This document shows positions 1 through 64,000 of a stretch of DNA of 64,000 nt, piece by piece. The position numbers and the translations under genes were made by a program. How positions within the stretch are numbered: the first letter of the stretch is position 1; every line of letters starts with the position of its first letter. The DNA comes from Acidobacteriota bacterium (GTDB lineage: Bacteria > Acidobacteriota > Vicinamibacteria > Marinacidobacterales > Marinacidobacteraceae). Below the pieces are notes generated by a model. The model was not told the origin of the DNA. It saw only the letters and a program-made list of their open reading frames with translations, and made no database searches. The stretch covers positions 248,001-312,000 of the forward strand of contig JAJDUD010000061.1 in the NCBI GenBank assembly GCA_022826825.1, written 5' to 3'.

Positions 1-753
1 CTCTATCTGAGCACGTCGTTCACCGCGCTGCCCGGGTTGACCATCGCGGCGCTGGTCGTCATTCCCGCGGTGGGCAAGTTCGCCGGCGCCGCCATCGGGG
101 CGGCCGTCGCCCGCATCCGCCGGCCCCTGGTGGCCGGCGCCGGGCTGATGGCGAAGGGGGTCGCCGAGATCGCGCTCCTGCTCGTGCTGCGGGAGAACGG
201 CCTGATCGGGACGGACGTGTTCTCGCTGCTCGTGCTCATCATGCTCGGTTACATCCTGCTGATGCCTCCGATCATCGGGAACGCCGTGAAGCGCGCCGAG
301 AGCGCGGAACCCCTGAAGGCGGACGCTTCGCTACCGCCCTCGCTCCTGCGCTTCGCCCTCGACGACGTCACCGTCGGGGACGTCATCGACCCGGCGCGCT
401 CCCACCCCGGCCCGTCGGTTTCGGTGCGTGACTTCGTCGAGGACTGGGTCGTCCCGCACCAGCAGGACTACGTGGTGGCGGCCGGCGGCGAACTCTCGGG
501 AATCGTCTCCGTGGGAATGCTGCGGTATCTGCCGAAGCAATCCTGGGCCGGCACTCCCCTGAGCAACGTGACCCGCGTCAACACGCCGAACACATGGTCC
601 GACGAGCCGGTGGAAGACGCGCTGCAGCAGATGACGGAGGCTTCGCTGACCGTGCTTCCGGTGCTGGACCGGGAAACGAAACGCTTCCTGGGCGCGATCA
701 CCAGCCAGGAGGTCGTGGAACTCATCACCTCCGAAGCCCGGGGCGAGGAGTAA
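1..753 (+). CDS. Cation:proton antiporter C-terminus with CBS domains (5' truncated by window edge)
   Basis: The reading frame is open from base 1, so the start lies outside the window. The first ~85 residues are hydrophobic membrane helices of the Na+/H+ (CPA2/Kef-like) exchanger fold; one stretch reads AKGVAEIALLLVLRENGLI, typical of the last transport helices. After a short linker the soluble tail looks like a pair of CBS modules ending EEVVEL-type (here SQEVVELITSE). The family exchanges a monovalent cation for protons across the inner membrane, with the CBS tail sensing nucleotides. The ion cannot be told from this fragment. The next gene faces the other way and ends 25 bp downstream. 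Confidence 0.8.
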   Translation, partial: LYLSTSFTALPGLTIAALVVIPAVGKFAGAAIGAAVARIRRPLVAGAGLMAKGVAEIALLLVLRENGLIGTDVFSLLVLIMLGYILLMPPIIGNAVKRAESAEPLKADASLPPSLLRFALDDVTVGDVIDPARSHPGPSVSVRDFVEDWVVPHQQDYVVAAGGELSGIVSVGMLRYLPKQSWAGTPLSNVTRVNTPNTWSDEPVEDALQQMTEASLTVLPVLDRETKRFLGAITSQEVVELITSEARGEE

Positions 754-777
754 CGGCCGGTCCGGGCCGGTCCGGGT

Positions 778-1599
778 TCAGGCGCCCGCCACGAACTCCC
801 CGAGCAGGCCGTTGAACCGGTCCGGGTACTCCCAGAACATCATGTGGCCGCCGAAGACCTCGACCCGGGAACGCGGACAGTGTTTCGCGAGGAACGCCCG
901 GGCGGTCTCCGACCAGTGTTCGGCGACCACGAACAGGGACGGGACCTCCGCGTCCACCTGCTTCGCCTCCTCGAGGTAGTCGCCGAACGAGGCGTCGGCG
1001 AGAAGGTGGGCCGCGATGAGCGGCGGGGTGGAAAGCGACTGCTCGACGATCCACTTCGTGACCTCCGGGGACATCTTTCCCTCGATCATCACGTTGTCGG
1101 CGTACCAGGTGATGACGCCGCGCTGGCCGGCGGGCGTCTGGATCGCCTGGAAGAACCCGCGGAGTTCCGGGATCGATCCCTCGACCCAGTCGCCCGGGTC
1201 TTCGCTCATCCCGAGGGGCGGCATGTCGATCGCGACAAGCCCGCGAACGCCACCCGTGCCCTGGCTGCGGACGTAGTGCCAGGCAGTCATGGAGCCGGTG
1301 GACCAGCCCACCAGGATGGGGTTTTCGACCTTCACGTGCTCGAGGAGCTTCGCCAGGTCGGCGGCCTGGGTCGCGTAGTTGTTGCCGTCCGTGGTCACCG
1401 TCGAGCGCCCGTGGCTGCGCGGGTCGAACGAGATCACCCGATGCGAGCCGGAAAACGCGGCGAACTGGTGGTCGAAGACCCTGGTCGTGAAGGTCCAACC
1501 CGGAATCAGAACCAACGGGACGCCTTCGCCCTCGTCCTCGTAGTAGATGTCGACGCCGGGGGCGACCTCGAGATAGGAGCCGATGCGCTCGTTGGTCAT
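778..1599 (-). CDS. Alpha/beta hydrolase
   Basis: 273 residues, full length for a single-domain alpha/beta hydrolase. The oxyanion-loop region reads LIPGWTFTTRVFDHQ, the nucleophile elbow is GWSTG (Ser100), and a late His sits in FGGHMMFWEYPDRF, the usual catalytic His position. The ATG is preceded by GAGGAG at good spacing. It starts 10 bp after the ACC-deaminase gene ends, so the two are probably co-transcribed. The substrate is unknown; relatives include esterases, haloperoxidase-like enzymes and lactonases. Confidence 0.85.
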   Translation of the reverse strand: MTNERIGSYLEVAPGVDIYYEDEGEGVPLVLIPGWTFTTRVFDHQFAAFSGSHRVISFDPRSHGRSTVTTDGNNYATQAADLAKLLEHVKVENPILVGWSTGSMTAWHYVRSQGTGGVRGLVAIDMPPLGMSEDPGDWVEGSIPELRGFFQAIQTPAGQRGVITWYADNVMIEGKMSPEVTKWIVEQSLSTPPLIAAHLLADASFGDYLEEAKQVDAEVPSLFVVAEHWSETARAFLAKHCPRSRVEVFGGHMMFWEYPDRFNGLLGEFVAGA

Positions 1600-1609
1600 G
1601 GTGACCTCC

Positions 1610-2623
1610 TCAGCCGTTTCGATAGGTCGAGCTGTAGCCGTTGATGGCGGGTACCCCGCCGAGATGGGCGTAGAGGATGCGGGAGCCGGCGGGGAAGGTG
1701 CCCTTCCGCACGAGATCGATGAGTCCCTGGATGGATTTCCCCTCGTAGACCGGGTCCGTCAGCATCCCTTCGAGGCGGGCCACGAGCCGGATGGCCGCGT
1801 TCGTCCCGTCCGACGGCACCCCGTAGGCGGGATGGGCATAGCCGTCCATCAGGACGAGGTCGTCGTCGGTGATGCTGCGCCCCAGTTCCACGAGATCCGC
1901 CGTGTTCCGGGCGATGTCCATCACCTGGGCGCGGGTCTGGTCGAGGGTCGCGGAGGCGTCGATGCCGATCACCCGGCCGGCGCGGCCGTCCTTCGCGAAG
2001 CCGACCAGCATTCCCGCATGAGTGGAGCCGGTCACGGTACAGACGATGATGGTGTCGAACCGGAAACCGAGTTCCGCTTCCTGCGCGCGGACCTCCTCGG
2101 CGAAACCGACGAAGCCGAGTCCGCCGTACTTGTGGACGGAGGCGCCGGCGGGGATGGGGTAGGGCTTGCCGCCCTGCGCTCTCACGTCCTCGATGGCGCG
2201 TTCCCAGCTCTCGCGGATGCCGATGTCGAAGCCCTCGTCCACGAGCTCGATCTCCGCGCCCATCAGCCGGCTGAGCAGGATGTTGCCGACCCGGTCGTAA
2301 ACGGGGTCCTCGAAGGGCGCCCAGTGTTCCTGGACCAGGCGGCACTTCATGCCGAGCCTGGCGGCCACCGCGGCGACCAGCCGGGTGTGATTCGACTGGA
2401 TCCCGCCGATGGTGACCAGCGTGTCGGCGCCCGACGCGATGGCGTCCGGCACGATGTATTCGAGCTTGCGCAGCTTGTTGCCGCCGAAGGCGAGGCCCGA
2501 GTTGCAGTCCTCCCGCTTCGCGTAGATCTCTACCGCGCCGCCGAGGTGGGCGGACAGGCGGTCCAGCCGCTCGATGGGCGTCGGGCCGAAAGTGAGCGGA
2601 TAGCGCTCGAAACGGTCCAGCAC
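1610..2623 (-). CDS. acdS: 1-aminocyclopropane-1-carboxylate deaminase (PLP enzyme)
   Basis: 337 residues, the usual AcdS length (about 338). It carries the PLP-lysine segment [12 protein letters not shown], the GGIQSNHTR loop and, near the C-terminus, VYEGKS with the Tyr-Glu pair that separates ACC deaminases from the related D-cysteine desulfhydrases, then [15 protein letters not shown]. The reaction opens ACC to 2-oxobutyrate and ammonia. I chose the GTG at 2623 because AAGGAGGG lies just upstream and the protein then begins like known AcdS proteins; the open frame extends further up to 2887 but that part is not family sequence. It heads a two-gene unit with the alpha/beta hydrolase. Assigned from motifs; D-cysteine desulfhydrase is the alternative. 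Confidence 0.87.
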
Positions 2624-2690
2624 GGCGTCCCTCCTTCGTGCGGGGCGGGCGGCCCCTTTTCGGGCGCCCGGCGTTACCCTATTCGATGGG

Positions 2691-3188
2691 ATGACGAAGG
2701 AAGGACGGGAGGAATCTGTGGCCCGCGAGGACCACATGCGGCGGGCCATCGCGATGTCGCGGCGCGCGATCCGGACGGGGAAGGGGTTTCCCTTCGGCGC
2801 GGTCATCGTTCGGAACGGCGAGGTGGTGGCCGAGGCGCACAACACGGTGCTCGCGGAGAACGATCCGACCGCCCACGCGGAGATCAACGCGATCCGCGCG
2901 GCCAGCGCGAAGCTCGGGACGTTCTCGCTCGAGGGCTGCGAGATCTACGCCTCGGGCGAGCCGTGCCCGATGTGCCTGGCGGCGATCTACTGGTCGCGTA
3001 TCGACCGGATCTACTACGCGAACCGGAAACGGGACGCCCACCGGATCGGGTTCAGCGACGACACCTTCTATCGCGAACTGGCGCTGCCGCCGGACCGGCG
3101 CCGGATCCCGACGAGCCGCCTGCTGGGCGACGAGGCGGTCACCGTTTTCGACGAATGGAACGAGCGGCCGGACAAGGTGACCTACTGA
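2691..3188 (+). CDS. Guanine-deaminase-like nucleoside/base deaminase
   Basis: 165 residues of the cytidine/deoxycytidylate deaminase fold. The zinc site is complete: HAEINAI supplies His and the catalytic Glu, and [15 protein letters not shown] supplies the two Cys. The AIYWSR extension and the C-terminal [14 protein letters not shown] segment match bacterial guanine deaminases (GuaD) better than tRNA adenosine deaminases. Likely cytoplasmic conversion of guanine to xanthine. Divergent from the acdS operon; the 67-bp gap holds both promoters. Substrate is inferred by family resemblance. Confidence 0.82.
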
Positions 3189-3215
3189 CGGCCGCCTTCC
3201 GGGTGGGCAAGCGCG

Positions 3216-4199
3216 GTGAAAGTCGTCACGGGAGCGACCGGTTACCTCGGGGGCGTCCTCGTGCGCGCCCTCGCGGACCGCGGCGACTCCGTGCGGGCGG
3301 TCTTCCACGGACGCTCGGGGATCTTCGAAGCGCCCGGGGTGGAATGGGTCCAGGGCGACGTCCTGGACCGGGACTCGATGGCCGCGGCCTTCGAAGGCGC
3401 GGATGTCGTGTTCCACCTGGCGGCCCTGGTCTCGATCGATCCCCGGGATGCGGACGCGATGCGGGCCGTGAACGTGGAGGGCGCGCGCAACGTGGCCGAA
3501 GCCGCGCTCGAGTGCGGGGTGCGGCGCCTGATCCACTTCTCCTCGATCCGCGCCTTCAACCAGTTTCCGCTCGACAAGGTGCTCGACGAGTCGCGCGGCC
3601 GGGTGGGCCTGCTGCCCCGCCCGGCCTACGACCGGTCGAAGGCCCTCGGGGAGGACGAAATCCGTCACGGTCTGGAACGCGGGCTCGACGCGGTGATCCT
3701 GAACCCCACCGGCGTCCTCGGGCCGTACGATCGCGGGCCCACCGGGGTGGGCCAGTTCCTCGTTGACCTCCAGCGCCGCCAGGTCCCCATGCTGATCGCC
3801 GGCGGTTTCGACTGCGTGGACGTCCGGGACGTCGTCGGCGCCACCCTGGCCGCCGAAACCCGGGGCCGCCGCGGCGAGAAATACATCCTGGGAGGGAGGT
3901 GGCACTCGGTGCCGGAGCTGGCGCGGCTTTCGGAGGCGGTGACCCGCGTCCCGGCCCCACGGTTCGTCTGCCCGGTCGCACTGGCCCGGTTCTGGGCGCC
4001 CTTCCAGATGGCATGGGACCGCCTTCAGGCGCGGCCCCCGCTCTACACGCCCGACGCGCTGCACCACATATCCCGTTCCAACCGCCGGGTTTCGAGCGCC
4101 AAGGCGCGCGAGGAACTCGGCTTTGACCCGAGGCCCGTCACGGATTCCGTGCGGGACGCGGTTCGCTGGTTCGAGGACAATGGCAAGCTGGCCGCCTGA
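3216..4199 (+). CDS. NAD-dependent epimerase/dehydratase, dihydroflavonol-reductase/3beta-HSD-like
   Basis: 327 residues of the extended short-chain dehydrogenase fold. The N-terminus MKVVTGATGYLGG is the NAD(P)-binding Rossmann motif (TGxxGxxG), and YDRSKALGE carries the catalytic Tyr-x-x-x-Lys. It starts at a GTG 27 bp after the deaminase stop and ends one base before the next ATG, so it is probably co-transcribed with the steroid-reductase-like gene. Relatives act on hopanoid/terpenoid, sterol or flavonoid-like ketones. Substrate unknown; pairing with a 5-alpha-reductase-like enzyme hints at an isoprenoid or steroid substrate (inference). Confidence 0.82.
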   Translation: MKVVTGATGYLGGVLVRALADRGDSVRAVFHGRSGIFEAPGVEWVQGDVLDRDSMAAAFEGADVVFHLAALVSIDPRDADAMRAVNVEGARNVAEAALECGVRRLIHFSSIRAFNQFPLDKVLDESRGRVGLLPRPAYDRSKALGEDEIRHGLERGLDAVILNPTGVLGPYDRGPTGVGQFLVDLQRRQVPMLIAGGFDCVDVRDVVGATLAAETRGRRGEKYILGGRWHSVPELARLSEAVTRVPAPRFVCPVALARFWAPFQMAWDRLQARPPLYTPDALHHISRSNRRVSSAKAREELGFDPRPVTDSVRDAVRWFEDNGKLAA

Positions 4200-4200
4200 G

Positions 4201-4959
4201 ATGACGGAACTCGATTTCCACCGCCTGCTGGTCTGGGGGATGCTCGGCGTCGCCGCGGTGACGTTCTGGTACCTGTTCCGCCGGACGGCCCCCTACGGCC
4301 GTCACTACGCGGGCTCCGGGTGGGGCCCCGACATCTCCAGCAAGGTGGGCTGGGTGGTCATGGAATGGCCCGCGGTCCTCTTCTTCCTCTCCGTCTACCT
4401 GCAGGGGCAAGCGGCAATGGATGTCGTGCCGCTCATATTCCTGACGATGTGGCAGGTCCACTACGTGCACCGGACCTTCATCTACCCTCTCCGCACCCGC
4501 TCGTCCGGCTATACGCCGCTTTTTGTCGTAGCCATGGGACTCGCGTTCAACCTCGTCAACGCCTACATCAACGCCCGGTTCGTTTCCGAGCTCGGCGAGT
4601 ACGCGGTTTCGTGGCTGGGCGACCCCCGTTTCGGGATCGGCACGTCAGTATTTGTCGTCGGAATGATCCTGAACCTGCGCTCGGACAACACCCTCCTCCG
4701 CCTGCGGAAAGGTGGAACGACACACTATGGCGTGCCCCACGGCGGAGCCTTCCGCCACGTCTCCTGCCCCAACTACCTCGGCGAGATCGTGGAGTGGACG
4801 GGATGGGCGATCGCGACCTGGTCGCTCGCCGGGCTCTCCTTCGCCGTGTTCACCTTCGCCAATCTCGCACCCCGGGCGAGCAGCAACCACCGCTGGTACC
4901 GGGAACGTTTCCCGGACTATCCGGCGGAACGGCGCGCGCTGATCCCCGGGGTGTGGTGA
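4201..4959 (+). CDS. Steroid 5-alpha-reductase / DUF1295-family membrane oxidoreductase
   Basis: 252 residues with about six membrane segments. The segment GSGWGPDISSKVGWVVMEWP and the C-terminal half (HGGAFRHVSCPNYLGEIVEW, then SNHRWYRERFPDYP) match the 3-oxo-5-alpha-steroid 4-dehydrogenase family: NADPH-binding C-terminus, with the conserved Asn-Tyr-x-Gly-Glu and the terminal Arg/Tyr cluster. The family reduces an enone double bond in the membrane. I chose ATG 4201 because it begins immediately after the previous stop; the frame is open further upstream only by overlap. A fatty-acid or terpenoid enone is as possible as a true steroid. Confidence 0.85.
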   Translation: MTELDFHRLLVWGMLGVAAVTFWYLFRRTAPYGRHYAGSGWGPDISSKVGWVVMEWPAVLFFLSVYLQGQAAMDVVPLIFLTMWQVHYVHRTFIYPLRTRSSGYTPLFVVAMGLAFNLVNAYINARFVSELGEYAVSWLGDPRFGIGTSVFVVGMILNLRSDNTLLRLRKGGTTHYGVPHGGAFRHVSCPNYLGEIVEWTGWAIATWSLAGLSFAVFTFANLAPRASSNHRWYRERFPDYPAERRALIPGVW

Positions 4960-5251
4960 GGATTGGCGGCGGCTTGGCGTTCAGGCCGGGATCGGGGTGC
5001 GCGGGTGCGCGGGCGGCGATTTGGATCGAGACGGCCAGCGGACGCGTGTGCCAGGACGTAAGCGTTCGCGGACCTGGACCGAGCGCGAAGAGCGGGTCGA
5101 TGGCAGAACTTGGCCCGGTTGCGGACAAGCACCGTGCCCAGTTGGAATCGAACGATCGGCAGCGCGTCCCGATCCCAAGGCGGGCGAGATCGGATCAGGC
5201 GCTACGTGTCGCCGCGAGCGCGATGCGGTTCACGGACTTAGGGAGGGGCAC
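4960..5251. other. Gap at the edge of the first defence island; no supported gene
   Basis: About 290 bp between the steroid-reductase-like gene and the end of the helicase gene. A 51-codon frame (5100-5255, plus strand) exists but has no convincing ribosome site or recognisable product. Base composition shifts from very GC-rich to more A/T-rich just after this stretch, so it probably contains the left boundary of the inserted segment. I see no integrase, no tRNA and no obvious attachment repeat. Confidence 0.5.
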
Positions 5252-8200
5252 TTAACGGCGCCTTCGGTGTAGTACCAGAGCACGTTCAAGGCGCGCTAGC
5301 ATGTCCTCCCAATGCTCAGGGGCAGCGGCTGGAACCAAATAGGGGCGAATTTGCTGATACCTCATGTGAGTTTCGCGCCGCGATAGTGCGGGTTGCAGTT
5401 GTCGGAGCGCCGCCTTCTCACTGGAATCAAGGCCAATGCGAGTGCATTCGGCTAAGCGTGCTCGAGCCTGCGCCGTGGGGCTGGGTGATTCCGAGCTGAC
5501 CTGAATTCCCTTCCGTAACAGCTCAGGTAGCCCAAACAGACACGCGAGGTGCGGTACAACTTGAAGAGCAAATCGCCGCGCCTTGTTGCATGTCTTGACT
5601 AGATGCGGCGCCGTCCCGAAAGCGATTTCTAGTTCACAAAGAGGATGCCCTCGCATCCAAAGCTCCGTCACTGGGCCTAGCGTGCGAAGGACTAGGTTGG
5701 CCTTCTCTTCCTCCGTCGGGCAGCGCGTGTACTTTTTTCCAAACAAAGAAATCAGATGGTTCGAGCGAATCGCCCCCTCCAACAAATGCGGATTGTCCGT
5801 GAGCCAACCAAAGAACCAGCGTGTCCAGTCGAGAATGGTCGCCGTCTCGTGCGGGGGTCTCTCATCAACGGCGAGACTCAGGCGTTCTACGAGTTCGGTC
5901 GACAGACCGAATCGTACGGCCAGCTCGCTGGCAAGCGTGGCGTTACCTTGGCCTTCTCCATGTGACTGTAGGTAATCAATCGCGCTCTTTGTCCGCTCAC
6001 GGAGCCATTCGTCATCACCCCTTTGTCGCGTCACAAAGGCGGCAAACGTCTTGCCGATAGCGACGGACAATTGCTCTTGCACTGTTTCACCGGGACCGCT
6101 AGCCGCAAGTCGCGCAACGGCGTAGCGCTCGATATCGCCTATGCCTGTAGCCCGTGTGTGGACGCGATCTAGGAGGCTACGCAAGGGGTCTTCGATCTCA
6201 AGGCACTGATCCGACTGCCCGAAAATCTCACGAAGCGTGCCCCAGCGGTCACCAATTTCGGCTTTGTCTATGTCGATATCGACAACCCTTCCCGGTACGA
6301 CGAGGACGACGCCTGCAGCGTTTTGGCCAGCTCGGCCGGCCCTGCCTGCGGCGTTCAGTAGTTCCTGTGCCTCCAAGATCTTCCGCTCGTTGCTCTCCGG
6401 ATCGAACCGGCTGTCCTCCCCAATCAAGACCAGGTCACACGGAAGGTTCATGCCCTGCGCCAATGTGGACGTAGCTGCAAGCACCTTCAGACCGCCCTCT
6501 CGTCTGAAGAGCGCCTCACAGACACGGCGTTCCGCAGGCAAGAGAAGGCCGTGATGTGAACTGGCGTATGTGGTGACACGACCGTCGGCGTATTTCAAAT
6601 AGAGGTGATCTCTGTCGCCAAGTTCCAAGATAGCGAGTTGGATCCACCGCTTCTCCTGTTCCTCTAGTGCTAAGTCGGCCGCTCCGAGTTTGTCAGATAC
6701 CGTGCGGGCCGCCTTGGCGGCATTGGGCACGCTCTGAAAGAACGCCAGGACCCGCAATCCAGATTCGCTGGCGGCCGCGGCAATCTCTTCGGTCACGTGC
6801 ACTGCATTAGGCGTTAGCCTCCAGAATCGATTCACACCAAGTTGAACGTGTTCTGCTATCAATCGTTGCAGGGAATAGTCGAGAGTTCTGCGGCTGGCCC
6901 ATGTTTGCCTTAGGCTGAACAGCGCCATCGGCACGGCCGTGAGGCGACGCTTAACCGCGAGCGGCGGCTGGCGTGTAGGATTGACTTCACGGGCCGATTG
7001 CAGCGTGTCTGCCAGTGAGTTGATTCGGCCTCTCTGGTACACAACCGCGCCAGAGAGTTGCCGCGTTGGTTTCCACGAGAGGTCCAGCGTAAGGCAGGGT
7101 CTCCCAGTCAGGCTTTGAATCCACTCGGCCACAACACGAGCGTTCTTCATCATCGCGGAGAGGAGAAGAAAGTCAGCCCGGGGAAAGCAAACCGCGAAAT
7201 TGAGGAGACATAGCATCGCGTCGATTGCGCGACGATCGCTGGAGAGCCCTATCCCGTGGAGGAGGTGGCACTCGTCGAAGACCAAGAGTCCGGTACGCTC
7301 AAATGCTGAAGAGTTAAGCGCGAGTTGCGTTAGGCATGATTCCGGTGTCATTACGAGGACGTCCGGCGTCTGGTCTTCGTCGGGTGAGTACAGGAAGTCG
7401 TCGACGCTCTTCCCCTTTACGCGCGAATCGGGCAGGGAGTCCTGAAGAACGGTAGCCGTCTGGTCGACCAGTGCGTTAGTGGGTGCCAGGAAAACGACCC
7501 GCTTGCGGGCGATCAGGGTTGCGATGATCTTGAGTTCAGCCAGAGTCGACTTGCCGGCACCTGTCGGAAAGCTGACGGCAGAAGAAACTCCGGGCTTGAG
7601 GTAACCTTTGGAGATTGCCCCACGATGGTTCTTCCATAGAGTGGGGCGACGACTGGCGAGTCGACGGATATGGCGACGCCAGCCCGTAGAATCGAGGGTA
7701 GCAGGGGCGTCGAGCCGAGTGACGGCGCTGCGTTGGAGGACCGGCGCTACCGACAACAGGAGGGACGCGAGGTGGTGCGGCCCGGGGAAAGCGCTCACGA
7801 GTTGTTGATCGCTCGTGCTAGGGAGTGCCCCATCGAGTATTGCCAGGGACTTCGCCTCTTGGAATCGGTTGACCGACGCGGGAGTTCGAGCTCGAGGGTC
7901 GGCCATTACATCTTCCGCAAGATCGTGGACACCTTTAAGGATGAGGCGATAGAGCGCAGTACTTGCGACGGCCGCCGCACGATGGACGGGAAAGCGATGG
8001 AGAGGAGGAATGGGCCGTTGCCGGAGAGACGACAACCGACTTAAACCAAGGTCACGCAAGGCGCCGATCAGTTCGTTCTCGACGGAACGGTTCGCGTTAG
8101 AGGCGATCGCCCGCGAGACCTCGGCCGCGTCAGGCGTTGCTTCCGCAACCATGAAGAGCAGCATCGCAGCAATATCACTCGATATTCCCTTGGCGGTCAG

Positions 8201-8527
8201 GTACGTTGACTGCGGATGGGTTGTGAGGCGTCGGCGAGCGATCGCGACGAGCTGGTGAGCACTGGCTGCAATGAATGCAGCAGCCACGCGTTCCTCCCGG
8301 TCGGGCAACGACGTTAGGAGAGCCTCGTGCGTACAGGCCAAACGCTGGAGCGTCGCTACGCGCTCCGAGAGTTGCTCGGGCAGAGTGTCTAGCGGTTGGC
8401 GTAGTGCGATTCGGATAGCGGAAATCTGAGCGAACGCAGCAGTGAAGCCGTCAGGCAGGGACCGCCGGTCGAGACCGGGGAGAGGAGGGCCTGTACCGAG
8501 AAGGTCAGAAGTGACTCGGTCGTACAT
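5252..8527 (-). CDS. Ski2-like superfamily 2 helicase, HamB-like (Hachiman-type defence)
   Basis: 1091 residues. Motifs in order: Walker A FPTGAGKS (about 320-327), AELK just after it, motif Ib-like TPES, DECH box (418-421), SAM motif (LLLSAMMKN, about 455), TLAQGMNLP (about 688-696) and GRAGRAG (728-734). The AxFPTGAGKSTLAELK pattern and the TLAQGMN/GRAGR pair are those of Ski2/Hel308-like DNA helicases. The first ~300 residues and last ~300 are helical and unassigned. It starts 7 bp after the nuclease-like gene and is surely co-transcribed. In Hachiman systems HamB is a DNA-damage-sensing helicase that restrains the HamA nuclease. Codon use is less GC-biased than in flanking genes, which suggests transfer. 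Confidence 0.85.
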   Translation of the reverse strand: MYDRVTSDLLGTGPPLPGLDRRSLPDGFTAAFAQISAIRIALRQPLDTLPEQLSERVATLQRLACTHEALLTSLPDREERVAAAFIAASAHQLVAIARRRLTTHPQSTYLTAKGISSDIAAMLLFMVAEATPDAAEVSRAIASNANRSVENELIGALRDLGLSRLSSLRQRPIPPLHRFPVHRAAAVASTALYRLILKGVHDLAEDVMADPRARTPASVNRFQEAKSLAILDGALPSTSDQQLVSAFPGPHHLASLLLSVAPVLQRSAVTRLDAPATLDSTGWRRHIRRLASRRPTLWKNHRGAISKGYLKPGVSSAVSFPTGAGKSTLAELKIIATLIARKRVVFLAPTNALVDQTATVLQDSLPDSRVKGKSVDDFLYSPDEDQTPDVLVMTPESCLTQLALNSSAFERTGLLVFDECHLLHGIGLSSDRRAIDAMLCLLNFAVCFPRADFLLLSAMMKNARVVAEWIQSLTGRPCLTLDLSWKPTRQLSGAVVYQRGRINSLADTLQSAREVNPTRQPPLAVKRRLTAVPMALFSLRQTWASRRTLDYSLQRLIAEHVQLGVNRFWRLTPNAVHVTEEIAAAASESGLRVLAFFQSVPNAAKAARTVSDKLGAADLALEEQEKRWIQLAILELGDRDHLYLKYADGRVTTYASSHHGLLLPAERRVCEALFRREGGLKVLAATSTLAQGMNLPCDLVLIGEDSRFDPESNERKILEAQELLNAAGRAGRAGQNAAGVVLVVPGRVVDIDIDKAEIGDRWGTLREIFGQSDQCLEIEDPLRSLLDRVHTRATGIGDIERYAVARLAASGPGETVQEQLSVAIGKTFAAFVTRQRGDDEWLRERTKSAIDYLQSHGEGQGNATLASELAVRFGLSTELVERLSLAVDERPPHETATILDWTRWFFGWLTDNPHLLEGAIRSNHLISLFGKKYTRCPTEEEKANLVLRTLGPVTELWMRGHPLCELEIAFGTAPHLVKTCNKARRFALQVVPHLACLFGLPELLRKGIQVSSESPSPTAQARARLAECTRIGLDSSEKAALRQLQPALSRRETHMRYQQIRPYLVPAAAPEHWEDMLARLERALVLHRRRR

Positions 8528-8534
8528 TCAACAC

Positions 8535-9338
8535 CTAGAGGTCTTCTAATGCGGCGACGGCTAGGTGCGCGATGTGGCAAAGCCAGGAACGCAACTCCTG
8601 TTGATAGAAGGTCTCCGCCCGGCGGCGTGCGACATTGGGGCCCTTCACAGCGTTCTCGTATCCCGCGAAGAGCCGTTGGCGGCCGATATCGGAGTGCTCT
8701 TTCTCACCCACGGTAATCGCGATGCGGTAGTGGCGGACCGGCTCCCAGAGGGTTGTCTTGATGATCTGGTCGGTGTCTATGTCCGGAACCGTCGCGAGGA
8801 GTGTAGAAACCTCGGATACTAGGAGATGCTCTCGGTCACCTGATTCAATCCTCTGGAAGTCAGGCCAAACATCCCCTCTGATCGTCTGGGTCGGGTGGAC
8901 AGTCGCCTTGTCTTCACAAATTGTCGCCGCTAGAACGGTCCCGTCAAGTGCGTCAAATCGGAGATGAACGCCATCAAACCCTTTGTGTGCCCAGATCATG
9001 TGCGGGGGCGACTTGAGGGACGTCGGGTCTTGCCGGTGCGCGGCCAGCCACGAAATGGCTTGAAATAGCCAACCGTCACGCTGCCACACGTGTTGGGGAG
9101 TTTCTGCGGTCAATAGCTCGATTGCGCCGTCCTTAGCATTGGCGGTTGGCGCAAGTGGCACATTTCCTGTTGCCTCGAGTATGTTGAGCACATGACGGTA
9201 CTGACCCGTAGCGATACGAGCGATCAGCCTGGAGAGTTCGTGTTCATCTGTGATGGACCAGTCAACACCCCGCCATTTGTTTCCCGCACTGATGGGTGCG
9301 ATGGCAATCACTGAAGATAGAGACACGAATTCATGCAA
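8535..9338 (-). CDS. HamA/DUF1837-like effector nuclease (Hachiman-type defence)
   Basis: 267 residues. Near the middle the sequence reads HKGFDGVHLRFD (118-129) and then ICEDKAT with Glu142-x-Lys144. An Asp (122) about 20 residues before an E-x-K pair is the PD-(D/E)xK nuclease arrangement, and this arrangement is what the HamA family shows. There is no other recognisable domain. It precedes the helicase by 7 bp, the order expected for Hachiman (hamA then hamB). Predicted role: non-specific DNA degradation on infection, released by the helicase. The family assignment rests on motif, size and partner; AbpA of the related AbpAB system is the nearest alternative. Confidence 0.68.
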   Translation of the reverse strand: MHEFVSLSSVIAIAPISAGNKWRGVDWSITDEHELSRLIARIATGQYRHVLNILEATGNVPLAPTANAKDGAIELLTAETPQHVWQRDGWLFQAISWLAAHRQDPTSLKSPPHMIWAHKGFDGVHLRFDALDGTVLAATICEDKATVHPTQTIRGDVWPDFQRIESGDREHLLVSEVSTLLATVPDIDTDQIIKTTLWEPVRHYRIAITVGEKEHSDIGRQRLFAGYENAVKGPNVARRRAETFYQQELRSWLCHIAHLAVAALEDL

Positions 9339-9460
9339 CGGAGCCAGTGCTCGCTGCTGAAATGACGCAGAGTCCTAGAATGGGGATGGACTGGGCGACA
9401 ACTGGTTGAGACACTCTCCGGGACGTGACGGAGTATGAGGTATCGCGGCCTAAGGCTGGG

Positions 9461-10594
9461 TCAGCGCACTTTAGTGGCAAATCCCGCAGGAAGCGCGACC
9501 TCTAGGATCTCCAGGTCGTCAGACGGAGCTTCGATCGCCACCGGCGAACCAGGGGGCAGCACGAAGGCGTCACCGGCAGCGAGATCGCGGCGAGGATGCC
9601 CATCCACCTCGAGCGACATCGACCCCTCCCGCACGAACCCGAACAGGATGTCGCCGTCATGCTGGGTCGCCGGCACGGCGACGCCCGGAACCCGCCGGGC
9701 GACCTGAACGCCCGCGATGCCCGTGGTGGCTTCTCCAATCCCGGTCTCCCGGGCCTCGAACCCCGGGATCCGCCCCGGGCCCCACGTCGCCTCCGCCTCC
9801 CGGTGCAGGACGAACCGCGTGCCTTGGAACTCCCAGTCGGGACGGACGTACGGCGTCGGTAGTTCCATCTCGTGGTCGATGGTGGTGAGGTGTTCCGCGG
9901 GTACGCCGATTTCGATCACCTCGAGTCCCGCTGAAGACTCGAGGACCCGATGGCGGATTTCCGGAGGCTGGATCACGCAGTCGCCGGCGCCGAGCACGAA
10001 CGGCGGCCCCTGGTCCTCGTACACGAGCCGCACCCAGCCGCGGTGGCAGAAGATGAGCTGGAAGCCGACCGTGTGGTAGTGGACCATGTCGTCCACGGGA
10101 CCGGCGTCGGCGATCCTGATGTGCGACGCGATGATGGCGCCGCCGAGCCGCTGCGGCAGGAGGTCCCGGTAGTGCATCCCGGCTCGGCCGATGACCCAGG
10201 AATCGCTGTCCGCGAGCCGCCGCACCACGAACTCGTGGGCGGTCTCCGGGATGACGAGCTGAGGATCCGCATCCTCCACGGTGATCCGGTGGCCGCCGGG
10301 AGTGGTCAGTTCGGCCTCGCCGCCTGCGAACGCGGCGGGATCTTCGACGTAGAGCCGTAGCGCTACCGGCGTGGGGCTGACGCTCCGCTCGAGGAGAATC
10401 GCCGCCCCGTGTCCGGAGAGCGCCGCGAAGGCCGGCGCGTCGGCGGGCCAGATCCGGTCAAGGCGGAATCCGAGCGCGTCGGTGAAGTACTGCATGTCCG
10501 CGTCGAACTCGACGCTCGGGACCTGGATCTCGGCCCGGCGGATGAGGTCCGTCCGCGGTGCGGCCGCGGCATCGCGTCTGTTGGTGTCCGGCAT
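9461..10594 (-). CDS. VOC-domain/bicupin fusion protein
   Basis: 377 residues. The first ~110 residues look like a glyoxalase/VOC half (sequence AEIQVPSVEFDADMQYFTDALGFRLDRIW). Two cupin barrels follow: the first around residues 150-235 (MVHYHTVGFQLIFCHRGWVRL, then GDCVIQPPEIRHRVL) and the second around 270-370 (HDGDILFGFVREGSMSLEV, then GDAFVLPPGSPVAIE). Cupins use His/Glu to bind a metal; the first barrel keeps HYH and a later His, the second is poorer in His. Likely a dioxygenase or sugar-binding protein of unknown substrate. It is back-to-back with the DUF2461 gene, and its GC content matches core genes, unlike the preceding defence module. Confidence 0.75.
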   Translation of the reverse strand: MPDTNRRDAAAAPRTDLIRRAEIQVPSVEFDADMQYFTDALGFRLDRIWPADAPAFAALSGHGAAILLERSVSPTPVALRLYVEDPAAFAGGEAELTTPGGHRITVEDADPQLVIPETAHEFVVRRLADSDSWVIGRAGMHYRDLLPQRLGGAIIASHIRIADAGPVDDMVHYHTVGFQLIFCHRGWVRLVYEDQGPPFVLGAGDCVIQPPEIRHRVLESSAGLEVIEIGVPAEHLTTIDHEMELPTPYVRPDWEFQGTRFVLHREAEATWGPGRIPGFEARETGIGEATTGIAGVQVARRVPGVAVPATQHDGDILFGFVREGSMSLEVDGHPRRDLAAGDAFVLPPGSPVAIEAPSDDLEILEVALPAGFATKVR

Positions 10595-10694
10595 GGGTTC
10601 GGCGTGGCAGAGGCTATCGCGGCGCTACCGGACGCTCGACCGGCGGCACCCGTGCGGTACCGTTCCGCGCCCACTGCACAGGAGAGACAAGTAC

Positions 10695-11381
10695 ATGTCA
10701 GTTCGCCCGATAACCGCCGCGCTCTTCGACTTTCTGCGTGACCTGCGGGACAACAACGACCGGGAGTGGTTCGCGGCCAACAAGGGGCGCTACCTGGCGG
10801 ACGTGCGGGACCCGATGCTCGACTTCATCGAGGCGTTCGCGGTGCCCCTCGCGGAGATCAGCCCCCACTTCGTGGCCGATCCCCGGGCGAATGGCGGGTC
10901 GCTGTTCCGGATCTATCGGGACACGCGCTTTTCGCGGGACAAGACGCCCTACAAGACGAACGTGGGCGCACACTTCCGCCACGCCGCCGGGAAGGATGCG
11001 CACGCCCCGGGCTTCTACCTACATCTGGAGCCGGACATGTGTTTCGCGGGCTGCGGGATCTGGCGGCCGAACACCCCGACCGTGGTCAGGATTCGCGAAG
11101 CGATCGACGAAGGGCAGGAGAGTTGGACGCGGATCACGACGGCGCGAAGCTTGACCCGGACCTTCGAGCTGGCGGGAGAGTCGCTGAAGCGGCCGCCGCG
11201 CGGATACGATGCGGATCACCCGCTGGTCGAGGACCTGAAGCGCAAGGACTTCATCGCCACGACCAGCTTTCCGGAGAGCCAGGTGCTCGAGGACGACTTC
11301 CTGGAGTGGTTCGCCGGGATCGCGCGGACGGGAGCGCCGTTGGTGGAATTCCTGTCCAACGCGGTCGGGGTGAAATACTAG
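10695..11381 (+). CDS. DUF2461 family protein
   Basis: 228 residues covering the whole DUF2461/TIGR02453 family: LRDNNDREWFAANKGRY near the N-terminus, FRIYRDTRFSRDKTPYKTN with the conserved Arg/Asp/Lys run, GFYLHLEP, GCGIWRP, and LKRKDFIA. The ATG at 10695 follows GGAGAG at suitable spacing. The biochemical role of the family is unknown. It stands alone, divergent from the cupin gene. Confidence 0.85.
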   Translation: MSVRPITAALFDFLRDLRDNNDREWFAANKGRYLADVRDPMLDFIEAFAVPLAEISPHFVADPRANGGSLFRIYRDTRFSRDKTPYKTNVGAHFRHAAGKDAHAPGFYLHLEPDMCFAGCGIWRPNTPTVVRIREAIDEGQESWTRITTARSLTRTFELAGESLKRPPRGYDADHPLVEDLKRKDFIATTSFPESQVLEDDFLEWFAGIARTGAPLVEFLSNAVGVKY

Positions 11382-11426
11382 AATCGAACGTCGCTCTTGT
11401 AGCGGAATTCAAGGAGGAGGACTGCG

Positions 11427-11894
11427 ATGCGCTCCATCAACTTTAGGGTAGAGAACTGGTTGCCGCCCAAGAAAGGCGGAGCCATCTCAATGTGGGGCAA
11501 AGATGCTACCGACACCGAACGAGCGAGACTGATTGAACTCAGGAAAGCTGCTCTTGCGGATCGGGGATCGCAAAAACCCTTCGAGGGCGACATTCGGCTC
11601 TCCCTGAGGGTGCACATCGGATTCTCTGACAAGAGTACGGGCGGAACAGGGTCGGGAGACCTTGATACGTTCGTTGCTGGCGTGTGCGATGGCCTGATGA
11701 AAGCGCACCACAACACACTGGAAAAGAAGAGTTGGCACCCAAGCTTCGACAGGCCGGCGAATGCCGAGGTTCACCCTAAGCACGCAATCGCCTATTGGGA
11801 CGATTCCAAGATTATGGAGATCTGTGCGAAGAAAACGGTTGCTTCCGCTCCCGGGGAGGAATCCTGGTACGAAGTCACTCTGGAAGAACTGTGA
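11427..11894 (+). CDS. RusA-like Holliday-junction resolvase-related protein
   Basis: 155 residues. Three features recall RusA: SGDLDTFVAGVCDGLMKA (two acidic residues followed by an Asp-Gly/Ala-Leu helix), AYWDDSKIMEICAKK (paired Asp before a strand ending in Lys), and an N-terminal strand rich in hydrophobics (IRLSLRVHIGF). RusA dimers cut four-way junctions using exactly such Asp residues. The gene is more A/T-rich than its left neighbour and lies just before the second island. RBS AAGGAGGAGG is strong (positions about 11410-11419). Assigned by motif only; a diverged, possibly non-catalytic, homologue is possible. Confidence 0.5.
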   Translation: MRSINFRVENWLPPKKGGAISMWGKDATDTERARLIELRKAALADRGSQKPFEGDIRLSLRVHIGFSDKSTGGTGSGDLDTFVAGVCDGLMKAHHNTLEKKSWHPSFDRPANAEVHPKHAIAYWDDSKIMEICAKKTVASAPGEESWYEVTLEEL

Positions 11895-11931
11895 CCGTGG
11901 TGAACGGCGGCCGTTTCCGTCGTGCGGGCTC

Positions 11932-12327
11932 CTACGGCAGGTTCAACTGCCAGGACACCCCGAAGCGGTCCACCACCCACGCGAACCGGCGGCTGAAGCC
12001 GTAGGTGTCGAGCGGCATCAGGTACTTGCCGCCCTCGGCGAGGGCAGTGCTGAGTTCCGCGACCTCCTGCTCGCTCTGGCAGGTGACGAAGAGGGAGATG
12101 GAAGGGGTGAAGGTGAAGTCGTGGCTGATGTAGCTGTCGCTCACCATCACCGGCAGGCCGCGGAGGGAGAAGGAGGCGATGAAGATGGAGCCTTTGGGAC
12201 CGGGGCCTTCCGGGCCGTGACGCTGGACGTTCAGGATCTCGCTGTCGGGGATGACGTTGACGTAGAAGTTCATGGCCTCTTCGGCCTGGCCCTCGAACAT
12301 GAGGAAGGGGGTGACGCTGGCGGGCAT
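11932..12327 (-). CDS. PhnB-like VOC family protein
   Basis: 131 residues of the PhnB/3-demethylubiquinone methyltransferase-like VOC fold: SVTPFLMFEGQAEEAMNFYV at the start, SFSLRGLPVMVSD in the middle and FGVSWQLNLP at the end, all family hallmarks. I start it at 12327 because GGAGGA lies 6 bp upstream and family members begin there; the frame extends to 12381. The role is unknown; the family binds small molecules or metals. Ordinary core-type gene. Confidence 0.83.
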   Translation of the reverse strand: MPASVTPFLMFEGQAEEAMNFYVNVIPDSEILNVQRHGPEGPGPKGSIFIASFSLRGLPVMVSDSYISHDFTFTPSISLFVTCQSEQEVAELSTALAEGGKYLMPLDTYGFSRRFAWVVDRFGVSWQLNLP

Positions 12328-12370
12328 GGATTGTCCTCCGAGTGGGGGGATTGTGGACTGAGTCAGTGCC

Positions 12371-12475
12371 ATGGCGAGCATTGACGATATGCGTTACGTG
12401 GTCTACTGGCGCACGGACCTGTTCGAGCGGCGGCGCAGGCTCATGGATTGGAGGGCCGTGTTCTTGACGGACTAG
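12371..12475 (+). pseudogene. Probable relic of a site-specific integrase C-terminus
   Basis: A 34-residue frame, opened by a stop codon just upstream, whose translation contains YWRTDLFERRRRLMDW followed by a short hydrophobic end. The pattern Y-x-R-x-D-L-F-E-R-R-R-x-L-M-x-x-W is like the last helix of P4-type tyrosine integrases (after the catalytic Tyr). No catalytic core remains. It sits exactly where composition changes towards the restriction island, so it fits as the scar of the element that brought it. The match is short and read by eye. Confidence 0.4.
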
Positions 12476-12530
12476 GCGCGGGCCTTGACACCGCCCGCCT
12501 GCCGGTGGTCCGGGACGACCCCGGAGCTGG

Positions 12531-12734
12531 TCAAGTCTCAGATGGTTGAGCTTCCGGCTTCTTCTCCTGCGGGAGCGCCGCCTCGATGAGCTTGATCGCG
12601 ATTCTTAGAGCTTCTTCGTTGGAGACAGCGAAGTACCGCGGCTTGGGTCCTTCCACATGCCACGATCGCCACGGGCCAATGATGGTAATTCCGACGCCGC
12701 TGGGTCCCCGGTTGGTAACGCTGACAGTAGGCAT
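12531..12734 (-). CDS. Small hypothetical protein
   Basis: 67 residues: a beta-rich N-terminus (VSVTNRGPSGVGITIIGPW), an alpha segment (NEEALRIAIKLIEAALP) and a charged tail. No family recognised and no strong ribosome site is visible, but the sequence has a folded-protein look. It lies in the A/T-richer stretch between the integrase relic and the type I restriction operon. Another frame here is open over the same span, so the call is tentative. Confidence 0.35.
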   Translation of the reverse strand: MPTVSVTNRGPSGVGITIIGPWRSWHVEGPKPRYFAVSNEEALRIAIKLIEAALPQEKKPEAQPSET

Positions 12735-12888
12735 GGCCGGGCACTATCTACCCGGCCGATTGCGATTGCAACCCCGCGGGCTCATACAGTTGCCCACCCT
12801 GATGATCCGTGTGTCGTTCACGTCGCCTCTCTTCGGCCCGGATGCCGACCGGCCAACGCGACCTCGTGCGTTCGCCGCCGGTTTACGC

Positions 12889-13215
12889 TCAAGCCATGTC
12901 GGGAAGGGACCCCGAATAACCGTACTGGCGAAGCCGATTCACCGCGACGCGCCGTTCGACGTCGGTGAAGAGGCTCTGCCACTCGGGCTGCAGGATCAGT
13001 GCTTCGATCGTAAGATCCAATCGCTTTCGCTCCCAGAGGGCCGTGTAGCCATCCGAGACGGTCGCCGCGTTTAGCAGAAATCGAGCTGTCGCGAGATCCC
13101 CCTGTTGGCCCACCATCCTCAAGAAACGGGTAGCGCTGTAGTCGGCCTCCGGCTTCGCTCTCCGGTAAATGTCGAGCATCGCCCCGTGGAACCGGATTTC
13201 ACGTTCCGTCGGCAT
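12889..13215 (-). CDS. Conserved-type hypothetical protein
   Basis: 108 residues, mostly helical. It contains YSATRFLRMVGQQGDLATAR and SDGYTALWERKRLDLTIEAL, a pattern I associate with a family of uncharacterised bacterial proteins often found next to accessory DNA. No catalytic motif is evident. It ends about 150 bp after the previous small gene on the same strand and precedes the restriction operon's end by 46 bp. Function unknown. Confidence 0.6.
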   Translation of the reverse strand: MPTEREIRFHGAMLDIYRRAKPEADYSATRFLRMVGQQGDLATARFLLNAATVSDGYTALWERKRLDLTIEALILQPEWQSLFTDVERRVAVNRLRQYGYSGSLPDMA

Positions 13216-13261
13216 AGATGTGGCTCAGAATGGGGACTACTAGCCATGCACTACCTGCCGC

Positions 13262-13945
13262 CTAGACCTCTTCCTCGAGAAGTTGGCCATGCTCCCTTAG
13301 CCAGTCGCGTGCCCTGTCCATGGCAGGCACTTGTGCCTTCACTATGTTCCAGAATCGCGGCGTATGGTTCGGTTCCAATAAGTGCGCGAGCTCATGGGCT
13401 ATTACATAGTCGATGACAAAGATTGGCGCCTTAATCAACCGCCAGTTGAGGTTAATGTTGTCGCGAACTGTGCATGAGCCCCACCGATACCGGCTATCAA
13501 CGATGCGCGCCTTCCCAAAGGAAACGCCAAGCTCTCGAGCTCGCTTCGCCACGCGAGGCAGAACGCGTTCTTGTGCTCGCGCGATATACCACTCGCGCAT
13601 CGCACCCTTCTTGTGATGCACGCGCGATGCCGGCACCAGAAAACGCTGATCAAACTGAATAGATTCGATCCCTTTGTTGACAATTTCGATACGGTAGCTG
13701 CGGCCAAGGTATAGTGCAGACTCACCATTGACGAACTCTTTGCCAGGTGGGTGAGTCCGACCCGTGTACTTTTGACTGTGCCGTGTCTTCTCGTAAATCC
13801 AATGCCGCTTGGCATCGACTATTCGCGCAACTGTTTCATCGGACGCGTGATTCGGAGCGTACACAACGACTCTTCTGTCACGTTCGATAGTGATCGTGAC
13901 TTTTGCTCGTCTTGGCGATCTCTTGACCGAGTACGCGATATCCAT
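13262..13945 (-). CDS. YgjP-like zinc metallopeptidase domain protein (DUF45)
   Basis: 227 residues. Zinc-binding motif HELAHLLEPNHTPRFW with HExxH at 184-188 and a third ligand downstream, plus the YRWGSC motif (153-158) that marks YgjP/DUF45. It starts 5 bp after hsdR ends, so it is the last gene of the type I restriction operon. This partner is common beside hsdR genes. Its role there is unproven; trimming or turnover of the endonuclease subunit is a reasonable guess. Confidence 0.85.
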   Translation of the reverse strand: MDIAYSVKRSPRRAKVTITIERDRRVVVYAPNHASDETVARIVDAKRHWIYEKTRHSQKYTGRTHPPGKEFVNGESALYLGRSYRIEIVNKGIESIQFDQRFLVPASRVHHKKGAMREWYIARAQERVLPRVAKRARELGVSFGKARIVDSRYRWGSCTVRDNINLNWRLIKAPIFVIDYVIAHELAHLLEPNHTPRFWNIVKAQVPAMDRARDWLREHGQLLEEEV

Positions 13946-13950
13946 AGCTG

Positions 13951-16900
13951 CTAGTCCGCAAAGAGTATGATGTCGTTGTTCTTTTCGGCAATTTCCATAG
14001 TACGACTAATGATATGCGCGCGATTCTCGATGAGGCCGGGCAATTGCGCAAACTCCGGCGCGAGGAGAACTCCCAGAATTTCTGCTTTCAGCTTGTTGCG
14101 GGCCGGGGTGCTCTCCCAAAATCCTGCCAACCTTAACTCCCTCCCAACTATCAGAGTCACTCGCTGTGTCAGATCTACGAGATAGCTGATCCGATCTTCG
14201 TGTTCGATTCCATAAGCAGCGTGCGTCTCAGCGACCCGAAACGGATCGTCAGGGTTATCCACGCTGAAGAGCTCGCGCTCAAACATTCGAAAGAATGGCA
14301 TCTGCTTCTTTCGATGTAGTCCGTATGTTGGCTCGTTGCTATCCTTGACGATCCGCGCCCGCAGCTTCTCTAGTTCTTCATAGATCTTGTTCCAGTTGTC
14401 GCGAAACTGCTCGAAAATGGACGCCAGAGCTTGGGCGAAGGAAGCACGTAGGTCCGGGTCATCGTCCAGGTCAATCTCGAGGTGGTGGCGGATCGCGTGC
14501 GCAATCTCGGCTGCCTTGGTCTTCGTCCGGCGGCGCGCGCTGACGCTCTTCTCGAAGTCTTCATCCAGGATGGAGATTGGCGCCACCTTGACGTCAACGC
14601 CCTGGGATTCGAGATGGGCATCCGTGATAGCGCGCAGTTTCGCCGGGATCCCCTTCATGCTCAGCCGCTGGTCGCGGAAGTGCTTTCCGCCGAGCGCATT
14701 TATCTCGGCGAGCGCCTTGTAGTCGCCAAGGTAATCGAGGGCCTGACGGGCCGGCAGCAGAAGATTGAGCGACCTTGTCAGGCGCTTGAATGCGAGCATG
14801 AAATCAAAGCGGAGATCCTCGTCGTAGAACACGTCGTAGAACGCGTCATGATCCGTCATGTCGGTGAGCCCGTGCTTCGTCAGCATCTCCATCACGGCGG
14901 CGTGGGCGTCCTTGAGTTCCCGCAACTCGTCCTCGGGAAAGCTCAGGGCGCCAATGATCTCTCGCTGTTCGCGCTCGTCGTAAGTGTCGATCGCCTTCTT
15001 GAGGTGGTGGCCAATGCCGACATAGTCCACCACCAAGCCCTTGTCCTTGAATTCGCCACTCACGCGGTTCACACGGGCGATCGCCTGCAGCAGGTTATGG
15101 GCAACGACCACTTTGTCCAGATACATCACCTGCTCGACCGGGGCATCGAAACCGGTAAGCAACATGTTGTTGACGATAAGGATGCCCAGGTCGCCGTGGA
15201 CGCCGTCTTCTTCACGGCCGAACGATAGCTTGAAGCTCTTGATGCTCACCTGGTGCCGTGATGGGTCGGAATACTCCGTGAGGTAGGGCAGGTCGTTGTG
15301 GCGCTTCGAGATCACGACGTCTGTCCTCATCTTCTTGAGCCGCCCCAGGTCCAGCTTGTCCGCATGGGCCAGCTCCGGTTCCGCGATGGCCGCCGCAAGT
15401 GCCGCGTCTAGATGTTTCTTGTAGCGCACGGCCGCCTCGCGTGACGTCGCCACCACCTGCGCCTTGTAACCGTTGGGGAACACATGCGCGAGGTAGTGCT
15501 TCACCATGTCCTTGGCCTTGGCCTCGATGGTGGACTCCGCCTCAAGATAGGCGTCCCGCGATCCGTACCCGAGGACATCCAAGCGCTGTTGGATGTTGTA
15601 GTCGCTAAACACGTCCTCGAACGCGGCATCCATCCTCTCCTGATCGAAGACCTCGGCGTTGTGGGTGCGGCCCTCGTAGACGATCTCCAGCGTTACGCCG
15701 TCCTCGATCGACTGGCGCATCGTGTACTTGTCGATGTAGTCGCCGAAGACCTGCTCCGTCTTGTCGATCGGCGTGCCCGTGTAACCGATCTTGGCGGCGT
15801 TGGGGAGGCCTTTGTCGAGGTTGGTCCCAAGCAGCTTGTACTGCGATCGGTGGGCTTCGTCGGTCATGACGAGGACATTGGGGCTGGCGTTCAGCTCCGG
15901 GAAGGTCTCCGTGAGGTCCGCCTCGCGGAACTTGTGGATCATCGCCATCACCAAGTCGGAGGTATTCGCGGTGACCAGTTCCTTCAGAGCCCTGATGCTG
16001 TCGGCCAGCTTTACCGTGAAGCCAATGCTCTGACTGGTCTCGGATAATTGCTGTTCCAATTGAGTGCGGTCGGTAACGAAAACGACCTTCCAGTTGGAGA
16101 GCTGCGCGTGACGGTACATCTCGCGAACCATGAACATCATGGTGAGTGACTTCCCAGAACCCTGGGTGTGCCAAATAATGCCACTACGCTCACGGGGATT
16201 CCGGCCCCCGAGCAGCCGCTTAACCGCTAGCTTCACCGCGCGGAACTGTTGGTAGCGGCCGACGATCTTGATCATCTGGCCCTCGTCATTCGTCGAGAAA
16301 AGCGTGAAGGTCCGAATCAGGTCAAGAAGGTTGTCCCGTTCGAGCATGCCGGCAACGAGGCGCTGCTGATCGTTGGGGCTGCCTGAGCCGTGGTCGAGCT
16401 CGTCCACCGTTCGCGGATACGGGTCGGCCCAGCGGTAGAAGTACTTCTCCGTGTGCGTGGTGATGGTACCGAACTTAGCTTCCTGCCGGCAGGTCGCCAC
16501 TACGAACTGGTTGTAGTAGAACAGCGGCGCATTCCCTTCTCTCTTGGCTCCGCGCTGCTCGCTGTAGCGAAGAAGCTGATCGATCGCCTCGGGAATCGCG
16601 TCCTTGACCTTGGGCGATTTGCACTCAATCACCACCACTGGAAGGCCGTTGAGGAACAGCACGATATCGGGAATGATGTGGTGCTCCGTGCCGAGGATGC
16701 GGACCTTGAACTGGCAGACTGCGATGAAGCGATTGTGGTCCGGACTCGCAAAGTCCACGAAGCGGACGGTCGGGCTCCGTTCGCCACTCTGACGGTTCTC
16801 GCTCACGCTGGTGTTCTCCAGCAGGAGCTGGAACAGGTGCCTGTTGTTCTCCAGCAGTCCGGTGCTCGGGAAGCTCGCGGTAAGCTGCTTGATGGCCTCC

Positions 16901-17127
16901 TCGGCCTGATCGTCTTCGAGCCAGGGATTGATGACACTGAGTCGCTCGCGCAGCACCGGCAGCATCACGACCTCGGTGAAACTCTCCCGATGGGTGTCGG
17001 CGGGAGTCTGCTTCATGTCCGTCAGGTCGATGACCGTCCAGCCTAAGCTCGCAAGCTGATCGAGCAGCGGTCTCTCGACGTGATTGCGCTCGTCTAGCCC
17101 AATGTGCTGTAGCAGCCTAGCGTTCAT
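13951..17127 (-). CDS. hsdR: Type I restriction enzyme, R (endonuclease/translocase) subunit
   Basis: 1058 residues, normal for HsdR. The nuclease domain carries IIPDIVLFLNGLPVVVIECKS, with Asp154 and Glu168-x-Lys170. The motor has Walker A HTQGSGKS (320-327), DEAH at 422-425 and GYTGTPID (motif III). The C-terminal helical part runs to about 1058 and would contact HsdM. All catalytic residues are present, so it should be active. Its ATG overlaps the stop codon of the short relic upstream (ATGA), indicating coupled translation. Composition is more A/T-rich than the core genes. Confidence 0.95.
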   Translation of the reverse strand: MNARLLQHIGLDERNHVERPLLDQLASLGWTVIDLTDMKQTPADTHRESFTEVVMLPVLRERLSVINPWLEDDQAEEAIKQLTASFPSTGLLENNRHLFQLLLENTSVSENRQSGERSPTVRFVDFASPDHNRFIAVCQFKVRILGTEHHIIPDIVLFLNGLPVVVIECKSPKVKDAIPEAIDQLLRYSEQRGAKREGNAPLFYYNQFVVATCRQEAKFGTITTHTEKYFYRWADPYPRTVDELDHGSGSPNDQQRLVAGMLERDNLLDLIRTFTLFSTNDEGQMIKIVGRYQQFRAVKLAVKRLLGGRNPRERSGIIWHTQGSGKSLTMMFMVREMYRHAQLSNWKVVFVTDRTQLEQQLSETSQSIGFTVKLADSIRALKELVTANTSDLVMAMIHKFREADLTETFPELNASPNVLVMTDEAHRSQYKLLGTNLDKGLPNAAKIGYTGTPIDKTEQVFGDYIDKYTMRQSIEDGVTLEIVYEGRTHNAEVFDQERMDAAFEDVFSDYNIQQRLDVLGYGSRDAYLEAESTIEAKAKDMVKHYLAHVFPNGYKAQVVATSREAAVRYKKHLDAALAAAIAEPELAHADKLDLGRLKKMRTDVVISKRHNDLPYLTEYSDPSRHQVSIKSFKLSFGREEDGVHGDLGILIVNNMLLTGFDAPVEQVMYLDKVVVAHNLLQAIARVNRVSGEFKDKGLVVDYVGIGHHLKKAIDTYDEREQREIIGALSFPEDELRELKDAHAAVMEMLTKHGLTDMTDHDAFYDVFYDEDLRFDFMLAFKRLTRSLNLLLPARQALDYLGDYKALAEINALGGKHFRDQRLSMKGIPAKLRAITDAHLESQGVDVKVAPISILDEDFEKSVSARRRTKTKAAEIAHAIRHHLEIDLDDDPDLRASFAQALASIFEQFRDNWNKIYEELEKLRARIVKDSNEPTYGLHRKKQMPFFRMFERELFSVDNPDDPFRVAETHAAYGIEHEDRISYLVDLTQRVTLIVGRELRLAGFWESTPARNKLKAEILGVLLAPEFAQLPGLIENRAHIISRTMEIAEKNNDIILFAD

Positions 17128-17276
17128 GCCACAATCCTGGAATAAAACCGTTGTTCTTTCGGTTCGGTCCTGGCATCGATCACGTCGTCACCTTGAACGG
17201 TCAGTCCACGCGGAAAACCTATTGTGAGCGCATTGATCTTGCGGAAGTTGCGCATTTGTAGTTCACGGAGCCACAT
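17124..17276 (-). pseudogene. Relic N-terminus of a RecF/OLD-type AAA ATPase between hsdS and hsdR
   Basis: A 50-codon frame on the minus strand, too short to be listed by usual cut-offs. It begins MWLRELQMRNFRKINALTIG and continues FPRGLTV, which is how RecF/OLD-like SMC-type ATPases start (strand, LxLxNFR, strand, then VGxNGxGKS). Here the sequence leaves the family right where the P-loop should come (TVQGDDVIDARTE) and ends RFYSRIVA. The stop overlaps the hsdR start (ATGA). An ATPase gene at this position is common in type I operons. So it looks like a large internal deletion that left a fused remnant, now serving as a translational leader for hsdR. Confidence 0.55.
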
Positions 17277-17306
17277 CTGTATGCCGCCCGTTCCAGGTGC
17301 CACTGC

Positions 17307-18566
17307 TCATGTTGTGATCCCGTCGCGTTGTCCAAGCAGCGACGTCACGCGGCGTTTGCCCGTGAGCAGATCCTGCATCAGGCCGGTTTTCAGAAGGCGC
17401 AGCTTCCGGAGTGAGGCTTGGGAGGCTTGCAGACCGTCCGTCATTCGTCGAATCCAGGAGTAGATTCGGACGAACTCCAGATCATCGCCGGGCCATGGGA
17501 GCACAAAGCTGCGAACTTGCTGATAGTTCAGGCCCTCGCGATTGCCGCCCGCGTTCAGTTGCAAAATCTGATGCTGGCCGATATGGGACTCCAGTACAGC
17601 GGCAAGAAAGCCGGCAGTTGCCTCTGTAGAGTCAAGAAGCCGGATAGTGCAGACATGCTGGTTCACGTTTGCGTAGCCATTAACACTGGGCATACGACAG
17701 CAACGGCCAATCGATGCCCCGGTAATGTTCAGCAAGACGTCGTTCTCGAACACTTCGCTTCGAAGCATAGACAGATGGATTTGTTCGGGGATATACGCCA
17801 CATCATTGAGCCGCAGTCCATCGAAGTGAACATTTTGACTTCGAATGAACAGTACGCCGTCTGCCGAATATGCGCTCTCACCACCGATTGGAGTAACGCC
17901 GCTGCCAACGCGAGATGTGATCTGGTGGAGCTTCACTGCACTCCACTCCACCGGAATCCGCCCGAGCGGGGAGTCCTTGAACTCGTGGGCCCTGTCGGAG
18001 CGAAGATTGCCACCCTGGTCGAGGCCGCGGGTGAGCAGGTTCTGCACCAGGCCGGTCTTGATGCGCTGCTGCTTTGCAATGAGGGCCTCGGTCTGCTCGA
18101 TAACCCGATCCACCGCCGAAAGGATCTTGGCAATCGTGGACTGTTCACGTACGTCGAACTCAATGATCGCAAGGTTACCGAGAATCTCTTTGTCGACATG
18201 CGGGATGCCGGAGCCCGAAGTTTGTCCCTTTAGGTATGGCTCCCAGTGTTTGAGCGCATAGAAGAAGTAGGAATCGTCAAAGCGTCCTGCATGCGATGCG
18301 CGACTCATCGTCGACGCGAGAATGCCATCGCGGCCACGAAGAACCTCCCCTGCGTTAGATCCGTCCCAAAGCAGAATCGTATCGCCGTCCTCAACGCGGG
18401 CACAGCGAGGCGCAGCCTTGACCAATGCGTACTCTCTACCCGTGCGCAGGTACGCCGGGGTCAAGTACCGGTCGGCGTCTGGTCCGTAGTATGGTTGTGC
18501 GGCAGGCGGCTTTCCCTTCTCGAGCGTGACACAGCAGCGAAGCCTCACTTGGGTTGGCATTCTCAT
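17307..18566 (-). CDS. hsdS: Type I restriction enzyme, S (specificity) subunit
   Basis: 419 residues with the two-fold HsdS plan. The first recognition domain (about 30-150) contains [19 protein letters not shown] and ends [13 protein letters not shown]; a helical spacer follows ([23 protein letters not shown]). The second domain contains [20 protein letters not shown] and NQHVCTIRL and leads into a second helix ([22 protein letters not shown]). Each domain reads half of a split DNA target. The ATG overlaps the hsdM stop (ATGA). The target sequence cannot be read from the gene. Confidence 0.92.
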
Positions 18567-21250
18567 TGGCGGTACCCCAAAGCTTCAACGAAGCGGCCCA
18601 TCTTGGCGAGGGTCGTCGCTCGATCACTCTCTAATGTGTGCGCGGATATGGCGTACTTCTCCCATAGATTCTCGACGGCTCGCACTAGTACGCGCTTCTC
18701 CGCGTTGAGGTAGCGGTCGAGCTCGACGCGGGCGATGTCGTAGATCTTCGTCAGGACTAGGCGGCGAGCGTCGGCCTCGCTGATCTGGCCACAGACCGCC
18801 TTGAGCAAGGCGTCCGTTCGGGCTAGGCGGGCGTTTAGCGCTTGCTTGTCCTTCTGGAGCGCGGCGATGATCTTCTTGTCAGCCCTCTTCTTCGGATTCA
18901 GCCCCGTGAGACGAGCATCCGCCTGGGCGATCAGCTCTCGGGTCTCAGTCTTGAAATCGCCGGTGCCGAGGCGCTTAAGTTCAAGCTTGAACTCTAGGTC
19001 TGCGGCCCCTTCCTTGAGCGTCTCTCTAGCCTCCTTGATGCGCTTCTCGATTGCCTTGATGGTCTTGTCCTGATCCGTGAGGTTCTTGAGCTCCTTCTTG
19101 GCGGAAGTGCTGGCGTTGTGCTTCAAGTCGTCGATGAGTACCTTGAGGGCCTTCTTGATGACGGCGGCAGTTACCTTCTTGTTCTGGTCCGGCTCATAGG
19201 CGCTGACCTCCTGGGCGGTATCGACGGCTTCGGAGAGTTCGCCTTGGTCTTCGGCAATGGTCGCCTTCAGCGCCGCGATGGCCTCGGCCTCGTCCTGGAA
19301 GTACTCGACGATGAGATACTCATCGGGGATGAGCGTGTGGTGCCAGCCGGTGGAAACGATGGTCTTTAGGTCGTAGCGGATCCGCTGCCACCAGTTGACG
19401 AAGACGCCGGCACTCTTGAATTCGTCGAGCACGCCAAGTGGCACAAGCTTGGCCTTGAGGGTGGTGAGGAGTTCGTGCCGGACATCGGGCATCTTCTTGC
19501 CGCCGTTGTCCGCATGCTGGAGTTGGGCGAAGTCGTCCTTGGCAACCGCCCACCAGGATTCAAGGGCGTCTTGGTGCCGCGTGAGAGCGCTCTGCAGAGC
19601 CGGGGCCGTTTCGAGCGTGGCCTTGATGGCAGACTTGGCGTCAATGGACTCGCGAAAGGCGAGGTAATGGGGACGGCCGGGCGCGAAGAGTGAATCCGGA
19701 CTAACGCCGAACTTGGCGAAGTCGTCCGCATGCGCGGCGACCTCCGGCTCGGGAATTCCTCCGATGAGGTGCGCCTGCACATCCTCCGGCTCGGGGTCGG
19801 GTGTGTTGTCCACGTAGCGGCGGACGTTGAGATTGAAATCGTGGGTATCCACGATCTCGTACCTAGGTACAAGGCGCGAGTACTTGGGCAACTCGCGCTT
19901 GTGGGTGAAGACCAAATCGATTTTCTCCATGTCCTCAGGGCGAAGCCGGTTTTGGTTCTTGCCCTCCGCGTATTCCCGGTCGGCGTTGATGAAGAGAATC
20001 TTGTACTTGAGTTTGTCGGGCTTACTCTTGTTGCATACCAACACACAGGCGGGAATGCCCGTGCCGTAGAAGAGACCAGGCGGCAGGCTGATGATGGCCT
20101 CGATGCAGTCGTCGTCGATCAGAAGCTCGCGAATGAGCTTTTCCTTGCCACCCCGGAAAAGGACACCGTGCGGCATGATCGTCGCCATCCGGCCGTTGGG
20201 CTTGAGGCTGGCGAGCATGTGTTGGACGAACATCAGGTCTGCCTTCTTGCCCGTCTCCGGGCACCACTCCCGAAAGCGACTGGTGAACTTCATGCTCGCG
20301 CGGCTGTAGTTCTGCGAGAACGGCGGGTTGGCGAGTACACGGTCGAACTTGCGGATTTGGTCCTCTTCGAGGATGAGCGGATCCTCCAGCGTGTCCCCGT
20401 TCTCGATGGTGAATCGGGTGATGTTGTGGAGGATCATGTTCATGATGCAGATCGACCAGACCGTGCCGTTGGAGTCTTGGCCGTAGAGGGCCAGATCGTC
20501 GGGGTCCTGGCCGTGCTCTTCCACGTACTGGTGGGCCTGGATGAGGAAGCCGCCAGAGCCGACCGCGGGGTCGTAGATCCTGTTACCCGCCTCCGGCTGA
20601 GTGAGCTGGACCAGCAGACGCACGACCTCGCTGGGCGTATAAAACTCGCCGCCTTTCTTACCGGCGCTGTCGGCGAAGACCTTGATGAGGTACTCGTAGG
20701 CGGCGCCGAGCAGGTCGGGGAACTCGAAGTTGTCGTTGACGAGGACGAATCCGGGCCGGCTGAAGTGGTCCAGCAGGTCTTTCCATTTCTGGTCCGGGAT
20801 TTTGTTCTTGCCCTTCACCGCGTTGAAGTCGATGTTGTTCTTCAGCACCCCGGCGAGCGGATAGTTCTCGTCCTCGATGGCCGCGATAGCCTTGTTGAGC
20901 ATGTTGCCGATGTCATGCTTCAAGTCCTTCAGCGCCGGCACGAGATCGCCGTTATCGTCTTGCCAAGGCTCGTGCCAGCGGGCTCTGACGGGGACAAAGA
21001 AAGTCTCGCCATAGGATGTCTTCTCTTCGAGCAAGTCGGTGACGAGACCCGGCCGGTCTCTGAGGTGTGCGAAGGTCTTCTGGCGGAGTTCCTCGCGTTT
21101 GCGGTCGAACTCGTCGGACAGCCGCTTCAGGAACAGCATGCCGAAAATGAACTCCTTGAATTCCGAGGCGTCCATCTTGCCGCGCAGGATGTCGGCGGCC
21201 TTGAGAAGGAAGGATTCGAGTTGAGCGAGGGTGATCTTCTCCTGTTTCAA
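18563..21250 (-). CDS. hsdM: Type I restriction enzyme, M (N6-adenine methyltransferase) subunit, long form
   Basis: 895 residues. An N-terminal helical HsdM_N domain ([20 protein letters not shown]) is followed by the methyltransferase core with DPAVGSGGF (228-236) and NPPF (308-311). Ordinary HsdM is about 500 residues; here ~370 extra residues follow, with a strongly charged coiled-coil-like stretch (about 680-830, rich in Lys, Glu and Leu). The long form occurs in some type I systems. It begins at a TTG at 21250 preceded by GGAGGG; no ATG lies in a better position. First gene of the operon hsdM-hsdS-relic-hsdR-YgjP-like. Confidence 0.92.
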
Positions 21251-21753
21251 CGTCGGGTCCCTCCTACCCTGCCGCCGCCCACTTTCCCATCTGCTTCTGG
21301 CACGCTTGCCGGACCATTCCCACCATTGAGATACGTTCTAGATTCAGGTACGCCAACCAAATGCCTAGACCTCCTTGGCTGGCTTAGAGTCAGAATTGGC
21401 TTGCTCCTCATCGAGGCCGGCTTCAGCCCCAACGAGAGTTTGATGTGCCGTGTCTCAGTGACCGGGAGTCGCATACCGCGCAATTACACCGCATCCCCGG
21501 ATTGGTCGAACAGACACGGCCATTCGCTCACGGACCCTCTCGTAAATCGGAATGGGCAGTGGCATGTGGAGGCGCCCGCCATTGGTGTCTTGAGGGCGAA
21601 CTCGTGCGGCATTGTGCACGGCGCGGAGCGCCACGCGTGCCGGTCTGGAGACCGGCGGTCCCTTCAGCCTTTGCCGTGGGGTTGGGGTGGAGAGGTCTCG
21701 TTTCGACCGCCTCTCGGCGGTCGATGCCGGCCGGAGGCCGGCGTTCCCTGCCG
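21251..21753. other. Intergenic region with repeat units upstream of hsdM
   Basis: 500 bp without a convincing gene. The hsdM-proximal half is A/T-richer and must hold the restriction operon promoter. The other half contains two GC-rich hairpin repeats (see the repeat entry). Short open frames exist on both strands but lack ribosome sites and recognisable products. Confidence 0.6.
21630..21747 (-). repeat. REP-like hairpin doublet
   Basis: Read on the minus strand there are two hairpin units. One has stem GCCGGCC-TCC-GGCCGGC, then ATCG, then a second hairpin ACCGCCGAGAGGCGGT and CGAAACG. The other is a single hairpin GCCGGTCTCCAGACCGGC. The first has the order hairpin-ATCG-hairpin-CGAAAC found in the other REP units of this window, so it belongs to the same family. 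It lies between hsdM and the acyl-CoA ligase gene, at the right edge of the restriction island. Confidence 0.6.
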
Positions 21754-23262
21754 TCATCCTTTCAGGTACGCGTCGCGGAGGTGGGGCTTTTGGACCTTGC
21801 CGGATGGGGTGCGGGGGATCGTGTCCACGAAGACGATCTCGCGGGGGCGCTTGTAGCGGGCGAGGCGTTCCGTGCAGTGGGTGATGAGGTCTTCCTCCGC
21901 GACTTCGGCTGAGCGGACCACGCAGGCGACCGGGGCCTCGCCCCAGCGTTCGTCGGGGACGCCGAAGACGGTGCAGTCCTCGACCGCCGGGTGGCTCGCG
22001 AGCGCCGTCTCGACCTCGGAGGGATGGATGTTGAAGCCGCCCGAGATGATGATCTCGCGGGACCGGCCGACCAGCGTGACGTAGCCGTCTTCGTCCGCGC
22101 TCCCGAGATCGCCCGTCCAGCCCCAGCCGTCCCGGAAGTAGCGGGCCGTCTCTTCCTCGTCCCCGAAGTAGCCCTCCATCAGGTAGGGCCCGCGGGTCAC
22201 CAGCTCGCCGACCGTCCCCGGGGGGACCGGATTCCCGTCCCCGTCCACGATCCGGAGCTCCACCCCCTCCGCCGGCTGGCCGACGGTGCCGGCGTGGGTC
22301 CTCGTGTCCTCCGGTTTCAGGATCGTGAGCGGGCCGGTCTCGGACTGGCCGTAGTGGTCGGTGTAGCCGCAGTGCGGCAACGCGGCCCGGCATTCCTCGA
22401 TCAGGCCGGGCGGCGTCGGCGCCCCTCCGACCCCGATGTTTGTGAGCGGGGCGAGCCGTTTCGGGTCGAAGGCGGGTGAGTGGAGCAGGTCGCGCACCTG
22501 GACCGGGACCAGGAACACCGAGGAGATGCCGTGGCGCTCCGTCGCCGCGATGAACTCCGCCGGATCCCACCTGCGGAAGATGACGGAGGTGCTGCAGCGG
22601 AGGATCGCGGCCTGGTACCAGATCATCAGGCCCACGGCGTGGAACATGGGGACGACCACCCCCACGACGTCCTGTTCCGTGATCCGGTGCTCGCGGGCGG
22701 TGCTGGCCGCCGAGACGTAGCGCGCGGTGTGGCTGACCACCGCTCCCTTCGGCCGGCCGGTGGTGCCGCCGGTGAACGTCATGGCGACCGGGGCCGCGGG
22801 GTCGATGCTCCGGCCCGGAGCGGCGTCCGGCTGGCCCTCGATTGTTTCCGCAAACGCCACGGTCCCCTCGCGTGCGGGGCTGCCGCCTGCGACCACCAGC
22901 GGAATCTCCGCGGCGACATCCGCACCCAGCCGGTCCTGAACCGCCGCGTCCACCACCAGGAGCCGCGGGCGGGTGCGTTCGACGATCTCCGCGATCTCCG
23001 CGGCCGCGTAGAGCGGCGGGATGTGGACGAGCACGCTGCCGGCCCGGGCGTTGCCGAAATGGACGATCCCGTATTCCGGACTGTTGAACAGCAGGGTCGC
23101 GATCCGGTCGCCGGGACCCACGCCCCGCGCGATCAGGAAGTTGGCGAAGCGGTTCGCGAGCCGGTCGTACTCGCGGAAGTCGAGCCGCCGGCCGCCCGCG
23201 ATGATCGCCGTCTTCTCCGGGGCCCGCCGGGCGGCGAGCCGGAGGACTTCGCCTAGCTCCAA
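21754..23262 (-). CDS. Acyl-CoA synthetase / AMP-dependent ligase
   Basis: 502 residues of the ANL superfamily. The phosphate-binding loop reads MTFTGGTTGRPKG (about 170-182); DHYGQSETGPL is the A5 motif; GWGWTGDLG and GRSREIIISGGFNIHPSE supply the hinge and the domain-swing Lys region; the end has PRTPSGKVQKPHL with the catalytic Lys. All elements for acyl adenylation and CoA thioester formation are present. It starts at TTG. It is the last gene of a minus-strand run with the halogenase-like and radical SAM genes. The acid substrate is unknown. Confidence 0.9.
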   Translation of the reverse strand: MELGEVLRLAARRAPEKTAIIAGGRRLDFREYDRLANRFANFLIARGVGPGDRIATLLFNSPEYGIVHFGNARAGSVLVHIPPLYAAAEIAEIVERTRPRLLVVDAAVQDRLGADVAAEIPLVVAGGSPAREGTVAFAETIEGQPDAAPGRSIDPAAPVAMTFTGGTTGRPKGAVVSHTARYVSAASTAREHRITEQDVVGVVVPMFHAVGLMIWYQAAILRCSTSVIFRRWDPAEFIAATERHGISSVFLVPVQVRDLLHSPAFDPKRLAPLTNIGVGGAPTPPGLIEECRAALPHCGYTDHYGQSETGPLTILKPEDTRTHAGTVGQPAEGVELRIVDGDGNPVPPGTVGELVTRGPYLMEGYFGDEEETARYFRDGWGWTGDLGSADEDGYVTLVGRSREIIISGGFNIHPSEVETALASHPAVEDCTVFGVPDERWGEAPVACVVRSAEVAEEDLITHCTERLARYKRPREIVFVDTIPRTPSGKVQKPHLRDAYLKG

Positions 23263-23278
23263 GAGACTCGGGCCGGGA

Positions 23279-24526
23279 TCAGACCGCTCCGACGCTCTGG
23301 TCTTCCGGCAGCCGGGCCATCGCCTCCATGGGCCCGAAGATGCTCTCCACTCCGGAACCGAAGACGTTGCCCGAGAGGATGTCGATCACCCCCTGCCGGC
23401 ATTCGGGGTGCGCCTTCAGAAAGTCCGCGAAGTTGAAGTCTCGATCGTAGAAGGCGTACACCATCTTCCGGAACGCCCGCATTCCGGCGATGAAGGGATC
23501 GGCGAAGGCTCCGAGCGCGGCTCCCGACAGGTCATTTCTTGTCAGTCCGTCGGCGATGGCGTCCGCCGCCCACTCCCCCGACCGGAGGGCGAGCAACACC
23601 CCGGTCGAGTAGATGGGATCGAGGAACGCGAACGCATCGCCGACGAGCACCCAGCCGTCCCCGGCGATCCGCTCGGCGCAGTAGGAGAAGTCCTGCACCA
23701 CCCGGACCGGGATCGCCTGCTCGGCGCCCGCGAGACGCTCCTCGAGGGCCGGGCAGTTCCGGATCTCCTCGTCGAAGCGGGCCTGGGCGTCGGCGCCCGG
23801 TCCCATCAGGTACCCGAGGTCTCCCACCACCCCGACGCTCACCACGCCGCCGGCGAGCGGGATGTACCAGAACCAGGAGTCCCGGTTCCGGGTGTGCATG
23901 ATCAGCGTCGCGCCCTCGTCGATGCCGGGGTCGCGCTTCGCGCCCCGGAAGTGGCTGAAAATGGACACCTTGCGGAGATGCGGCTCGGAAACCTTGAGTC
24001 CGAGCTTGCGGGCGATCAGGGCGCTCCGGCCGGTCGCGTCCACCACGACCCGGGCCGGGAGTTCGAACGCGGCGCCGTCGGCCGCCCGCGCGCGCACGCC
24101 CACCGCGCGGTCGCCGTCGAAGAGCACGTCCTGCACCTGGATGCCCTGGCGGACCTCGACGCCCCGGTCCGCCGCGTTCTCCAGCAGAAGCGCGTCGAGT
24201 TCGCTGCGCCGCACCTGCCAGGTGGTGGAGCGCTCGTGCGGATCCGTCTCCGAGAAGTAAAACGGCGCCGACCCCCGGCCCGATGCGCTGAAGAACTGGA
24301 CGCTGTGCTTTTTCTGGAAGTGGCTCGCCTTCAGCCGTTCCACGATGCCGAGCCGGGCGAAGGTCTCGTAGGTGTAGGGCACGAGCGATTCGCCGACCTT
24401 GAAGGGCGGCGCCTGCTCCCGCTCGAGGAGGGCGACCCGGAAGCCCCGCATGGCGACGAGCGTGGCCGCCGTGCAGCCAGCGGGGCCGCCGCCCATGACG
24501 ACGACGTCCAGACCCTCGGAGGACAC
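23279..24526 (-). CDS. Flavin-dependent halogenase-like FAD oxidoreductase
   Basis: 415 residues. FAD-binding GGGPAG (12-17), FKVGESLVP (42-50) and DATGRSALIARKLG, plus a C-terminal GWVLVGDAFAFLDPIYSTG. The decisive point is WFWYIP (218-223), which fits the WxWxIP signature of flavin-dependent halogenases; that motif blocks monooxygenase chemistry. The conserved Lys region is present as FQKKHSVQFF (70-79). So halide oxidation to HOX is plausible, with FADH2 from a separate reductase. Many uncharacterised homologues carry this motif without proven activity, and dehydrogenase/reductase function is the alternative. Starts with GTG, 16 bp before the ligase gene. Confidence 0.75.
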   Translation of the reverse strand: MSSEGLDVVVMGGGPAGCTAATLVAMRGFRVALLEREQAPPFKVGESLVPYTYETFARLGIVERLKASHFQKKHSVQFFSASGRGSAPFYFSETDPHERSTTWQVRRSELDALLLENAADRGVEVRQGIQVQDVLFDGDRAVGVRARAADGAAFELPARVVVDATGRSALIARKLGLKVSEPHLRKVSIFSHFRGAKRDPGIDEGATLIMHTRNRDSWFWYIPLAGGVVSVGVVGDLGYLMGPGADAQARFDEEIRNCPALEERLAGAEQAIPVRVVQDFSYCAERIAGDGWVLVGDAFAFLDPIYSTGVLLALRSGEWAADAIADGLTRNDLSGAALGAFADPFIAGMRAFRKMVYAFYDRDFNFADFLKAHPECRQGVIDILSGNVFGSGVESIFGPMEAMARLPEDQSVGAV

Positions 24527-24565
24527 GGCGTCAGGACAGTGACAAAAACAGGCGGCCCCGCGCCA

Positions 24566-25879
24566 TCAGACGTAGGCGACGCCCCGGTTCCGTGACTCGT
24601 AGAACTCGGGGAGCAGCGAATCGACCCGAAGCAGTCCCTGCGGTGTAAGACGAATTGTGTCACCATAGACGGTGACCATGCTGTCCCGCTCGAGCTTGGT
24701 GAACGCGGAACCGAACTCGTCGGTCAGTTCCACCCCGAACTTGTCGCGGAAGTACGAGGGATCGAGGTGTCCGAGCTTCAGTTGGAGGATGGTCTCCCGG
24801 ATCAGGCGTTCCTTCGGAGACGTGGCGAGCGCCCGGTCGATGGGGAACGAGCCCGCTTCGAGCGCGTCGAGGTAGGCGTCCCACGACGAGGTGTTCTGGT
24901 AGTGGACTCCCCGGAGGTGGCCAAAAGATGACACTCCGGTCGCCATCATGTCGGCGCCACGCCATAAAGCGTCACGGTAGGTGAACCGCGCCCCACGTCC
25001 CGTCTTCTTGACCGTGTAGGCGCTCGACGGCTCGTAACCGGCCGCCGCGAACGCTTCGAAAGCGTAGGCGTGCCAGTCGCGGCGCGTCTGCCAGCTCGCA
25101 AAGAGCGGCGCGTCCCGGTCGCCGTCGAGGATCTTCTTCGCATAGACCGTGTTGTAGGGCAGTTCCATCTGGTACACGGTGATGCTGTCCGGGTCGAGAT
25201 CGATTGTCTGCTGCACGGTGTCGCGCCACAGGTCCCACGTCTCGCCGAGCATTCCGGCGATCAGATCCACGTTCACCTGCTGGAAGGCGACGTCCCGGAT
25301 CCACGGCATGCACCGGTGGATCTCCTTCGTGGTGTGCGCGCGTCCGTTCTCCCGCAGGATCGCGTCGTTCATGTTCTCGAGGCCGAGGCTCAGCCGCGTG
25401 ACCCCGATGTCCCGGATCGCGTGGACCTTGGCCTCGGTCAACGTGCCCGGTTCGCACTCGAAGGCGACCTCGTCCACGGCGGACCAGGAGAAGGCGTCCT
25501 TCATCCGGCCGACCAGCCCGAGGAGTTGCTTCGGGCTGATGAACGACGGGGTCCCGCCGCCGAAATAGACGAAGTGGAGAGGCCGGCCGGCGAGCGCCGG
25601 CTGGGCCGCGTACAGCTCGACTTCCCGCCCCAGCGCGTCGAGGTAGCGCTGGACCTCCTTGCTGTTCTTGTCGGTGTAGACCCGGAAATAGCAGAACTTG
25701 CAGCGCTTCCGGCAGAAGGGGATGTGCAGGTAGAGCCCGAGGTCGGGCGGCTCCGGGCCCGGCGCGGCGTCGAGGACTTCGTGGAGCGCCGGCACCTGGT
25801 CCGGGTTCCAGCGCGAATAGGGCGGGTAGTTGGAGACGAAGACGTTGCCGAGGTCGGATTCGGTGGCTCGCTCGGTCAT
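24566..25879 (-). CDS. HemW/HemN-like radical SAM protein
   Basis: 437 residues. The radical SAM site is CRKRCKFC, i.e. CxxxCxxC followed by Tyr, in the HemN-family frame (LYLHIPFCRKRCKFCYFRVY). Then FVYFGGGTPSFISPKQL and the SLGLENMNDAILRENGR loop complete the barrel, and the C-terminal HemN_C domain ends DSLLPEFYESRN. The extra fourth Cys of true coproporphyrinogen oxidase is missing, as in HemW haem chaperones and class C radical SAM methyltransferases. The position next to a halogenase-like gene and acyl-CoA ligase favours a biosynthetic enzyme over HemW, but this is inference. Confidence 0.8.
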   Translation of the reverse strand: MTERATESDLGNVFVSNYPPYSRWNPDQVPALHEVLDAAPGPEPPDLGLYLHIPFCRKRCKFCYFRVYTDKNSKEVQRYLDALGREVELYAAQPALAGRPLHFVYFGGGTPSFISPKQLLGLVGRMKDAFSWSAVDEVAFECEPGTLTEAKVHAIRDIGVTRLSLGLENMNDAILRENGRAHTTKEIHRCMPWIRDVAFQQVNVDLIAGMLGETWDLWRDTVQQTIDLDPDSITVYQMELPYNTVYAKKILDGDRDAPLFASWQTRRDWHAYAFEAFAAAGYEPSSAYTVKKTGRGARFTYRDALWRGADMMATGVSSFGHLRGVHYQNTSSWDAYLDALEAGSFPIDRALATSPKERLIRETILQLKLGHLDPSYFRDKFGVELTDEFGSAFTKLERDSMVTVYGDTIRLTPQGLLRVDSLLPEFYESRNRGVAYV

Positions 25880-25982
25880 GTCTCGGGTCCCGGAACCGCC
25901 GGGGTGGCTCGCACGCTGCTCAGGACAAGGAGCCGGATTCTACCGAGCCGGCGTGCTCTGCCGCCGCGTACGCGGGACCGGC

Positions 25983-27332
25983 TCAGCGCCGGCTCAGGGT
26001 GACGGGAATGCCGTGGCGCGGCTTCAGCGTCACCACCGCCTCGGTCTCGATCGGATGGCCGGGGACGACGCGCATCCGGAACTGCGGCACGAGCTGGGCG
26101 AGGATCAACTGGATCTCGAGCATCGCCATCCCGGCCCCGATGCAGGTGCGGGGTCCCGCCGCGAACGGCAGATAGGCGAAGAAATCCCGCTCCTCGGCCC
26201 GTTCCGGCGCGAACCGGTCCGGGTCGAAGCGCTCCGGGTCGGGCCAGAAGTCGGGACGGCGGTGCAGCGCCCAGGTGACGACCCCGACCCAGGTCCTCGC
26301 GGGCAGCACGTAGTCCCCGAGTTCGGTCTCCGCTTCGGCCCGGCGCACGTACCCCCACACCGGCGGGTAGATGCGCATCGCCTCCTGGACGACCTGTTTC
26401 AGATAGGTGAGCCGGGGGAGGTCCTCCGCTCCCGCCGGCGCGCCGTGCAGGCTGGCCTCGAGATGTTCCACGAGGCGGGCCTCGATCTCCGGATGCGTGG
26501 CGAGCAGGTAGAGCGTCCAGGAGAGCGCCATGGCGGAGGTCTCGTGCCCGGCGAGGATCAGCGTCACGACCTCGTCCCGGATCTGCCGGTCGTGCATTCC
26601 CTCGCCGGTCTCCTCGTCGCGGGCCGCGAAGAGCCGGCCCAGGAGGTCGCCGCCGCCGTTTCCGTCCGCCCCGCGCCCCTCCATGAGCCCGTAGACGATG
26701 CCGTCCAGACGCTTCATGGCCCGCTTCCACTTGCGGTTGTAGGCCGTGGGGATCCAGGGATAGAGCGTCAGGAACGAGCGCAGGTCGTTGGAGGACAGGT
26801 TGACGACCTCCAGGATCTCCGCCATTTCGCGGGCGTGCTCCTTGATGTCGCGCCCGAAGAGCGTCTCGCCGACGATGTCGAAGGTCAGCGCGCTCATCTC
26901 CCGGTCGATCCAGACGGCTTCGGCAGGATCCTGCCGCTCCCACCGGGCCAGGAGCGACGACGTCAGCGCGTTGATCGTCTGATCGAACCGGGCCAGCCGG
27001 CGGCTCGCGAACGCCGGCTGAATCAGTCTTCGCTGCCGGACCCAATCCGGCCCGTCGTTCGTGACCAGGCCGTTCCCCATCACCTGCCGGAGCATCCGGT
27101 AGTGGGTCGTGTTCTTGGAGAAGTGGCGGTAGTCCTGCGTCAGCACCGGGCGGATCAGGTCCGGGTGGTTCACGATGCACATGTCGAAGAGACCCCGCCA
27201 GCGCACCACGTCCCCGTACTCCTGCAGCACCTCGTGCATGACGGTGTGCGGGTTCCGGCCGGCCTGCCGTACGCGGTGGAACCGCGGCGTCGTGGGCAGG
27301 CGTCCGGCGCCCGCGGGGCCGCTTTCGGTCAT
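25983..27332 (-). CDS. Cytochrome P450
   Basis: 449 residues. I-helix AGHETS (261-266), K-helix EAMR (317-320), and the haem-binding loop FAAGPRTCIG with Cys397 as ligand are all present, so it is an intact P450 monooxygenase. No membrane anchor or fused reductase is visible, so it needs separate electron donors. I start it at ATG 27332 (MTESGPAG...), since the frame is open further to 28325 but that part overlaps the hydratase gene in another frame. It follows the radical SAM gene on the same strand. Substrate unknown. Confidence 0.92.
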   Translation of the reverse strand: MTESGPAGAGRLPTTPRFHRVRQAGRNPHTVMHEVLQEYGDVVRWRGLFDMCIVNHPDLIRPVLTQDYRHFSKNTTHYRMLRQVMGNGLVTNDGPDWVRQRRLIQPAFASRRLARFDQTINALTSSLLARWERQDPAEAVWIDREMSALTFDIVGETLFGRDIKEHAREMAEILEVVNLSSNDLRSFLTLYPWIPTAYNRKWKRAMKRLDGIVYGLMEGRGADGNGGGDLLGRLFAARDEETGEGMHDRQIRDEVVTLILAGHETSAMALSWTLYLLATHPEIEARLVEHLEASLHGAPAGAEDLPRLTYLKQVVQEAMRIYPPVWGYVRRAEAETELGDYVLPARTWVGVVTWALHRRPDFWPDPERFDPDRFAPERAEERDFFAYLPFAAGPRTCIGAGMAMLEIQLILAQLVPQFRMRVVPGHPIETEAVVTLKPRHGIPVTLSRR

Positions 27333-27394
27333 GGTCGGGGGGACCCGGAGGTCCGCTTTCACACCCGCCGGGGTGGCGAATGTGACACCAACCG

Positions 27395-28228
27395 CTACGT
27401 TAGCACCACCGCCGCGGGCGGGAGGGTCCCGCCGGCCTCCGCCCGGTAGAGCTCGCCGGCGGCCACCGGCAGGGGAGGGGTCAGCGACCCCGTGGTGACG
27501 ACCTCGCCGGAGGACACCGGACTGCCCTGATCGGCGGCCATCTCGACGAGCACGCCGACCGCGTTCAGCGGGTTGCCGAGGACCATCCGGCCCGCCCCCT
27601 CGGCCACGGGTTCGGCGGCCGCGGCATCGCCTGCTGGCACCCGGGACATGACGACGGTGAGCGCGTCCATTGCCGCCGCGGTGGCCTCCGGGTCGGTCAC
27701 CGGGACCATCGGCCCCACCGCGAGGCCATGGTGGAGCCCGCCCACCGCCACCGCGTCGGTCGGGTGCATGTTCCACCCGGGATACGGCGAGTCCACGACC
27801 TCGAAGCCGAGGCCGATCTCGGCGACGTGGCGGGCGACCGCGGCGCCCCGTTCTCCCCGCTGGGGGACGGAGCGGAGCACGACCACCACTTCGCACTCGA
27901 TCTTGGGCTCCACCGAGCCCGCCATCGAGACCGCCGGGATCCCGCCGCCGTCGCCCGCACGGCTCACCGTCTCCTCGAACATGGTCCCCCACACCGGGTG
28001 GGCCAGGCCGGCGTCCTCCCACAGCGCCGGGTTCGTGAACCCGACCTTGCGCCCCGTCACCGGGGAGCGGGAGGCGCGGCGGCAGGCGACGATCCCCGCC
28101 ACCTGGTAGGCCTCGTCGAGGCCGAATCCGGGCACGCGGCCCATGAACGGGGCGAGGCGTCCGCCGGCGGCGCGGGCGGCGATGATTTCCTCGGCGATGG
28201 CCGTGGGATCGAAGGACGGGTCGGGCAT
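27395..28228 (-). CDS. 2-keto-4-pentenoate hydratase / 4-oxalocrotonate decarboxylase family protein
   Basis: 277 residues of the MhpD/DmpH part of the fumarylacetoacetase superfamily: GRKVGFTNPALWEDAGL, then EPKIECEVVVVL supplying Glu ligands, ALGFEVVDSPYPGW-like sequence (GLGFEVVDSPYPGWNM) and, near the end, VTTGSLTPPLPVAAGELYRA. The metal-binding Glu residues appear to be kept. The family hydrates 2-hydroxy-2,4-dienoates or decarboxylates 4-oxalocrotonate in meta-cleavage of aromatics. Combined with a P450 and acyl-CoA ligase it could serve breakdown of an aromatic or isoprenoid compound. Confidence 0.82.
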   Translation of the reverse strand: MPDPSFDPTAIAEEIIAARAAGGRLAPFMGRVPGFGLDEAYQVAGIVACRRASRSPVTGRKVGFTNPALWEDAGLAHPVWGTMFEETVSRAGDGGGIPAVSMAGSVEPKIECEVVVVLRSVPQRGERGAAVARHVAEIGLGFEVVDSPYPGWNMHPTDAVAVGGLHHGLAVGPMVPVTDPEATAAAMDALTVVMSRVPAGDAAAAEPVAEGAGRMVLGNPLNAVGVLVEMAADQGSPVSSGEVVTTGSLTPPLPVAAGELYRAEAGGTLPPAAVVLT

Positions 28229-28314
28229 GGGGTTTCTCCGGCCCGGCAGTGTACGGATTCACCGGGCCGGCGTCTTGGCGGTACAGTCGGGCGCCCTTCG
28301 AAGGCGTCCCTCCA

Positions 28315-28698
28315 GTGTTCAGCATCTCCGTCCGCGACCACGTGATGTGCTCCCACTCGCTCCGCGGCGAGATGTTCGGTCCGGCGCAGAACCGCCACGG
28401 GGCGACCTACGCGGTCACCGCCGAGTTTCGCGGCCCGGAACTGGACGAACACGGGGTGCTGCTCGACCTCGCCTGGGCGAAGGACGCGCTCGGAGAGGCG
28501 CTCGCGCCGCTCCGCTACGCCGACCTCGACGAGACGTTTCCGGGCGCGAACACCACCACCGAGTTCCTCGCCCGCTACGTGCACGGCGAGCTGGCGCGGC
28601 GTCTTCCGCCCGGCTTCGCCGGCGTGATCCGCGTGGAACTCGTCGAGAACCCGCTGATGGCGGCCGCCTACGAGGCCGCCGTCCCCACCCGTTCCTGA
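28315..28698 (+). CDS. 6-pyruvoyltetrahydropterin/6-carboxytetrahydropterin synthase-like (QueD family)
   Basis: 127 residues. It carries the usual pterin-synthase zinc motifs: His at DHVMCSHSL, then NRHGATYAV with the HGxxY motif, and the LDLAWAKDAL and NTTTEFLARYV segments; a late Glu (ELVENP) closes the active site. Start taken as GTG 28315, giving VFSISVRDHV, a family-like beginning; the ribosome site is weak. It precedes a transsulfuration enzyme by 11 bp. QueD makes the queuosine/archaeosine precursor from dihydroneopterin triphosphate. The pathway partners are not in the window, so the role is inferred. Confidence 0.75.
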   Translation: MFSISVRDHVMCSHSLRGEMFGPAQNRHGATYAVTAEFRGPELDEHGVLLDLAWAKDALGEALAPLRYADLDETFPGANTTTEFLARYVHGELARRLPPGFAGVIRVELVENPLMAAAYEAAVPTRS

Positions 28699-28709
28699 AA
28701 GGACTTCCC

Positions 28710-29867
28710 TTGGCTGACGACGACCGTTCCCAGAGCCTCGACACCCGCGCCGTCCACGAGGGCGCGCTCGCCCCCCGGCCGTTCGGCGCGGTTTCGACGC
28801 CGGTGTTCCAGACCGCGAACTTCGAGTACCACGGCGAGGAGTACCACGACGTGGGCTACCTGCGGCTCTCGAACAGCCCGAACCACGCGGTGCTCCACCA
28901 GCGGATCGCTTCGCTGGAGGGCGCCGAGGACGCCCTCGTCACCGGAAGCGGGATGGCGGCGATCTCCTCGGCGCTCATGACCTTCCTGGGCGCCGGGGAC
29001 CACCTGCTGGTCCAGGACGTGGTCTACGGCGGGACCGCCAACATGCTGGAGCACGACCTGCCGCGCTGGGGCATCAACCACACGAAGATCGATCCGCAGG
29101 ACCCGGCATCGTGGGACGCGGCGATGACGCCCACCACGCGGCTGATCTACGTGGAGACCCTGACCAACCCGCTGGTCCAGATGGCGGATCTCGAGGCGGT
29201 GGTCGCGTTCGCGCGGGCGAACGGGCTGGTCTCGATGATCGACAACACCTTCGCGAGCCCGGTGCTCTGCCGGCCGGCCGAACTCGGGTTCGATCTGGTG
29301 ATGGAGAGCGCCACGAAGTACATGAACGGGCACAACGACCTGGTGGCGGGGTCGGTCTCGGGGTCCGCGGAGCGCATCCGCCGGATCAAGCTCACGCTCG
29401 ACCACCTCGGCGGATCGCTCGATCCCCACGCCTGCGTGCTGCTCGAGCGGGGGCTCAAGACCATCGGCCTCCGGGTGCGCCGGCAGTCGGCGAACGCGCT
29501 GGAGCTGGCCCGCTTTCTGGAGGGCCGTCCGGAGATCGAGGAGGTCCACTACCCCGGTCTGGCGTCGCACGCCCAGCACGCCCGGGCGGCGCGCCTGCTG
29601 AGCGGCGGCTTCGGGGGGATGATGGCGTTTGTCCACGCGGGCGGCGGGGAGGACGCGGATGCCTTCGCGTCGCGCCTCGAGTTGCCCACGGTCGCGGCGA
29701 GCCTCGGCGGGGTCGAATCGCTGATCATCCGGCCCGCGGCCGCGATCCACAGCGGCCTGCCGCCCGAGGCCCGGGCGGAGATGGGGATCAACGAGGGGCT
29801 GATGCGGTTTTCGACCGGGGTGGAGGCGGCAGAGGACCTGATCGCCGACTTTGCGCAGGCGCTCTGA
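28710..29867 (+). CDS. Cystathionine beta-/gamma-lyase or related transsulfuration PLP enzyme
   Basis: 385 residues, normal for the Cys/Met metabolism PLP family. It has TPVFQTANFEYHG, GSGMAAISSALM and the PLP lysine in ESATKYMNGHNDLVAGSV (Lys203). The start is a TTG at 28710 with GAAAGGA upstream; no suitable ATG is in frame. Candidates are MetC, MetB and Met gamma-lyase, which can only be split by finer comparison. It ends 13 bp before the MT-A70 gene and may be co-transcribed. Confidence 0.88.
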   Translation: MADDDRSQSLDTRAVHEGALAPRPFGAVSTPVFQTANFEYHGEEYHDVGYLRLSNSPNHAVLHQRIASLEGAEDALVTGSGMAAISSALMTFLGAGDHLLVQDVVYGGTANMLEHDLPRWGINHTKIDPQDPASWDAAMTPTTRLIYVETLTNPLVQMADLEAVVAFARANGLVSMIDNTFASPVLCRPAELGFDLVMESATKYMNGHNDLVAGSVSGSAERIRRIKLTLDHLGGSLDPHACVLLERGLKTIGLRVRRQSANALELARFLEGRPEIEEVHYPGLASHAQHARAARLLSGGFGGMMAFVHAGGGEDADAFASRLELPTVAASLGGVESLIIRPAAAIHSGLPPEARAEMGINEGLMRFSTGVEAAEDLIADFAQAL

Positions 29868-29880
29868 CGGGAGCCTCGGC

Positions 29881-30477
29881 GTGGCGCGGACGAGCGGGCC
29901 GGCCTTTCCGCCCCTTCCCGGGGAACGCTTCGGGATCCTCTACGCGGACCCGCCCTGGGACTACAAGGGCCAGCTCCAGCACGCCGGCCCCGCGAGCGGC
30001 GATACCGGCGGGGCGATCCGGCACTACGCGACGGTCACGCTGGCCGATCTGAAGAAGCTGCCCGTCGCGTCCATCGCGGCGGCGGACTGCCTCCTCTTCC
30101 TGTGGGCGACCAGCCCCCACCTCGACCAGGCGATCGACCTCGGCAAGGCGTGGGGTTTCGACTGGGCCACGGTGGCCTTCGTCTGGGACAAGGAGCGGGT
30201 GAATCCGGGCTTTTACACGATGAGCCAGTGCGAGCTGTGCCTCGTGTTCCGGCGCGGCCGCATCCCGACGCCGCGGGGCGCCCGCAACGAGCGGCAGCTC
30301 GTCCGGGCGGAACGGGGGCCCCACTCGGCGAAGCCGGAGGAGGTGCGGCGGCGCATCGAGCGGATGTTCCCGGAGCAGCGGAAGATCGAGCTCTTCGCCC
30401 GACGGGAAGTGGAGGGCTGGACCGCCTGGGGGCTGGACGTCGGTGCGGAGCCGGAGCGCCGTCTCCTTACCGGATAG
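29881..30477 (+). CDS. MT-A70-family N6-adenine DNA methyltransferase
   Basis: 198 residues, the minimal size of prokaryotic MT-A70 proteins. Catalytic motif DPPW at 23-26 (GILYADPPWDYKG), then FLWATSPHL and VAFVWDKER, a HSAKPEEVRRRIE segment and KIELFARREVEGWTAWG, all hallmarks of the family. It has no restriction partner nearby, so it is a solitary adenine methylase, as often found in phages and accessory DNA. Start GTG 29881, 13 bp after the lyase gene; two upstream codons in frame are possible too. Confidence 0.85.
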   Translation: MARTSGPAFPPLPGERFGILYADPPWDYKGQLQHAGPASGDTGGAIRHYATVTLADLKKLPVASIAAADCLLFLWATSPHLDQAIDLGKAWGFDWATVAFVWDKERVNPGFYTMSQCELCLVFRRGRIPTPRGARNERQLVRAERGPHSAKPEEVRRRIERMFPEQRKIELFARREVEGWTAWGLDVGAEPERRLLTG

Positions 30478-30486
30478 AGTCAGGGC

Positions 30487-30906
30487 GTGGCTTGGTGGAT
30501 CTGGATTGGAGCCGGGATCGTCCTGGCTCTCGTTGAGTTGCTGGCCGGCGGCGAACTCTGGCTGCTCTTCGCCGGCGTCGCGGCGATCGTCGTGGGACTG
30601 CTGGCCGGCGCCGGGATGACCGACCTGGCGGCGCAGTTCCTGGTCTTCTCGGTGCTGGCGGTTTCGGCCTTCTTCGTGAGGCGGCGCCTCGCGCGGCCGG
30701 TGGGCACCGGCAAGGTGGGGAGCGAATCGCTGGTCGGAGAGATCGGTCCCGCCACCTCGACCATCCTGCCCGCCACGCCCGGCAACGTCGAGTTCCGGGG
30801 CTCTTCCTGGCCGGCGCGCAGCGCGACCGGACACGTGATCGAAGCCGGAACGGTCGTGCGCGTCGTGCGCATGGAGGGGATCACGCTGTTCGTCGAGCCG
30901 GAGTGA
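30487..30906 (+). CDS. NfeD-family membrane protein
   Basis: 139 residues. Three hydrophobic N-terminal segments (WWIWIGAGIVLALVELLAG, LWLLFAGVAAIVVGLLAG, FLVFSVLAVSAFFV) are followed by a basic link and a small OB-fold domain (VGEIGPATSTILPATPGNVEFRG ... GTVVRVVRMEGITLFVEP). This is the short NfeD form. It is 32 bp before an SPFH gene, the usual partner (nfeD with paraslipin/flotillin). The role is membrane organisation and protein quality control by analogy. Confidence 0.88.
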   Translation: MAWWIWIGAGIVLALVELLAGGELWLLFAGVAAIVVGLLAGAGMTDLAAQFLVFSVLAVSAFFVRRRLARPVGTGKVGSESLVGEIGPATSTILPATPGNVEFRGSSWPARSATGHVIEAGTVVRVVRMEGITLFVEPE

Positions 30907-30938
30907 GGCACTGACGGCACACGCCGTCCGGGGGAACC

Positions 30939-31880
30939 ATGGAATTCACGAGTTTTTCGATCGTCACCATCCTGATCGCGGTGGTCGCCGTGATCACGCT
31001 CTACCGGACCGCCCGGGTCGTGCCCCAGCAGCAGGTCTTCGTGGTGGAACGGCTGGGCCGCTACCGCACCAGCCTGCAGGCCGGCTTTCACATCCTGGTG
31101 CCGTTTCTGGACCGCGTCGCCTACAAGCACTCGCTGAAGGAGCGGGCCATCGACGTTCCCCAGCAGGTCTGCATCACCCGCGACAACGTCCAGATCGCCG
31201 TCGACGGGGTCCTCTATCTCCAGGTGGTGGACGCGCAGCGCGCCTCCTACGGCATCGGCGACTACGGGTTCGCCATCGCCCAGCTCGCGCAGACGACGCT
31301 CCGGAGCGAGGTCGGCAAGATCGATCTCGACCGCACCTTCGAGGAGCGGGCGGCGATCAACGCGTCGGTGGTCCAGGAAGTGGACCGCGCCAGCGACCCC
31401 TGGGGCGTGAAGGTCCTCCGCTACGAGATCCGCGACATCGCCCCGCCGCGGGACGTGCTGGCCGCGATGGAAAAGCAGATGCGCGCGGAACGCGAGAAGC
31501 GGGCCACCATCCTCGAGTCCGAGGCCGACCGCGAGTCCCAGATCAACCGCGCCGAGGGCGAGAAGCAGCGCGTCATCCGCGAGTCGGAGGCCCAGCGCCA
31601 GAGGCAGATCAACGAGGCCGAAGGCGAGGCCCACGCCATCCGCGCCGTCGCCGAGGCCACCGCCGAGGGGATCCGCAAGGTGGGCGAGGCCATTTCCTCC
31701 CCCGGCGGCCTCGACTCCGCCCGCATCCGCGTAGCCGAGCAGTACGTGTCAGAATTTGGCAACCTAGCCCGAACCAACAACACCATCATCCTCCCCTCCA
31801 ATCTCGCCGACGTGTCAGGTTTTGTCGCCACAGCCATGGAGGTCATCAAGGGCGCCGGCGCACCACCCGCGAAGTCCTAG
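30939..31880 (+). CDS. SPFH/Band 7 paraslipin-type protein
   Basis: 313 residues. One N-terminal membrane segment (IVTILIAVVAVITLY), then PQQQVFVVERLGRYRTSLQAGFH, the SPFH core with KIDLDRTFEERAAINASVV and ILRYEI-type sequence (here VLRYEIRDIAPPRDV), and a long charged coiled coil (about 175-250). The end is a conserved C-terminal tail typical of paraslipins (LPSNLADVSGFVA). It forms an operon with the NfeD gene. Its stop is followed within 10 bp by the 82-bp repeat array. Confidence 0.9.
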   Translation: MEFTSFSIVTILIAVVAVITLYRTARVVPQQQVFVVERLGRYRTSLQAGFHILVPFLDRVAYKHSLKERAIDVPQQVCITRDNVQIAVDGVLYLQVVDAQRASYGIGDYGFAIAQLAQTTLRSEVGKIDLDRTFEERAAINASVVQEVDRASDPWGVKVLRYEIRDIAPPRDVLAAMEKQMRAEREKRATILESEADRESQINRAEGEKQRVIRESEAQRQRQINEAEGEAHAIRAVAEATAEGIRKVGEAISSPGGLDSARIRVAEQYVSEFGNLARTNNTIILPSNLADVSGFVATAMEVIKGAGAPPAKS

Positions 31881-31886
31881 GCTGCA

Positions 31887-32214
31887 CACCGGCTTGGAAC
31901 GCCGGCCTCCGGCCGGCACGCGGCCCGCAGGGCCGCAGGGTGCGTAGGGCCGTTCAGCCTTCACAACGCACCGGCTTGGAACGCCGACCTCCGGTCGGCA
32001 CGCGGCCCGCAGGGCCGCAGGGTGCGGAGGACCGTTCACCCTTCACGACGCACCGGCTTGGAACGCCGGCCTCCGGCCGGCACGCGGCCCGCAGGGCCGC
32101 AGGGTGCGTAAGGCCGTTCAGCCTTCACGACGCACCGGCTTGGAACGCCGACCTCCGGTCGGCACGCGGCCCGCAGGGCCGCAGAGCGCGTCAGGCTGTT
32201 CCGCCGTGTGGCGC
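31887..32214 (+). repeat. 4 x 82-bp tandem array of REP-type hairpins with alternating stems
   Basis: Four units begin at 31887, 31969, 32051 and 32133, each exactly 82 bp apart, sharing CACCGGCTTGGAACGCC at their heads and CGGCCCGCAGGGCCGCAG in the middle. Each unit holds a perfect hairpin. In units 1 and 3 its stem is GCCGGCC/GGCCGGC; in units 2 and 4 it is GCCGACC/GGTCGGC. So one base pair has switched from G-C to A-T on both arms at once. The tails of units 1 and 3 also resemble each other, suggesting duplication of a 164-bp dimer. No spacers are present, so it is not a CRISPR array. Confidence 0.9.
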
Positions 32215-32415
32215 ACCGGCTGCGCCGGTGCTCCTGACGGGGAGGAGAGAATCACTCCGCACGTCAACGTCACGCCCTGCGCCGCGCTGTCGCGCAGCGC
32301 GTGCCGACCGGAGGTCGGCGTTCCAAGCCGGTGCCGCCATCCCGCTGGTCAACGGGACGCGGGGTAGCGCCTCCGCTCGCACGGCCGGGAAGAACGGCTA
32401 TCGTCCGCCCGCGGC
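32215..32415. repeat. Repeat-derived intergenic DNA with an inverted REP copy
   Basis: Starts with a small hairpin CACCGGCTGCGCCGGTGC, then carries an opposite-oriented copy of the array head (reads GTGCCGACCGGAGGTCGGCG then TTCCAAGCCGGTG) at about 32300-32335. Together with the tandem array it can fold into a long hairpin. No gene is supported. The same inverted copy is found again at about 32700-32752. Confidence 0.7.
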
Positions 32416-32628
32416 ATGAGGATGACGATCTCGCTTTCGGACGAACAGGCCGAACGGCTGAAGGCGCTGTGCCGGGATGAGGGCATCTCTCGTGCGGAGG
32501 CCGTCCGGCGTGCAGTGGACCGCTATCTGGAAGCTCAGCGGGGGCGGGAAGACGCGTTCGGGATGTGGCGGGAACGCGGGATCGAGGGTCTCGCCCACGA
32601 GCGACGACTCCGGAAAGAGTGGCGCTGA
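32416..32628 (+). CDS. Ribbon-helix-helix (CopG-like) antitoxin-type protein, orphan
   Basis: 70 residues: MRMTISLSDEQAERLKALCR is the strand-helix start of the RHH fold, followed by EGISRAEAVRRAVDRYL for the second helix and an acidic/basic tail (LAHERRLRKEWR). Such proteins usually bind DNA as dimers and block a PIN toxin from the next gene. No toxin frame follows: after the stop the DNA is repeat sequence up to the CoxL-like gene. So it is an orphan antitoxin, or a regulator in its own right. Confidence 0.7.
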   Translation: MRMTISLSDEQAERLKALCRDEGISRAEAVRRAVDRYLEAQRGREDAFGMWRERGIEGLAHERRLRKEWR

Positions 32629-32699
32629 GTCAGAAGGAACCGCCGGGTCTCGGACCGTTCCCAGCCGGGGGTGCCATGCCGCTGGTCAGCGTCGCGACG

Positions 32700-32755
32700 T
32701 GCGCTGCGCTGTTGCGCAGCGCGTGCCGACCGGAGGTCGGCGTTCCAAGCCATAT
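32700..32755 (-). repeat. REP unit, inverse orientation to the tandem array
   Basis: Plus-strand reading contains GCGTGCCGACCGGAGGTCGG followed by CGTTCCAAGCC, the reverse complement of the unit 2/4 type hairpin and head of the 82-bp array. A preceding hairpin (GCGCTGCGCTGTTGCGCAGCGC-like) replaces the array's second hairpin. It occupies the space where a toxin gene would lie, between the RHH gene and the CoxL-like gene stop. Confidence 0.75.
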
Positions 32756-32763
32756 GCGCTATT

Positions 32764-35085
32764 TCATTCGTCTGATCCGCGGCCCTGCATCGCGCGCCAG
32801 ACCTTTTCCGGCGTGAGCGGCGTATCGAGGTGCTCTACCCCGAAAGGCCTTAGCGCGTCCATCACCGCGTTGCAGACGGCCGGGGTGGAGCCGATGGTGG
32901 CGGCCTCGCCGATGCCCTTCACGCCGAGGGGGTTCACCGGGGTCGGGGTGACGGTGCGGTGGAGCTCGTACTTCGGCAGCATGTCGGCCTTGGGGACGGC
33001 GTATTCGAGGAGCGTCGGCGTCAGCAGGTTTCCGTCCGCGTCGTACACCGCGTCCTCGTAGAGCGCTTGGGCGATGCCCTGCGCGAGGCCGCCATGGACC
33101 TGCCCCTCGGCGAGCAGCGGGTTGATGACCTTCCCGCAGTCGTCCACCGAGATGTAGCGGATGATCTCGACCGCACCGGTATCGGGGTCGATCTCCACGG
33201 CGCAGAGGTGGGTCCCGAACGGGAACGTCTCGCCGGGCGGCTTGAAGTCCACGTCGGCGGTGAGGTCGGCCGAAGCCCCCTCGGGCGCCTCCGCCGAATA
33301 CGCGAACGCCGCGATCTCGGACCACCCGACCGCCCGCGCCGGTGAGCCGGCGACGAAGAAGCGGCCGTCCTCGAAACGAATGTCCTCGGTCGCGGCCTCC
33401 AGCAACCGGGCGGCGAGCGCCTTCGCCCGCTCGCGCACCGTTTCGGCGTTGTTGAAGATCGCCGCGCCTCCCACGGGCGCGCTGCGGCTGCCGAAGGTGC
33501 CGATCCCGCGGGGGCACTCGTCGGTGTCGCCGTGGAGCACGGTGACGTCGTCCAACCCGACCCCGAGCTGGTCGGCGGCGATCTGCGCCCAGGCGGTCTC
33601 GTGTCCCTGCCCGTGCGGCGAGGTCCCGCTGCGCACCGTGACCGCGCCGTCGGGCTCCACCGTGACCCCGCCGGCCTCCCAAGGGCCGAAACCGCAGATC
33701 TCCACGTAGCAGGCAAGGCCGATGCCGAGCGGCTTGCCGCCCTCGGCGCGCCGCCGGGCCTGCTCGGCGCGGAGCCCGGCGTAGTCGCCGGCCTCGAGCG
33801 CCTTGTCGAGCGCCTTCTCGTATTCGCCGCTGTCGTAGGTGAGGCCGGTCGCCGTCCGGTAGGGGAACTTGTGCGGCGGGATCAGGTTGCGGCGCCGGAT
33901 CTCCGCGGGATCGATCCCCAGCCGGCCGGCCAGCACGTCGAGCGCCCGCTCGATCAGGTAGGTGGCCTCCGGGCGGCCGGAGCCGCGGTAGGGCTCGTTC
34001 GGCGCGGTGTTCGTGAAGGCGCCGGTCGCGTGGGCATGCGCGGTGGCGACGTCGTAGGGCCCCACGATCATCGCCCCGGTGAGCGACGGGGTGGTGGGCC
34101 CGGGCCGGCTGAAGTAGGCGCCCGAGTCGTAGAGGACGTCCACGTCGCAGTGGCGGACCCGCCCGTCCCGCTCGGCCGCGACGTCCAGGGTCACGAACAG
34201 GTTGCGGCCGTGGGTGGTGGTCTGAAAGTCCTCGGTGCGGGTCGCGAACCAGCGCACCGGCCGGCCGAGCTTCAGCGCCAGCCAGGGGACCAGCACTTCC
34301 TCGGCGTAGAGGTTCGCCTTGGCGCCGAACCCGCCGCCCACCTCGGGGGCGATGGTCCGGAGGCGCTCCTCCGGGATCCCCAGGATGCGCGCCACGCTCG
34401 ACTTGACGCGGTGCGCGGACTGGGTGGAGGTCCACATGGTCACCCGGTCGCCGTCCACGCGGGCCGCGACCGCGCGCGCCTCCATGGCGCTCGGGATGAG
34501 CCGCTGGATCCGGAAATCGAGCGAGACCTCGACCTCCCCTTGCGCCGCCTCGGGCGCGCCGTCGGGGTGGAGTTCCCAGACGAACGCCCGGTTCCCCTCC
34601 GCCTCCTCGTAGAGGGGCTCCGCGCCCGCGGCCCGCGCCGCCCGGGAATCGCCCGCGCCGGGCAGGTCCCGGTAGTCCACGTCCACCAGCGCGGCGGCGT
34701 CGGCCGCCTGCGCGGCGGTCTCGGCCACCACGGCGACCACCGGATCGCCGACGGTGAGCACCTTCTTGTCGGCGAGCGCCCAGCGGGCGGGGATGTGAAG
34801 CTCGGTGAACGCTCCCCCGTCCGGGGCCTTGGCCACCGGGAAGGGCCGCTTCAGCGTCGGCAGGATGTCCGCCGCGGTGAACACGCCGGCGACACCCGGC
34901 GCGGCGGCGGCTTCCTCCGTCTCGATCGAGACGATCTCCGCGTGCGGATAGGGGCTCCGGACCACCGCGAGATGGAGCGCCCCGAGAAGCGGGATGTCCG
35001 GGGTGTACTGGGCCTGACCCGTGACCAGCCTCGGATCTTCCCGCCTCCGGACCCGCTCGCCGATGGTCTGGGTTCTGATCGCCAA
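32764..35085 (-). CDS. Xanthine-dehydrogenase/CoxL family molybdopterin-binding subunit
   Basis: 773 residues, full length for the large subunit of molybdenum hydroxylases. N-terminal region MAIRTQTIGERVRRREDPRL, then RSPYPHAEI; the active-site loop reads PYRGSGR, close to the AYRGAGR of form II CO-dehydrogenase-like enzymes and unlike AYxCSFR of true CoxL. The active Glu is in VKGIGEAATIGS. The protein oxidises a substrate at Mo using water. The [2Fe-2S] and FAD subunits normally beside it are not in the neighbouring genes, so it must recruit them from elsewhere or be a lone survivor. Function inferred; substrate unknown. Confidence 0.88.
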   Translation of the reverse strand: MAIRTQTIGERVRRREDPRLVTGQAQYTPDIPLLGALHLAVVRSPYPHAEIVSIETEEAAAAPGVAGVFTAADILPTLKRPFPVAKAPDGGAFTELHIPARWALADKKVLTVGDPVVAVVAETAAQAADAAALVDVDYRDLPGAGDSRAARAAGAEPLYEEAEGNRAFVWELHPDGAPEAAQGEVEVSLDFRIQRLIPSAMEARAVAARVDGDRVTMWTSTQSAHRVKSSVARILGIPEERLRTIAPEVGGGFGAKANLYAEEVLVPWLALKLGRPVRWFATRTEDFQTTTHGRNLFVTLDVAAERDGRVRHCDVDVLYDSGAYFSRPGPTTPSLTGAMIVGPYDVATAHAHATGAFTNTAPNEPYRGSGRPEATYLIERALDVLAGRLGIDPAEIRRRNLIPPHKFPYRTATGLTYDSGEYEKALDKALEAGDYAGLRAEQARRRAEGGKPLGIGLACYVEICGFGPWEAGGVTVEPDGAVTVRSGTSPHGQGHETAWAQIAADQLGVGLDDVTVLHGDTDECPRGIGTFGSRSAPVGGAAIFNNAETVRERAKALAARLLEAATEDIRFEDGRFFVAGSPARAVGWSEIAAFAYSAEAPEGASADLTADVDFKPPGETFPFGTHLCAVEIDPDTGAVEIIRYISVDDCGKVINPLLAEGQVHGGLAQGIAQALYEDAVYDADGNLLTPTLLEYAVPKADMLPKYELHRTVTPTPVNPLGVKGIGEAATIGSTPAVCNAVMDALRPFGVEHLDTPLTPEKVWRAMQGRGSDE

Positions 35086-35199
35086 GGGTGCGCCGTCCGA
35101 AGGGGCCGCGATTCTAACGACCGGCCCCCGCGTGACGCCGCAATAACGTCCCCGGCCAGGGCGTATTCGTCAGCACGCCCCCGCTTCCGACGCACCCGT

Positions 35200-36141
35200 A
35201 TGTCTTCCGAACCCCCCTCGACAGCGCCGCTCGCGCGCCTCTCCGGCGTCAGCCACCGCTACGGGAACGTGCTCGCGCTCGACCGCCTCGACCTCGAGGT
35301 CCGCGAGGGTGAGGTGCTCGCGGTCCTCGGCCCGAACGGCGCCGGCAAGACCACCGCGGTCAGCCTGCTGCTCGGCACGCTGACCCTCCAGTCCGGCGCC
35401 GCCCGGGTCTTCGGGAGCGCACCGGACGCCGCGGAGGTCCGTCTCCGCCGGGGCGCGATGCTGCAGGTCTCGGGGGTCCCCGAGACGCTCACCGTCGGGG
35501 AGCACCTGGCGCTCTTTCGCGCCTACTACCCGTCGCCCCTGCCGGCGGCGCGGCTCCTCGAAATGGCGGGGCTCCGGGAACTTCGCGACCGCCGGTTCGG
35601 GAAGCTCTCGGGCGGGCAGAAGCAGCGGGTGATGTTCGCGCTGGCGCTCGCCGGCGACCCCGAGCTGGTCTTCCTCGACGAGCCGACCGCGGGGCTGGAC
35701 CTGGACGGCCGGCGGCGTCTCTGGGACGAGATCCGTGGGCTCAAGGCCGCCGGCCGCACCGCGGTCCTCACCACGCACTACCTCGAGGAGGCGGACGCGC
35801 TCGCCGACCGGATCGCGGTGATCCACCGGGGACGGCTGATCGCCGAGGGGACCCCGGAGGAGATCAAGTCCCGCACCGCGGGGCGGGTGGTGCGCTGCGT
35901 CACGACGATCACCGCCGAAACGGCGCGCACCTTCCCGGAGGCCGCCGGCGCGGAGACCAAGGGACAGCACCTCGAAATCGTGACCTCCCAACCGGAGGCG
36001 CTGCTCCGCCGGATGTTCGCGCGCGACCCGGAACTCGGCGACCTGACGGTGGTCGGCGTCGGGCTCGAGGAGGCGTTCCTCGCGCTGACCGGCGAGCGCG
36101 GCCCGGACGGGAACGGCGCCGGGCCGGAGGGAGGGAGCTAG
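35200..36141 (+). CDS. ABC transporter ATP-binding protein (ABC-2 exporter type)
   Basis: 313 residues. Walker A GPNGAGKT (44-51), signature LSGGQ (136-140), Walker B FLDEPTAGLD (about 158-167) and the H-loop TTHYLEEADALADR are intact. A C-terminal ~80-residue accessory domain follows, typical of NatA/DrrA-like drug or lipid exporters. Start ATG 35200. The permease begins at the base after the stop (tag/GTG), so the two are translated together. Export substrate unknown. Confidence 0.92.
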   Translation: MSSEPPSTAPLARLSGVSHRYGNVLALDRLDLEVREGEVLAVLGPNGAGKTTAVSLLLGTLTLQSGAARVFGSAPDAAEVRLRRGAMLQVSGVPETLTVGEHLALFRAYYPSPLPAARLLEMAGLRELRDRRFGKLSGGQKQRVMFALALAGDPELVFLDEPTAGLDLDGRRRLWDEIRGLKAAGRTAVLTTHYLEEADALADRIAVIHRGRLIAEGTPEEIKSRTAGRVVRCVTTITAETARTFPEAAGAETKGQHLEIVTSQPEALLRRMFARDPELGDLTVVGVGLEEAFLALTGERGPDGNGAGPEGGS

Positions 36142-36930
36142 GTGGACGCATCCGCCCCGCCCGTCCTCCGCCGCAGGCTCTGGTGGCACGTCCGCATCGC
36201 CCTCCTGGAGACGCGGTTCCAGTTCCTGAGCTCGCTGCGCCTCCCCGCGTTCGCTGTCCCGACGCTGCTCTTCCCGGTGTTCTTCTACCTGTTCTTCGCC
36301 GTGGTGTTCCAGTCCGGGGGAGCGTCGCTCGTCGCGCCGACCTACATGCTCGCCACCTACGGCGTGTTCGGCGTCCTGGGTCCGTCGATCTTCGGCTTCG
36401 GGGTGGGGCTCGCCCAGGAACGCGACACGGGGGCGCTCCTGCTGAAGCGGACCACGCCGATGCCGGCCGGCGCCTTCCTGTTCGCGCGCGTCGGCACGGC
36501 GGCGATCTTCGGGGCGGTGGTGGTCGGCACGCTGTTCCTGCTCGCGGGATTCGCCGCCGGCGTCGAACTCCACCGCTCGCAGTGGTTCTCCCTCGCGGGC
36601 ATCATCCTGGCCGCCGTCCTGCCGTTCAGCGCGATCGGGCTGGCGATCGGCGCCTGGGCGAAGCAGCAGGCGGCGGTGGCGATCGTGAACTTGGCGTTCA
36701 TCGGGATGTCGCTGATCTCGGGACTCTGGGTGCCGATCTACATGCTCCCGAACGTCATGCAGGACATCGCCGTCGTCTTTCCGACCTTCCACCTCGGCCA
36801 ACTGGCGCTGAAGGTGATCGACCTCGATCTGGGTGGGCCCGTGTGGCTCCACCTCGTGCTCCTGGTCGGACAGACCGCGGTCTGCCTGGCGGTGGCGGCG
36901 GCGGGGTTCCGCCGGTTCTCGGGGCGGTGA
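36142..36930 (+). CDS. ABC-2 type transporter permease
   Basis: 262 residues with about six hydrophobic helices (for example TLLFPVFFYLFFAVVF and AVVVGTLFLLAGFAAG). The segment GLAQERDTGALLLKRTTPMP and later AFIGMSLISGLWVPIYMLP are hallmarks of ABC-2 membrane domains. Starts at GTG 36142, directly abutting the ATPase stop. It would form the pore with the upstream ATPase; the amidohydrolase follows 4 bp downstream, so three genes may form one operon. Confidence 0.88.
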   Translation: MDASAPPVLRRRLWWHVRIALLETRFQFLSSLRLPAFAVPTLLFPVFFYLFFAVVFQSGGASLVAPTYMLATYGVFGVLGPSIFGFGVGLAQERDTGALLLKRTTPMPAGAFLFARVGTAAIFGAVVVGTLFLLAGFAAGVELHRSQWFSLAGIILAAVLPFSAIGLAIGAWAKQQAAVAIVNLAFIGMSLISGLWVPIYMLPNVMQDIAVVFPTFHLGQLALKVIDLDLGGPVWLHLVLLVGQTAVCLAVAAAGFRRFSGR

Positions 36931-36934
36931 GGGG

Positions 36935-38263
36935 ATGACGCCTTCCGAGCGCCCGCCCTGGCGCCGCGACCCGTTCATCGCGGCGGTCGGGATCGCCGCG
37001 TTTGTCGGTTTGCTGATGACGCTCCCGGTGCCGGAACCCGCGGACCCGCCCGGCGGACCGCTCCCGGAGACCACCTTCGCGGTGGTGGACGTCGCCGTGT
37101 TCGACGGGGAGGAGTTCCGGCCGCATCGGGATGTCTGGGTCGAGGACGGACGCATCCGCGCGGTCGGGCAGCGGCTCCGGCTGCCCGATGACCTGCCCCG
37201 GGTGGACGGGGGCGGGCACACCCTGCTGCCGGGCCTGATCGACGCGCACACCCACACCTACGGTCTGGTGTTGACCGATGCGCTGCGGTTCGGGGTGACC
37301 ACGGTGTTCGACCAGTTCACGTCGCCATCCATCCTGGTGCAGAAACGCGCGGCCCGTGAGGACCTGTCCCGCGGCAACGAGGCGGATCTCTTCTCCGCGG
37401 GCAACGTGGCAACGGCTCCCGGGGGACACGGCACCCAGTTCGGGGTTCCGATCGCGACCCTGACCACTGCCGGAGAGGCGTCGACGTTCGTCCGGGAACG
37501 GAAGGAGGAGGGCTCTGACTGGATCAAGATCATCTGGGAGGACGGCGGCACCTTCGGTGCCGACATCCCGACGCTCGACCGGGAGACGATCGCCGCGGTC
37601 ATCGAGGCCGCCCACGCCGAGGAGTTGCTCGCGGTCATCCACGTCAGCACGCTCGAACACGGGCTCGCGGCGCTCGAGATGGGGGTGGACGGGCTGGTCC
37701 ATGTCTGGGGCGACGAAGTCATCTCCGAGGAGGACGCCTCCCGTTTCGCCGAAGCGGGGGTGTTCGTGATCCCGACGCTGTCGGTGCGGGTCGCGGCGGC
37801 GGGGGAGTCCCTGGGGCCGGACCTGCTGGAAGCGACGGCGCCGGAGTACGTTTCACCCATGCAGCGCCAGACGCTGACGCAGACGTTTCCCCGGCCGGTC
37901 GGAACCAGCGAGGCGTCGATCGAGAGTGTCCGCCGGCTGCACGCCGCCGGAGTGCGGATCCTCGCCGGCACTGATGCGCCGAACCCCGGGACCGGCTTCG
38001 GGATCTCGATGCACGGGGAGCTGCGGTTGCTGGAGCGGGCCGGACTGACCCCGGCCGAGGCCCTGGCGGCGGCGACCGCGCATCCTCCCGCCGCCTTCGG
38101 TATCGAGGACCGGGGCCGGCTCCAGCGGGGCCGGATCGCCGATCTGCTGCTGGTGGCCGGCGATCTGGAGGGTGACCTGACCCGGACCACGGCGATCGCG
38201 GGGGTCTGGAAGGACGGCTTCCCGGTGGAGGCCGCGTGGGCGACGTCGCCGGAACCACGGTGA
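36935..38263 (+). CDS. Membrane-anchored amidohydrolase family protein
   Basis: 442 residues. An N-terminal hydrophobic anchor (FIAAVGIAAFVGLLMTLPV, about 14-33) leads to an amidohydrolase barrel: LPGLIDAHTHTYG with the HxH metal motif, KIIWEDGG with the bridging Lys, HVSTLEHGL with a His ligand, and GTDAPNPG with the late Asp. These are the ligands for a binuclear metal centre. It probably acts outside the cytoplasm on cyclic amides or dipeptide-like substrates. It starts 4 bp after the permease and overlaps the TPR gene by the GTGA junction. Confidence 0.85.
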   Translation: MTPSERPPWRRDPFIAAVGIAAFVGLLMTLPVPEPADPPGGPLPETTFAVVDVAVFDGEEFRPHRDVWVEDGRIRAVGQRLRLPDDLPRVDGGGHTLLPGLIDAHTHTYGLVLTDALRFGVTTVFDQFTSPSILVQKRAAREDLSRGNEADLFSAGNVATAPGGHGTQFGVPIATLTTAGEASTFVRERKEEGSDWIKIIWEDGGTFGADIPTLDRETIAAVIEAAHAEELLAVIHVSTLEHGLAALEMGVDGLVHVWGDEVISEEDASRFAEAGVFVIPTLSVRVAAAGESLGPDLLEATAPEYVSPMQRQTLTQTFPRPVGTSEASIESVRRLHAAGVRILAGTDAPNPGTGFGISMHGELRLLERAGLTPAEALAAATAHPPAAFGIEDRGRLQRGRIADLLLVAGDLEGDLTRTTAIAGVWKDGFPVEAAWATSPEPR

Positions 38264-38997
38264 GTCGGCGTCTTCTCCGCGCCGCGTGCCTGCTGGTCGC
38301 GCCGCTGCCCGCGTTCGCCCAGGCTCCCGCGCCGTCGCTGCTGGCCATCGAGCGCGCCTACTACGCGGGGGAGACGTCCGCCGGCCGGGAGGCGCTCGAA
38401 GCGCTCGGTGAGACGGACGACGTGACCCGCGCCTGGGCGCTCTGGCGGGTCGCCGGCATGCACCGGATACGCGAAGTGGACCGGCAGACGAAGCGGCGGC
38501 ACGAACGGATCCGGAAGCCGCTGCTGGAAGAGGCCGAGGCGCTGATGAAGGCCCGCATCGAGGCCGACCCGAACGACGCGGAGGCGCACCTCGTCCTGTC
38601 GCAGGTCTACCAGGCGCGGATCACCGGGATGATGTCCGGGATGCGCTTTGGCCGGCGGTCCGGCGAGACGCTCGACCGGGCGCTCGAACTCGTGCCCGGC
38701 GACCCGCGCGCCCTCTACCTGAGAGGGATCAACCAGCTCATGGCCCCGGGCCCGTTCGGGAACCGGGAGGAGGGGCGGCGCAACCTGGAGGCGGCGGTGG
38801 CGCGCTTCGCGGAGGGTGCGCCGGCGGGGGTCTTCTGGTGGGGCGAGCCGGAGGCGCACGCCTTCCTCGGTCTGTCCTACGCGAGGGAGAACGAGCGCGA
38901 CGAGGCCCGCGCGGCGTACGAACGGGCGCTTGCACTGGCGCCTCGGTTCGACTGGGTCCGCAAACGGTTGCTCCCGGACCTGGAGAAACCCCCATGA
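38260..38997 (+). CDS. Exported TPR-repeat protein
   Basis: 245 residues. A signal peptide (RRLLRAACLLVAPLPAFAQA) gives way to helical TPR-like repeats: LMKARIEADPNDAEAHLVLSQVYQ, LDRALELVPGDPRALYLRG and AAYERALALAPRFDWV. The first GTG overlaps the stop of the amidohydrolase (GTGA), indicating translational coupling; starts 24 bp further up are also open. It may act as an adaptor for the exported amidohydrolase or the transporter. Function unknown. Confidence 0.75.
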   Translation: MSRRLLRAACLLVAPLPAFAQAPAPSLLAIERAYYAGETSAGREALEALGETDDVTRAWALWRVAGMHRIREVDRQTKRRHERIRKPLLEEAEALMKARIEADPNDAEAHLVLSQVYQARITGMMSGMRFGRRSGETLDRALELVPGDPRALYLRGINQLMAPGPFGNREEGRRNLEAAVARFAEGAPAGVFWWGEPEAHAFLGLSYARENERDEARAAYERALALAPRFDWVRKRLLPDLEKPP

Positions 38998-39045
38998 CCG
39001 TGTCCTCCTGCGCACCCCGCCGGCCATGAAAACGCCAGGCGACTG

Positions 39046-39261
39046 GGAGCGCCGGTGTTCACACCGGCATCGCGGCCAACGGCCGCGAAACTCCCGGCGC
39101 CATCGCGCCCTATCGCGGGGACCCACGACGAGGACGGCGAAACCGACGTTCGCCCGCGCCGGCCACGGCGCCATTCGCGTTGAAGGCGCCGCCACGTTGC
39201 CAAGAAACATCGGGAGTTTCGCCCGCTGCGCGGGCGATGCCGGTGTAAACACCGGCGCTCC
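39046..39261 (+). repeat. REPIN-like element 1 with 50-bp inverted arms
   Basis: The left arm (39046-39095) reads GGAGCGCCGGTGTTCACACC ... GCGAAACTCCC and the right arm (39212-39261) is its near reverse complement, GGGAGTTTCGC ... GGCGCTCC. Inside each arm there is a hairpin (GCCGGTGT/ACACCGGC) and a second one: GGCCAACGGCC on the left, CCCGCTGCGCGGG on the right. The 116-bp core is not conserved. It sits between the TPR gene and the methyltransferase gene. Two more copies occur at 52742-52956 and 63625-63843. Confidence 0.9.
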
Positions 39262-39318
39262 TCACCGTTCCCGTCATCGGGCGGGTTGCATTCTCACAGC
39301 AACCGGTAGGCTGAGCAC

Positions 39319-40158
39319 ATGACCGACATCAACGAGATCGGCGCCACCGCGTTCGTCATCGCGGCCATCCGGGCCGGGGAGCCCGAGAAGCCGCAGCCGC
39401 TCTTCAACGATCCCTACGCCCAGTGGTTCTCGAACGACCGGGCCCGGGCCGTCGCCCGGCAACTGGACGAGGCCTTCCCGCCATCGACCAGCATGGTCCG
39501 CTTCCGCACGCGCTACTTCAACCGGTTCGTCGAGCGCGGGATCGCGGCGGGGGCCCGGCAGGTGGTCCTGCTCGGGGGCGGCTTCGACATGCGCGCCCAT
39601 GTGTTCGCCGACACCGGCGCCCGCTTCTTCGAGGTGGACCAGAAGGCGGTCGTGGAGTTCAAGCGGGTGACGCTGGCGCGGAACGGGATGGAGCAACCGT
39701 CGTCACTCTCCGCCAACTACCTCGACGCCGACGTTCCGAACGGCCTGGCCGATCTCGGCCTCGATCTCACGGCGCCGACGCTGATGGTCTGGGAGGGCAA
39801 CACCATGTACCTGCCCCCCGAGAGCATCATGCCGTTCCTCAACCGCCTCGCCGGGGCCATGACCTCGTTTCGCATCGCCTTCGACTACTTCGCCGCCGAC
39901 CTGCAGCGCCGCGAATTCGAGAACGAGGAAGACCGCCGCCGGCTTGAGGATGTGGAACGGGCGATGGGCGCCGAGTTCCCGACGGGCTTCGCCGACCTGA
40001 AGGTGTTCGAGGAGCAGGCGCCGTACCGCGTGGCCGAGGAGGGCTCGTTCGACAACCTGGCCGAGGAGTTCGGACTGGGCCCAATGGTGGCGAGCTATCC
40101 CGAGGACTGGCGCGAGACGCTCAAGCTGTACCGCTACTGCGTGCTGGAGAGGCGGTAG
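39319..40158 (+). CDS. Class I SAM-dependent methyltransferase (TIGR00027/LCM-like)
   Basis: 279 residues of the leucine carboxyl methyltransferase-like family: ARQVVLLGGGFDMRAHVF, with an extended SAM-binding glycine motif, then ARFFEVDQKAVVEFKR providing the acidic residue for the SAM ribose, and MVWEGNTMYLP later. The N-terminus TAFVIAAIRAGE is family-like. Members modify carboxyl or hydroxyl groups of unknown small molecules. Monocistronic, downstream of the REPIN element. Confidence 0.85.
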   Translation: MTDINEIGATAFVIAAIRAGEPEKPQPLFNDPYAQWFSNDRARAVARQLDEAFPPSTSMVRFRTRYFNRFVERGIAAGARQVVLLGGGFDMRAHVFADTGARFFEVDQKAVVEFKRVTLARNGMEQPSSLSANYLDADVPNGLADLGLDLTAPTLMVWEGNTMYLPPESIMPFLNRLAGAMTSFRIAFDYFAADLQRREFENEEDRRRLEDVERAMGAEFPTGFADLKVFEEQAPYRVAEEGSFDNLAEEFGLGPMVASYPEDWRETLKLYRYCVLERR

Positions 40159-40311
40159 GGCGGTTCTTCGTCATTCGCGAGAGCTGGCCGCGAATGCGGG
40201 GAGCTTGAGCGGTCCGGCGGCGTGAACGCGGGGAGTTCGAGGGATCCGGCATCGCCAGCGCGGACTTCCCTGTGGGTCTGGTAGGTTCGCGTTCCCCCCT
40301 GGAGGTCCCCC

Positions 40312-42003
40312 ATGAAACTCCGCACATCCCGCAGAACTTTCCTCGGCGCCACCGCCGCCGGCATCGCCGGCGCCACGCTCCCCGCCTCCCGCGCCGCAGC
40401 CGCGCCCGACGCCGCGGAACGCCAGCGCCTCATCGAGCTCGCCCACTTCGGCAAGAAGGCCCCGGCCGAGGGCGCCGGCGGGATGGCGATCACCTCGCAT
40501 CCGCTCGCGACCCGCGCCGCCGTCGACATCCTGAAGCGCGGCGGGAACGCCTGCGACGCGGCGCTCGCCGCCTCGATCACCCAGACCGTGGTCGAGCCGC
40601 ACATGACCACCATCACCGGCTGCCTGTCGCAGATGTACTTCGACCAGGCGACCGGCGAGACCACCTACGTCAACGGCAACGTGAACGCGCCGATGGCGCC
40701 GCTTCCCGGCTACGGCCGCCATGACCTGGCCGGTGGGCGCGGGGTCGCGGTGCCGGGCTGGTGGGGCGGCTTCGAGGCGGCCCACGACCGCCACGGCTCG
40801 CTGTCCCGGAAGGACCTGATGGCCGACGCCATCGCCTACGCCCGGGACGGGTTCGAGATGCACCCGTTCCTCTGGGGCGAGGTCTTCATCCAGTCCGACA
40901 AGATCGGCAAAACCACCGCCGGTCGCGACATCTTCTTCGACGGGAACGCCGTCCCGCGCCCCGGCGCGACGCTCTACCAGAAGCAGGCCGCCGACACCCT
41001 CGAGCGGCTCGCCGCGGAAGGGAACGACTACTTCTACCGGGGCGACTTCGCGAAGGAGGTCTGCGACGTGGTCCAGGCGGCGGGCGGCGTCCTGACCCCC
41101 GAGGACTTCGAGCGCTGGGAGCCGCGCTGGCAGGAGCCGGCGTGGGGCTCCTACCGCGACCTCCGGATCGCCGGTTCCCCGCCGCCGGACAACGGCGGCA
41201 CCCACATCATCGAGATGCTCCACATGCTGGAGTTCCTCGACCTCGAGGGCCTCGGGCCGCCGACCGAGTCGGCCGAGAGCCTGCTGCAGATGGTCCGGAT
41301 CAGCCACCTCGTCTACACCGAGGGCGGCCGGCAGAACGATCCCGAGAGCCACCCGCTGCCGCTCGAGACGATCCTCTCGAAGGACTACGCGAAGATGCGG
41401 TTCGACCTGCTCCAGATGGGGCACCCGGTCGCCGACGCTTCCGAGCCGCCCCCGCCCGCCGGCAGCAACCACGTGACGGTGGTGGACGCCGCCGGCAACG
41501 TCTCGACCATCCTGCATTCGTGCATGTCCTACCCCTGGAGCAACGGCCTCTTCGCCGGCGGCGTGAGCATCTGCGCGGCGGGCGCGCATTTCTTCCGGGT
41601 CATGCCGAAGCCCGGCCACCGGATCTCGGCCTACGTGGCGCCGAACATCATCTTCCGGGGCAACCGGCCGGTCATGGCGTCCGGATCGCCGAGCGTGAGC
41701 CTGCTCCAGAACGTCCTGCAGAACAGCCTGAACGTGCTGCAGTTCGGGGTCCCGGTCGGGGACTCGGTGAACCGGCCGCGGTTCGGCGGACCCTCCCTGA
41801 CCGTGCCGGGCGCGGTGCTGATCGAGGCGGACTTCCCGGAGAAGATCCGGGAGAAGGTCGCCGCGCGCGGGATCAACTTCGACATCGTGAACCCCTGGAA
41901 CTGGCACCACGGCTCGTTCGAGGGCATCCACATCGGCGAGGACGGGATCCGCCGCGCCTGCGGCGACCCGCGCCGGTGCAGCATGGCGGAGGCGACGGCG
42001 TGA
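40312..42003 (+). CDS. Tat-exported gamma-glutamyltransferase homologue with Ser nucleophile
   Basis: 563 residues. A Tat signal (RTSRRTFLGATAAG) precedes the Ntn-hydrolase core: RGGNACDAALAAS, then PGWWGGFEAA, and the processing site. The usual nucleophile motif is TTHxSVVD; here it is SNHVTVVD with Ser385 in the nucleophile position and Asn in the next one. GSPSVSLLQNVLQN replaces the usual GSPGG substrate loop. It may be an active enzyme using Ser, or one with a different activity such as cephalosporin/amide hydrolysis. The 3' end overlaps the amidohydrolase start (GTGA). Confidence 0.85.
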   Translation: MKLRTSRRTFLGATAAGIAGATLPASRAAAAPDAAERQRLIELAHFGKKAPAEGAGGMAITSHPLATRAAVDILKRGGNACDAALAASITQTVVEPHMTTITGCLSQMYFDQATGETTYVNGNVNAPMAPLPGYGRHDLAGGRGVAVPGWWGGFEAAHDRHGSLSRKDLMADAIAYARDGFEMHPFLWGEVFIQSDKIGKTTAGRDIFFDGNAVPRPGATLYQKQAADTLERLAAEGNDYFYRGDFAKEVCDVVQAAGGVLTPEDFERWEPRWQEPAWGSYRDLRIAGSPPPDNGGTHIIEMLHMLEFLDLEGLGPPTESAESLLQMVRISHLVYTEGGRQNDPESHPLPLETILSKDYAKMRFDLLQMGHPVADASEPPPPAGSNHVTVVDAAGNVSTILHSCMSYPWSNGLFAGGVSICAAGAHFFRVMPKPGHRISAYVAPNIIFRGNRPVMASGSPSVSLLQNVLQNSLNVLQFGVPVGDSVNRPRFGGPSLTVPGAVLIEADFPEKIREKVAARGINFDIVNPWNWHHGSFEGIHIGEDGIRRACGDPRRCSMAEATA

Positions 42004-43250
42004 CGCGTTTGGTCCTTGTTCTTCTGGCGGCGCTCCTTGTCGGGGCGATGGCCTCGGCGCAGGACACGGTGCTCCGCTGCGGGGCGATCTTCGACGGCGA
42101 CGCGATGGGCGGCGCCGGGGACATCGTCGTGCGCGACGGCCGGATCGTCACCGGACCCCCGGATTCCGGCGACGTGGTGGACCTGTCGGGTTACACTTGC
42201 CTCCCGGGGCTCATCGATCTCCATGCGCACCTGACGATCAACCCGGAGACGCTGACCACGCTCGACATGTACCGGTCGAGCGCCGCGCGGGCGCTCGACG
42301 CGCTGGCGAACGCCCGGAAGATGCTCGACGCCGGGTTCACGACGCTGCGCACCCCCGGCGAATTCGACGGCTACTACGCCACCATCGACCTCAGGAACGC
42401 GATCAACCGCGGCCAGCACGTGGGGCCGCGGCTGCTCGTCGCCCCGCACGCGATCTCGGCCACCGGCGGCCACGGGGACTTCAACAACCTGATGTCCGAT
42501 CTGCACATCGAAACGCCCACCCGGATCGCCGACGGTCCGGAGGGGCTCCGCCTCGAGATCCGGCGCGAGTTCAAGTACGGCGCCGACTGGATCAAGCTGA
42601 TGATGACCGGCGGGGTCATGTCGGCGGGCGACGACCCGAACGTGAGCACCTACACCCTCGAGGAAGTCACCGCCGCGGTCGAGGAGGTCCACCGCCACAA
42701 GAAGAAGATCACCGTCCACGCCCACGGCGCGCCCGGGATCAACACGGCGCTCCGCGCGGGGGTGGACTCCGTCGAGCACGCGACGCTGGTGGACGCGGAG
42801 GGGATCCGGCTCTTCAAGGAGCGCGGCGTCCCCATGGTGCCCACCCTCTACGTCATGAACTACATCCTGGAGGAAGGCGAGGCGATCGGTTTCCCGCAGG
42901 AGAGCATCGAGAAGGCCCGCGCCCTGGTCGCGGAGCGCGACCGGCGGATGGGAATCGCGTTCGAGCAGGGCGTGCCGGTGGCCTTCGGCTCGGACACCAT
43001 CTTCCCGCACGAGACCGCGGCCCGCGAGTTCGCGGTCATGGTGGGGATCGGCCTGAGTCCCACGAATGCTCTGCGGTCAGCGATGACGGTGGCGGCCCGG
43101 ACGCTGGGGCTGGAGGACGAGATCGGCCGGATCGCGGACGGTTACGCGGCGGATGTGATTGCGGTCGAGGGGGATCCGCTGGAGAACATCCGGGTGATGG
43201 AGGATGTGCGGTTCGTGATGCGGGACGGGAGAGTGGTGAAGGCGCCGTAG
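42000..43250 (+). CDS. Exported amidohydrolase (metal-dependent, prolidase-like group)
   Basis: 416 residues from the GTG that overlaps the gamma-glutamyltransferase stop. Signal peptide LVLVLLAALLVGAMASAQ, then LPGLIDLHAHL (HxH motif), DWIKLMMTGG with the carboxylated Lys, VHAHGAPG, VEHATLVD, and late GSDTIFPHE with the catalytic Asp. These mark the amidohydrolase group that includes Xaa-Pro dipeptidases and imidazolonepropionase-like enzymes. With the transpeptidase-like protein it could process gamma-glutamyl or dipeptide compounds outside the cytoplasm. Confidence 0.87.
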   Translation: MTRLVLVLLAALLVGAMASAQDTVLRCGAIFDGDAMGGAGDIVVRDGRIVTGPPDSGDVVDLSGYTCLPGLIDLHAHLTINPETLTTLDMYRSSAARALDALANARKMLDAGFTTLRTPGEFDGYYATIDLRNAINRGQHVGPRLLVAPHAISATGGHGDFNNLMSDLHIETPTRIADGPEGLRLEIRREFKYGADWIKLMMTGGVMSAGDDPNVSTYTLEEVTAAVEEVHRHKKKITVHAHGAPGINTALRAGVDSVEHATLVDAEGIRLFKERGVPMVPTLYVMNYILEEGEAIGFPQESIEKARALVAERDRRMGIAFEQGVPVAFGSDTIFPHETAAREFAVMVGIGLSPTNALRSAMTVAARTLGLEDEIGRIADGYAADVIAVEGDPLENIRVMEDVRFVMRDGRVVKAP

Positions 43251-43255
43251 CGGAG

Positions 43256-43310
43256 CGGAGCGCCGGCCTTCAGGCCGGCACCGCCCGCTGCAGGCGGGCG
43301 AGGGAACGAA
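43256..43310 (+). repeat. REP unit after the amidohydrolase
   Basis: Reads GGAGCGCCGGCCTTCAGGCC then GGCACCGCCCGCTGCAGGCG and GGCGAGGGAAC: two hairpins (GCCGGCCTTCAGGCCGGC and CGCCCGCTGCAGGCGGGCG) joined by ACC. It resembles the other REP units. It begins 6 bp after the stop of the amidohydrolase, so it may also act as a transcription terminator or 3' stabilising hairpin. Confidence 0.75.
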
Positions 43311-43448
43311 TCCCCACCGAGAGTCACGGCACCACCGTCCGGTTGGCGGGCTACAGGTCCCGGCTCGAGCCCGCCGTTCTGGCCGGCGCCGGGCATCCAT
43401 CGACGGTTCGATTCGTGGTCGCTGCGTCCGGGACGCCGCGGTCGTCCG

Positions 43449-44399
43449 CTACCCGGTTTCCTTGGGTCGCGGCCCCAGAAAACGGTCTCCGTCGTAGTGG
43501 ATGAGATGGTCTGGGGCGTCGCAGAGCCACACTTCGGTTTCCCAGGCGATGTTGGTCATGTGCTTGCGGAACTCCGCGAAGTCCGGAAACGCACTGACGT
43601 AGACGGCGTCCGCGGGGCACGCGACCAGCATGGCTTGCAGATCGACCAGCCGGGAGGGCGCAATCGGCCCGTGGGAGGTCACCGCCTCGACGAGGAACAG
43701 CCAATTGCGTTCAGGGTCGTACAGGAGCACGTCGGGCAACTTGTCGTGATCGGTGATCGGGATGCCCAGTTCGGCCAGACGAGGCCTGTCCACGAACAGG
43801 TCCTTCTTTTCCGTGTCGCCCAGATAGAGCAGGTGTGCGCCGGGAGCGAAGCGGGGCGCGAACATTTCCACGACGGCCTTCTGAACCTCGTTGTGCTTGC
43901 CTGGGGAGAGCCGGAGCATTTGACCGTCCGGCAGGGTCACCGGCACCTGCCGGAGGCGCCGATCCTGCGCATAGAGCTCCACCAGGGCGCCTTGCTCGCG
44001 CCGGAAAAGCTCTACGGCGGCGTTCCAGTGGTGGGTCCCATAGCGCTGGATGATGTCCAGAGCGAACTCCGTGACGGCGTAGTGGGCATTGGGGCTGTTC
44101 GTCGGCAAGTCGGGTTCAAACGGGTTGTATTCAGCGATACCGGCCTGGACGAACTGATGTAGCACTTGCCGTCTGAACGTCTCGCGCGTATTCGCCGCGT
44201 ACGTCGTTTCGTAGTGCTCCGCCAGGTAGTCCATGATGCCTTTGGTGACGGTGCATCGTCGTCGCTCAGCCTTCTCCCAGCCAGAATCGGGGGTCAGCCC
44301 GCAGAGCGCGATCAGCGTCATGCCCGCCATCTGATTGTGTTGGGCGGCGGGCATGCCCAGGGCCTCGAGAATCTCCTGCGCCTCCTCGACGCTAGCCAA
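43449..44399 (-). CDS. BsuBI/PstI-family type II restriction endonuclease
   Basis: 316 residues. N-terminal helical DNA-contact domain, then the C-terminal catalytic part: SPGKHNEVQKAVVEMF, YLGDTEKKDLFVD, KLPDVLLYDPERNWLFLVEA and VTSHGPIAPSR. The Asp-Leu-Tyr-x-n-Glu-Ala-Val-Thr-Ser-His-Gly-Pro pattern is the BsuBI/PstI signature. It starts with TTG and overlaps the methyltransferase stop by 8 bp, a common restriction-modification arrangement that delays nuclease synthesis. PstI cuts CTGCAG, but the specificity here cannot be read from the gene. Confidence 0.9.
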   Translation of the reverse strand: MASVEEAQEILEALGMPAAQHNQMAGMTLIALCGLTPDSGWEKAERRRCTVTKGIMDYLAEHYETTYAANTRETFRRQVLHQFVQAGIAEYNPFEPDLPTNSPNAHYAVTEFALDIIQRYGTHHWNAAVELFRREQGALVELYAQDRRLRQVPVTLPDGQMLRLSPGKHNEVQKAVVEMFAPRFAPGAHLLYLGDTEKKDLFVDRPRLAELGIPITDHDKLPDVLLYDPERNWLFLVEAVTSHGPIAPSRLVDLQAMLVACPADAVYVSAFPDFAEFRKHMTNIAWETEVWLCDAPDHLIHYDGDRFLGPRPKETG

Positions 44400-46062
44400 C
44401 GGCTGCCTCCTTCCAGGAAGGAGGAACCATCATCCCGGCGACCAGTGCGTCCACCTCTGATGCGGGGTTGGGCAGGCGCTTCACCCGGCGGCCGAGCGCG
44501 ACGATGGCCTCCGGTGCGGGAAGCGGCATGGCGCGCAGCTCGGTGGCGTTCACCTGGGTGTTGCCGTTGACCGTCCGGAACCAGGTGTCGAGGAGACGGC
44601 TGTTGTAGAGCGCGGCCAGACCCCACGCCTCGTCCTCCGAGAGTTCACCGCCGGGCCGGTGGATGTAGTTGAGATGGTTTTCCAACCCGACCTCCAGACC
44701 TTCGAAGTCGGCGGCGATGAAGGGAGCGGCAGTCAACCGGCGCGGCTCTTCCTTGGCGCTGAAGCGACGGAGCAGGACGTAGTTCCGGGCGGGGAGGAGG
44801 AGCGCCCCGGCGCCCCTGCGCACGATGTACTCCGGCTTGTGTCGACGGAGCGGCCACTTGGCCTCCATGGCCCGCACATGGTTCATCCAGAGAAGCGGCA
44901 CGTGCCTCACGGGGATCTCTCCGTCCCTGGCGATGAACCTGTTTGCTCGAAACGCGACCACCGGCCCGGTCGAGATGTTGAGGCCCAAATCCGAAAGATT
45001 GCTCGGCCAGGCATCCACCACGGCCAAGGCTCTCTCGTCGCCGTCGCAGACGGGCAGCCGGAGGACCTTTTCGGCGGAGTCAAGGTCGAGCGCCGTGCTC
45101 GCTGGAACCTCGCGGACAGTGGATTCACCGAGATCGTCGACCCCGAGGCTCGACGAAATCTCGACGGTGGAGCGGTTCTCCGGCTCCCGGTCCTGGCGGA
45201 TGCCGCACATGATGACGTTTTCCTGCAGCACCGCGTCCCGGCGGAACGCGTCGCGGCGGGAACCGAAGACATGGACCCGGTCCGGGCGAATCAGCTCGAA
45301 GAAAACAGTCCGGAACTGCCGGAAGTACGGACCGGAGGCGAAGCTCCGCGGCGTGATGAACACGAAGTCCCCCCGCGGGCGCAGGAGCGCGGCGCCCGCG
45401 GCCATGAAGAGCGCGTAGATGTTGGGCTGCCCGTGAACCACCTCGGAGAGGGCCGCCGCACGTGGATCGTCCTTGCCGATCTTGAAGTACGGCGGGTTTG
45501 CGATGACGACCTCGAAGGGCTCCGCCGCCGAGCGTCCAGGGAAGAGTCCCCGCGGACGCAGCAGCTTGGCGTTCGCCATGATGAAGTCCGTGGTTTCGAT
45601 CCGGACGGAGACCTTCACTCCGTAGCGCCGGAGGCACCAATCGGCCAGATGGTCGAGGACGGCCCGGAGTGGCGGCAGCAGGTCCCGGTCGATTTCGTAA
45701 GCGACCAGCTCGACGATCCGGGGCTTGGAGCGACGGGAGGCGATGCGCTCCACGGCTGCGCAGCAGAGAATGCCGGTTCCGGCGGCGGGGTCCAGGACGC
45801 GGAGTTGGTGGGACCCGGAGGTGATCCTTCCCGCCATGAAATCGGCCACTGGCGCCGGGGTGAGGAACAGGCCGTGGTCCTTGCGCTCCCGGTCGGTCTT
45901 CTGCCGAATGCACCACTCGCCGATCCGGTCGGCATAGGCTGTGGGTCGCTCGACGGTGCTGGGACCGGGCATCGGCCAGCGCGACTGCCGGGGCGCAACC
46001 GGAGGCGCGGGTTTCCCCCCAGGAATCACCCTCAGCGGGGGCACGTTGCGTCCGGATGCCAC
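44392..46062 (-). CDS. Type II N6-adenine DNA methyltransferase (PstI/Eco57I-like)
   Basis: 556 residues. SAM motif DPAAGTGIL (91-99), catalytic NPPY (189-192) followed by FKIGKDDPRA, and a C-terminal target-recognition part with GPVVAFRANRF and LHxPLLWMNHVR-like sequence. The KDHGLFLTPAPVADFMAG segment is typical of Eco57I-like methylases. Starts at GTG 46062; ATG at codon 31 is an alternative. It should protect the host against the downstream endonuclease. The two genes form a self-contained restriction-modification unit. Confidence 0.9.
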   Translation of the reverse strand: MASGRNVPPLRVIPGGKPAPPVAPRQSRWPMPGPSTVERPTAYADRIGEWCIRQKTDRERKDHGLFLTPAPVADFMAGRITSGSHQLRVLDPAAGTGILCCAAVERIASRRSKPRIVELVAYEIDRDLLPPLRAVLDHLADWCLRRYGVKVSVRIETTDFIMANAKLLRPRGLFPGRSAAEPFEVVIANPPYFKIGKDDPRAAALSEVVHGQPNIYALFMAAGAALLRPRGDFVFITPRSFASGPYFRQFRTVFFELIRPDRVHVFGSRRDAFRRDAVLQENVIMCGIRQDREPENRSTVEISSSLGVDDLGESTVREVPASTALDLDSAEKVLRLPVCDGDERALAVVDAWPSNLSDLGLNISTGPVVAFRANRFIARDGEIPVRHVPLLWMNHVRAMEAKWPLRRHKPEYIVRRGAGALLLPARNYVLLRRFSAKEEPRRLTAAPFIAADFEGLEVGLENHLNYIHRPGGELSEDEAWGLAALYNSRLLDTWFRTVNGNTQVNATELRAMPLPAPEAIVALGRRVKRLPNPASEVDALVAGMMVPPSWKEAAVG

Positions 46063-46210
46063 GACGTTGACGCGGCATAGTCTGCCGCGTTCGCGCTCAC
46101 GGTCAACCTTCGTACTTCAGGGCTCGGCCATCTCGGGTCGATGGCTGCGCCTTGGACCATTTCGGCGGCGGCAACCCGTCCCCGGCCGAGCCCCGGATCA
46201 ATCCACCGGG

Positions 46211-46786
46211 TCAGCGCAGGAGCGCCTCCAGGACTGGACCGACGAGCGACTTCGCACGGCAGACCTCCGCCGCCCGCCAGATCTGGCCGACGCTTGCCTT
46301 GCGCTCGTAGTAGGCGTCGCGCAACGCCTCGAGCGCCACATCCTTGCCCACGAGCCGGCGGAAGCGGAAACAGTCCACGACAGTGCGGGCCGGGCTGGTG
46401 ATCCGGGCGGGAACGCCCTCGAAAACGGTGTCCTCGACCCCGTACTGCAACGAAGCTCCGGAGAAGCGGATCACTTGGACCGGCAGTTCCGGGTTGCACG
46501 GGGTGCGGGCCTTGTGAGGGATGGCGATCCAGACCTGACGAGAAGATTGAGTGCCGATCTCGTGGATACGAAGGGCCGTCAGTAGACAGATGATGCCGGC
46601 CGGAACCCGCGCGCAGACGGCTGCGTGGGTGTAGTGCTCCGTCACGTCCGCGTCGGCGAAGCGGTAGAGGCCCCGGGCCACGCGCTCGACGGCTCCGTCG
46701 TCCACCAGGCGCCTGAGTTGGCGGGAGTGGATGCCCGCCACGGCTGCGTCCCGCTGACGGAAGAAGGCTCTTCCACCGAGGTCCAT
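46211..46786 (-). CDS. AbiEi-type antitoxin/transcriptional regulator without an AbiEii partner
   Basis: 191 residues from ATG 46786. It opens with a winged-helix: IHSRQLRRLVDDGAVERVARGLYRFAD, the AbiEi_4 domain of type IV antitoxins, then a C-terminal nuclease-fold-like part (ITSPARTVVDCFRFRRLVGKDVALEAL). No AbiEii nucleotidyltransferase toxin follows; instead the PstI-like methylase gene starts 148 bp downstream on the same strand. It could regulate that operon. The frame stays open up to 46957, but the palindromic A/T-rich region at 46822-46858 suggests the promoter lies inside that extension, so I prefer the internal start. Confidence 0.7.
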   Translation of the reverse strand: MDLGGRAFFRQRDAAVAGIHSRQLRRLVDDGAVERVARGLYRFADADVTEHYTHAAVCARVPAGIICLLTALRIHEIGTQSSRQVWIAIPHKARTPCNPELPVQVIRFSGASLQYGVEDTVFEGVPARITSPARTVVDCFRFRRLVGKDVALEALRDAYYERKASVGQIWRAAEVCRAKSLVGPVLEALLR

Positions 46787-46821
46787 CTGGTTGACAACGC
46801 GCACCGGGAGGGAGGTCTGAT

Positions 46822-46858
46822 TTGTCGACAATTGTAACCAATTGCCTACATTTTCGAC
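46822..46858 (-). promoter_or_regulatory. A/T-rich palindromic control region of the AbiEi/restriction unit
   Basis: A conspicuous A/T island in GC-rich DNA. It holds the palindrome TTGTCGACAA (46822-46831) and CAATTG twice, at 46829-46834 and 46839-46844, 10 bp apart, one DNA turn. A minus-strand TACAAT lies inside. Spacing of one helical turn suggests a dimer/tetramer operator; the AbiEi-like protein just downstream is the obvious candidate binder. Confidence 0.5.
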
Positions 46859-46957
46859 CACATCAACCTCAGTGTCGTCGTCGGACGCTCGCGGCCTCAA
46901 CCCCGGAAGGCTGGTTCCGACACGCTTCCAGGCCCGGATTTCGGACCGCCGCGCCAC

Positions 46958-47380
46958 CCCGGCCGGTCGCTCAGGTCCGGCATGACGGCGACCGCCGGGT
47001 TCTCACCTGGGTAGGTGCGTGAGGGGAGGCGGACCAGCGCGGGCCTGACGGCTTTGGAAGAGCGGACCCGCTCAATCACTGCGACCCGAACCGGGTCGCA
47101 ACGTACTCGCCAGCGTCACTTTCCTCCGTCCACACGATCCCCGGACGGACGGCGAGCGAAGGCGTACGTGCTGACCGGGGAATGGCGCGACGGTGTCTGG
47201 CAGCGCCATCTCGCCAAGGGCGGTACGTCGTTGCGGCCCTGTGGGCCGCGTGCCGACCGGAGGTCGGCGTTCCAAGCCGGCACGCCATGAGGCGGAGCGG
47301 AGGTCAGTTCGGTCTCGGTGCTCACGTCACCTTCTCCACGGGTTGCCAGGACGCCCGGCCTGGCGGACGTGATCGCGCGG
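46958..47380. repeat. Intergenic gap holding an inverted REP unit
   Basis: No gene is supported. At about 47230-47285 the plus strand reads GCGGCCCTGTGGGCCGCGTG then CCGACCGGAGGTCGGCGTTC, the reverse complement of the array's hairpins. The first ~200 bp show nothing clear beyond a short hairpin CCCGAACCGGGTCG-type stem. This separates the regulator from the lipoprotein gene. Confidence 0.65.
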
Positions 47381-48559
47381 CTACGGATCCACCTGCCGGT
47401 AGAACCTCTTCACACCGTCCTCGATGGTCATGATGACCGCGCTCTTGGTCGGATGCCGATCCTCGTTGTAGTGCGAGATGAGCGTCGCTCCGGCGTATTG
47501 CTCGGTAGCCATCAGTTCCCGCCGGATGGCGTCGGCTTCGAGAGTGCCCGCGCGGGCTGCCGCCTGCAGGAACAACCGGACCGCGTCGTAGCTCACGCCA
47601 TCGCCGCCGGTGGGGGTGATCCCGTACCGGGCCCGGTATGCCTCGACGAAGGCGCGTGCGGTCGGTTCGTCCGTGTCCGGCGAGAAGTGGGTGCTGAAGA
47701 AGCTGCCGTCCACGGAGGCCTGCTCGTTCTCCAGCAGCGCCGCGTTGTCCCATGAATCGGCCCCCAGGAACACGGTTGGCTCCCCGGCGGCATCGTGGAG
47801 CGGCAGGGCGCGCGCCTGGGCGGTCAGAAAGCCGGCTTCTTCCGACGAGCCCGGCATGAAGACTGCCGCCGGAGCGGCGGCCGCGATGCTCTTCAACTCC
47901 GCGGCAAAGTCCGTCGCGCCGCGCTCGTAGGACAGATCGGCGACGACCGTCCCGCCCAGGTGGTGGAAACGGTTGACGAAGAACTCGCCGATCCCCTCGC
48001 TGTACACCTCGCCTCGTTGGGTGAGGACGGCGGCTGTCGTCACTCCGAGCGTCTCGAAGGCGAAGTCGGCCATGACGCGCCCCTGGAACTGATCGGTGAA
48101 AGCGGCCATGAAGACCAGGTCGCCGGCCGCCGTCACTCCCGGGTTCGTGGCCGCCGTCGTGATCATCGGCACGCCGTGACGCTGCGCGACGGCCCCCACC
48201 TCGATCGCGTGCGACGAGCGGTTGGGGCCGATGAGCGCGACCACTTCGTCGTCGAGGATCATGGTTTCCGCAACTTCGACTGCCATCGCCGCTTCTGCGA
48301 GGCCCATCTCGACAGTCAGTTCGACGGGACGGCCCAACAGCCCGCCGTCTGCGTTGGCCTCGTCCACGGCGATCATTCCGCCGTTCGCGTAGGTCCGGTC
48401 GCCCGAGACCAGGAAGCCGATGTTCACCGGGGCCGCCGGGGGCGCCGGGGCGGGGGCGGGGGTGGCCGGGGCGGCCGGGCCGACGGATGTCGGTGACGCT
48501 CCGTCGCCGCACCCGGCCAGGACGATGGCCGTGGCGCACGCACCTTGAAGCAGTTTCAT
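47381..48559 (-). CDS. Lipoprotein ABC-type substrate-binding protein (branched-chain amino acid/Leu family)
   Basis: 392 residues. Signal with lipobox LAGC (MKLLQGACATAIVLAGCG), a Pro/Ala-rich linker (PAAPATPAPAPAPPAAP) and a periplasmic-binding-protein type 1 fold: VNIGFLVSGDRTYANGGMIAVDEANADGG, ALIGPNRSSHAIEVG and GGDGVSYDAVRLFLQAA. The first Met is set by the lipoprotein signal; the frame runs 22 codons further. It has no permease or ATPase next to it, so it would either serve a distant transporter or be a sensor. Ligand inferred only by family. Confidence 0.85.
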   Translation of the reverse strand: MKLLQGACATAIVLAGCGDGASPTSVGPAAPATPAPAPAPPAAPVNIGFLVSGDRTYANGGMIAVDEANADGGLLGRPVELTVEMGLAEAAMAVEVAETMILDDEVVALIGPNRSSHAIEVGAVAQRHGVPMITTAATNPGVTAAGDLVFMAAFTDQFQGRVMADFAFETLGVTTAAVLTQRGEVYSEGIGEFFVNRFHHLGGTVVADLSYERGATDFAAELKSIAAAAPAAVFMPGSSEEAGFLTAQARALPLHDAAGEPTVFLGADSWDNAALLENEQASVDGSFFSTHFSPDTDEPTARAFVEAYRARYGITPTGGDGVSYDAVRLFLQAAARAGTLEADAIRRELMATEQYAGATLISHYNEDRHPTKSAVIMTIEDGVKRFYRQVDP

Positions 48560-48717
48560 GAGCACTGCACTCGTGCTCGCCCGGAAGTCACCCATCCGAG
48601 ACATCCCCCTCCCTGCGCCCAACAATAAGCGGACCCGCGCTCCCCGACAAGGCGCGAGCGCTCATCGAGCCGCGCGATCCGCGAATCGGGACGGCGTTCT
48701 CGCCAGGGGGCGGTACG

Positions 48718-48775
48718 TCGGTGCGGCCCTCCGGGCCGCGTGCCGACCGGAGGTCGGCGTTCCAAGCCGGCACGC
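48718..48775 (-). repeat. REP unit upstream of the binding-protein gene
   Basis: The plus strand reads GCGGCCCTCCGGGCCGCGTG then CCGACCGGAGGTCGGCGTTC and CAAGCCGG, almost identical to the copy at 47230-47285. Two hairpins (CGGCCCTCCGGGCCG and CCGACCGGAGGTCGG) form the unit. It is intergenic, between the lipoprotein gene and the LOG gene. Confidence 0.75.
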
Positions 48776-48807
48776 CATCACGCCGGCCGGAGGTCGGCGC
48801 GCCGATG

Positions 48808-49428
48808 TCAGGCGGTGGCGCGGATGGGTGGGGCGGCGTCGATCGTCAAGCGTTCGAAGACTCCTTCGACCGAGTCGGCCACCGTGTAGAGACTGTGGGA
48901 GTCGGGCTGGGCGAAACCGGTTGCCACGACGTGGTCGAAGAGGGAGAGGAGGGGGTTCCAGTAGCCCCGAACGTTCGCCAGCACGATGGGCTTGTCGTGG
49001 AAGCCGAGCTGCCGCCAGGTGATCATCTCGATCGTCTCGTCAAGCGTGCCGAGGCCTCCGGGCAGCACCAAGAAGCCGTCGGCGCGGTCGAACATCCGTC
49101 GCTTGCGCTCGTGCATGCTTTCCACGATGACAAGTTCTGTCACGTTCGAGAAAGGGGGCTCCGCTTCCAGGAGTGAGCGCGGCATGATTCCGACGACCCG
49201 TCCGCCGGTCGCGAGCGCCGCTTCCGCCACCGTTCCCATCAGGCCGATGCCGCCGCCGCCGTAGATGAGCTCGATGCCGCGCGCCGCACAGGCGGAGCCA
49301 AAGTCGCGCGCGAACGCTTCCAGGCTGGGATCGATTCCGCTCCACGACCCGCAATAGACGCAGAGTGACCTGATCCCGGTCGACTGAGGCCCAACATTTC
49401 CAGTATTCACTTGATTGTTCTTGTCCAT
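48808..49428 (-). CDS. LOG family protein (TIGR00730)
   Basis: 206 residues. Motif PGGLGTLDE for phosphoribohydrolase chemistry, plus IELIYGGGGIGLMGTVAEAAL, MPRSLLEAEPPFSNVTEL and SMHERKRRMFDRADGF. The catalytic Glu and Arg are all kept. The family hydrolyses nucleoside monophosphates (AMP/IMP, cytokinin nucleotides) to base and ribose-5-phosphate. Its position is unlinked to neighbours; it faces away from the TonB receptor gene. Confidence 0.92.
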   Translation of the reverse strand: MDKNNQVNTGNVGPQSTGIRSLCVYCGSWSGIDPSLEAFARDFGSACAARGIELIYGGGGIGLMGTVAEAALATGGRVVGIMPRSLLEAEPPFSNVTELVIVESMHERKRRMFDRADGFLVLPGGLGTLDETIEMITWRQLGFHDKPIVLANVRGYWNPLLSLFDHVVATGFAQPDSHSLYTVADSVEGVFERLTIDAAPPIRATA

Positions 49429-49676
49429 GGCAGCCTGAAGAATACCGCGCTCCCGCGCCGGCGGCGCTGCGTCGTGCCGCGCGCAGCGGGTGCCGGTCTG
49501 GAGGCCGCCACCGCGAGAACCGGCCGGTGTTCCAAGCCGGGTGTGCGGGTTCCTTCGACCAACCGCCCGGCCTCCCGCTGCCCCCCGCTTTTCCGGTTGC
49601 GCCGCTTTCCGGGCGCTCCCTATACTGGCCCACGATCGCCGAAGAACGCAGATCGGCGTTCACCAGGAGGAGAATG
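49429..49676. promoter_or_regulatory. Divergent control region before the TonB receptor
   Basis: About 250 bp shared by the LOG gene and the receptor gene. It holds a variant REP unit (GCCGGTCTGGAGGCCGCC, then CCGGCCGGTGTTCCAAGCC at about 49515-49540). The end carries AGGAGG (49665-49670), an ideal ribosome site 6 bp before ATG 49677. A promoter motif CTATACTGG lies at about 49619-49627, a plausible -10 box. Confidence 0.5.
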
Positions 49677-52565
49677 ATGCGCAGACGATTCAGCCGGCTC
49701 GCGGTCCTCGGGATCGCGGGCTCACTGGCGGTTCCGGCCGCCGCGCAGGAGTTGCGCGGACGCATTGTCGGGACGGCGATGGACGCGACCGGGGCGGTGC
49801 TTCCGGGCGTGACGGTCACCGCCTCCAGCCCGGCGATGATCCAGGACCAGGTGGTGGTGACGGGCGGCCAGGGGACCTACGTGTTCCCGGCGCTCCCCAC
49901 CGGGGTCTATTCGGTCACCTTCTCCCTCGGCGGCTTCAGCACGGTCGTCCGGGAGAACATCCAGATGACCCTGAACACCACCCTGACGGTGAACGCGACG
50001 CTCGAAGTCGGCGGCCTCGAGGAGACGATCACGATCACCGGCGAGGCCCCGGTGGTGGACGTCAAGACCACCGCCACCGGCGTGAACTTCACCGAGGAGC
50101 TCCTCGAGGACATCCCGAACGCCCGCGACATCTGGGCGGCGATGGCGCAGGCCCCCGGCTTCCAGATGGAGGGCTACGACGTGGGCGGCTCCCACACCGG
50201 CACCCAGACCGGGTTCCAGGCGTTCGGCTTCGGCGACCAGCACCGCACCCTGCTCGAGGGCATCAACGTCACGGAGACGACCTCGGGGAACGCCGGCTAC
50301 TTCGACTACGGAAGCTTCGAGGACTTCCAGCTCGGCGGCTCGGGGAACATGGGCGAGACCCACGGGCTCGGCGCCTTCTTCAACCTCACGGTGAAGTCGG
50401 GCGGCGACCGGTTCAACGGCGACATCTACGTGGACTTCGAGAACGACTCCACCGTCGGCGACAACGTCCCGGATGCGCTCCGGACGGGAGGCGGGACGCA
50501 GGGTCCCTACAAGGCGGGATCCCGGGGGCTCGAAGCCGGCAACCCGATCACCCTGCAGAGCGACATCAACATCGGGATCGGCGGACCGCTCTATCCGGGC
50601 AAGGCCTGGTTCTACGGCGGCTACCGGCTGAACCACCAGGAAAAGCTGACCATCGGGAACCCCGATCCGGCGACCACCCAGCTCGGGAACTGGACCGCCA
50701 AGGCGACCTACCAGCTCACCGACTCCAGCCAGTTGATCGGTTTCTTCAACCGCCGCACCAAGCTGCAGGCGGAGCGGGGGCTGGGTCCCGACCGGCCGCT
50801 CGATACCGCGTGGTACCAGAGTTCGGTGAACAAGCCGATGAAGTTCGAGTACACGAACGTGCTGACCGACAAGCTCTTCCTGAACCTCCAGCTCAGTCAC
50901 TGGATCAACCAGTTCCCCCTGTTCTCGACCCAGACGAACAGCGAGAGCGTGGAGGGTCTGCTCGCCGGCCGGAGGGACCGGGACACCGGCGACTACACGA
51001 ACGCCTACACCTACTACCACTTCCGCAAGGTCACGAAGCCCCAGATCTCCGGCAACCTGACGTATTTCATCGACGACCTCGGCGGGCAACACACCTTCAA
51101 GATCGGCACGGAGATCTACCGCGAGCGCCGGAGCTTCCTCCGCATGCAGCCGGAGGACATCTTCTACTGGGACAACGCGGGAGTGCCCGAGGATGTGGAC
51201 ATCTACAACACCCCGAACACCGGCATCAACGACATCTTCCTCACCGCGTTCTACGCGCAGGATTCGTGGACCCTCAACGACCGCCTGACCCTGAACCTCG
51301 GCTTCCGCTTCGACCGCTACAAGATGGGGTGGCCGGACAACTCCCTTTCGCCGACCCATTCGGACATCTTTCCGGCGCTCGAGGTGTCGCAGCGCGATGT
51401 GCTGACCCTTTCCAACATCGGGCCGCGGCTCGGCGCCGCGTTCGACCTGACCGGTGAGGGCGAGACGGTGCTGAAGCTCTTCTTCGGCCGCTTCTACTGG
51501 AACCCGAGCACCACCATCGTGGACGACGAGAATCCGGTGGGCCAGGCGGCGTTCCGGTACCGGTTCAACGACCTGAACGGGAACCGGATCCTGGATCCGG
51601 GTCCGAGCGGCGGACTCGCCGATTCCCCCGAACTCGGCGAGAAGATCTCGACCCTGGGCGGCGCCGGGTTCGTGACCGTGGACCCGGGCCTGACGAACGC
51701 CTACGGCCACGAGATGTCGGCCCACTTCGAGCAGCAACTTGCCGACAACTTCTCCTTCCGGGGCTCCTACGTCCACAAGAACTCCCGAAACGGCTATGGC
51801 ATCGTGGACCTGAATCGGGCCTTCGCCTACAACGTCCCCTACACCTACGAGGACCGCGGGCCGGACAACGTCGCGGGCACCGGCGACGACCAGACGATCC
51901 AGCTGATGGACCGCCAGCCGGGCATCGCCGAGAACCGGATGTACGTCAACCCGGGCGCCTACGGGCTGCCGGACCCGGACGGGAACTACCACACCGTCGA
52001 GGTGGCGCTGAACCGCCGCTTCGCGGACCGCTGGATGTTCCTGACCTCGTTCCTGCACACCTGGGCGAACGCCTACATGCGGACCACGGCCTCGACGAGC
52101 GTGCGGGCTGCCGCCCGCTTCGACTTCGTCGAGGGGACCACCTACGAGTGGCAGGCGAACCAGTCGCTCCGGCTGGGGCCGATCGACACCACCTACTGGA
52201 ACTACAAGATGGTGGCGCGCTACATCTTCCCCTACGACATCGGGGTGAGCGCCTCCTACAAGCTCCAGAGCGGGTACCAGACCGCGCGGCGCATCAGCGT
52301 CCGGCTGCCGAACGCCGGCACCGAGCGGGTGATGGCGGGCCCCTACGACGAACGCGCGCCGAACGTCGGCATCTTCGACATGCGCGCCGAGAAGTCGTTC
52401 AACTTGCCGCAAGGAGCCACCATGGCCCTGCTGTTCGACGGGTTCAACCTGGTCAACAGCTCCACGGTGCTCAACTACCGGACGATCTCGGGTTCGCGTT
52501 ACAACGAGATCGTGGCGATCCTCGACCCGCGGGTCTTCCGGGTCGGCGTCCGCATCGAGTTCTGA
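49677..52565 (+). CDS. TonB-dependent receptor with carboxypeptidase-regulatory-like N-domain
   Basis: 962 residues. Signal peptide ending AVPAAAQE, then a ~85-residue carboxypeptidase-regulatory-like domain (LRGRIVGTAMDATGAVLPGVTV ... ITGEAPVVDVKT). The plug follows (ELLEDIPNARDIWAAMAQAPGF), then a long beta-barrel rich in aromatic/Gly strands and ending VGVRIEF with the C-terminal Phe needed for outer-membrane insertion. This domain order is widespread in Acidobacteriota, which supports the lineage call. No neighbouring SusD gene. It imports a large substrate using TonB energy; the ligand is unknown. Start ATG 49677 has a perfect ribosome site. Confidence 0.95.
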   Translation: MRRRFSRLAVLGIAGSLAVPAAAQELRGRIVGTAMDATGAVLPGVTVTASSPAMIQDQVVVTGGQGTYVFPALPTGVYSVTFSLGGFSTVVRENIQMTLNTTLTVNATLEVGGLEETITITGEAPVVDVKTTATGVNFTEELLEDIPNARDIWAAMAQAPGFQMEGYDVGGSHTGTQTGFQAFGFGDQHRTLLEGINVTETTSGNAGYFDYGSFEDFQLGGSGNMGETHGLGAFFNLTVKSGGDRFNGDIYVDFENDSTVGDNVPDALRTGGGTQGPYKAGSRGLEAGNPITLQSDINIGIGGPLYPGKAWFYGGYRLNHQEKLTIGNPDPATTQLGNWTAKATYQLTDSSQLIGFFNRRTKLQAERGLGPDRPLDTAWYQSSVNKPMKFEYTNVLTDKLFLNLQLSHWINQFPLFSTQTNSESVEGLLAGRRDRDTGDYTNAYTYYHFRKVTKPQISGNLTYFIDDLGGQHTFKIGTEIYRERRSFLRMQPEDIFYWDNAGVPEDVDIYNTPNTGINDIFLTAFYAQDSWTLNDRLTLNLGFRFDRYKMGWPDNSLSPTHSDIFPALEVSQRDVLTLSNIGPRLGAAFDLTGEGETVLKLFFGRFYWNPSTTIVDDENPVGQAAFRYRFNDLNGNRILDPGPSGGLADSPELGEKISTLGGAGFVTVDPGLTNAYGHEMSAHFEQQLADNFSFRGSYVHKNSRNGYGIVDLNRAFAYNVPYTYEDRGPDNVAGTGDDQTIQLMDRQPGIAENRMYVNPGAYGLPDPDGNYHTVEVALNRRFADRWMFLTSFLHTWANAYMRTTASTSVRAAARFDFVEGTTYEWQANQSLRLGPIDTTYWNYKMVARYIFPYDIGVSASYKLQSGYQTARRISVRLPNAGTERVMAGPYDERAPNVGIFDMRAEKSFNLPQGATMALLFDGFNLVNSSTVLNYRTISGSRYNEIVAILDPRVFRVGVRIEF

Positions 52566-52582
52566 TCCGGTCCTGACCCACG

Positions 52583-52615
52583 GGGGCGCCGGCCTGCGGG
52601 CCGGCGCCCCTTTCT
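52583..52615 (+). terminator. Rho-independent terminator after the TonB receptor
   Basis: A perfect 12-bp stem GGGGCGCCGGCC (52583-52594), loop TGCG, and GGCCGGCGCCCC (52599-52610), followed by TTTCT. It starts 18 bp after the receptor stop. The stem shares the GCCGGC core of the REP family, so it may be a repurposed REP hairpin. Confidence 0.85.
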
Positions 52616-52741
52616 GGCTGGGGGCCCTCCGCCGCGCCAGAGCGACAGATACGGCCGGGAACGCCGGCCCCCACCGGGAGAAACGCCCATGCGCGCGTCC
52701 TCCTGCACACCCGACCGGGCATGAAAACGCGGATTCCGCGA

Positions 52742-52956
52742 GGAGCGCCGGTGTTCACACCGGCATCGCCCGCGCAGCGGGCGAAACTCCCGACGTAACT
52801 TCGCGATTGTGCACCGCCTCCAAAGCGAATGGCGCCGCAGCCCCCCCGGGCGAACGTCGCTTCGCCATCCTCGTCGCGGGTCCCCGCGATAAGGCGCGAT
52901 GGCGCCGGGAGTTTCGCGGCCGTTGGCCGCGATGCCGGTGTGAACACCGGCGCTCC
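52742..52956 (-). repeat. REPIN-like element 2, opposite orientation to element 1
   Basis: Inverted arms at 52742-52791 and 52907-52956, both 50 bp. Compared with element 1 the two second hairpins are swapped: here CCCGCGCAGCGGG is on the left and CGGCCGTTGGCCG on the right, so the element lies in reverse. The flanks also match: a CCTCCTGCACACCCGACCGG-like stretch is before it and CCGTCCCCGCCATCGAGCGG after. It separates the TonB receptor from the aminotransferase. Confidence 0.9.
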
Positions 52957-53057
52957 TCGCCGTCCCCGCCATCGAGCGGTTCGCGGGCACGTACACTCGG
53001 GTTCCGGGGGCATCGGTCCGTTGACGCCCTCCCGTTGCCCCGTTCGAGGAGAGACCC

Positions 53058-54335
53058 ATGAAGCAGCACGAACACCCCACTCCCTGGAACCGGCGACGCT
53101 TCCTCCAGACGACTGCGACTGCCGGCGCGACTGCCGGGCTGGCCGCGCTTCCCGCCGCGACCGCGCTCGCGAATCCATCCCGCCAGCCGGGTTCGCCCGG
53201 CGCCGGCTCCAGCTCGACGGACCCGCTCGGCATCCGCGCCAGTTTCCCGGTCACCGAGGAACTCGCCTACCTGAACAACGCCGCCGTCGGACCGCTGCCG
53301 GTGCCGGTCCGCGACGCCCTCCACGCCTACGCGGACAACAAGATGCTGCGCCGCGACGGCGCCGCGGGCGGCAAGGCGGTGGCGGGCGCGCGCTCGCGCT
53401 TCGCCGGCCTGTTCGGCGTCGAAGAGGACGAGGTCGCTCTCCTCTACTCCACCAGCGGGGCCGAGAACATCATCGTGAACGCGATGGAGTGGCGGCCGGG
53501 CGACAACGTGGTCGTGGACGAACTGCACTTCGTCACCACCTTCGTGCTCTACCGCGAGCTCGAGCGCCGGGCGGGGGTCGAGCTGCGGATCATTCCGTCG
53601 CGGGACGGCGTCGTGACCGTTGACGACTTCGCGGCGCGGACCGACGACCGGACGCGGCTGCTCAGCGTGGCGTGGGTATCCAACCGCAACGGCTTCCGCT
53701 ACGACCTGCCCCCGCTGGCCGACCTCGCCCACGCCCACGGGGCCTACCTCTACGCCGACGCCATCCAGGCGTGGGGCACGTTCCCCACCAACCTCCACGA
53801 GGAGAAGGTCGATTTCGCCTGCGGCAACGGCTACAAGTGGCTGCACGCGGACTTCGGCTGCGCACCCTTCTACGTGCGCCGCGAGCACCTCGACTGGATG
53901 ACGGCCGACCGTCACGGGCACTTTCAGGTCGCGGAGACGCTGCCCGGGAATCGCTTCCGGCTCAAGACCAGCGCGGGAAAACTCGAATACGGGGGCCCGG
54001 CCTACGGTCCGGTCGCCGCGATGGAAGCCGCGCTTGCGTTCCTTGGCGAGGTCGGAGTCGATCGCATCGCCACGCACACGCAGGCGCTCGCGGGCGAGCT
54101 GCGCGAGGGAGCCGCGGCGCTCGGGATGCGGATGTTCACTCCGCCGAAGAACCCGTCCGCCATCGTCAGCTTCTACCACGGGCTCGATCCCGAGCGGCTG
54201 AGCCAGGCGCTCGCCGACGAGGGCGTCTCGATCACCTTCCAGGAGGACGGAGCCCTGCTGCGTGCGGGCGTGGGGATGTTCAACAGCCGCGACGACGTCG
54301 ACCGGCTGCTGGGGGTGATCCGCCGGCTGGTGTAA
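53058..54335 (+). CDS. Tat-exported class V aminotransferase (cysteine-desulfurase fold)
   Basis: 425 residues. A Tat signal RRRFLQTTATAGATAGLAAL leads to a PLP fold with AYLNNAAVGPLP, STSGAENIIVNAMEW, YADAIQAWG (PLP Asp) and CGNGYKWLHADFG (Lys260 as Schiff base). The active-site loop lacks a cysteine-desulfurase catalytic Cys where SufS/IscS carry it, so an isopenicillin-N-epimerase-like or deaminase function is more likely. Exported PLP enzymes are unusual. It follows the REPIN element and stands alone. Substrate unknown. Confidence 0.82.
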   Translation: MKQHEHPTPWNRRRFLQTTATAGATAGLAALPAATALANPSRQPGSPGAGSSSTDPLGIRASFPVTEELAYLNNAAVGPLPVPVRDALHAYADNKMLRRDGAAGGKAVAGARSRFAGLFGVEEDEVALLYSTSGAENIIVNAMEWRPGDNVVVDELHFVTTFVLYRELERRAGVELRIIPSRDGVVTVDDFAARTDDRTRLLSVAWVSNRNGFRYDLPPLADLAHAHGAYLYADAIQAWGTFPTNLHEEKVDFACGNGYKWLHADFGCAPFYVRREHLDWMTADRHGHFQVAETLPGNRFRLKTSAGKLEYGGPAYGPVAAMEAALAFLGEVGVDRIATHTQALAGELREGAAALGMRMFTPPKNPSAIVSFYHGLDPERLSQALADEGVSITFQEDGALLRAGVGMFNSRDDVDRLLGVIRRLV

Positions 54336-54399
54336 CCCGGCTGCCGATCAGCCCGCCAGCCCGAAGAAGGGACTCCTGCGCGCGCTCCGGATGTCCGGA

Positions 54400-54432
54400 A
54401 ATAACACCTCAAATGCCATTTGATGTGTTATT
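54400..54432. promoter_or_regulatory. Palindrome at the 3' end of the AlbA_2 gene
   Basis: AATAACACCTCAAAT-GCC-ATTTGATGTGTTATT: 14 of 15 pairs match. It overlaps the stop codon region of the AlbA_2 gene. A second, perfect palindrome TTTGCAA-CCGA-TTGCAAA lies at 54439-54456, inside the gene's last codons. The 21-bp part 54416-54436 recurs in the palindrome upstream of the gene (20 of 21 identical). Confidence 0.75.
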
Positions 54433-56165
54433 CATAACTTTGCAACCGATTGCAAATCGGCCGGGCGGGGATCGTTTCCGTGGAGTCGGGGCCCGGCGAC
54501 GTAACGCGCTCCGCGACGCCGTCCCGTCATCCGCAACAGGCCGTCGGCGCTCAACGTCTGCAGCAGGTCCAGTGCCCGGAAGCGTGACAGTCCCGTCAGC
54601 CGGCGAACGTCGGCGTTCGTAATGGACCCTCGATCGATCACCAACTGCAGGATTTGCCCGCGCATCGCCGGGTCGATTTCGGGTCGGGCCGGGCCAGTCC
54701 AGTGCCGGCGGGCCAGCCGGTCGGCGAGACGGTACCTGGCCCCGCGGCCGCGCCCCACCGGTTTCAGGTAGCCCCGTTCCCTCAGAGATGCGAGGCGTTC
54801 GGCGGCCGCGGCTTCTTCGACCCTTAGCCAGACCGCGGCCGTCCAGCGATCCACATCGGCGCTCCGGGTGAGTGCTTCCAGGATCAGCAGGTCGTCGAGA
54901 GCCAGTTCCCTGCCCCCTTGGCGCTCGTGGGCGACGAACGCGGCGAAGTCGGGATCGGTTCGTGTCGGGAGGACGAGGCGGACGTACGAGGGAGCGTCGT
55001 CGTAGTGGGGTGGGTGTTTGCCGGCCCGGAGCGACTCCTCGTGCAGGCGATCGACACCCAGCCCGGCCCGGTTTACGAGGCCAACGGCCTGGAGAACGTT
55101 CGCCAGCAGGGGATTCCGGCGGACCGGAGGATGGCGCATCACGTTGTCAGCGGTGACGCCGCCCACGAAGCCGCCGGGACTCCGGATTTCCAGCCGGTCG
55201 GGATGGAGGGTCACGAGGACAGACTGACTCACGAACCAGTCCCGGTGACACACGGCGTTGAGGATGCCTTCACGTGCGCTCCATCGGCTGACGTCAGGTA
55301 CTTCGAGATCGCGCAGTCCCTCAAGGGCGACAGTGGTCAATCCGGTGTGCGCCATCACCAGTTCCTCGAGTTCGTCGAGTTGCCGGAGGAGTGGACTCTT
55401 CAGGTCCCGACGGGCGTCATATCGGGTGTCGGCCGAGGTATGACGCGTGAAGATGACCTCGTTGTTGGGAGCAATCCGGGCGAGCGCGGATGGAGTGCCG
55501 AGCAGCAGGATCGCCGCGCGGGTAGTCCCGCTGCTGGTGACGAGGTCAAGCGCCTGCAACAGCTCCTCGTCCGAAAGGCGCGTCAGTCCCGGGGCGCCCC
55601 TTTCCGTCGCGATGACCCGCCGAAGGCGCTCGAGTTGCTCCGGGTCCAGATCCGCGCGGCCCGCCCCCGGCACGGTCTCCGCAGTCAGGTCGAGGCTGCC
55701 CCGGTTGAGGAGGGCCTGAGCGAGACCGGATCCGGTAAGGGGTTTTGATTCCTTCCCGACCCGAAGCCTGGCCACCCCTTCGGTCGTGGTGTGCAGTCCG
55801 AGCCCGCGTGGAATGCGGATGACAAGCAGTCGTCCCTCCGGTTCTTCGAGAGGCTCGATGTCCACGAGGATGTGCGGGTCCGTGCCATCGTAAATGTCGC
55901 GCCGCAGGCCTTCGCCGTCGAGGTCGCCGACTCCCTGGATCGCCTCTGCCCGTGTCTTCTTCTGATCGGCGACGCCGAGCACCACGATTCCGCCATGTGC
56001 GTTCGCAATGGCTACGACTGCCTCGCGGAGTGTCCGGACCTGCCGCTTCCGAGCGTCGGGGGCAGCGATCCAGGGCTTGAACTCCAGGGTTTCGGACTCG
56101 AGCGAATCGGCCGGGGAGCCGTCGAGCTGGGGCAGGAGGCTTCGGATTTCTTCCGGTGACCGCAT
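54432..56165 (-). CDS. Schlafen AlbA_2/RecG-like ATP-binding protein
   Basis: 577 residues from ATG 56165. N-terminal AlbA_2 domain: ESETLEFKPWI and EAVVAIANAHGGIVVLGVAD (about 30-120), a DNA/RNA-binding fold. A middle region with EFKPWI-type end leads to an ATPase-like C-terminal part: AREGILNAVCHRDW (HATPase_c_4 type), LEIRSPGGFVGGVT and a final winged-helix section (RFRALDLLQTLSADGLLRMTGRRRGARY). The family includes phage-defence and regulatory proteins. The start upstream at 56180/56183 lies inside the palindrome, so I prefer 56165. The flanking palindromes suggest autoregulation or a mobile cassette. Confidence 0.75.
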   Translation of the reverse strand: MRSPEEIRSLLPQLDGSPADSLESETLEFKPWIAAPDARKRQVRTLREAVVAIANAHGGIVVLGVADQKKTRAEAIQGVGDLDGEGLRRDIYDGTDPHILVDIEPLEEPEGRLLVIRIPRGLGLHTTTEGVARLRVGKESKPLTGSGLAQALLNRGSLDLTAETVPGAGRADLDPEQLERLRRVIATERGAPGLTRLSDEELLQALDLVTSSGTTRAAILLLGTPSALARIAPNNEVIFTRHTSADTRYDARRDLKSPLLRQLDELEELVMAHTGLTTVALEGLRDLEVPDVSRWSAREGILNAVCHRDWFVSQSVLVTLHPDRLEIRSPGGFVGGVTADNVMRHPPVRRNPLLANVLQAVGLVNRAGLGVDRLHEESLRAGKHPPHYDDAPSYVRLVLPTRTDPDFAAFVAHERQGGRELALDDLLILEALTRSADVDRWTAAVWLRVEEAAAAERLASLRERGYLKPVGRGRGARYRLADRLARRHWTGPARPEIDPAMRGQILQLVIDRGSITNADVRRLTGLSRFRALDLLQTLSADGLLRMTGRRRGARYVAGPRLHGNDPRPADLQSVAKL

Positions 56166-56170
56166 GGGAG

Positions 56171-56203
56171 AATAATACATCAAAATCCATTTGATGTATT
56201 ATT
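56171..56203. promoter_or_regulatory. Palindromic operator just upstream of the AlbA_2 gene
   Basis: AATAATACATCAAA-ATCCA-TTTGATGTATTATT: 14 of 14 pairs match, perfect. It starts 6 bp before the gene's ATG (56165 on the minus strand). The 21 bp from 56187 to 56207 match 54416-54436 downstream of the gene, with one difference. Very A/T-rich in a GC-rich setting, as expected for a repressor site. Confidence 0.8.
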
Positions 56204-56304
56204 CATACTATTGCAATCAGCCGCATAGTGGTCCCCGCTGGGGCAGGTGACCCATCTCCGGGTCGAGGCTCGAGGCGGAACCCCGATTCGCCCGCGAATC
56301 CCCG

Positions 56305-57561
56305 TCAGGCGCTGAAACGCGCCAGTCCGAAGAAGGGTTCCTTCTCTCGCTCGCCGAGCGCCTGTCCGGCCAGCATCTCGCCGAGCGACGCGCCCAGCTT
56401 GTAGCCGTGGCCGGATCCCCCGCCGGCGATCCAGACGTTGCCCGCTTCGGGATGGGTGTCCACGATCAGGTTCCCGTCGGCGCTCTCCTCGTACTGGCAG
56501 ACGCGCGCCTCGATCAGCGGCGCTCCCCGGAGCCCCGGGAACCGGTGCTCCATGTACTCACGCGCCTCCCGGATGCCCTTCGCTGACGGCGTCCGGTCGC
56601 CGTCCGTGGGATCGAACGGTGCGCCCCGCCGGTCGTCGGCGATCTTGAAGCCCCGGAAGCGGGTCGCGGGGATGCCGTAGAACGGGCCCTCGATCCAGGT
56701 GGGGAACGCCTCCTCGGTCAGGTCGGAGCGCCCCGCCGGCGGGCCGAAATAGAAGACCTCCTGCCGGGTGGGGCGGACGAGCGGCGGGTCGAACTCCGGG
56801 AAGAGCTTCGCGAGCCACGGCCCGCAGGCAAACACGAACAGGTCGGCCTCGACCGTGCTGCCGTCCGAGAGGCGGATCTCCCGCATCCGGCCGCCGTCCA
56901 TCCCGCCCGGCGCCGCCTCCGCCCGCCGGAAACTGCCGCCCTCCTCCTGGAACTCGCGGAGCACCCGTTCGCAGCCGCGCCGGGCGAGCAGGTAGCCGGC
57001 GTTTCGTTCGAACACGCCGTAGGAGAGGCCCTCGGGGTTGATCTGGGGGAAGCGGCGCGCCAGCTCGTCGCCGTCGAGTTCCTCGACCGGGAGGCCGAGT
57101 TCCCGAAGGATCGGCACCGCGGCCTTCGTGTACTCGTTCTCCCCGCTCCTCATCCGCAGCATGCCGATGGGGAAGAGCAACCGGTCGTTCCAGCGCGCCT
57201 CGTACTCCTTCCAGATCTCGTGCGCCCGGGCCACCATCGCGCTGTAGATCCGCCGCGACCCGTAGGAGGCGCGGATCAGACGGCTCTCGCCTCCCGAGCT
57301 CGCGCGGGCGTTGCCCGCCCCCCAGGCGTCCACGAGCGTCACCTCGGCGCCCGCGCGGCGGAGCCAGAGCGCCGTCCAGCCGCCGAAGGCGCCGGCCCCG
57401 ATCACGGCGGCGCGGACGCCGCTTCCGGTCTGCGGGGGGCTCGCGGCGGGCGCGGCAGGTGGCGTCCCGGTTTCACCGGCGCCGTTGCCGCACGCGCCGA
57501 GCGCGGCGGCGCCGGCGAGTCCGGCGGCAATCGCCTCGCGGCGGGAGATCCGTTTCGTCAT
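56305..57561 (-). CDS. Tat-lipoprotein FAD-dependent oxidase (DAO/sarcosine-oxidase-like), copy 1
   Basis: 418 residues. Signal RISRREAIAAGLAGAAALGAC combines a twin-Arg motif and a lipobox (LGAC), then an acidic/Pro linker. FAD-binding GAGAFGGWTALWL follows, plus RRGCERVLREF and GGGSGHGYKLG near the end, as in monomeric sarcosine/amino acid oxidases. The protein would be anchored outside the cytoplasm and take electrons from N-methyl or amino compounds. Very similar to copy 2, with a 7-bp gap; likely a tandem duplication. Substrate unknown. Confidence 0.85.
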   Translation of the reverse strand: MTKRISRREAIAAGLAGAAALGACGNGAGETGTPPAAPAASPPQTGSGVRAAVIGAGAFGGWTALWLRRAGAEVTLVDAWGAGNARASSGGESRLIRASYGSRRIYSAMVARAHEIWKEYEARWNDRLLFPIGMLRMRSGENEYTKAAVPILRELGLPVEELDGDELARRFPQINPEGLSYGVFERNAGYLLARRGCERVLREFQEEGGSFRRAEAAPGGMDGGRMREIRLSDGSTVEADLFVFACGPWLAKLFPEFDPPLVRPTRQEVFYFGPPAGRSDLTEEAFPTWIEGPFYGIPATRFRGFKIADDRRGAPFDPTDGDRTPSAKGIREAREYMEHRFPGLRGAPLIEARVCQYEESADGNLIVDTHPEAGNVWIAGGGSGHGYKLGASLGEMLAGQALGEREKEPFFGLARFSA

Positions 57562-57568
57562 GACTCCG

Positions 57569-58840
57569 TCACCCGGCCAACCGGCCCAGCTCGAAGAAGG
57601 GCTCCTTCTCGCGCTCGCCGAGCGCCTGTGCGGCCACCATCTCCCCGAGCGCCGGCCCGAGCTTGTAGCCGTGCCCGGACCCGCCGCCGGCGATCCAGGC
57701 GTTCGAGGCTTCGGGATGGGTGTCCACGATGAGATGGCCGTCGGCGCTCTGCTCGTACTGGCAGACGCGCGCTTCGATCAGCGGCGCTCCCCGCATCGCG
57801 GGGAAGCGGCGTTCCATGTAATTCCGCGCTGTCGCGATGGCCTCCGGCGAGGGGGTGCGGTCGCCGTCCGTCGGATCGAACGGGGCGCCGCGCGCGTCGT
57901 CCGCCACCTTGAAACCCCGGAAGTTGCTGCCGGGCACCCCGTAGAAGAGGCTCTCCCCCGTCTCCACCCAGACCGGCAGCTCGGCGTCGGTCAGGTCGGG
58001 GCGGCCCGGCGGGGTGCCGAAATAGAGGATCTCCTGCCGGGTGGGGCTCACGAGCGGCGGGTCGAACCCGGGGAAGAGCTCGGCGAGCCACGGACCGCCC
58101 GCGAACACGAAGATGTCGGCCTCGAGCGTCTCGCCGCTCGCAAGGCGGACGTCCCCGAGGGCTCCGCCCGCCATGGCGCCGGGGGACGCCATCGCCTGCC
58201 GGTATTCACCGCCCTCGGCCAGGAAGCCCTCGAGCACCCGCTGGCAGCCGCGCCGGGCGAGGAGGTAGCCCGCGCTCTTCTCGTAGAGGGTGTACGCGAT
58301 GCCCTCGGGGTCGATCTGGGGAAAGCGGCGGCCGAGTTCCTCGCCGGTGAGCTCCTCGAACGGGACGCCGAGGTCGGCGAGGATCGGGACCGCGTCGGTT
58401 GCGTAGGGATCGACCCCGTCGCTCATCCACAGCGCTCCGGTCTCGAAGAAGAGCCGGTCGCCCCAGCGCTCGCCGGCCTCCTTCCAGCGGGCGAGCGCCC
58501 GGACCACCATCTCCGAGTAGATGCGGTCGGGCCCGTAGGTGGCGCGGATGACCCGGGTCTCGCCGCCGGAGCTGGCGCGGGAGTTCCCCGGGCCCCAGGC
58601 GTCCACCAGGGTGACCTGGGCGCCCCGGCGGAGGAGTTCGAGCGCCGTCCAGCCGCCGAAGGCGCCGGCCCCCACCACGACGGCGCGGACGCCCCGTCCG
58701 GATTGCGAGGCGCCGCTGGCCGGAGTCGGCTCCGCCGTTCCGCCGGGTCCGTTCCCGCAGGCGCCGAGCGCCGCGGCGGCGCCCGCGCCGGCAAGCCCGG
58801 TGGCGATCGCCTCGCGGCGGGAGATCTTCCGGCTCGTCAC
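57569..58840 (-). CDS. Tat-lipoprotein FAD-dependent oxidase (DAO/sarcosine-oxidase-like), copy 2
   Basis: 423 residues from the GTG that overlaps the homoserine-dehydrogenase-like gene stop (GTGA). Signal KISRREAIATGLAGAGAAAALGAC has both twin-Arg and lipobox. Segments GAGAFGGWTALELLRRGAQV, ASSGGETRVIRATYGPDRIY, PTRQEILYFG and VCQYEQSADGHLIVDTHPEA are shared with copy 1, nearly residue for residue in places. The frame is open far upstream, but that part overlaps other genes. A tandem paralogue, perhaps with a different substrate. Confidence 0.85.
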   Translation of the reverse strand: MTSRKISRREAIATGLAGAGAAAALGACGNGPGGTAEPTPASGASQSGRGVRAVVVGAGAFGGWTALELLRRGAQVTLVDAWGPGNSRASSGGETRVIRATYGPDRIYSEMVVRALARWKEAGERWGDRLFFETGALWMSDGVDPYATDAVPILADLGVPFEELTGEELGRRFPQIDPEGIAYTLYEKSAGYLLARRGCQRVLEGFLAEGGEYRQAMASPGAMAGGALGDVRLASGETLEADIFVFAGGPWLAELFPGFDPPLVSPTRQEILYFGTPPGRPDLTDAELPVWVETGESLFYGVPGSNFRGFKVADDARGAPFDPTDGDRTPSPEAIATARNYMERRFPAMRGAPLIEARVCQYEQSADGHLIVDTHPEASNAWIAGGGSGHGYKLGPALGEMVAAQALGEREKEPFFELGRLAG

Positions 58841-59934
58841 GACCGGGCCATCGTAAGGGCTGGCCCCGTCGGCCTCCCGCGGGCGATGTGGACCGCGTCC
58901 CGCAGCACCGCCGCGGCGGTGGGGATCGCGTCGCCCTCGGTGGCGACGAGCCGCTGCGTCGAGAACAGGTCGGTCTCCCACTCGACGGCCATGTCGAGGG
59001 TGCCGATGCTCCCGAAGAAGCTGTCGCGCGGGACCGCGACGGGCGCAACCCGCATCCGGACCGCATCGCCGTCCGGCGCGGCTTCGCCGATCAGGCGGAC
59101 GACCTCGTCCGCGGCGGGCTCGGGGGCCGCCTCGATCCCGGTGCGCTCGACCTCCGCGAGAAACGCCTTCCGGCGCATGACCGTCCGCACCAGGATCAGC
59201 AGCTTGAGCGCGGTGTCGGTGCCGTTCAGGTCGTTCGTGGGGTCGGTCTCGGCGATCCCGCGCCGCTGGGCCTCGGCGACGGCCTCCTCGAGGCTCATCC
59301 CCTCCGCCATCCGGCCCAGCACGAGGTTGCTGGTGCTGTTGAAGACGCCCCGGAGCCGCCGGAACGCGGCTCCCACCAGGTCGCGGGAGCCGGTGTTCAC
59401 GACCGGAAGTCCCCCGCAGACGGTGGCGCTCCACCCGAGGCCCGCTCCGCTCGCGGCGGCCAGCTCCTCTAGTTCGTCGAAGGCGAGCGCGATCGCCGAC
59501 TTGTTGGCGAAGACGACCGACGTGCCCCGGCTGAGCGCCGCCCGTGCGGCCTGAAGCCCGATCCCGCCCGTCTCGACGTCCATCGAGGCCGCGTCGAGCA
59601 GGATGCCCCGAGGCCCGGCGGCGTCGAGCGCCTCCTCGAGGGAGATCGGATCCGCACCGGGGGCCTCCCGGACCTTCTCGCCCCTTGCCTTGGCCGCCAG
59701 CAGGGCGGCTTCCGGGATGCGGCTTCCCGGAGCGTCGGGTCCGACGACGAAGCCGCTGCGGTCGGCGCAGGCCACGACGGGGAACGCCACTCCGTAGCGA
59801 TGGGCGAGACGCCCGGCCTTCCGCCCCAGAATGCCCAGCAGCTCGCGATGGACGTTCCCCATGCCGAGCAGGATGAGGGGACACCGCGCAACCTGTCCGG
59901 CGCCGCCCTCCGGAACTGTTGCCATCTGGCGCAC
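58837..59934 (-). CDS. Homoserine-dehydrogenase-like oxidoreductase
   Basis: 365 residues. After an N-terminal Rossmann start (CPLILLGMGNVHRELL) the sequence has VVFANKSAIALAFDE (catalytic/substrate Lys), GGLPVVNTG, NSTSNLVLG and DPTNDLNGTDTALKLLIL, the homoserine dehydrogenase core. The regulatory ACT domain is missing, as in archaeal-type HSDs. Starts at GTG 59934 or ATG 59925. It sits between a BCCT transporter (2-bp gap) and the FAD oxidases, so it may act on an unusual amino acid rather than in threonine synthesis. Confidence 0.78.
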   Translation of the reverse strand: MRQMATVPEGGAGQVARCPLILLGMGNVHRELLGILGRKAGRLAHRYGVAFPVVACADRSGFVVGPDAPGSRIPEAALLAAKARGEKVREAPGADPISLEEALDAAGPRGILLDAASMDVETGGIGLQAARAALSRGTSVVFANKSAIALAFDELEELAAASGAGLGWSATVCGGLPVVNTGSRDLVGAAFRRLRGVFNSTSNLVLGRMAEGMSLEEAVAEAQRRGIAETDPTNDLNGTDTALKLLILVRTVMRRKAFLAEVERTGIEAAPEPAADEVVRLIGEAAPDGDAVRMRVAPVAVPRDSFFGSIGTLDMAVEWETDLFSTQRLVATEGDAIPTAAAVLRDAVHIARGRPTGPALTMARS

Positions 59935-59935
59935 C

Positions 59936-61516
59936 CTACCCGGCCCGGGCGGCGCGCAGCCCCTTCCAGATGCTGTAGCACAACGCGAGGAGGATCAGCG
60001 TGATGGGGAAGCCGGTGATGAGGGCGGCCGTCTGGAGCGCCACCAGCCCGCCGCTGATGAGCAGGGTGATGGCGATGACCCCCTCGAACGAGGCCCAGAA
60101 GACGCGCTGCGCGACCGGGGCGTCCACCTTGCCGCCGGCGGTGATGGTGTCGATGACCAGGGTCCCGGAGTCGGACGAGGTGACGAAGAAGACCATCACG
60201 AGCACGATGGAAGCGAACGAGGTGACGTCGGCGAGCGGCAGGAGCTCCAGCAGCCGGAAGAGCGCCAGCTCCGGCTGTCCGGCCTGCACCGCGTCGGCCA
60301 TCCCGGCCGCGCCGCCGCGCTGGAGCGACAGCGCCGTTCCGCCGAACGTGCTGAACCACAGCGTTTCGAGCAGCAGCGGGAACAGGAGCATGCAGCCGAC
60401 GAGGCTGCGCACGGTGCGGCCGCGCGAGATCCGGGCGACGAACATCCCCACGCAGGGCGCCCACGAGAGCCACCACGCCCAGTAGAAGGTGGTCCAGCCG
60501 TGCAGGAAGTGGAGGTCTTCGCGCCCCATCCAGTTGCTGAGGGGCCCGATCGCCGCGAGGTAGTGGCCGAAGCTGCCGGCGACCCTGGCGAGCAGCTCGA
60601 GGGTCGGCCCGGCCGCGAACACGAACGCGAGGAGCGCCAGCGCGAGCGCCATGTTGGCCTGGCTCAGGCGCTTGACGCCCTTTTGCATGCCCAGGATGAC
60701 CGATGCCAGCGTGACTGCCGTGATGGCGGCGATCAGCAACACCTCGGTCGCGTGGGTCGGAGGGATCCCGAAGAGGTGGTCCAGCCCCGCCGCCAGTTGC
60801 TCGACGCCCAGGCCGAGCGACGTCGCCAGCCCGAAGATCGTGGCGAAGACGGCGAGGGTGTCCACAACGTGGCCGAACCGGCCCCACACCCGGTCCCCGA
60901 GGACCGGGTAGAACGCCGACCGCAGGCTCATCGGCAATTTGAGGTTGTAGGCGGCGAAGGCGAGCGCGAGCGCCGCCACCGCGTAGATGGCCCACCCGTG
61001 GAGGCCCCAGTGATAGACGGTGGCGGCGATCGCGAGGCCCTCGACGGCCGGGGTGTGCGCGGGAGCGACCCCGAGCGGCGGGTTCCGGAAGTGGGTGACG
61101 GGCTCCGCCACCCCGAAGAACATCAGGCCGATCCCGATGCCGGCCGCGAACAGCATCGCGAACCACGACCAGTTGGAGTACTCCGGCCGGGCGTCCGGAC
61201 CGCCGAGGCGGATCCGGCCGAGGGGCGATGCCAGCAGCGCCAGGCAGAACAGCATGAAGACATTGGCGGCGCCCATGAACATCCAGTCGAAGGTCGAGGT
61301 CAGCCAGGCGTAGAGGGCGTCGAAGAGTCCCGCCGCGATGTCCCGGAACAGGAGCGTTCCGGCCACGAAGGCGATGACCGTGAGGCTGGAGACGACGAAG
61401 ACCGGGTTGTGGATGTCGAGGCCGAAGGGCCGGATGTTGTCGCGGCCGATCAGGACCGCGGGACGCGTCGTAATTTGTCCATGGCCGTCGTCCGCCGTCG
61501 GCCCTCGCGTTTGCAT
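59936..61516 (-). CDS. BCCT family betaine/choline/carnitine transporter
   Basis: 526 residues with about twelve membrane helices. The hallmark glycine helix reads GIGIGLMFFGVAEPV, and the Trp-rich segment HGWTTFYWAWWLSWAPCVGMF supplies the aromatic binding box. Start ATG 61516, chosen because the frame's upstream extension overlaps the WYL gene's leader. Drives uptake of quaternary ammonium compounds with H+ or Na+. It is the first gene of the BCCT-HSD-oxidase-oxidase run, suggesting import and oxidation of betaine-like or N-methylated compounds. Confidence 0.93.
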   Translation of the reverse strand: MQTRGPTADDGHGQITTRPAVLIGRDNIRPFGLDIHNPVFVVSSLTVIAFVAGTLLFRDIAAGLFDALYAWLTSTFDWMFMGAANVFMLFCLALLASPLGRIRLGGPDARPEYSNWSWFAMLFAAGIGIGLMFFGVAEPVTHFRNPPLGVAPAHTPAVEGLAIAATVYHWGLHGWAIYAVAALALAFAAYNLKLPMSLRSAFYPVLGDRVWGRFGHVVDTLAVFATIFGLATSLGLGVEQLAAGLDHLFGIPPTHATEVLLIAAITAVTLASVILGMQKGVKRLSQANMALALALLAFVFAAGPTLELLARVAGSFGHYLAAIGPLSNWMGREDLHFLHGWTTFYWAWWLSWAPCVGMFVARISRGRTVRSLVGCMLLFPLLLETLWFSTFGGTALSLQRGGAAGMADAVQAGQPELALFRLLELLPLADVTSFASIVLVMVFFVTSSDSGTLVIDTITAGGKVDAPVAQRVFWASFEGVIAITLLISGGLVALQTAALITGFPITLILLALCYSIWKGLRAARAG

Positions 61517-61602
61517 CTTCAGACTGGTCGTGTCAGTATTTGTCACACAGGCCGCCGCAAGGAGCCGTCCTCCGGGAACTCGGTGGCCGCAGGGGGAGTC
61601 TA

Positions 61603-62661
61603 ATGGCCAGTTCCATCGCACGCACCGCAACCCTCTTCCGCAAGCTGCTGAGCGGCCGCAGGATCACCTACCGGCAACTCGAAGCGGAAGCGAACATCAA
61701 CCGGCGCACCGCGCTGCGCTGGATCGCGGAGGCGCGCCGCGTCTTCGACCAGGCGCTCCAGAGCGAGACCGGAGATACCGGGGAAAAGGAGTTCTGGCTC
61801 GAGACCCAGGGCGCCCACTGGATGGGCACGCTCAAGCACCAACCCCCCAAACCGGAGGAGATCGCGTCCCTCGACAAGGCCATCCGGATTCTCCGGAAGG
61901 AGGGTCTCGCCCACGAGGAGGACCAACTCACCTCGCTGCGCGGCAAGCTCCACGGGGTGCTGCAGCGGCGGGACCAGGCGACGAAGACCGAGAACGATGT
62001 GGAAGCGATCACCGACGCCTGGGGCATCGCCTCGCGGCCCGGCCCGCATATCCGGGCGGACGAAGACGTGACCGCCGTCCTCCGGGACGCGCTGCTGCGG
62101 GGGCGGAAGGTGGGGTTCCGCTACAAGGGCGGGACTGAGAAGACAGTGGAGCCGGCAGGGCTCCTCTACGGCGGCGCCCCGCGTCTCGTCGGCAAGGAAA
62201 AGGGGAGAGAGCTCGGGCAGTACCGCCTCGACCGGATGAGCGATGTCGAGGTGCTGGCCACGATGAACGAGCTTCCGGAGGACGCCCTCCAGAGCTACCT
62301 CAGCAGCCTCTTCGGCTCCTTCGGCGAACAGCCGGTGAATGTCCGCTGGCGGTTCCATCCGGACGCGCCCGAGCCCGAGAAGTGGACCTTCCACCCCACC
62401 CAGAAGGTCGAGAAGGACGCCGACGGCTTCGTCACGGTGAGTTTCCGGGCGGGCGGCCTCGACGACATGGCCCGCCATGTCATCGGCTGGTGGGACTGGA
62501 TTCAGGTGGACAAGCCAGCCTCGCTCAGGAAGGCCATCCTCAGGATGCGGCTGGCGGGTCTCGCGCAACTGCTCTACGAGTTCGTCGACCAGTCCACGGC
62601 AACCCGGATCTGGAACCTCGCCGAAGAGCTCGGCGCCAACAAGGTGGACTACTGGGAATAG
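61603..62661 (+). CDS. WYL-domain-type transcriptional regulator
   Basis: 352 residues. N-terminal winged-helix-like part (RKLLSGRRITYRQLEAEANINRRTALRWIAEARRVF), then an elongated middle and a WYL-like sensor (HIRADEDVTAVLRDALLRGRKVGFRYKG, VEPAGLLYGGAPRLVG and YRLDRMSDVEVL), then the WCX-type tail ending WIQVDKPASLRKAI. Divergent from the BCCT gene, with an AGGGGGA ribosome site before ATG 61603. Proteins of this kind often control defence or DNA-damage genes; here the BCCT operon is the nearest target. Confidence 0.75.
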   Translation: MASSIARTATLFRKLLSGRRITYRQLEAEANINRRTALRWIAEARRVFDQALQSETGDTGEKEFWLETQGAHWMGTLKHQPPKPEEIASLDKAIRILRKEGLAHEEDQLTSLRGKLHGVLQRRDQATKTENDVEAITDAWGIASRPGPHIRADEDVTAVLRDALLRGRKVGFRYKGGTEKTVEPAGLLYGGAPRLVGKEKGRELGQYRLDRMSDVEVLATMNELPEDALQSYLSSLFGSFGEQPVNVRWRFHPDAPEPEKWTFHPTQKVEKDADGFVTVSFRAGGLDDMARHVIGWWDWIQVDKPASLRKAILRMRLAGLAQLLYEFVDQSTATRIWNLAEELGANKVDYWE

Positions 62662-62664
62662 CCC

Positions 62665-62714
62665 GGAGCGCCGGCCTCCGGCCGGCATCGTCGCCCGCAG
62701 GGCGGCGAAACCCG
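62665..62714 (+). repeat. REP unit intermediate between the two repeat types
   Basis: GGAGCGCCGGCCTCCGGCCG then GCATCGTCGCCCGCAGGGCG and GCGAAACCCG: the first hairpin is that of the 82-bp array (GCCGGCCTCCGGCCGGC), but the flanks GGAGC and ATCG...GCGAAAC are those of the REPIN arms. It links the two families to one ancestor. It follows the WYL gene stop by 3 bp. Confidence 0.8.
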
Positions 62715-62770
62715 CGCTACGCCAGCCTGCGCCACGTTTCGCGGCAGCCGGACGCCGGCGAGGGACTGGT

Positions 62771-63505
62771 TCAGCGCTTTCCCGGCACCATCGGGACGAA
62801 AGCCACGCCTCCGTGGTCCTGGACCTCGATCTCGCCGTCTTCGCCCCGGACCGCAACCACCAGGCGCTGACTCCACGGGTCCGGCCCCACCGGCGCCACC
62901 AGCCGTCCGTCCGGCGCGAGCTGGTCGAGAAGCGCCTGCGGAATCTCCGGCGGGGCCGCGGTGACCACGATCCGATCGAACGGCGCGGCCTCCGGCCAGC
63001 CGAGGTAGCCGTCGCCGACGCGGAGGTTGATGTCCCCGTAGCCGAGCGAGCCGAGCGTCGTCTCCGCGCGGGCCGCGATCCCCGGCAGCAGCTCGATGGA
63101 ATACACCTCGGCCTCGAGTTCGGCGAGCACCGCGGCCTGGTAGCCGGACCCGGTCCCGATCTCCAGCACGCGCTGGCCGGGCGTGATCCGCGCCAGCGAG
63201 CTCATCAGCGCCACGATGTACGGCTGGGAGATCGTCTGTCCCTCGCCGATCGGGAGGGGGCGGTCGGAATAGGCGCGGCGCCGCTCCGAATCGGGAACGA
63301 ACTCCTCCCGCGGCACCGTCTGCAGGGCGCGCAGCACCGCCTCGTCGCGGATGCCCCGGCGCTCGATCTGGCTTCGCACCATGAGGATCCGTTCCGCCCG
63401 GAAGGCGTCCTCCTGTTCCCGGTTGCCGGTGGCTTCGTCGCTGCCGCAGGTTGCCGAGAAGAGGACAAGCGCCGCGAGGGCAGCCGTTCGCGAACCGCTC
63501 CTCAT
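62771..63505 (-). CDS. Exported lipoprotein protein-L-isoaspartate O-methyltransferase
   Basis: 244 residues. The first 21 residues form a signal with a lipobox (FSATCGS), unusual for this enzyme. The core has QSIERRGI-like MVRSQIERRGIRDEAVLRAL, GEGQTISQPYIVALM, LEIGTGSGYQAAVLAEL and a C-terminal DGRLVAPVGPD, so it is a complete PCMT. Start ATG 63505 is fixed by GGGAGGA. It would repair isoaspartyl damage outside the cytoplasm, if SAM is available, otherwise the signal may be a misread. The neighbours give no clue. Confidence 0.87.
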   Translation of the reverse strand: MRSGSRTAALAALVLFSATCGSDEATGNREQEDAFRAERILMVRSQIERRGIRDEAVLRALQTVPREEFVPDSERRRAYSDRPLPIGEGQTISQPYIVALMSSLARITPGQRVLEIGTGSGYQAAVLAELEAEVYSIELLPGIAARAETTLGSLGYGDINLRVGDGYLGWPEAAPFDRIVVTAAPPEIPQALLDQLAPDGRLVAPVGPDPWSQRLVVAVRGEDGEIEVQDHGGVAFVPMVPGKR

Positions 63506-63947
63506 GGAGATTCCTCCCGATCCGCCAAGTCTAAACAGACGGCGGAGTTCGGTTCCAAGGCGTGTGCGCCTCCACGCGGACCAGCCAGACGCACCCCGCC
63601 GGGAATGAAAATGTTGAGGCGCCAGGAGCGCCGGTCTTGAGACCGGCATCGCGGCCAACGGCCGCGAAACTCTCCGCGCCATCGCGCCCCATCGCGGGGA
63701 CCCGAAACAAAGACGGCGAAAGCGGAGTAGGCGCGCGCCGTTGTCGTCGCGCCATTCCCTTTGACGGGGGCGCCATGCGGCGAAAGGAAGCCCAGGAGTT
63801 TCGCCCGCTGCGCGGGCGATGCCGGTCTGAAGACCGGCGCTCCTTCCCGTCCCTGTCATCGGGCGGGTTGCATTTTCACAGCAACTGGCCGGCGTTGCCG
63901 GCCGTGGGCGCCGCCTTCGGGGCTGGAGTGTGATGGAATGACCCGCC
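63506..63947. other. Intergenic region filled by REPIN element 3
   Basis: The 440 bp between the methyltransferase start and the next signal-peptide-like start contain REPIN-like element 3, its conserved flanks, and promoter DNA for the methyltransferase. Short open frames exist but none is convincing. Confidence 0.6.
63625..63843 (+). repeat. REPIN-like element 3 with changed hairpin stem
   Basis: Inverted arms at 63625-63674 and 63794-63843. Orientation is as in element 1 (GGCCAACGGCC on the left, CCCGCTGCGCGGG on the right). The first hairpin is GCCGGTCT-TG-AGACCGGC instead of GCCGGTGT-TC-ACACCGGC; both arms show the change, so pairing is preserved by a double substitution. The flanks again contain ATGAAAA... 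before and CATCGGGCGGGTTGCATT after. Confidence 0.9.
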
Positions 63948-64000
63948 GTGGAGCGGGTGCGAAGAGTCTGCGGGTGGGCCGTCCTTGTCGGGCTGGCGGT
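63948..64000 (+). CDS. Start of a possible exported protein, cut by the window edge
   Basis: A GTG at 63948 opens a frame with VERVRRVCGWAVLVGLA, a basic start followed by a hydrophobic stretch like a signal peptide. Only 17 codons are visible, and an ATG in another frame (63938) is also possible. No product can be named. Confidence 0.3.
   Translation, partial: MERVRRVCGWAVLVGLA

Follow-up and report, generated by a model that had tools for sequence, protein, structure and literature searches.

A 50-codon frame between hsdS and hsdR as the probable deletion scar of a Gabija system nested in a type I restriction-modification operon

Introduction

How does an open frame of 50 codons that begins like an ATPase and ends on the start codon of hsdR come to lie inside a type I restriction-modification operon? 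The question is raised by a frame at 17124..17276 (minus strand; MWLRELQMRNFRKINALTIGFPRGLTVQGDDVIDARTEPKEQRFYSRIVA) of the window, the 64,000-nt stretch of an Acidobacteriota contig analyzed here. The initial annotation of this DNA took the frame for the N-terminal relic of an accessory ATPase deleted from between hsdS and hsdR, and suggested that it might persist as a leader peptide coupling translation. Comparison with related loci leads us to a broader reading, in which we place high confidence: a Gabija system was nested in this type I operon and was lost through one deletion of about 3.36 kb, which left the 50-codon frame at its junction.

Results

The hsd operon and the fused frame

The operon runs along the minus strand of the window, with hsdM (18563..21250; 895 aa from a TTG start; Pfam N6_Mtase and HsdM_N), hsdS (17307..18566; 419 aa; Methylase_S) and hsdR (13951..17127; 1058 aa, uninterrupted; HSDR_N, SWI2_SNF2 and T1R_D3-like) followed by a gene for a YgjP-like metallopeptidase (13262..13945, minus strand; Pfam YgjP-like). 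The three hsd genes are open frames with the Pfam domains expected of type I restriction-modification genes, and they look intact. The 179 nt between hsdS and hsdR consist almost entirely of scar and spacer derived from Gabija. Here lies the 50-codon frame, also listed as 59 aa through a 9-codon GTG extension upstream; its TGA stop and the hsdR ATG form the 4-nt overlap ATGA, and it is present once in its own genome. Elsewhere in the window, a 1091-residue helicase (5252-8527, minus strand; PADLOC HamB E 4e-32, PDC-M23B E 3e-32) adjoins a gene of 267 residues (8535-9338, minus strand) with no PADLOC match, and the two are possibly a Hachiman-like pair.

The first half of the frame is the beginning of a GajA protein. 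Residues 1-27 are 74-85% identical to the N-terminus of the ~570-aa GajA of related loci (L004, L008, L009, L010 and L036), a tblastn search of the frame against 81 loci returned GajA matches in the equivalent place with E-values of 2e-9 to 2e-11, and the PADLOC GajA models match the same residues from model position 1 (E 0.001 with the 50-mer and 0.0003 with the 27-mer); judged by these scores, the resemblance is far beyond chance. Pfam returned no match for the 59-residue version of the frame. In the intact relatives the GajA P-loop, GENNSGKT as read from the DNA, begins at residue 30, and the junction in the window falls at residue 27. The initial annotation was thus right in seeing an ATPase N-terminus whose family is lost at the P-loop position and whose stop overlaps the hsdR start. 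No P-loop, TOPRIM or helicase domain is left at the locus: just codons 1-26/27 remain of a GajA with its ATPase and TOPRIM domains, just FKVTT and a stop remain of the UvrD-like helicase GajB, and a second GajA was not found elsewhere in the assembly. Over gajA codons 1-26, dN is 0.08-0.14 between the window and intact copies and 0.02-0.16 among the intact copies; these codons are not clearly decaying, which may mean a recent loss or too small a number of codons to tell.

Intact Gabija loci in relatives

A search of GTDB species genomes yielded 165 HsdR relatives, the best 80 of which were kept for comparison (L002-L081). Among these 80 of 165, hsdS lies upstream on the matching contig and strand in 59, at a distance of at most 400 bp in 15 and of 621-7,223 bp in the remaining 44. 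In six loci (L004, L008, L009, L010, L036 and L062) the hsdS-hsdR slot carries a gene of ~570 residues and another of ~600-690 residues. Scanned directly, the pairs of L010 and L008 are GajA (PADLOC E 1e-154 and 9e-151, respectively) and GajB (8e-87 and 1e-87), with Pfam AAA_15 and an OLD-like TOPRIM in the former gene and a UvrD helicase in the latter; the pairs of L004, L009, L036 and L062 were assigned to Gabija by clustering with these two. The lost cargo, adjacent GajA and GajB, is judged on intact relatives, which hold between hsdS and hsdR the whole accessory genes of which the window keeps a remnant. This is what the initial annotation had predicted for related hsdMS-X-R loci, and the relic aligns as expected with the first 30 residues in all six. 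The six loci bear labels from several phyla, but all are metagenome-assembled genomes whose bins may be wrong. A seventh, more distant Gabija pair occupies the equivalent slot on a Methanosarcina-labelled contig (L070, 4348-7913).

The probable deletion junction

The blocks flanking the junction were mapped by blastn, with window positions 17000-18700 as the query against the relative loci. The left block, comprising the end of hsdS and the start of gajA, stops at 17197 in all six intact loci. The right block, comprising the end of gajB, the spacer and hsdR, starts by BLAST at 17197 in L008, L010 and L062, and at 17209, 17191 and 17187 in L004, L009 and L036, where the register set by eye brings it to 17197 in all three. 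The junction thus lies at 17197..17198, with a 1-nt overlap (T), and subtraction of the left anchor from the right shows that 3,357 bp are missing with respect to each of the six.

On the gajA side, the remnant at 17198..17276 (minus strand), delimited by GajA homology, the DNA block and PADLOC, consists of 26 whole codons and the initial base of codon 27; the T that follows, at 17197, is common to the gajA and gajB sides. On the other side, DNA alignment with the intact loci identifies 17180..17197 (minus strand) as the 3' end of gajB, reading FKVTT and a TGA stop in its own frame. The corresponding tail is FKVAT-stop in L008 and FRVAT-stop in L062, and in L010 the gajB frame continues beyond the position at which that of the window stops. 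The 52 nt at 17128..17179 (minus strand) are the former gajB-hsdR spacer, equal in length to that of L004 and L008. Residues ~28-50 of the fused frame derive from the gajB 3' end and this spacer, in another frame. Measured against intact hsdM-hsdS-gajA-gajB-hsdR loci, the 3,357 missing base pairs indicate that the deletion took both Gabija genes; the proposal of a deletion between hsdS and hsdR therefore stands, but extends to gajA and gajB rather than to an ATPase alone. The pair of homologous blocks, the breakpoint, the size of the missing segment and the want of any other GajA in the assembly are direct observations; we infer from them that the loss was a single event and that it was a deletion in the window lineage or in its donor.

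Direction of the change

In a FastTree phylogeny of 81 HsdR rows, the window HsdR falls in a clade of 14 rows (support 100) that contains all six Gabija loci, and its closest relatives share 82-88% identity with it. For three members of this clade (L003, L011 and L044) the contig does not include the slot; among the ten with a visible slot, six carry Gabija, four carry other cargo and none is empty. The four non-Gabija loci (L002, L005, L006 and L007) all lack, by blastn, both the gajA block and the spacer block. Gabija has a scattered distribution in this clade, with five changes for six rows, which points to frequent swapping of cargo; the tree alone would accordingly not prove loss, and the last cargo of the direct ancestor is read from the scar instead. 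The polarity of the change is set by the protein family, since the GajA N-terminus belongs to it: the PADLOC profile matches from its first position, and the alignment with solved GajA chains begins at residue 5 or 6 of the L010 protein, so that the short form is derived and the direction is that of loss. The head of the window hsdR, MNARLLQHI, resembles those found in Gabija loci, such as MKARLPQHI (L008) and MKAKTPQHI (L004), and provides a further link to them; where a GmrSD-like gene comes last, the head is MNSPDKTPKHI or MSSSGKTPQHI (L002 and L007). More broadly, hsdR codons 1-8, ahead of LDERNHVEKPLL, vary with the adjoining cargo across L002-L081, as if the two travelled together. The comparison set contains no closely related strain pair with and without Gabija, which counts against the reading of loss.

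Alternative explanations for the fused frame

The alternative that survives best, although we consider it unlikely, is that the fused frame is a working leader, on which ribosomes stop at ATGA and restart on hsdR, and that the deletion was kept because it coupled hsdM, hsdS and hsdR more tightly. The ATGA overlap does exist, and no other layout at hsdR is as common among relatives: an open frame that lies upstream and spans 100 codons or more ends in this manner in 40 of 72 loci by script, a count in which L009 and L062 are spurious, their overlaps being alternative gajB frames, and for which in L008 the script took a GTG upstream of the ATGA start. Since the overlap is common at hsdR, coupling is possible, and this notion also draws on the 52-nt gap that separates gajB from hsdR in intact L004 and on gajA codons 1-26 showing no obvious degradation. 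Nevertheless, one junction frame in three yields an ATGA stop by chance, the frame is unique to the window, and hsdR retains an AGGA of its own ahead of its ATG. Moreover, in the hsdS-gajA spacer (17277..17306, minus strand) the ribosome-binding site that once served gajA reads GGGCGG in the window, as opposed to GGAGG in all six intact loci, and its predicted duplex amounts to -5.8 kcal/mol, compared with -9.5 to -10.7 kcal/mol in the six. This site is weaker than in every intact locus, yet not absent, and it looks decayed. The corresponding values for hsdR in L008, L009 and L010 were left out, because the start scored there was a nearby ATG and not the ATGA start. The overlap on which the initial annotation had based translational coupling is thus genuine, but the coupling itself is unproven.

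There is little to commend the possibility, which we regard as very improbable, that the junction is an assembly artefact fusing strains with and without Gabija. The sequence does come from a single draft assembly of 77 contigs and 93% completeness, and the junction is known from assembled sequence alone. Against this, it shows no run of N and both of its sides differ from all references to a similar degree; its overlap is of 1 nt, and a de Bruijn misjoin would need a longer one. Finally, that the frame encodes a bona fide small protein accessory to hsd loci, with no loss involved, is scarcely credible: it does have an ATG, is uninterrupted and forms part of an operon, but none of the 80 loci (the best 80 of 165 relatives) encodes a stand-alone version, and its second half does not follow the gajB frame and corresponds elsewhere to gajB tail and spacer. 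A conserved short frame of this kind, or the lack of an ATPase at this site in every relative, would have spoken against the relic as first proposed, and neither is what the 80 loci present.

Turnover of cargo in the hsdS-hsdR slot

The slots of the relatives also carry traces of apparent exchanges. Each hsdR was cut into tiles of 80 codons and these were searched in the 44 slots longer than 400 bp. The tile of codons 1-80 gave plus-strand matches in six of the 44, amounting to eight fragments (L007, L015, L021, L028, L049 and L064), while the other 12 tiles matched none of the 44 slots and no tile matched on the minus strand. These hsdR 5' fragments are 10-76 codons long, lie beside cargo and mostly follow one cargo gene and precede the next; in L015 the fragment stands before a cargo-gene remnant, and in L049 between hsdS and cargo. 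Two more are present in L017, which is outside the 44-slot test, no hsdS having been found on its contig, and in L036 some 30 nt of a Gabija-type hsdR start lie between gajB and a GmrSD-like gene. Matches in four other loci were not counted as hsdR scars: that in L019, to hsdR codons 32-46, is short and weak in both protein and DNA, and those in L002, L030 and L060 are confined to DNA.

Truncated pieces of other cargo occur in six of the 45 slots longer than 60 bp: codons 3-58 of a GmrSD-like gene in L035 (1799-1966), codons 1-21 of a different cargo gene in L045 (7796-7858), and pieces in L015 (8170-8358), L016 (6747-7067), L064 (5445-5585) and L007 (5455-5571), the last two of which are followed by a full copy. 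A match in L027 was dropped as doubtful, since it seems to be the end of the adjacent gene in that locus. To judge from this content, the hsdS-hsdR slot of these relatives is a site of cargo turnover, and the simplest reading, drawn from one HsdR family, is that of serial insertion beside hsdR that leaves old hsdR heads behind, together with partial deletions like that in the window.

Distribution and origin of the operon

No orthologous HsdR was found in 99 relative genomes, the own genome alone having it, with the next best matches being paralogues of ~41% identity. Likewise, the junction DNA is absent from 192 other genomes of the class, two of which have matches of 24-25 nt that we take as chance. 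A single draft assembly thus carries the junction, and the restriction operon was probably acquired horizontally. The same genome encodes a second HsdR, 40% identical (L086; G000:C64:11582-14227), with a similar one in a genome of the same genus (G005). Four pattern hits to HsdR in viral contigs were discarded, none being a relative. On plasmids, HsdR appears in 20 records, two of them at 60-80% identity and 18 lower. A plasmid with a 70% identical HsdR has several toxin-antitoxin-like genes in the slot, and one with a 58% identical HsdR has a slot without cargo; on both, a SprT-family metalloprotease neighbours the hsd operon, as the YgjP-like gene does in the window.

Discussion

The sequence of events that best accounts for this locus would start from an ancestral hsdM-hsdS-gajA-gajB-hsdR arrangement, with Gabija nested inside the type I restriction-modification operon. 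A single illegitimate deletion with a 1-nt overlap would then have excised some 3.36 kb, beginning at gajA codon 27, immediately ahead of the P-loop, and reaching the final five codons of gajB, and would have eliminated Gabija while hsdM, hsdS and hsdR remained open. The 50-codon frame would be the resulting junction frame, any effect that it might have on hsdR translation would be a by-product, and its peptide most likely has no function of its own. Gabija combines an OLD-family nuclease (GajA) with a UvrD-like helicase (GajB), and the relic corresponds to the first 26-27 codons of the former and the last five of the latter; unlike the intact relatives, the window has lost both genes.

Type I operons with defence genes inside them are already known, and we regard the feature in the window as a new instance, namely the deletion scar of a nested defence system. 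Published examples are prrC, embedded in the EcoprrI operon (PMC3874165, PMC12707154), and DarTG2, which lies between hsdS and hsdR in an island of enteropathogenic Escherichia coli, at a site called a potential recombination hotspot (PMC12255303). Both are accessory anti-phage genes inside a type I operon, as in the Gabija relatives, whereas the cargo of the window was Gabija and is now lost, leaving a scar. The order hsdM-hsdS-hsdR followed by a metallopeptidase gene is likewise shared by the window, the two plasmids and the E. coli island with its M48 gene (PMC12255303); compared with such operons, the window differs in the mostly Gabija-derived content of its 179 nt between hsdS and hsdR. 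Our literature search found no report of Gabija between hsdS and hsdR, nor of hsdR 5' scars.

Regarding the mechanism of gain, we tentatively suggest, at somewhat less than even chances, that the slot is a cassette-exchange site anchored on the conserved hsdR head (around LDERNHVEKPLLDQL), into which cargo would bring its own hsdR start, recombine into or beside the old head and leave scars of 10-76 codons, with deletions clearing cargo. The hsdR 5'-end scars between cargo genes of the relatives offer a testable idea of how cargo is gained and, were this idea true, the order of the scars would record the order in which defences were added. More generally, whether defence systems have been gained or lost is usually deduced from their presence or absence, and in this case the loss of a complete Gabija system can be mapped with single-base precision. 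The host operon stayed open after this loss, suggesting that a restriction system can lose its nested defence cargo and itself stay unbroken. The scar in the window would capture bacterial immune genes in the course of their turnover.

What the first reader, a model, noticed from the sequence alone, without database searches (positions are those of the whole stretch)
39046..63843. REPIN-like elements: three ~220-bp inverted-repeat elements with paired hairpins
Elements at 39046-39261, 52742-52956 and 63625-63843 have 50-bp inverted arms, each with two hairpins, variable cores and partly conserved flanks. Element 2 is reversed relative to the others. Element 3 has a double change in the stem (GTGT/ACAC to GTCT/AGAC) that keeps pairing. 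This is the architecture of REPINs mobilised by RAYT transposases, but larger.
Basis: partly seen in the sequence, partly recalled or inferred. Interest (0 to 1): 0.75.

Follow-up and report, generated by a model that had tools for sequence, protein, structure and literature searches.

The report
REPIN-like hairpin elements with cognate RAYT
The three hairpin elements are real copies of a repeat family with 171 exact end sequences in this uncultured acidobacterium; its probable mobilising enzyme, a RAYT transposase gene, sits between copies of the same repeat, so they are REPIN-like mobile elements, of an unusual build and often nested inside a third repeat.

Summary
Elements at 39046-39261, 52742-52956 and 63625-63843 each have inverted arms made of two hairpins, and element 2 is reversed. 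The outer arm occurs 171 times in the 3.98-Mb genome (reversed-pattern control 0). Among the 100 arms listed, 28 head-out pairs lie within 400 bp (modal spacing 196; about 0.4 expected). Both hairpins covary.

The genome has exactly two Y1 transposase genes, and both are RAYTs by NCBIfam's curated cut-off. RAYT1 is bracketed by two full copies of this element; RAYT2 by arrays of a second REP family (303 exact copies). Element 2 is missing at the orthologous site in two congeners.

Differences from textbook REPINs: the elements are about 217 bp; each arm has two hairpins, the inner one conserved in shape but not sequence; and the head is not GT(A/G)G but GG[A/T]NC, shared by related RAYT loci in other phyla.

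The 'partly conserved flanks' are a third repeat (C). It carries REPINs of either family inside and is itself often inserted in REP hairpins, where a 17-bp short form also occurs. 30 of 40 recovered elements carry C, so C may have been the unit that last moved.

Verdict: new variant of a known kind. No movement was demonstrated.

The parts
39046..39261 (+). REPIN-like element 1 (family A, forward)
39046..39094 (+). element 1 left arm: head GGAGC, outer hairpin 39051-39068, inner hairpin 39072-39086, GAAACTCC
   Evidence: covariation
39213..39261 (-). element 1 right arm: inner hairpin 39221-39235, outer hairpin 39239-39256
   Evidence: z -5.5
38975..39045 (+). left flank of repeat C (diverged); supplies the TGA stop of the upstream ORF at 38995-38997
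39262..39306 (+). right flank of repeat C, ending ...TGCATTCTCACAGCAACCGG
52742..52956 (-). REPIN-like element 2 (family A, reversed relative to C)
52670..52741 (+). left flank of repeat C, beginning CCCACCGGGAGAAACGCCCATG and abutting a REP-B half (GGGAACGCCGGCC, 52657-52669)
52957..52990 (+). degenerate right-flank relic of C, then the promoter-side sequence GTACACTCGG shared with relatives
63625..63843 (+). REPIN-like element 3 (family A, forward; GTCT/AGAC stem)
63592..63624 (+). inner part of C left flank (outer part missing)
63844..63888 (+). right flank of repeat C, ending TGCATTTTCACAGCAACTGG

Best explanation
The elements are REPIN-like non-autonomous elements: two double-hairpin REP arms in inverted, head-out orientation around a core of about 110 bp. 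RAYT1 (contig C25:86628-87356 of the same genome), a HUH/Y1 enzyme bracketed by the same elements, most likely copied them around the genome. Shown here: architecture, copy number, pairing, covariation, an intact RAYT flanked by the family's arms, and presence/absence between congeners. Inferred: that RAYT1 recognises the GGAGC head and outer hairpin on single-stranded DNA, cuts nearby, and transfers the unit. Many copies then spread or were carried inside a second repeat (C) that sits in REP hairpins.
For: 171 exact outer arms, control 0. 28 of the 30 close neighbours among 100 listed arms are in head-out orientation, with modal spacing 196 bp. Hairpin pairs are kept through changes on both sides: outer 75/77 cells Watson-Crick (shuffle mean 63.8, max 69), inner 104/108 (mean 77.4, max 88). 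There are two Y1_Tnp genes only, both above the NCBIfam REP_Tyr_transpos cut-off, and the only PDB sequence match for RAYT1 is TnpArep 4ER8. HVH, Y211, NPVKAG and T67 are invariant. RAYT1 lies between two full family-A elements, with two window-type solo arms beside them. REP arms, mostly inverted on the two sides, flank the RAYT genes of most of the other genus and family genomes. Element 2 is absent at the orthologous intergenic site in G002 and G005, where the upstream gene's terminator runs within 20-35 bp into the shared GTACACTCG sequence; this genome has about 379 bp there.
Against: The head is not GT(A/G)G. The two elements bracketing RAYT1 have a shorter core (190-191 bp in all) than the window's (215-219 bp) and a GCTC/GAGC stem on one side. 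30 of 40 recovered elements carry C flanks in a nearly fixed relation (27 forward, 2 reversed), so the last amplification may have been of C plus REPIN instead of REPIN alone. Copy number does not track RAYT presence simply: G001 has RAYTs and no exact family-A arm. The RAYT tree does not resolve GGAGC- against GGAAC-associated RAYTs into two clades.
Confidence: 0.8

Rival explanations
1. The unit that last moved is repeat C (about 330 bp, CCCACCGGGAG...CACAGCAACTGG), a REP-targeting miniature element with an unidentified transposase; the REPINs are passengers inside it.
For: 30 of 40 recovered family-A elements have at least one C flank, nearly always in the same orientation. C also carries family-B REPINs. 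C copies lie inside REP hairpins with CC on both sides. C is conserved across the genus while the REP arms within differ by species.
Against: 10 of 40 elements, including those bracketing RAYT1, have no C. No autonomous C with a transposase was found. Only about half of intact C copies sit in recognisable REP hairpins.
Confidence: 0.3
2. MITE-like derivatives of an ordinary IS200/IS605 element, with no RAYT involved.
For: Hairpin ends and HUH enzymes are shared by both groups.
Against: The genome (93% complete) has only two Y1_Tnp genes, and both are RAYTs.
Confidence: 0.05
3. Bidirectional terminators or structured regulatory RNAs fixed by selection, not mobile DNA.
For: Strong hairpins, intergenic positions in the window.
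Against: Element 2 follows an existing terminator-like hairpin of the upstream gene and is absent in congeners. No Rfam family matches the window. The inverted pair design with constant spacing is not needed for a terminator.
Confidence: 0.04

Closest known systems
REPINs (Bertels and Rainey 2011, PMC3116915)
   Same: Inverted REP pairs as the unit, high copy, extragenic in the window, cognate RAYT flanked by the same elements.
   Different: About 217 bp (that paper's null model used 71- and 110-bp segments); arms are double hairpins; head is not GT(A/G)G; many copies sit inside repeat C.
REPtron / RAYT with GTAG-REPs (PMC2817692, PMC6006769, PMC8266576)
   Same: RAYT with HUH, Y and NPVKAG between inverted REPs; one REP family per RAYT.
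   Different: Head GG[A/T]NC directly before the stem instead of GT(A/G)G.
TIRtrons / TIRYTs (PMC3733652), including an Acidobacteria group and double-palindromic TIRs
   Same: RAYT-like gene flanked by non-GTAG inverted, partly double-palindromic repeats that form a dispersed family in Acidobacteria.
   Different: No GGGGWSAS motif; elements organised as regular head-out pairs at high copy.
Insertion sequences that target REPs (PMC1525189; IS621/IS110, ISPsy8)
   Same: Repeat C interrupts REP hairpins at a preferred point, with a 2-bp CC on both sides.
   Different: No transposase found; about 330-bp and 17-bp forms; it carries REPINs as cargo.

Membership tests
REPIN | two REPs in inverted orientation as a unit | tested here: met
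REPIN | high copy, dispersed in the genome | tested here: met
   171 exact arms, control 0
REPIN | cognate RAYT in the genome, flanked by the same repeat | tested here: met
REPIN | extragenic location | tested here: inconclusive
   three of three in the window lie between likely genes; not tested genome-wide
REPIN | moves or excises as a doublet | tested here: inconclusive
   presence/absence at the site of element 2, but the missing block includes C flank; no population reads available
RAYT / TnpA-REP | HUH motif, catalytic Tyr, NP(L/V)(R/K)xG, N-terminal Thr | tested here: met
   H151/H153, Y211, NPVKAG, T67 invariant; NF047646 over cut-off
GTAG-REP superfamily | GT(A/G)G tetranucleotide at the foot of the palindrome | tested here: not met
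   foot is CNAG-GAGC in family A and GGAAC in family B; GG[A/T]NC across related RAYT loci
TIRtron/TIRYT | RAYT-like gene flanked by inverted repeats unrelated to GTAG REPs | tested here: met
TIRtron/TIRYT | GGGGWSAS motif in the TIR (shared by some TIRs only) | tested here: not met
   absent from the arms by direct reading
IS200/IS605 MITE | TnpA of the IS200 type in the genome with the same ends | tested here: not met
   only two Y1_Tnp genes, both RAYTs; genome 93% complete
REP-targeting IS (IS110 etc.) for repeat C | transposase (and, for IS110, bridge RNA) in the element | not tested
   only non-autonomous C copies were seen

The most novel reading that the evidence does not exclude
Repeat C is an independent, non-autonomous mobile element that inserts into REP hairpins and carries REPINs of two different RAYT systems as cargo, so that REPINs and a REP-targeting element nest in and spread each other. 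The 17-bp form is a minimal copy or an excision footprint.
Probability: 0.35. Interest if true: 0.7.

Novelty: new variant of a known kind. Interest (0 to 1): 0.5.

Why it matters
It places a high-copy REPIN/RAYT system, with two co-resident RAYT-REP pairs, in uncultured Acidobacteriota. It shows a RAYT clade whose repeats carry a GG[A/T]NC head in place of GTAG, which gives a direct test of how the head guides cleavage. The inner hairpin, conserved in shape but not sequence, and the nesting with repeat C raise the questions of what RAYT reads besides the outer hairpin, and of what else uses REPs as landing sites.

Tried and rejected
A closing GGAG/CTCC helix of each arm was dropped, because relatives with the same two hairpins lack CTCC. 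An ungapped stem test of rejoined C insertion sites was weak (10/32 against 12% in shuffles for full C; 5/33 against 15%, so no excess, for the 17-bp form), probably because the base before CC usually differs; the REP halves were read directly instead, which is a judgement by eye. A clean split of the RAYT tree by REP head was not obtained. No Rfam family matched. No paper in the held library contained both 'REPIN' and 'Acidobacter' as whole words, which is a narrow search. The RAYT subclass of PMC6006769 was not assigned.

Full report
OBSERVATION. Each is GGAGC + outer hairpin (18 nt) + ATC + inner hairpin (15 nt) + GAAACTCC, a core of about 110 bp, and the mirror arrangement. The long inverted arms are 28-41 nt at 90-97% complementarity. 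The inner hairpins of the two arms of one element are different sequences (GCGGCC..GGCCGC and GCCCGC..GCGGGC), so when one strand folds they stick out as two side hairpins from a long outer stem (z -6.7 to -9.8 against shuffles). Element 2 has the two inner hairpins in reverse order, hence 'reversed'. The GTGT/ACAC to GTCT/AGAC change in element 3 is a family-wide dimorphism.

COPY NUMBER AND PAIRING. The outer-arm pattern occurs 171 times in the window's own genome (3,984,390 bases, 77 contigs), and 0 times when read backwards. Among the first 100 places listed, 30 neighbouring pairs lie within 400 bp: 28 are head-out inverted pairs, most at 192-196 bp, against roughly 0.4 expected from random placement. 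Some arms without an exact partner have a diverged one at 181-238 bp. Forty distinct full elements were recovered from the fetched loci.

STRUCTURE IS WHAT IS CONSERVED. Among 89 recovered arms there are 11 distinct outer and 18 distinct inner hairpins. Watson-Crick cells are 75 of 77 and 104 of 108; dealing out the 3' letters anew gives means of 63.8 and 77.4 and never reaches the observed values in 500 shuffles. This control ignores relatedness, so it is supportive and not a probability. The congener G006 has the same design with other inner hairpins (GTCCCCCGGCGGGGGAC and GCTCCGCACCGCGGAGC; locus L150).

TRANSPOSASE. Pfam Y1_Tnp finds exactly two genes in the genome. Both exceed the NCBIfam cut-off for REP-associated tyrosine transposase. 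The one PDB sequence match of RAYT1 is TnpArep, 4ER8. The HVH motif, Y211, NPVKAG and T67 are invariant in a five-sequence alignment. RAYT1 (C25:86628-87356, minus strand) stands between two full family-A elements, which are direct repeats with near-identical cores of the 190-191-bp subtype, and next to two solo arms of exactly the window type. RAYT2 (C2:4766-5458) stands between inverted arrays of a second REP family, GGAACGCCG[A/G]CCTCCGG[T/C]CGGC, with a period of about 81 bp; that family has 303 exact copies. RAYT genes were found in all nine other genomes searched from the genus and family. Where REPs flank them they begin GGAGC or GGAAC, and related RAYT loci in Verrucomicrobiota, other Acidobacteriota and a gammaproteobacterium have GGAAC, GGACC, GGTGC or GGTAC before a G+C stem. 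The head of this RAYT clade is therefore GG[A/T]NC, not the GT(A/G)G of the described REPs (PMC2817692, PMC3733652, PMC8266576).

HOST. The nearest named relatives of RAYT1 are MAGs labelled Acidobacteria/Acidobacteriota. The window is thus from an uncultured acidobacteriote of the same genus. Family-A arms were found in six of seven congeners and one of two family mates, and in none of the genomes of the same order and class.

INSERTION SITES. For element 2, orthologues of the downstream gene were fetched. In G002 and G005 the upstream gene's terminator-like hairpin is followed within 20-35 bp by the shared GTACACTCG sequence. In this genome about 379 bp lie between the same marks, including C-left and the element. 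For element 1, five congeners have smpB upstream with a single double-hairpin REP before the orthologous gene, while this genome has a different upstream gene. A rearrangement breakpoint therefore coincides with the element, and a clean empty site cannot be read. Element 3 was not tested.

THE FLANKS ARE A THIRD REPEAT. The partly conserved flanks are the ends of a repeat C: left CCCACCGGGAGAAACGCCCATGCGCGCGTCCTCC... (82 copies with up to 3 mismatches), right ...TGCATTTTCACAGCAACTGG (69 copies). C contains either a family-A or a family-B REPIN. Of 40 family-A elements, 30 carry at least one C flank: 27 forward, 2 reversed (element 2 is one), 1 undetermined. By direct reading, about half of the 32 intact C copies sit inside REP hairpins, for example GATGCCGGCCGGAGGCC | C | CCGGCGCTCC and GGAACGCCGGCC | C | CCTCCGGTCGGCAC, with CC on both sides. 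A 17-bp form, CCCACCGGGAGAACTGG, occurs at the same point in REP hairpins; the 19-bp search pattern has 55 matches with up to 2 mismatches, a few of them C ends. Across the genus, C is conserved while the REP arms within it are species-specific. No autonomous C was found. That C is itself mobile is inference; insertion sequences that target REPs are known (PMC1525189).

MECHANISM. Most likely, when a REPIN is single-stranded (for example on the lagging strand), RAYT1 recognises the GGAGC head and the outer hairpin, cuts nearby and joins the strand elsewhere, by analogy with E. coli and Stenotrophomonas TnpA-REP, which cut at CT next to the hairpin (PMC8266576). In family A the two bases before GAGC are AG in most arms, which would still allow the A-G guided choice of CT discussed in that paper. 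This is inference and was not tested. What the inner hairpin does is unknown; its covariation says its shape matters.

VERDICT. As a REPIN it meets architecture, copy number and cognate-RAYT tests, and fails the GT(A/G)G head test, so 'REPIN-like, RAYT-associated' is the safe name. Earlier work already reported RAYT-like genes flanked by non-GTAG and double-palindromic repeats, some of them in Acidobacteria (TIRtrons, PMC3733652). This is therefore a new variant of a known kind; the nesting with repeat C is the least expected part.

Noticed in passing
window 31894-32150 (+) and 32316, 32738, 47265, 48755 (-): Copies of the second REP family (TTGGAACGCCG...), four of them in a direct array with a period of about 82 bp, as around RAYT2.
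   Followed up: partly
window 43257-43279 (+) and 21639-21661 (-): Solo family-A-like double-hairpin REP and a GGACC-headed REP.
   Followed up: no
L079, L094, L122, L127, L140, L144 and others: 17-bp insert CCCACCGGGAGAACTGG, mostly inside REP hairpins, about 50 places in the genome; looks like a minimal form or footprint of repeat C.
   Followed up: partly
L125, L058, L086, L077, L126 flanks of C: A further repeat around some C copies (...ATCGCCGCTCGAG | C | GCCGCGTGACTTTCTCCACAGGCTGTTAA...), also seen in congeners.
   Followed up: no
window 38995-38997: The left flank of repeat C supplies the stop codon of the upstream ORF (38236-38997).
   Followed up: no
window 39319 upstream; L255-L259: Gene order changes exactly at element 1: five congeners have smpB upstream, this genome does not.
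   Followed up: partly
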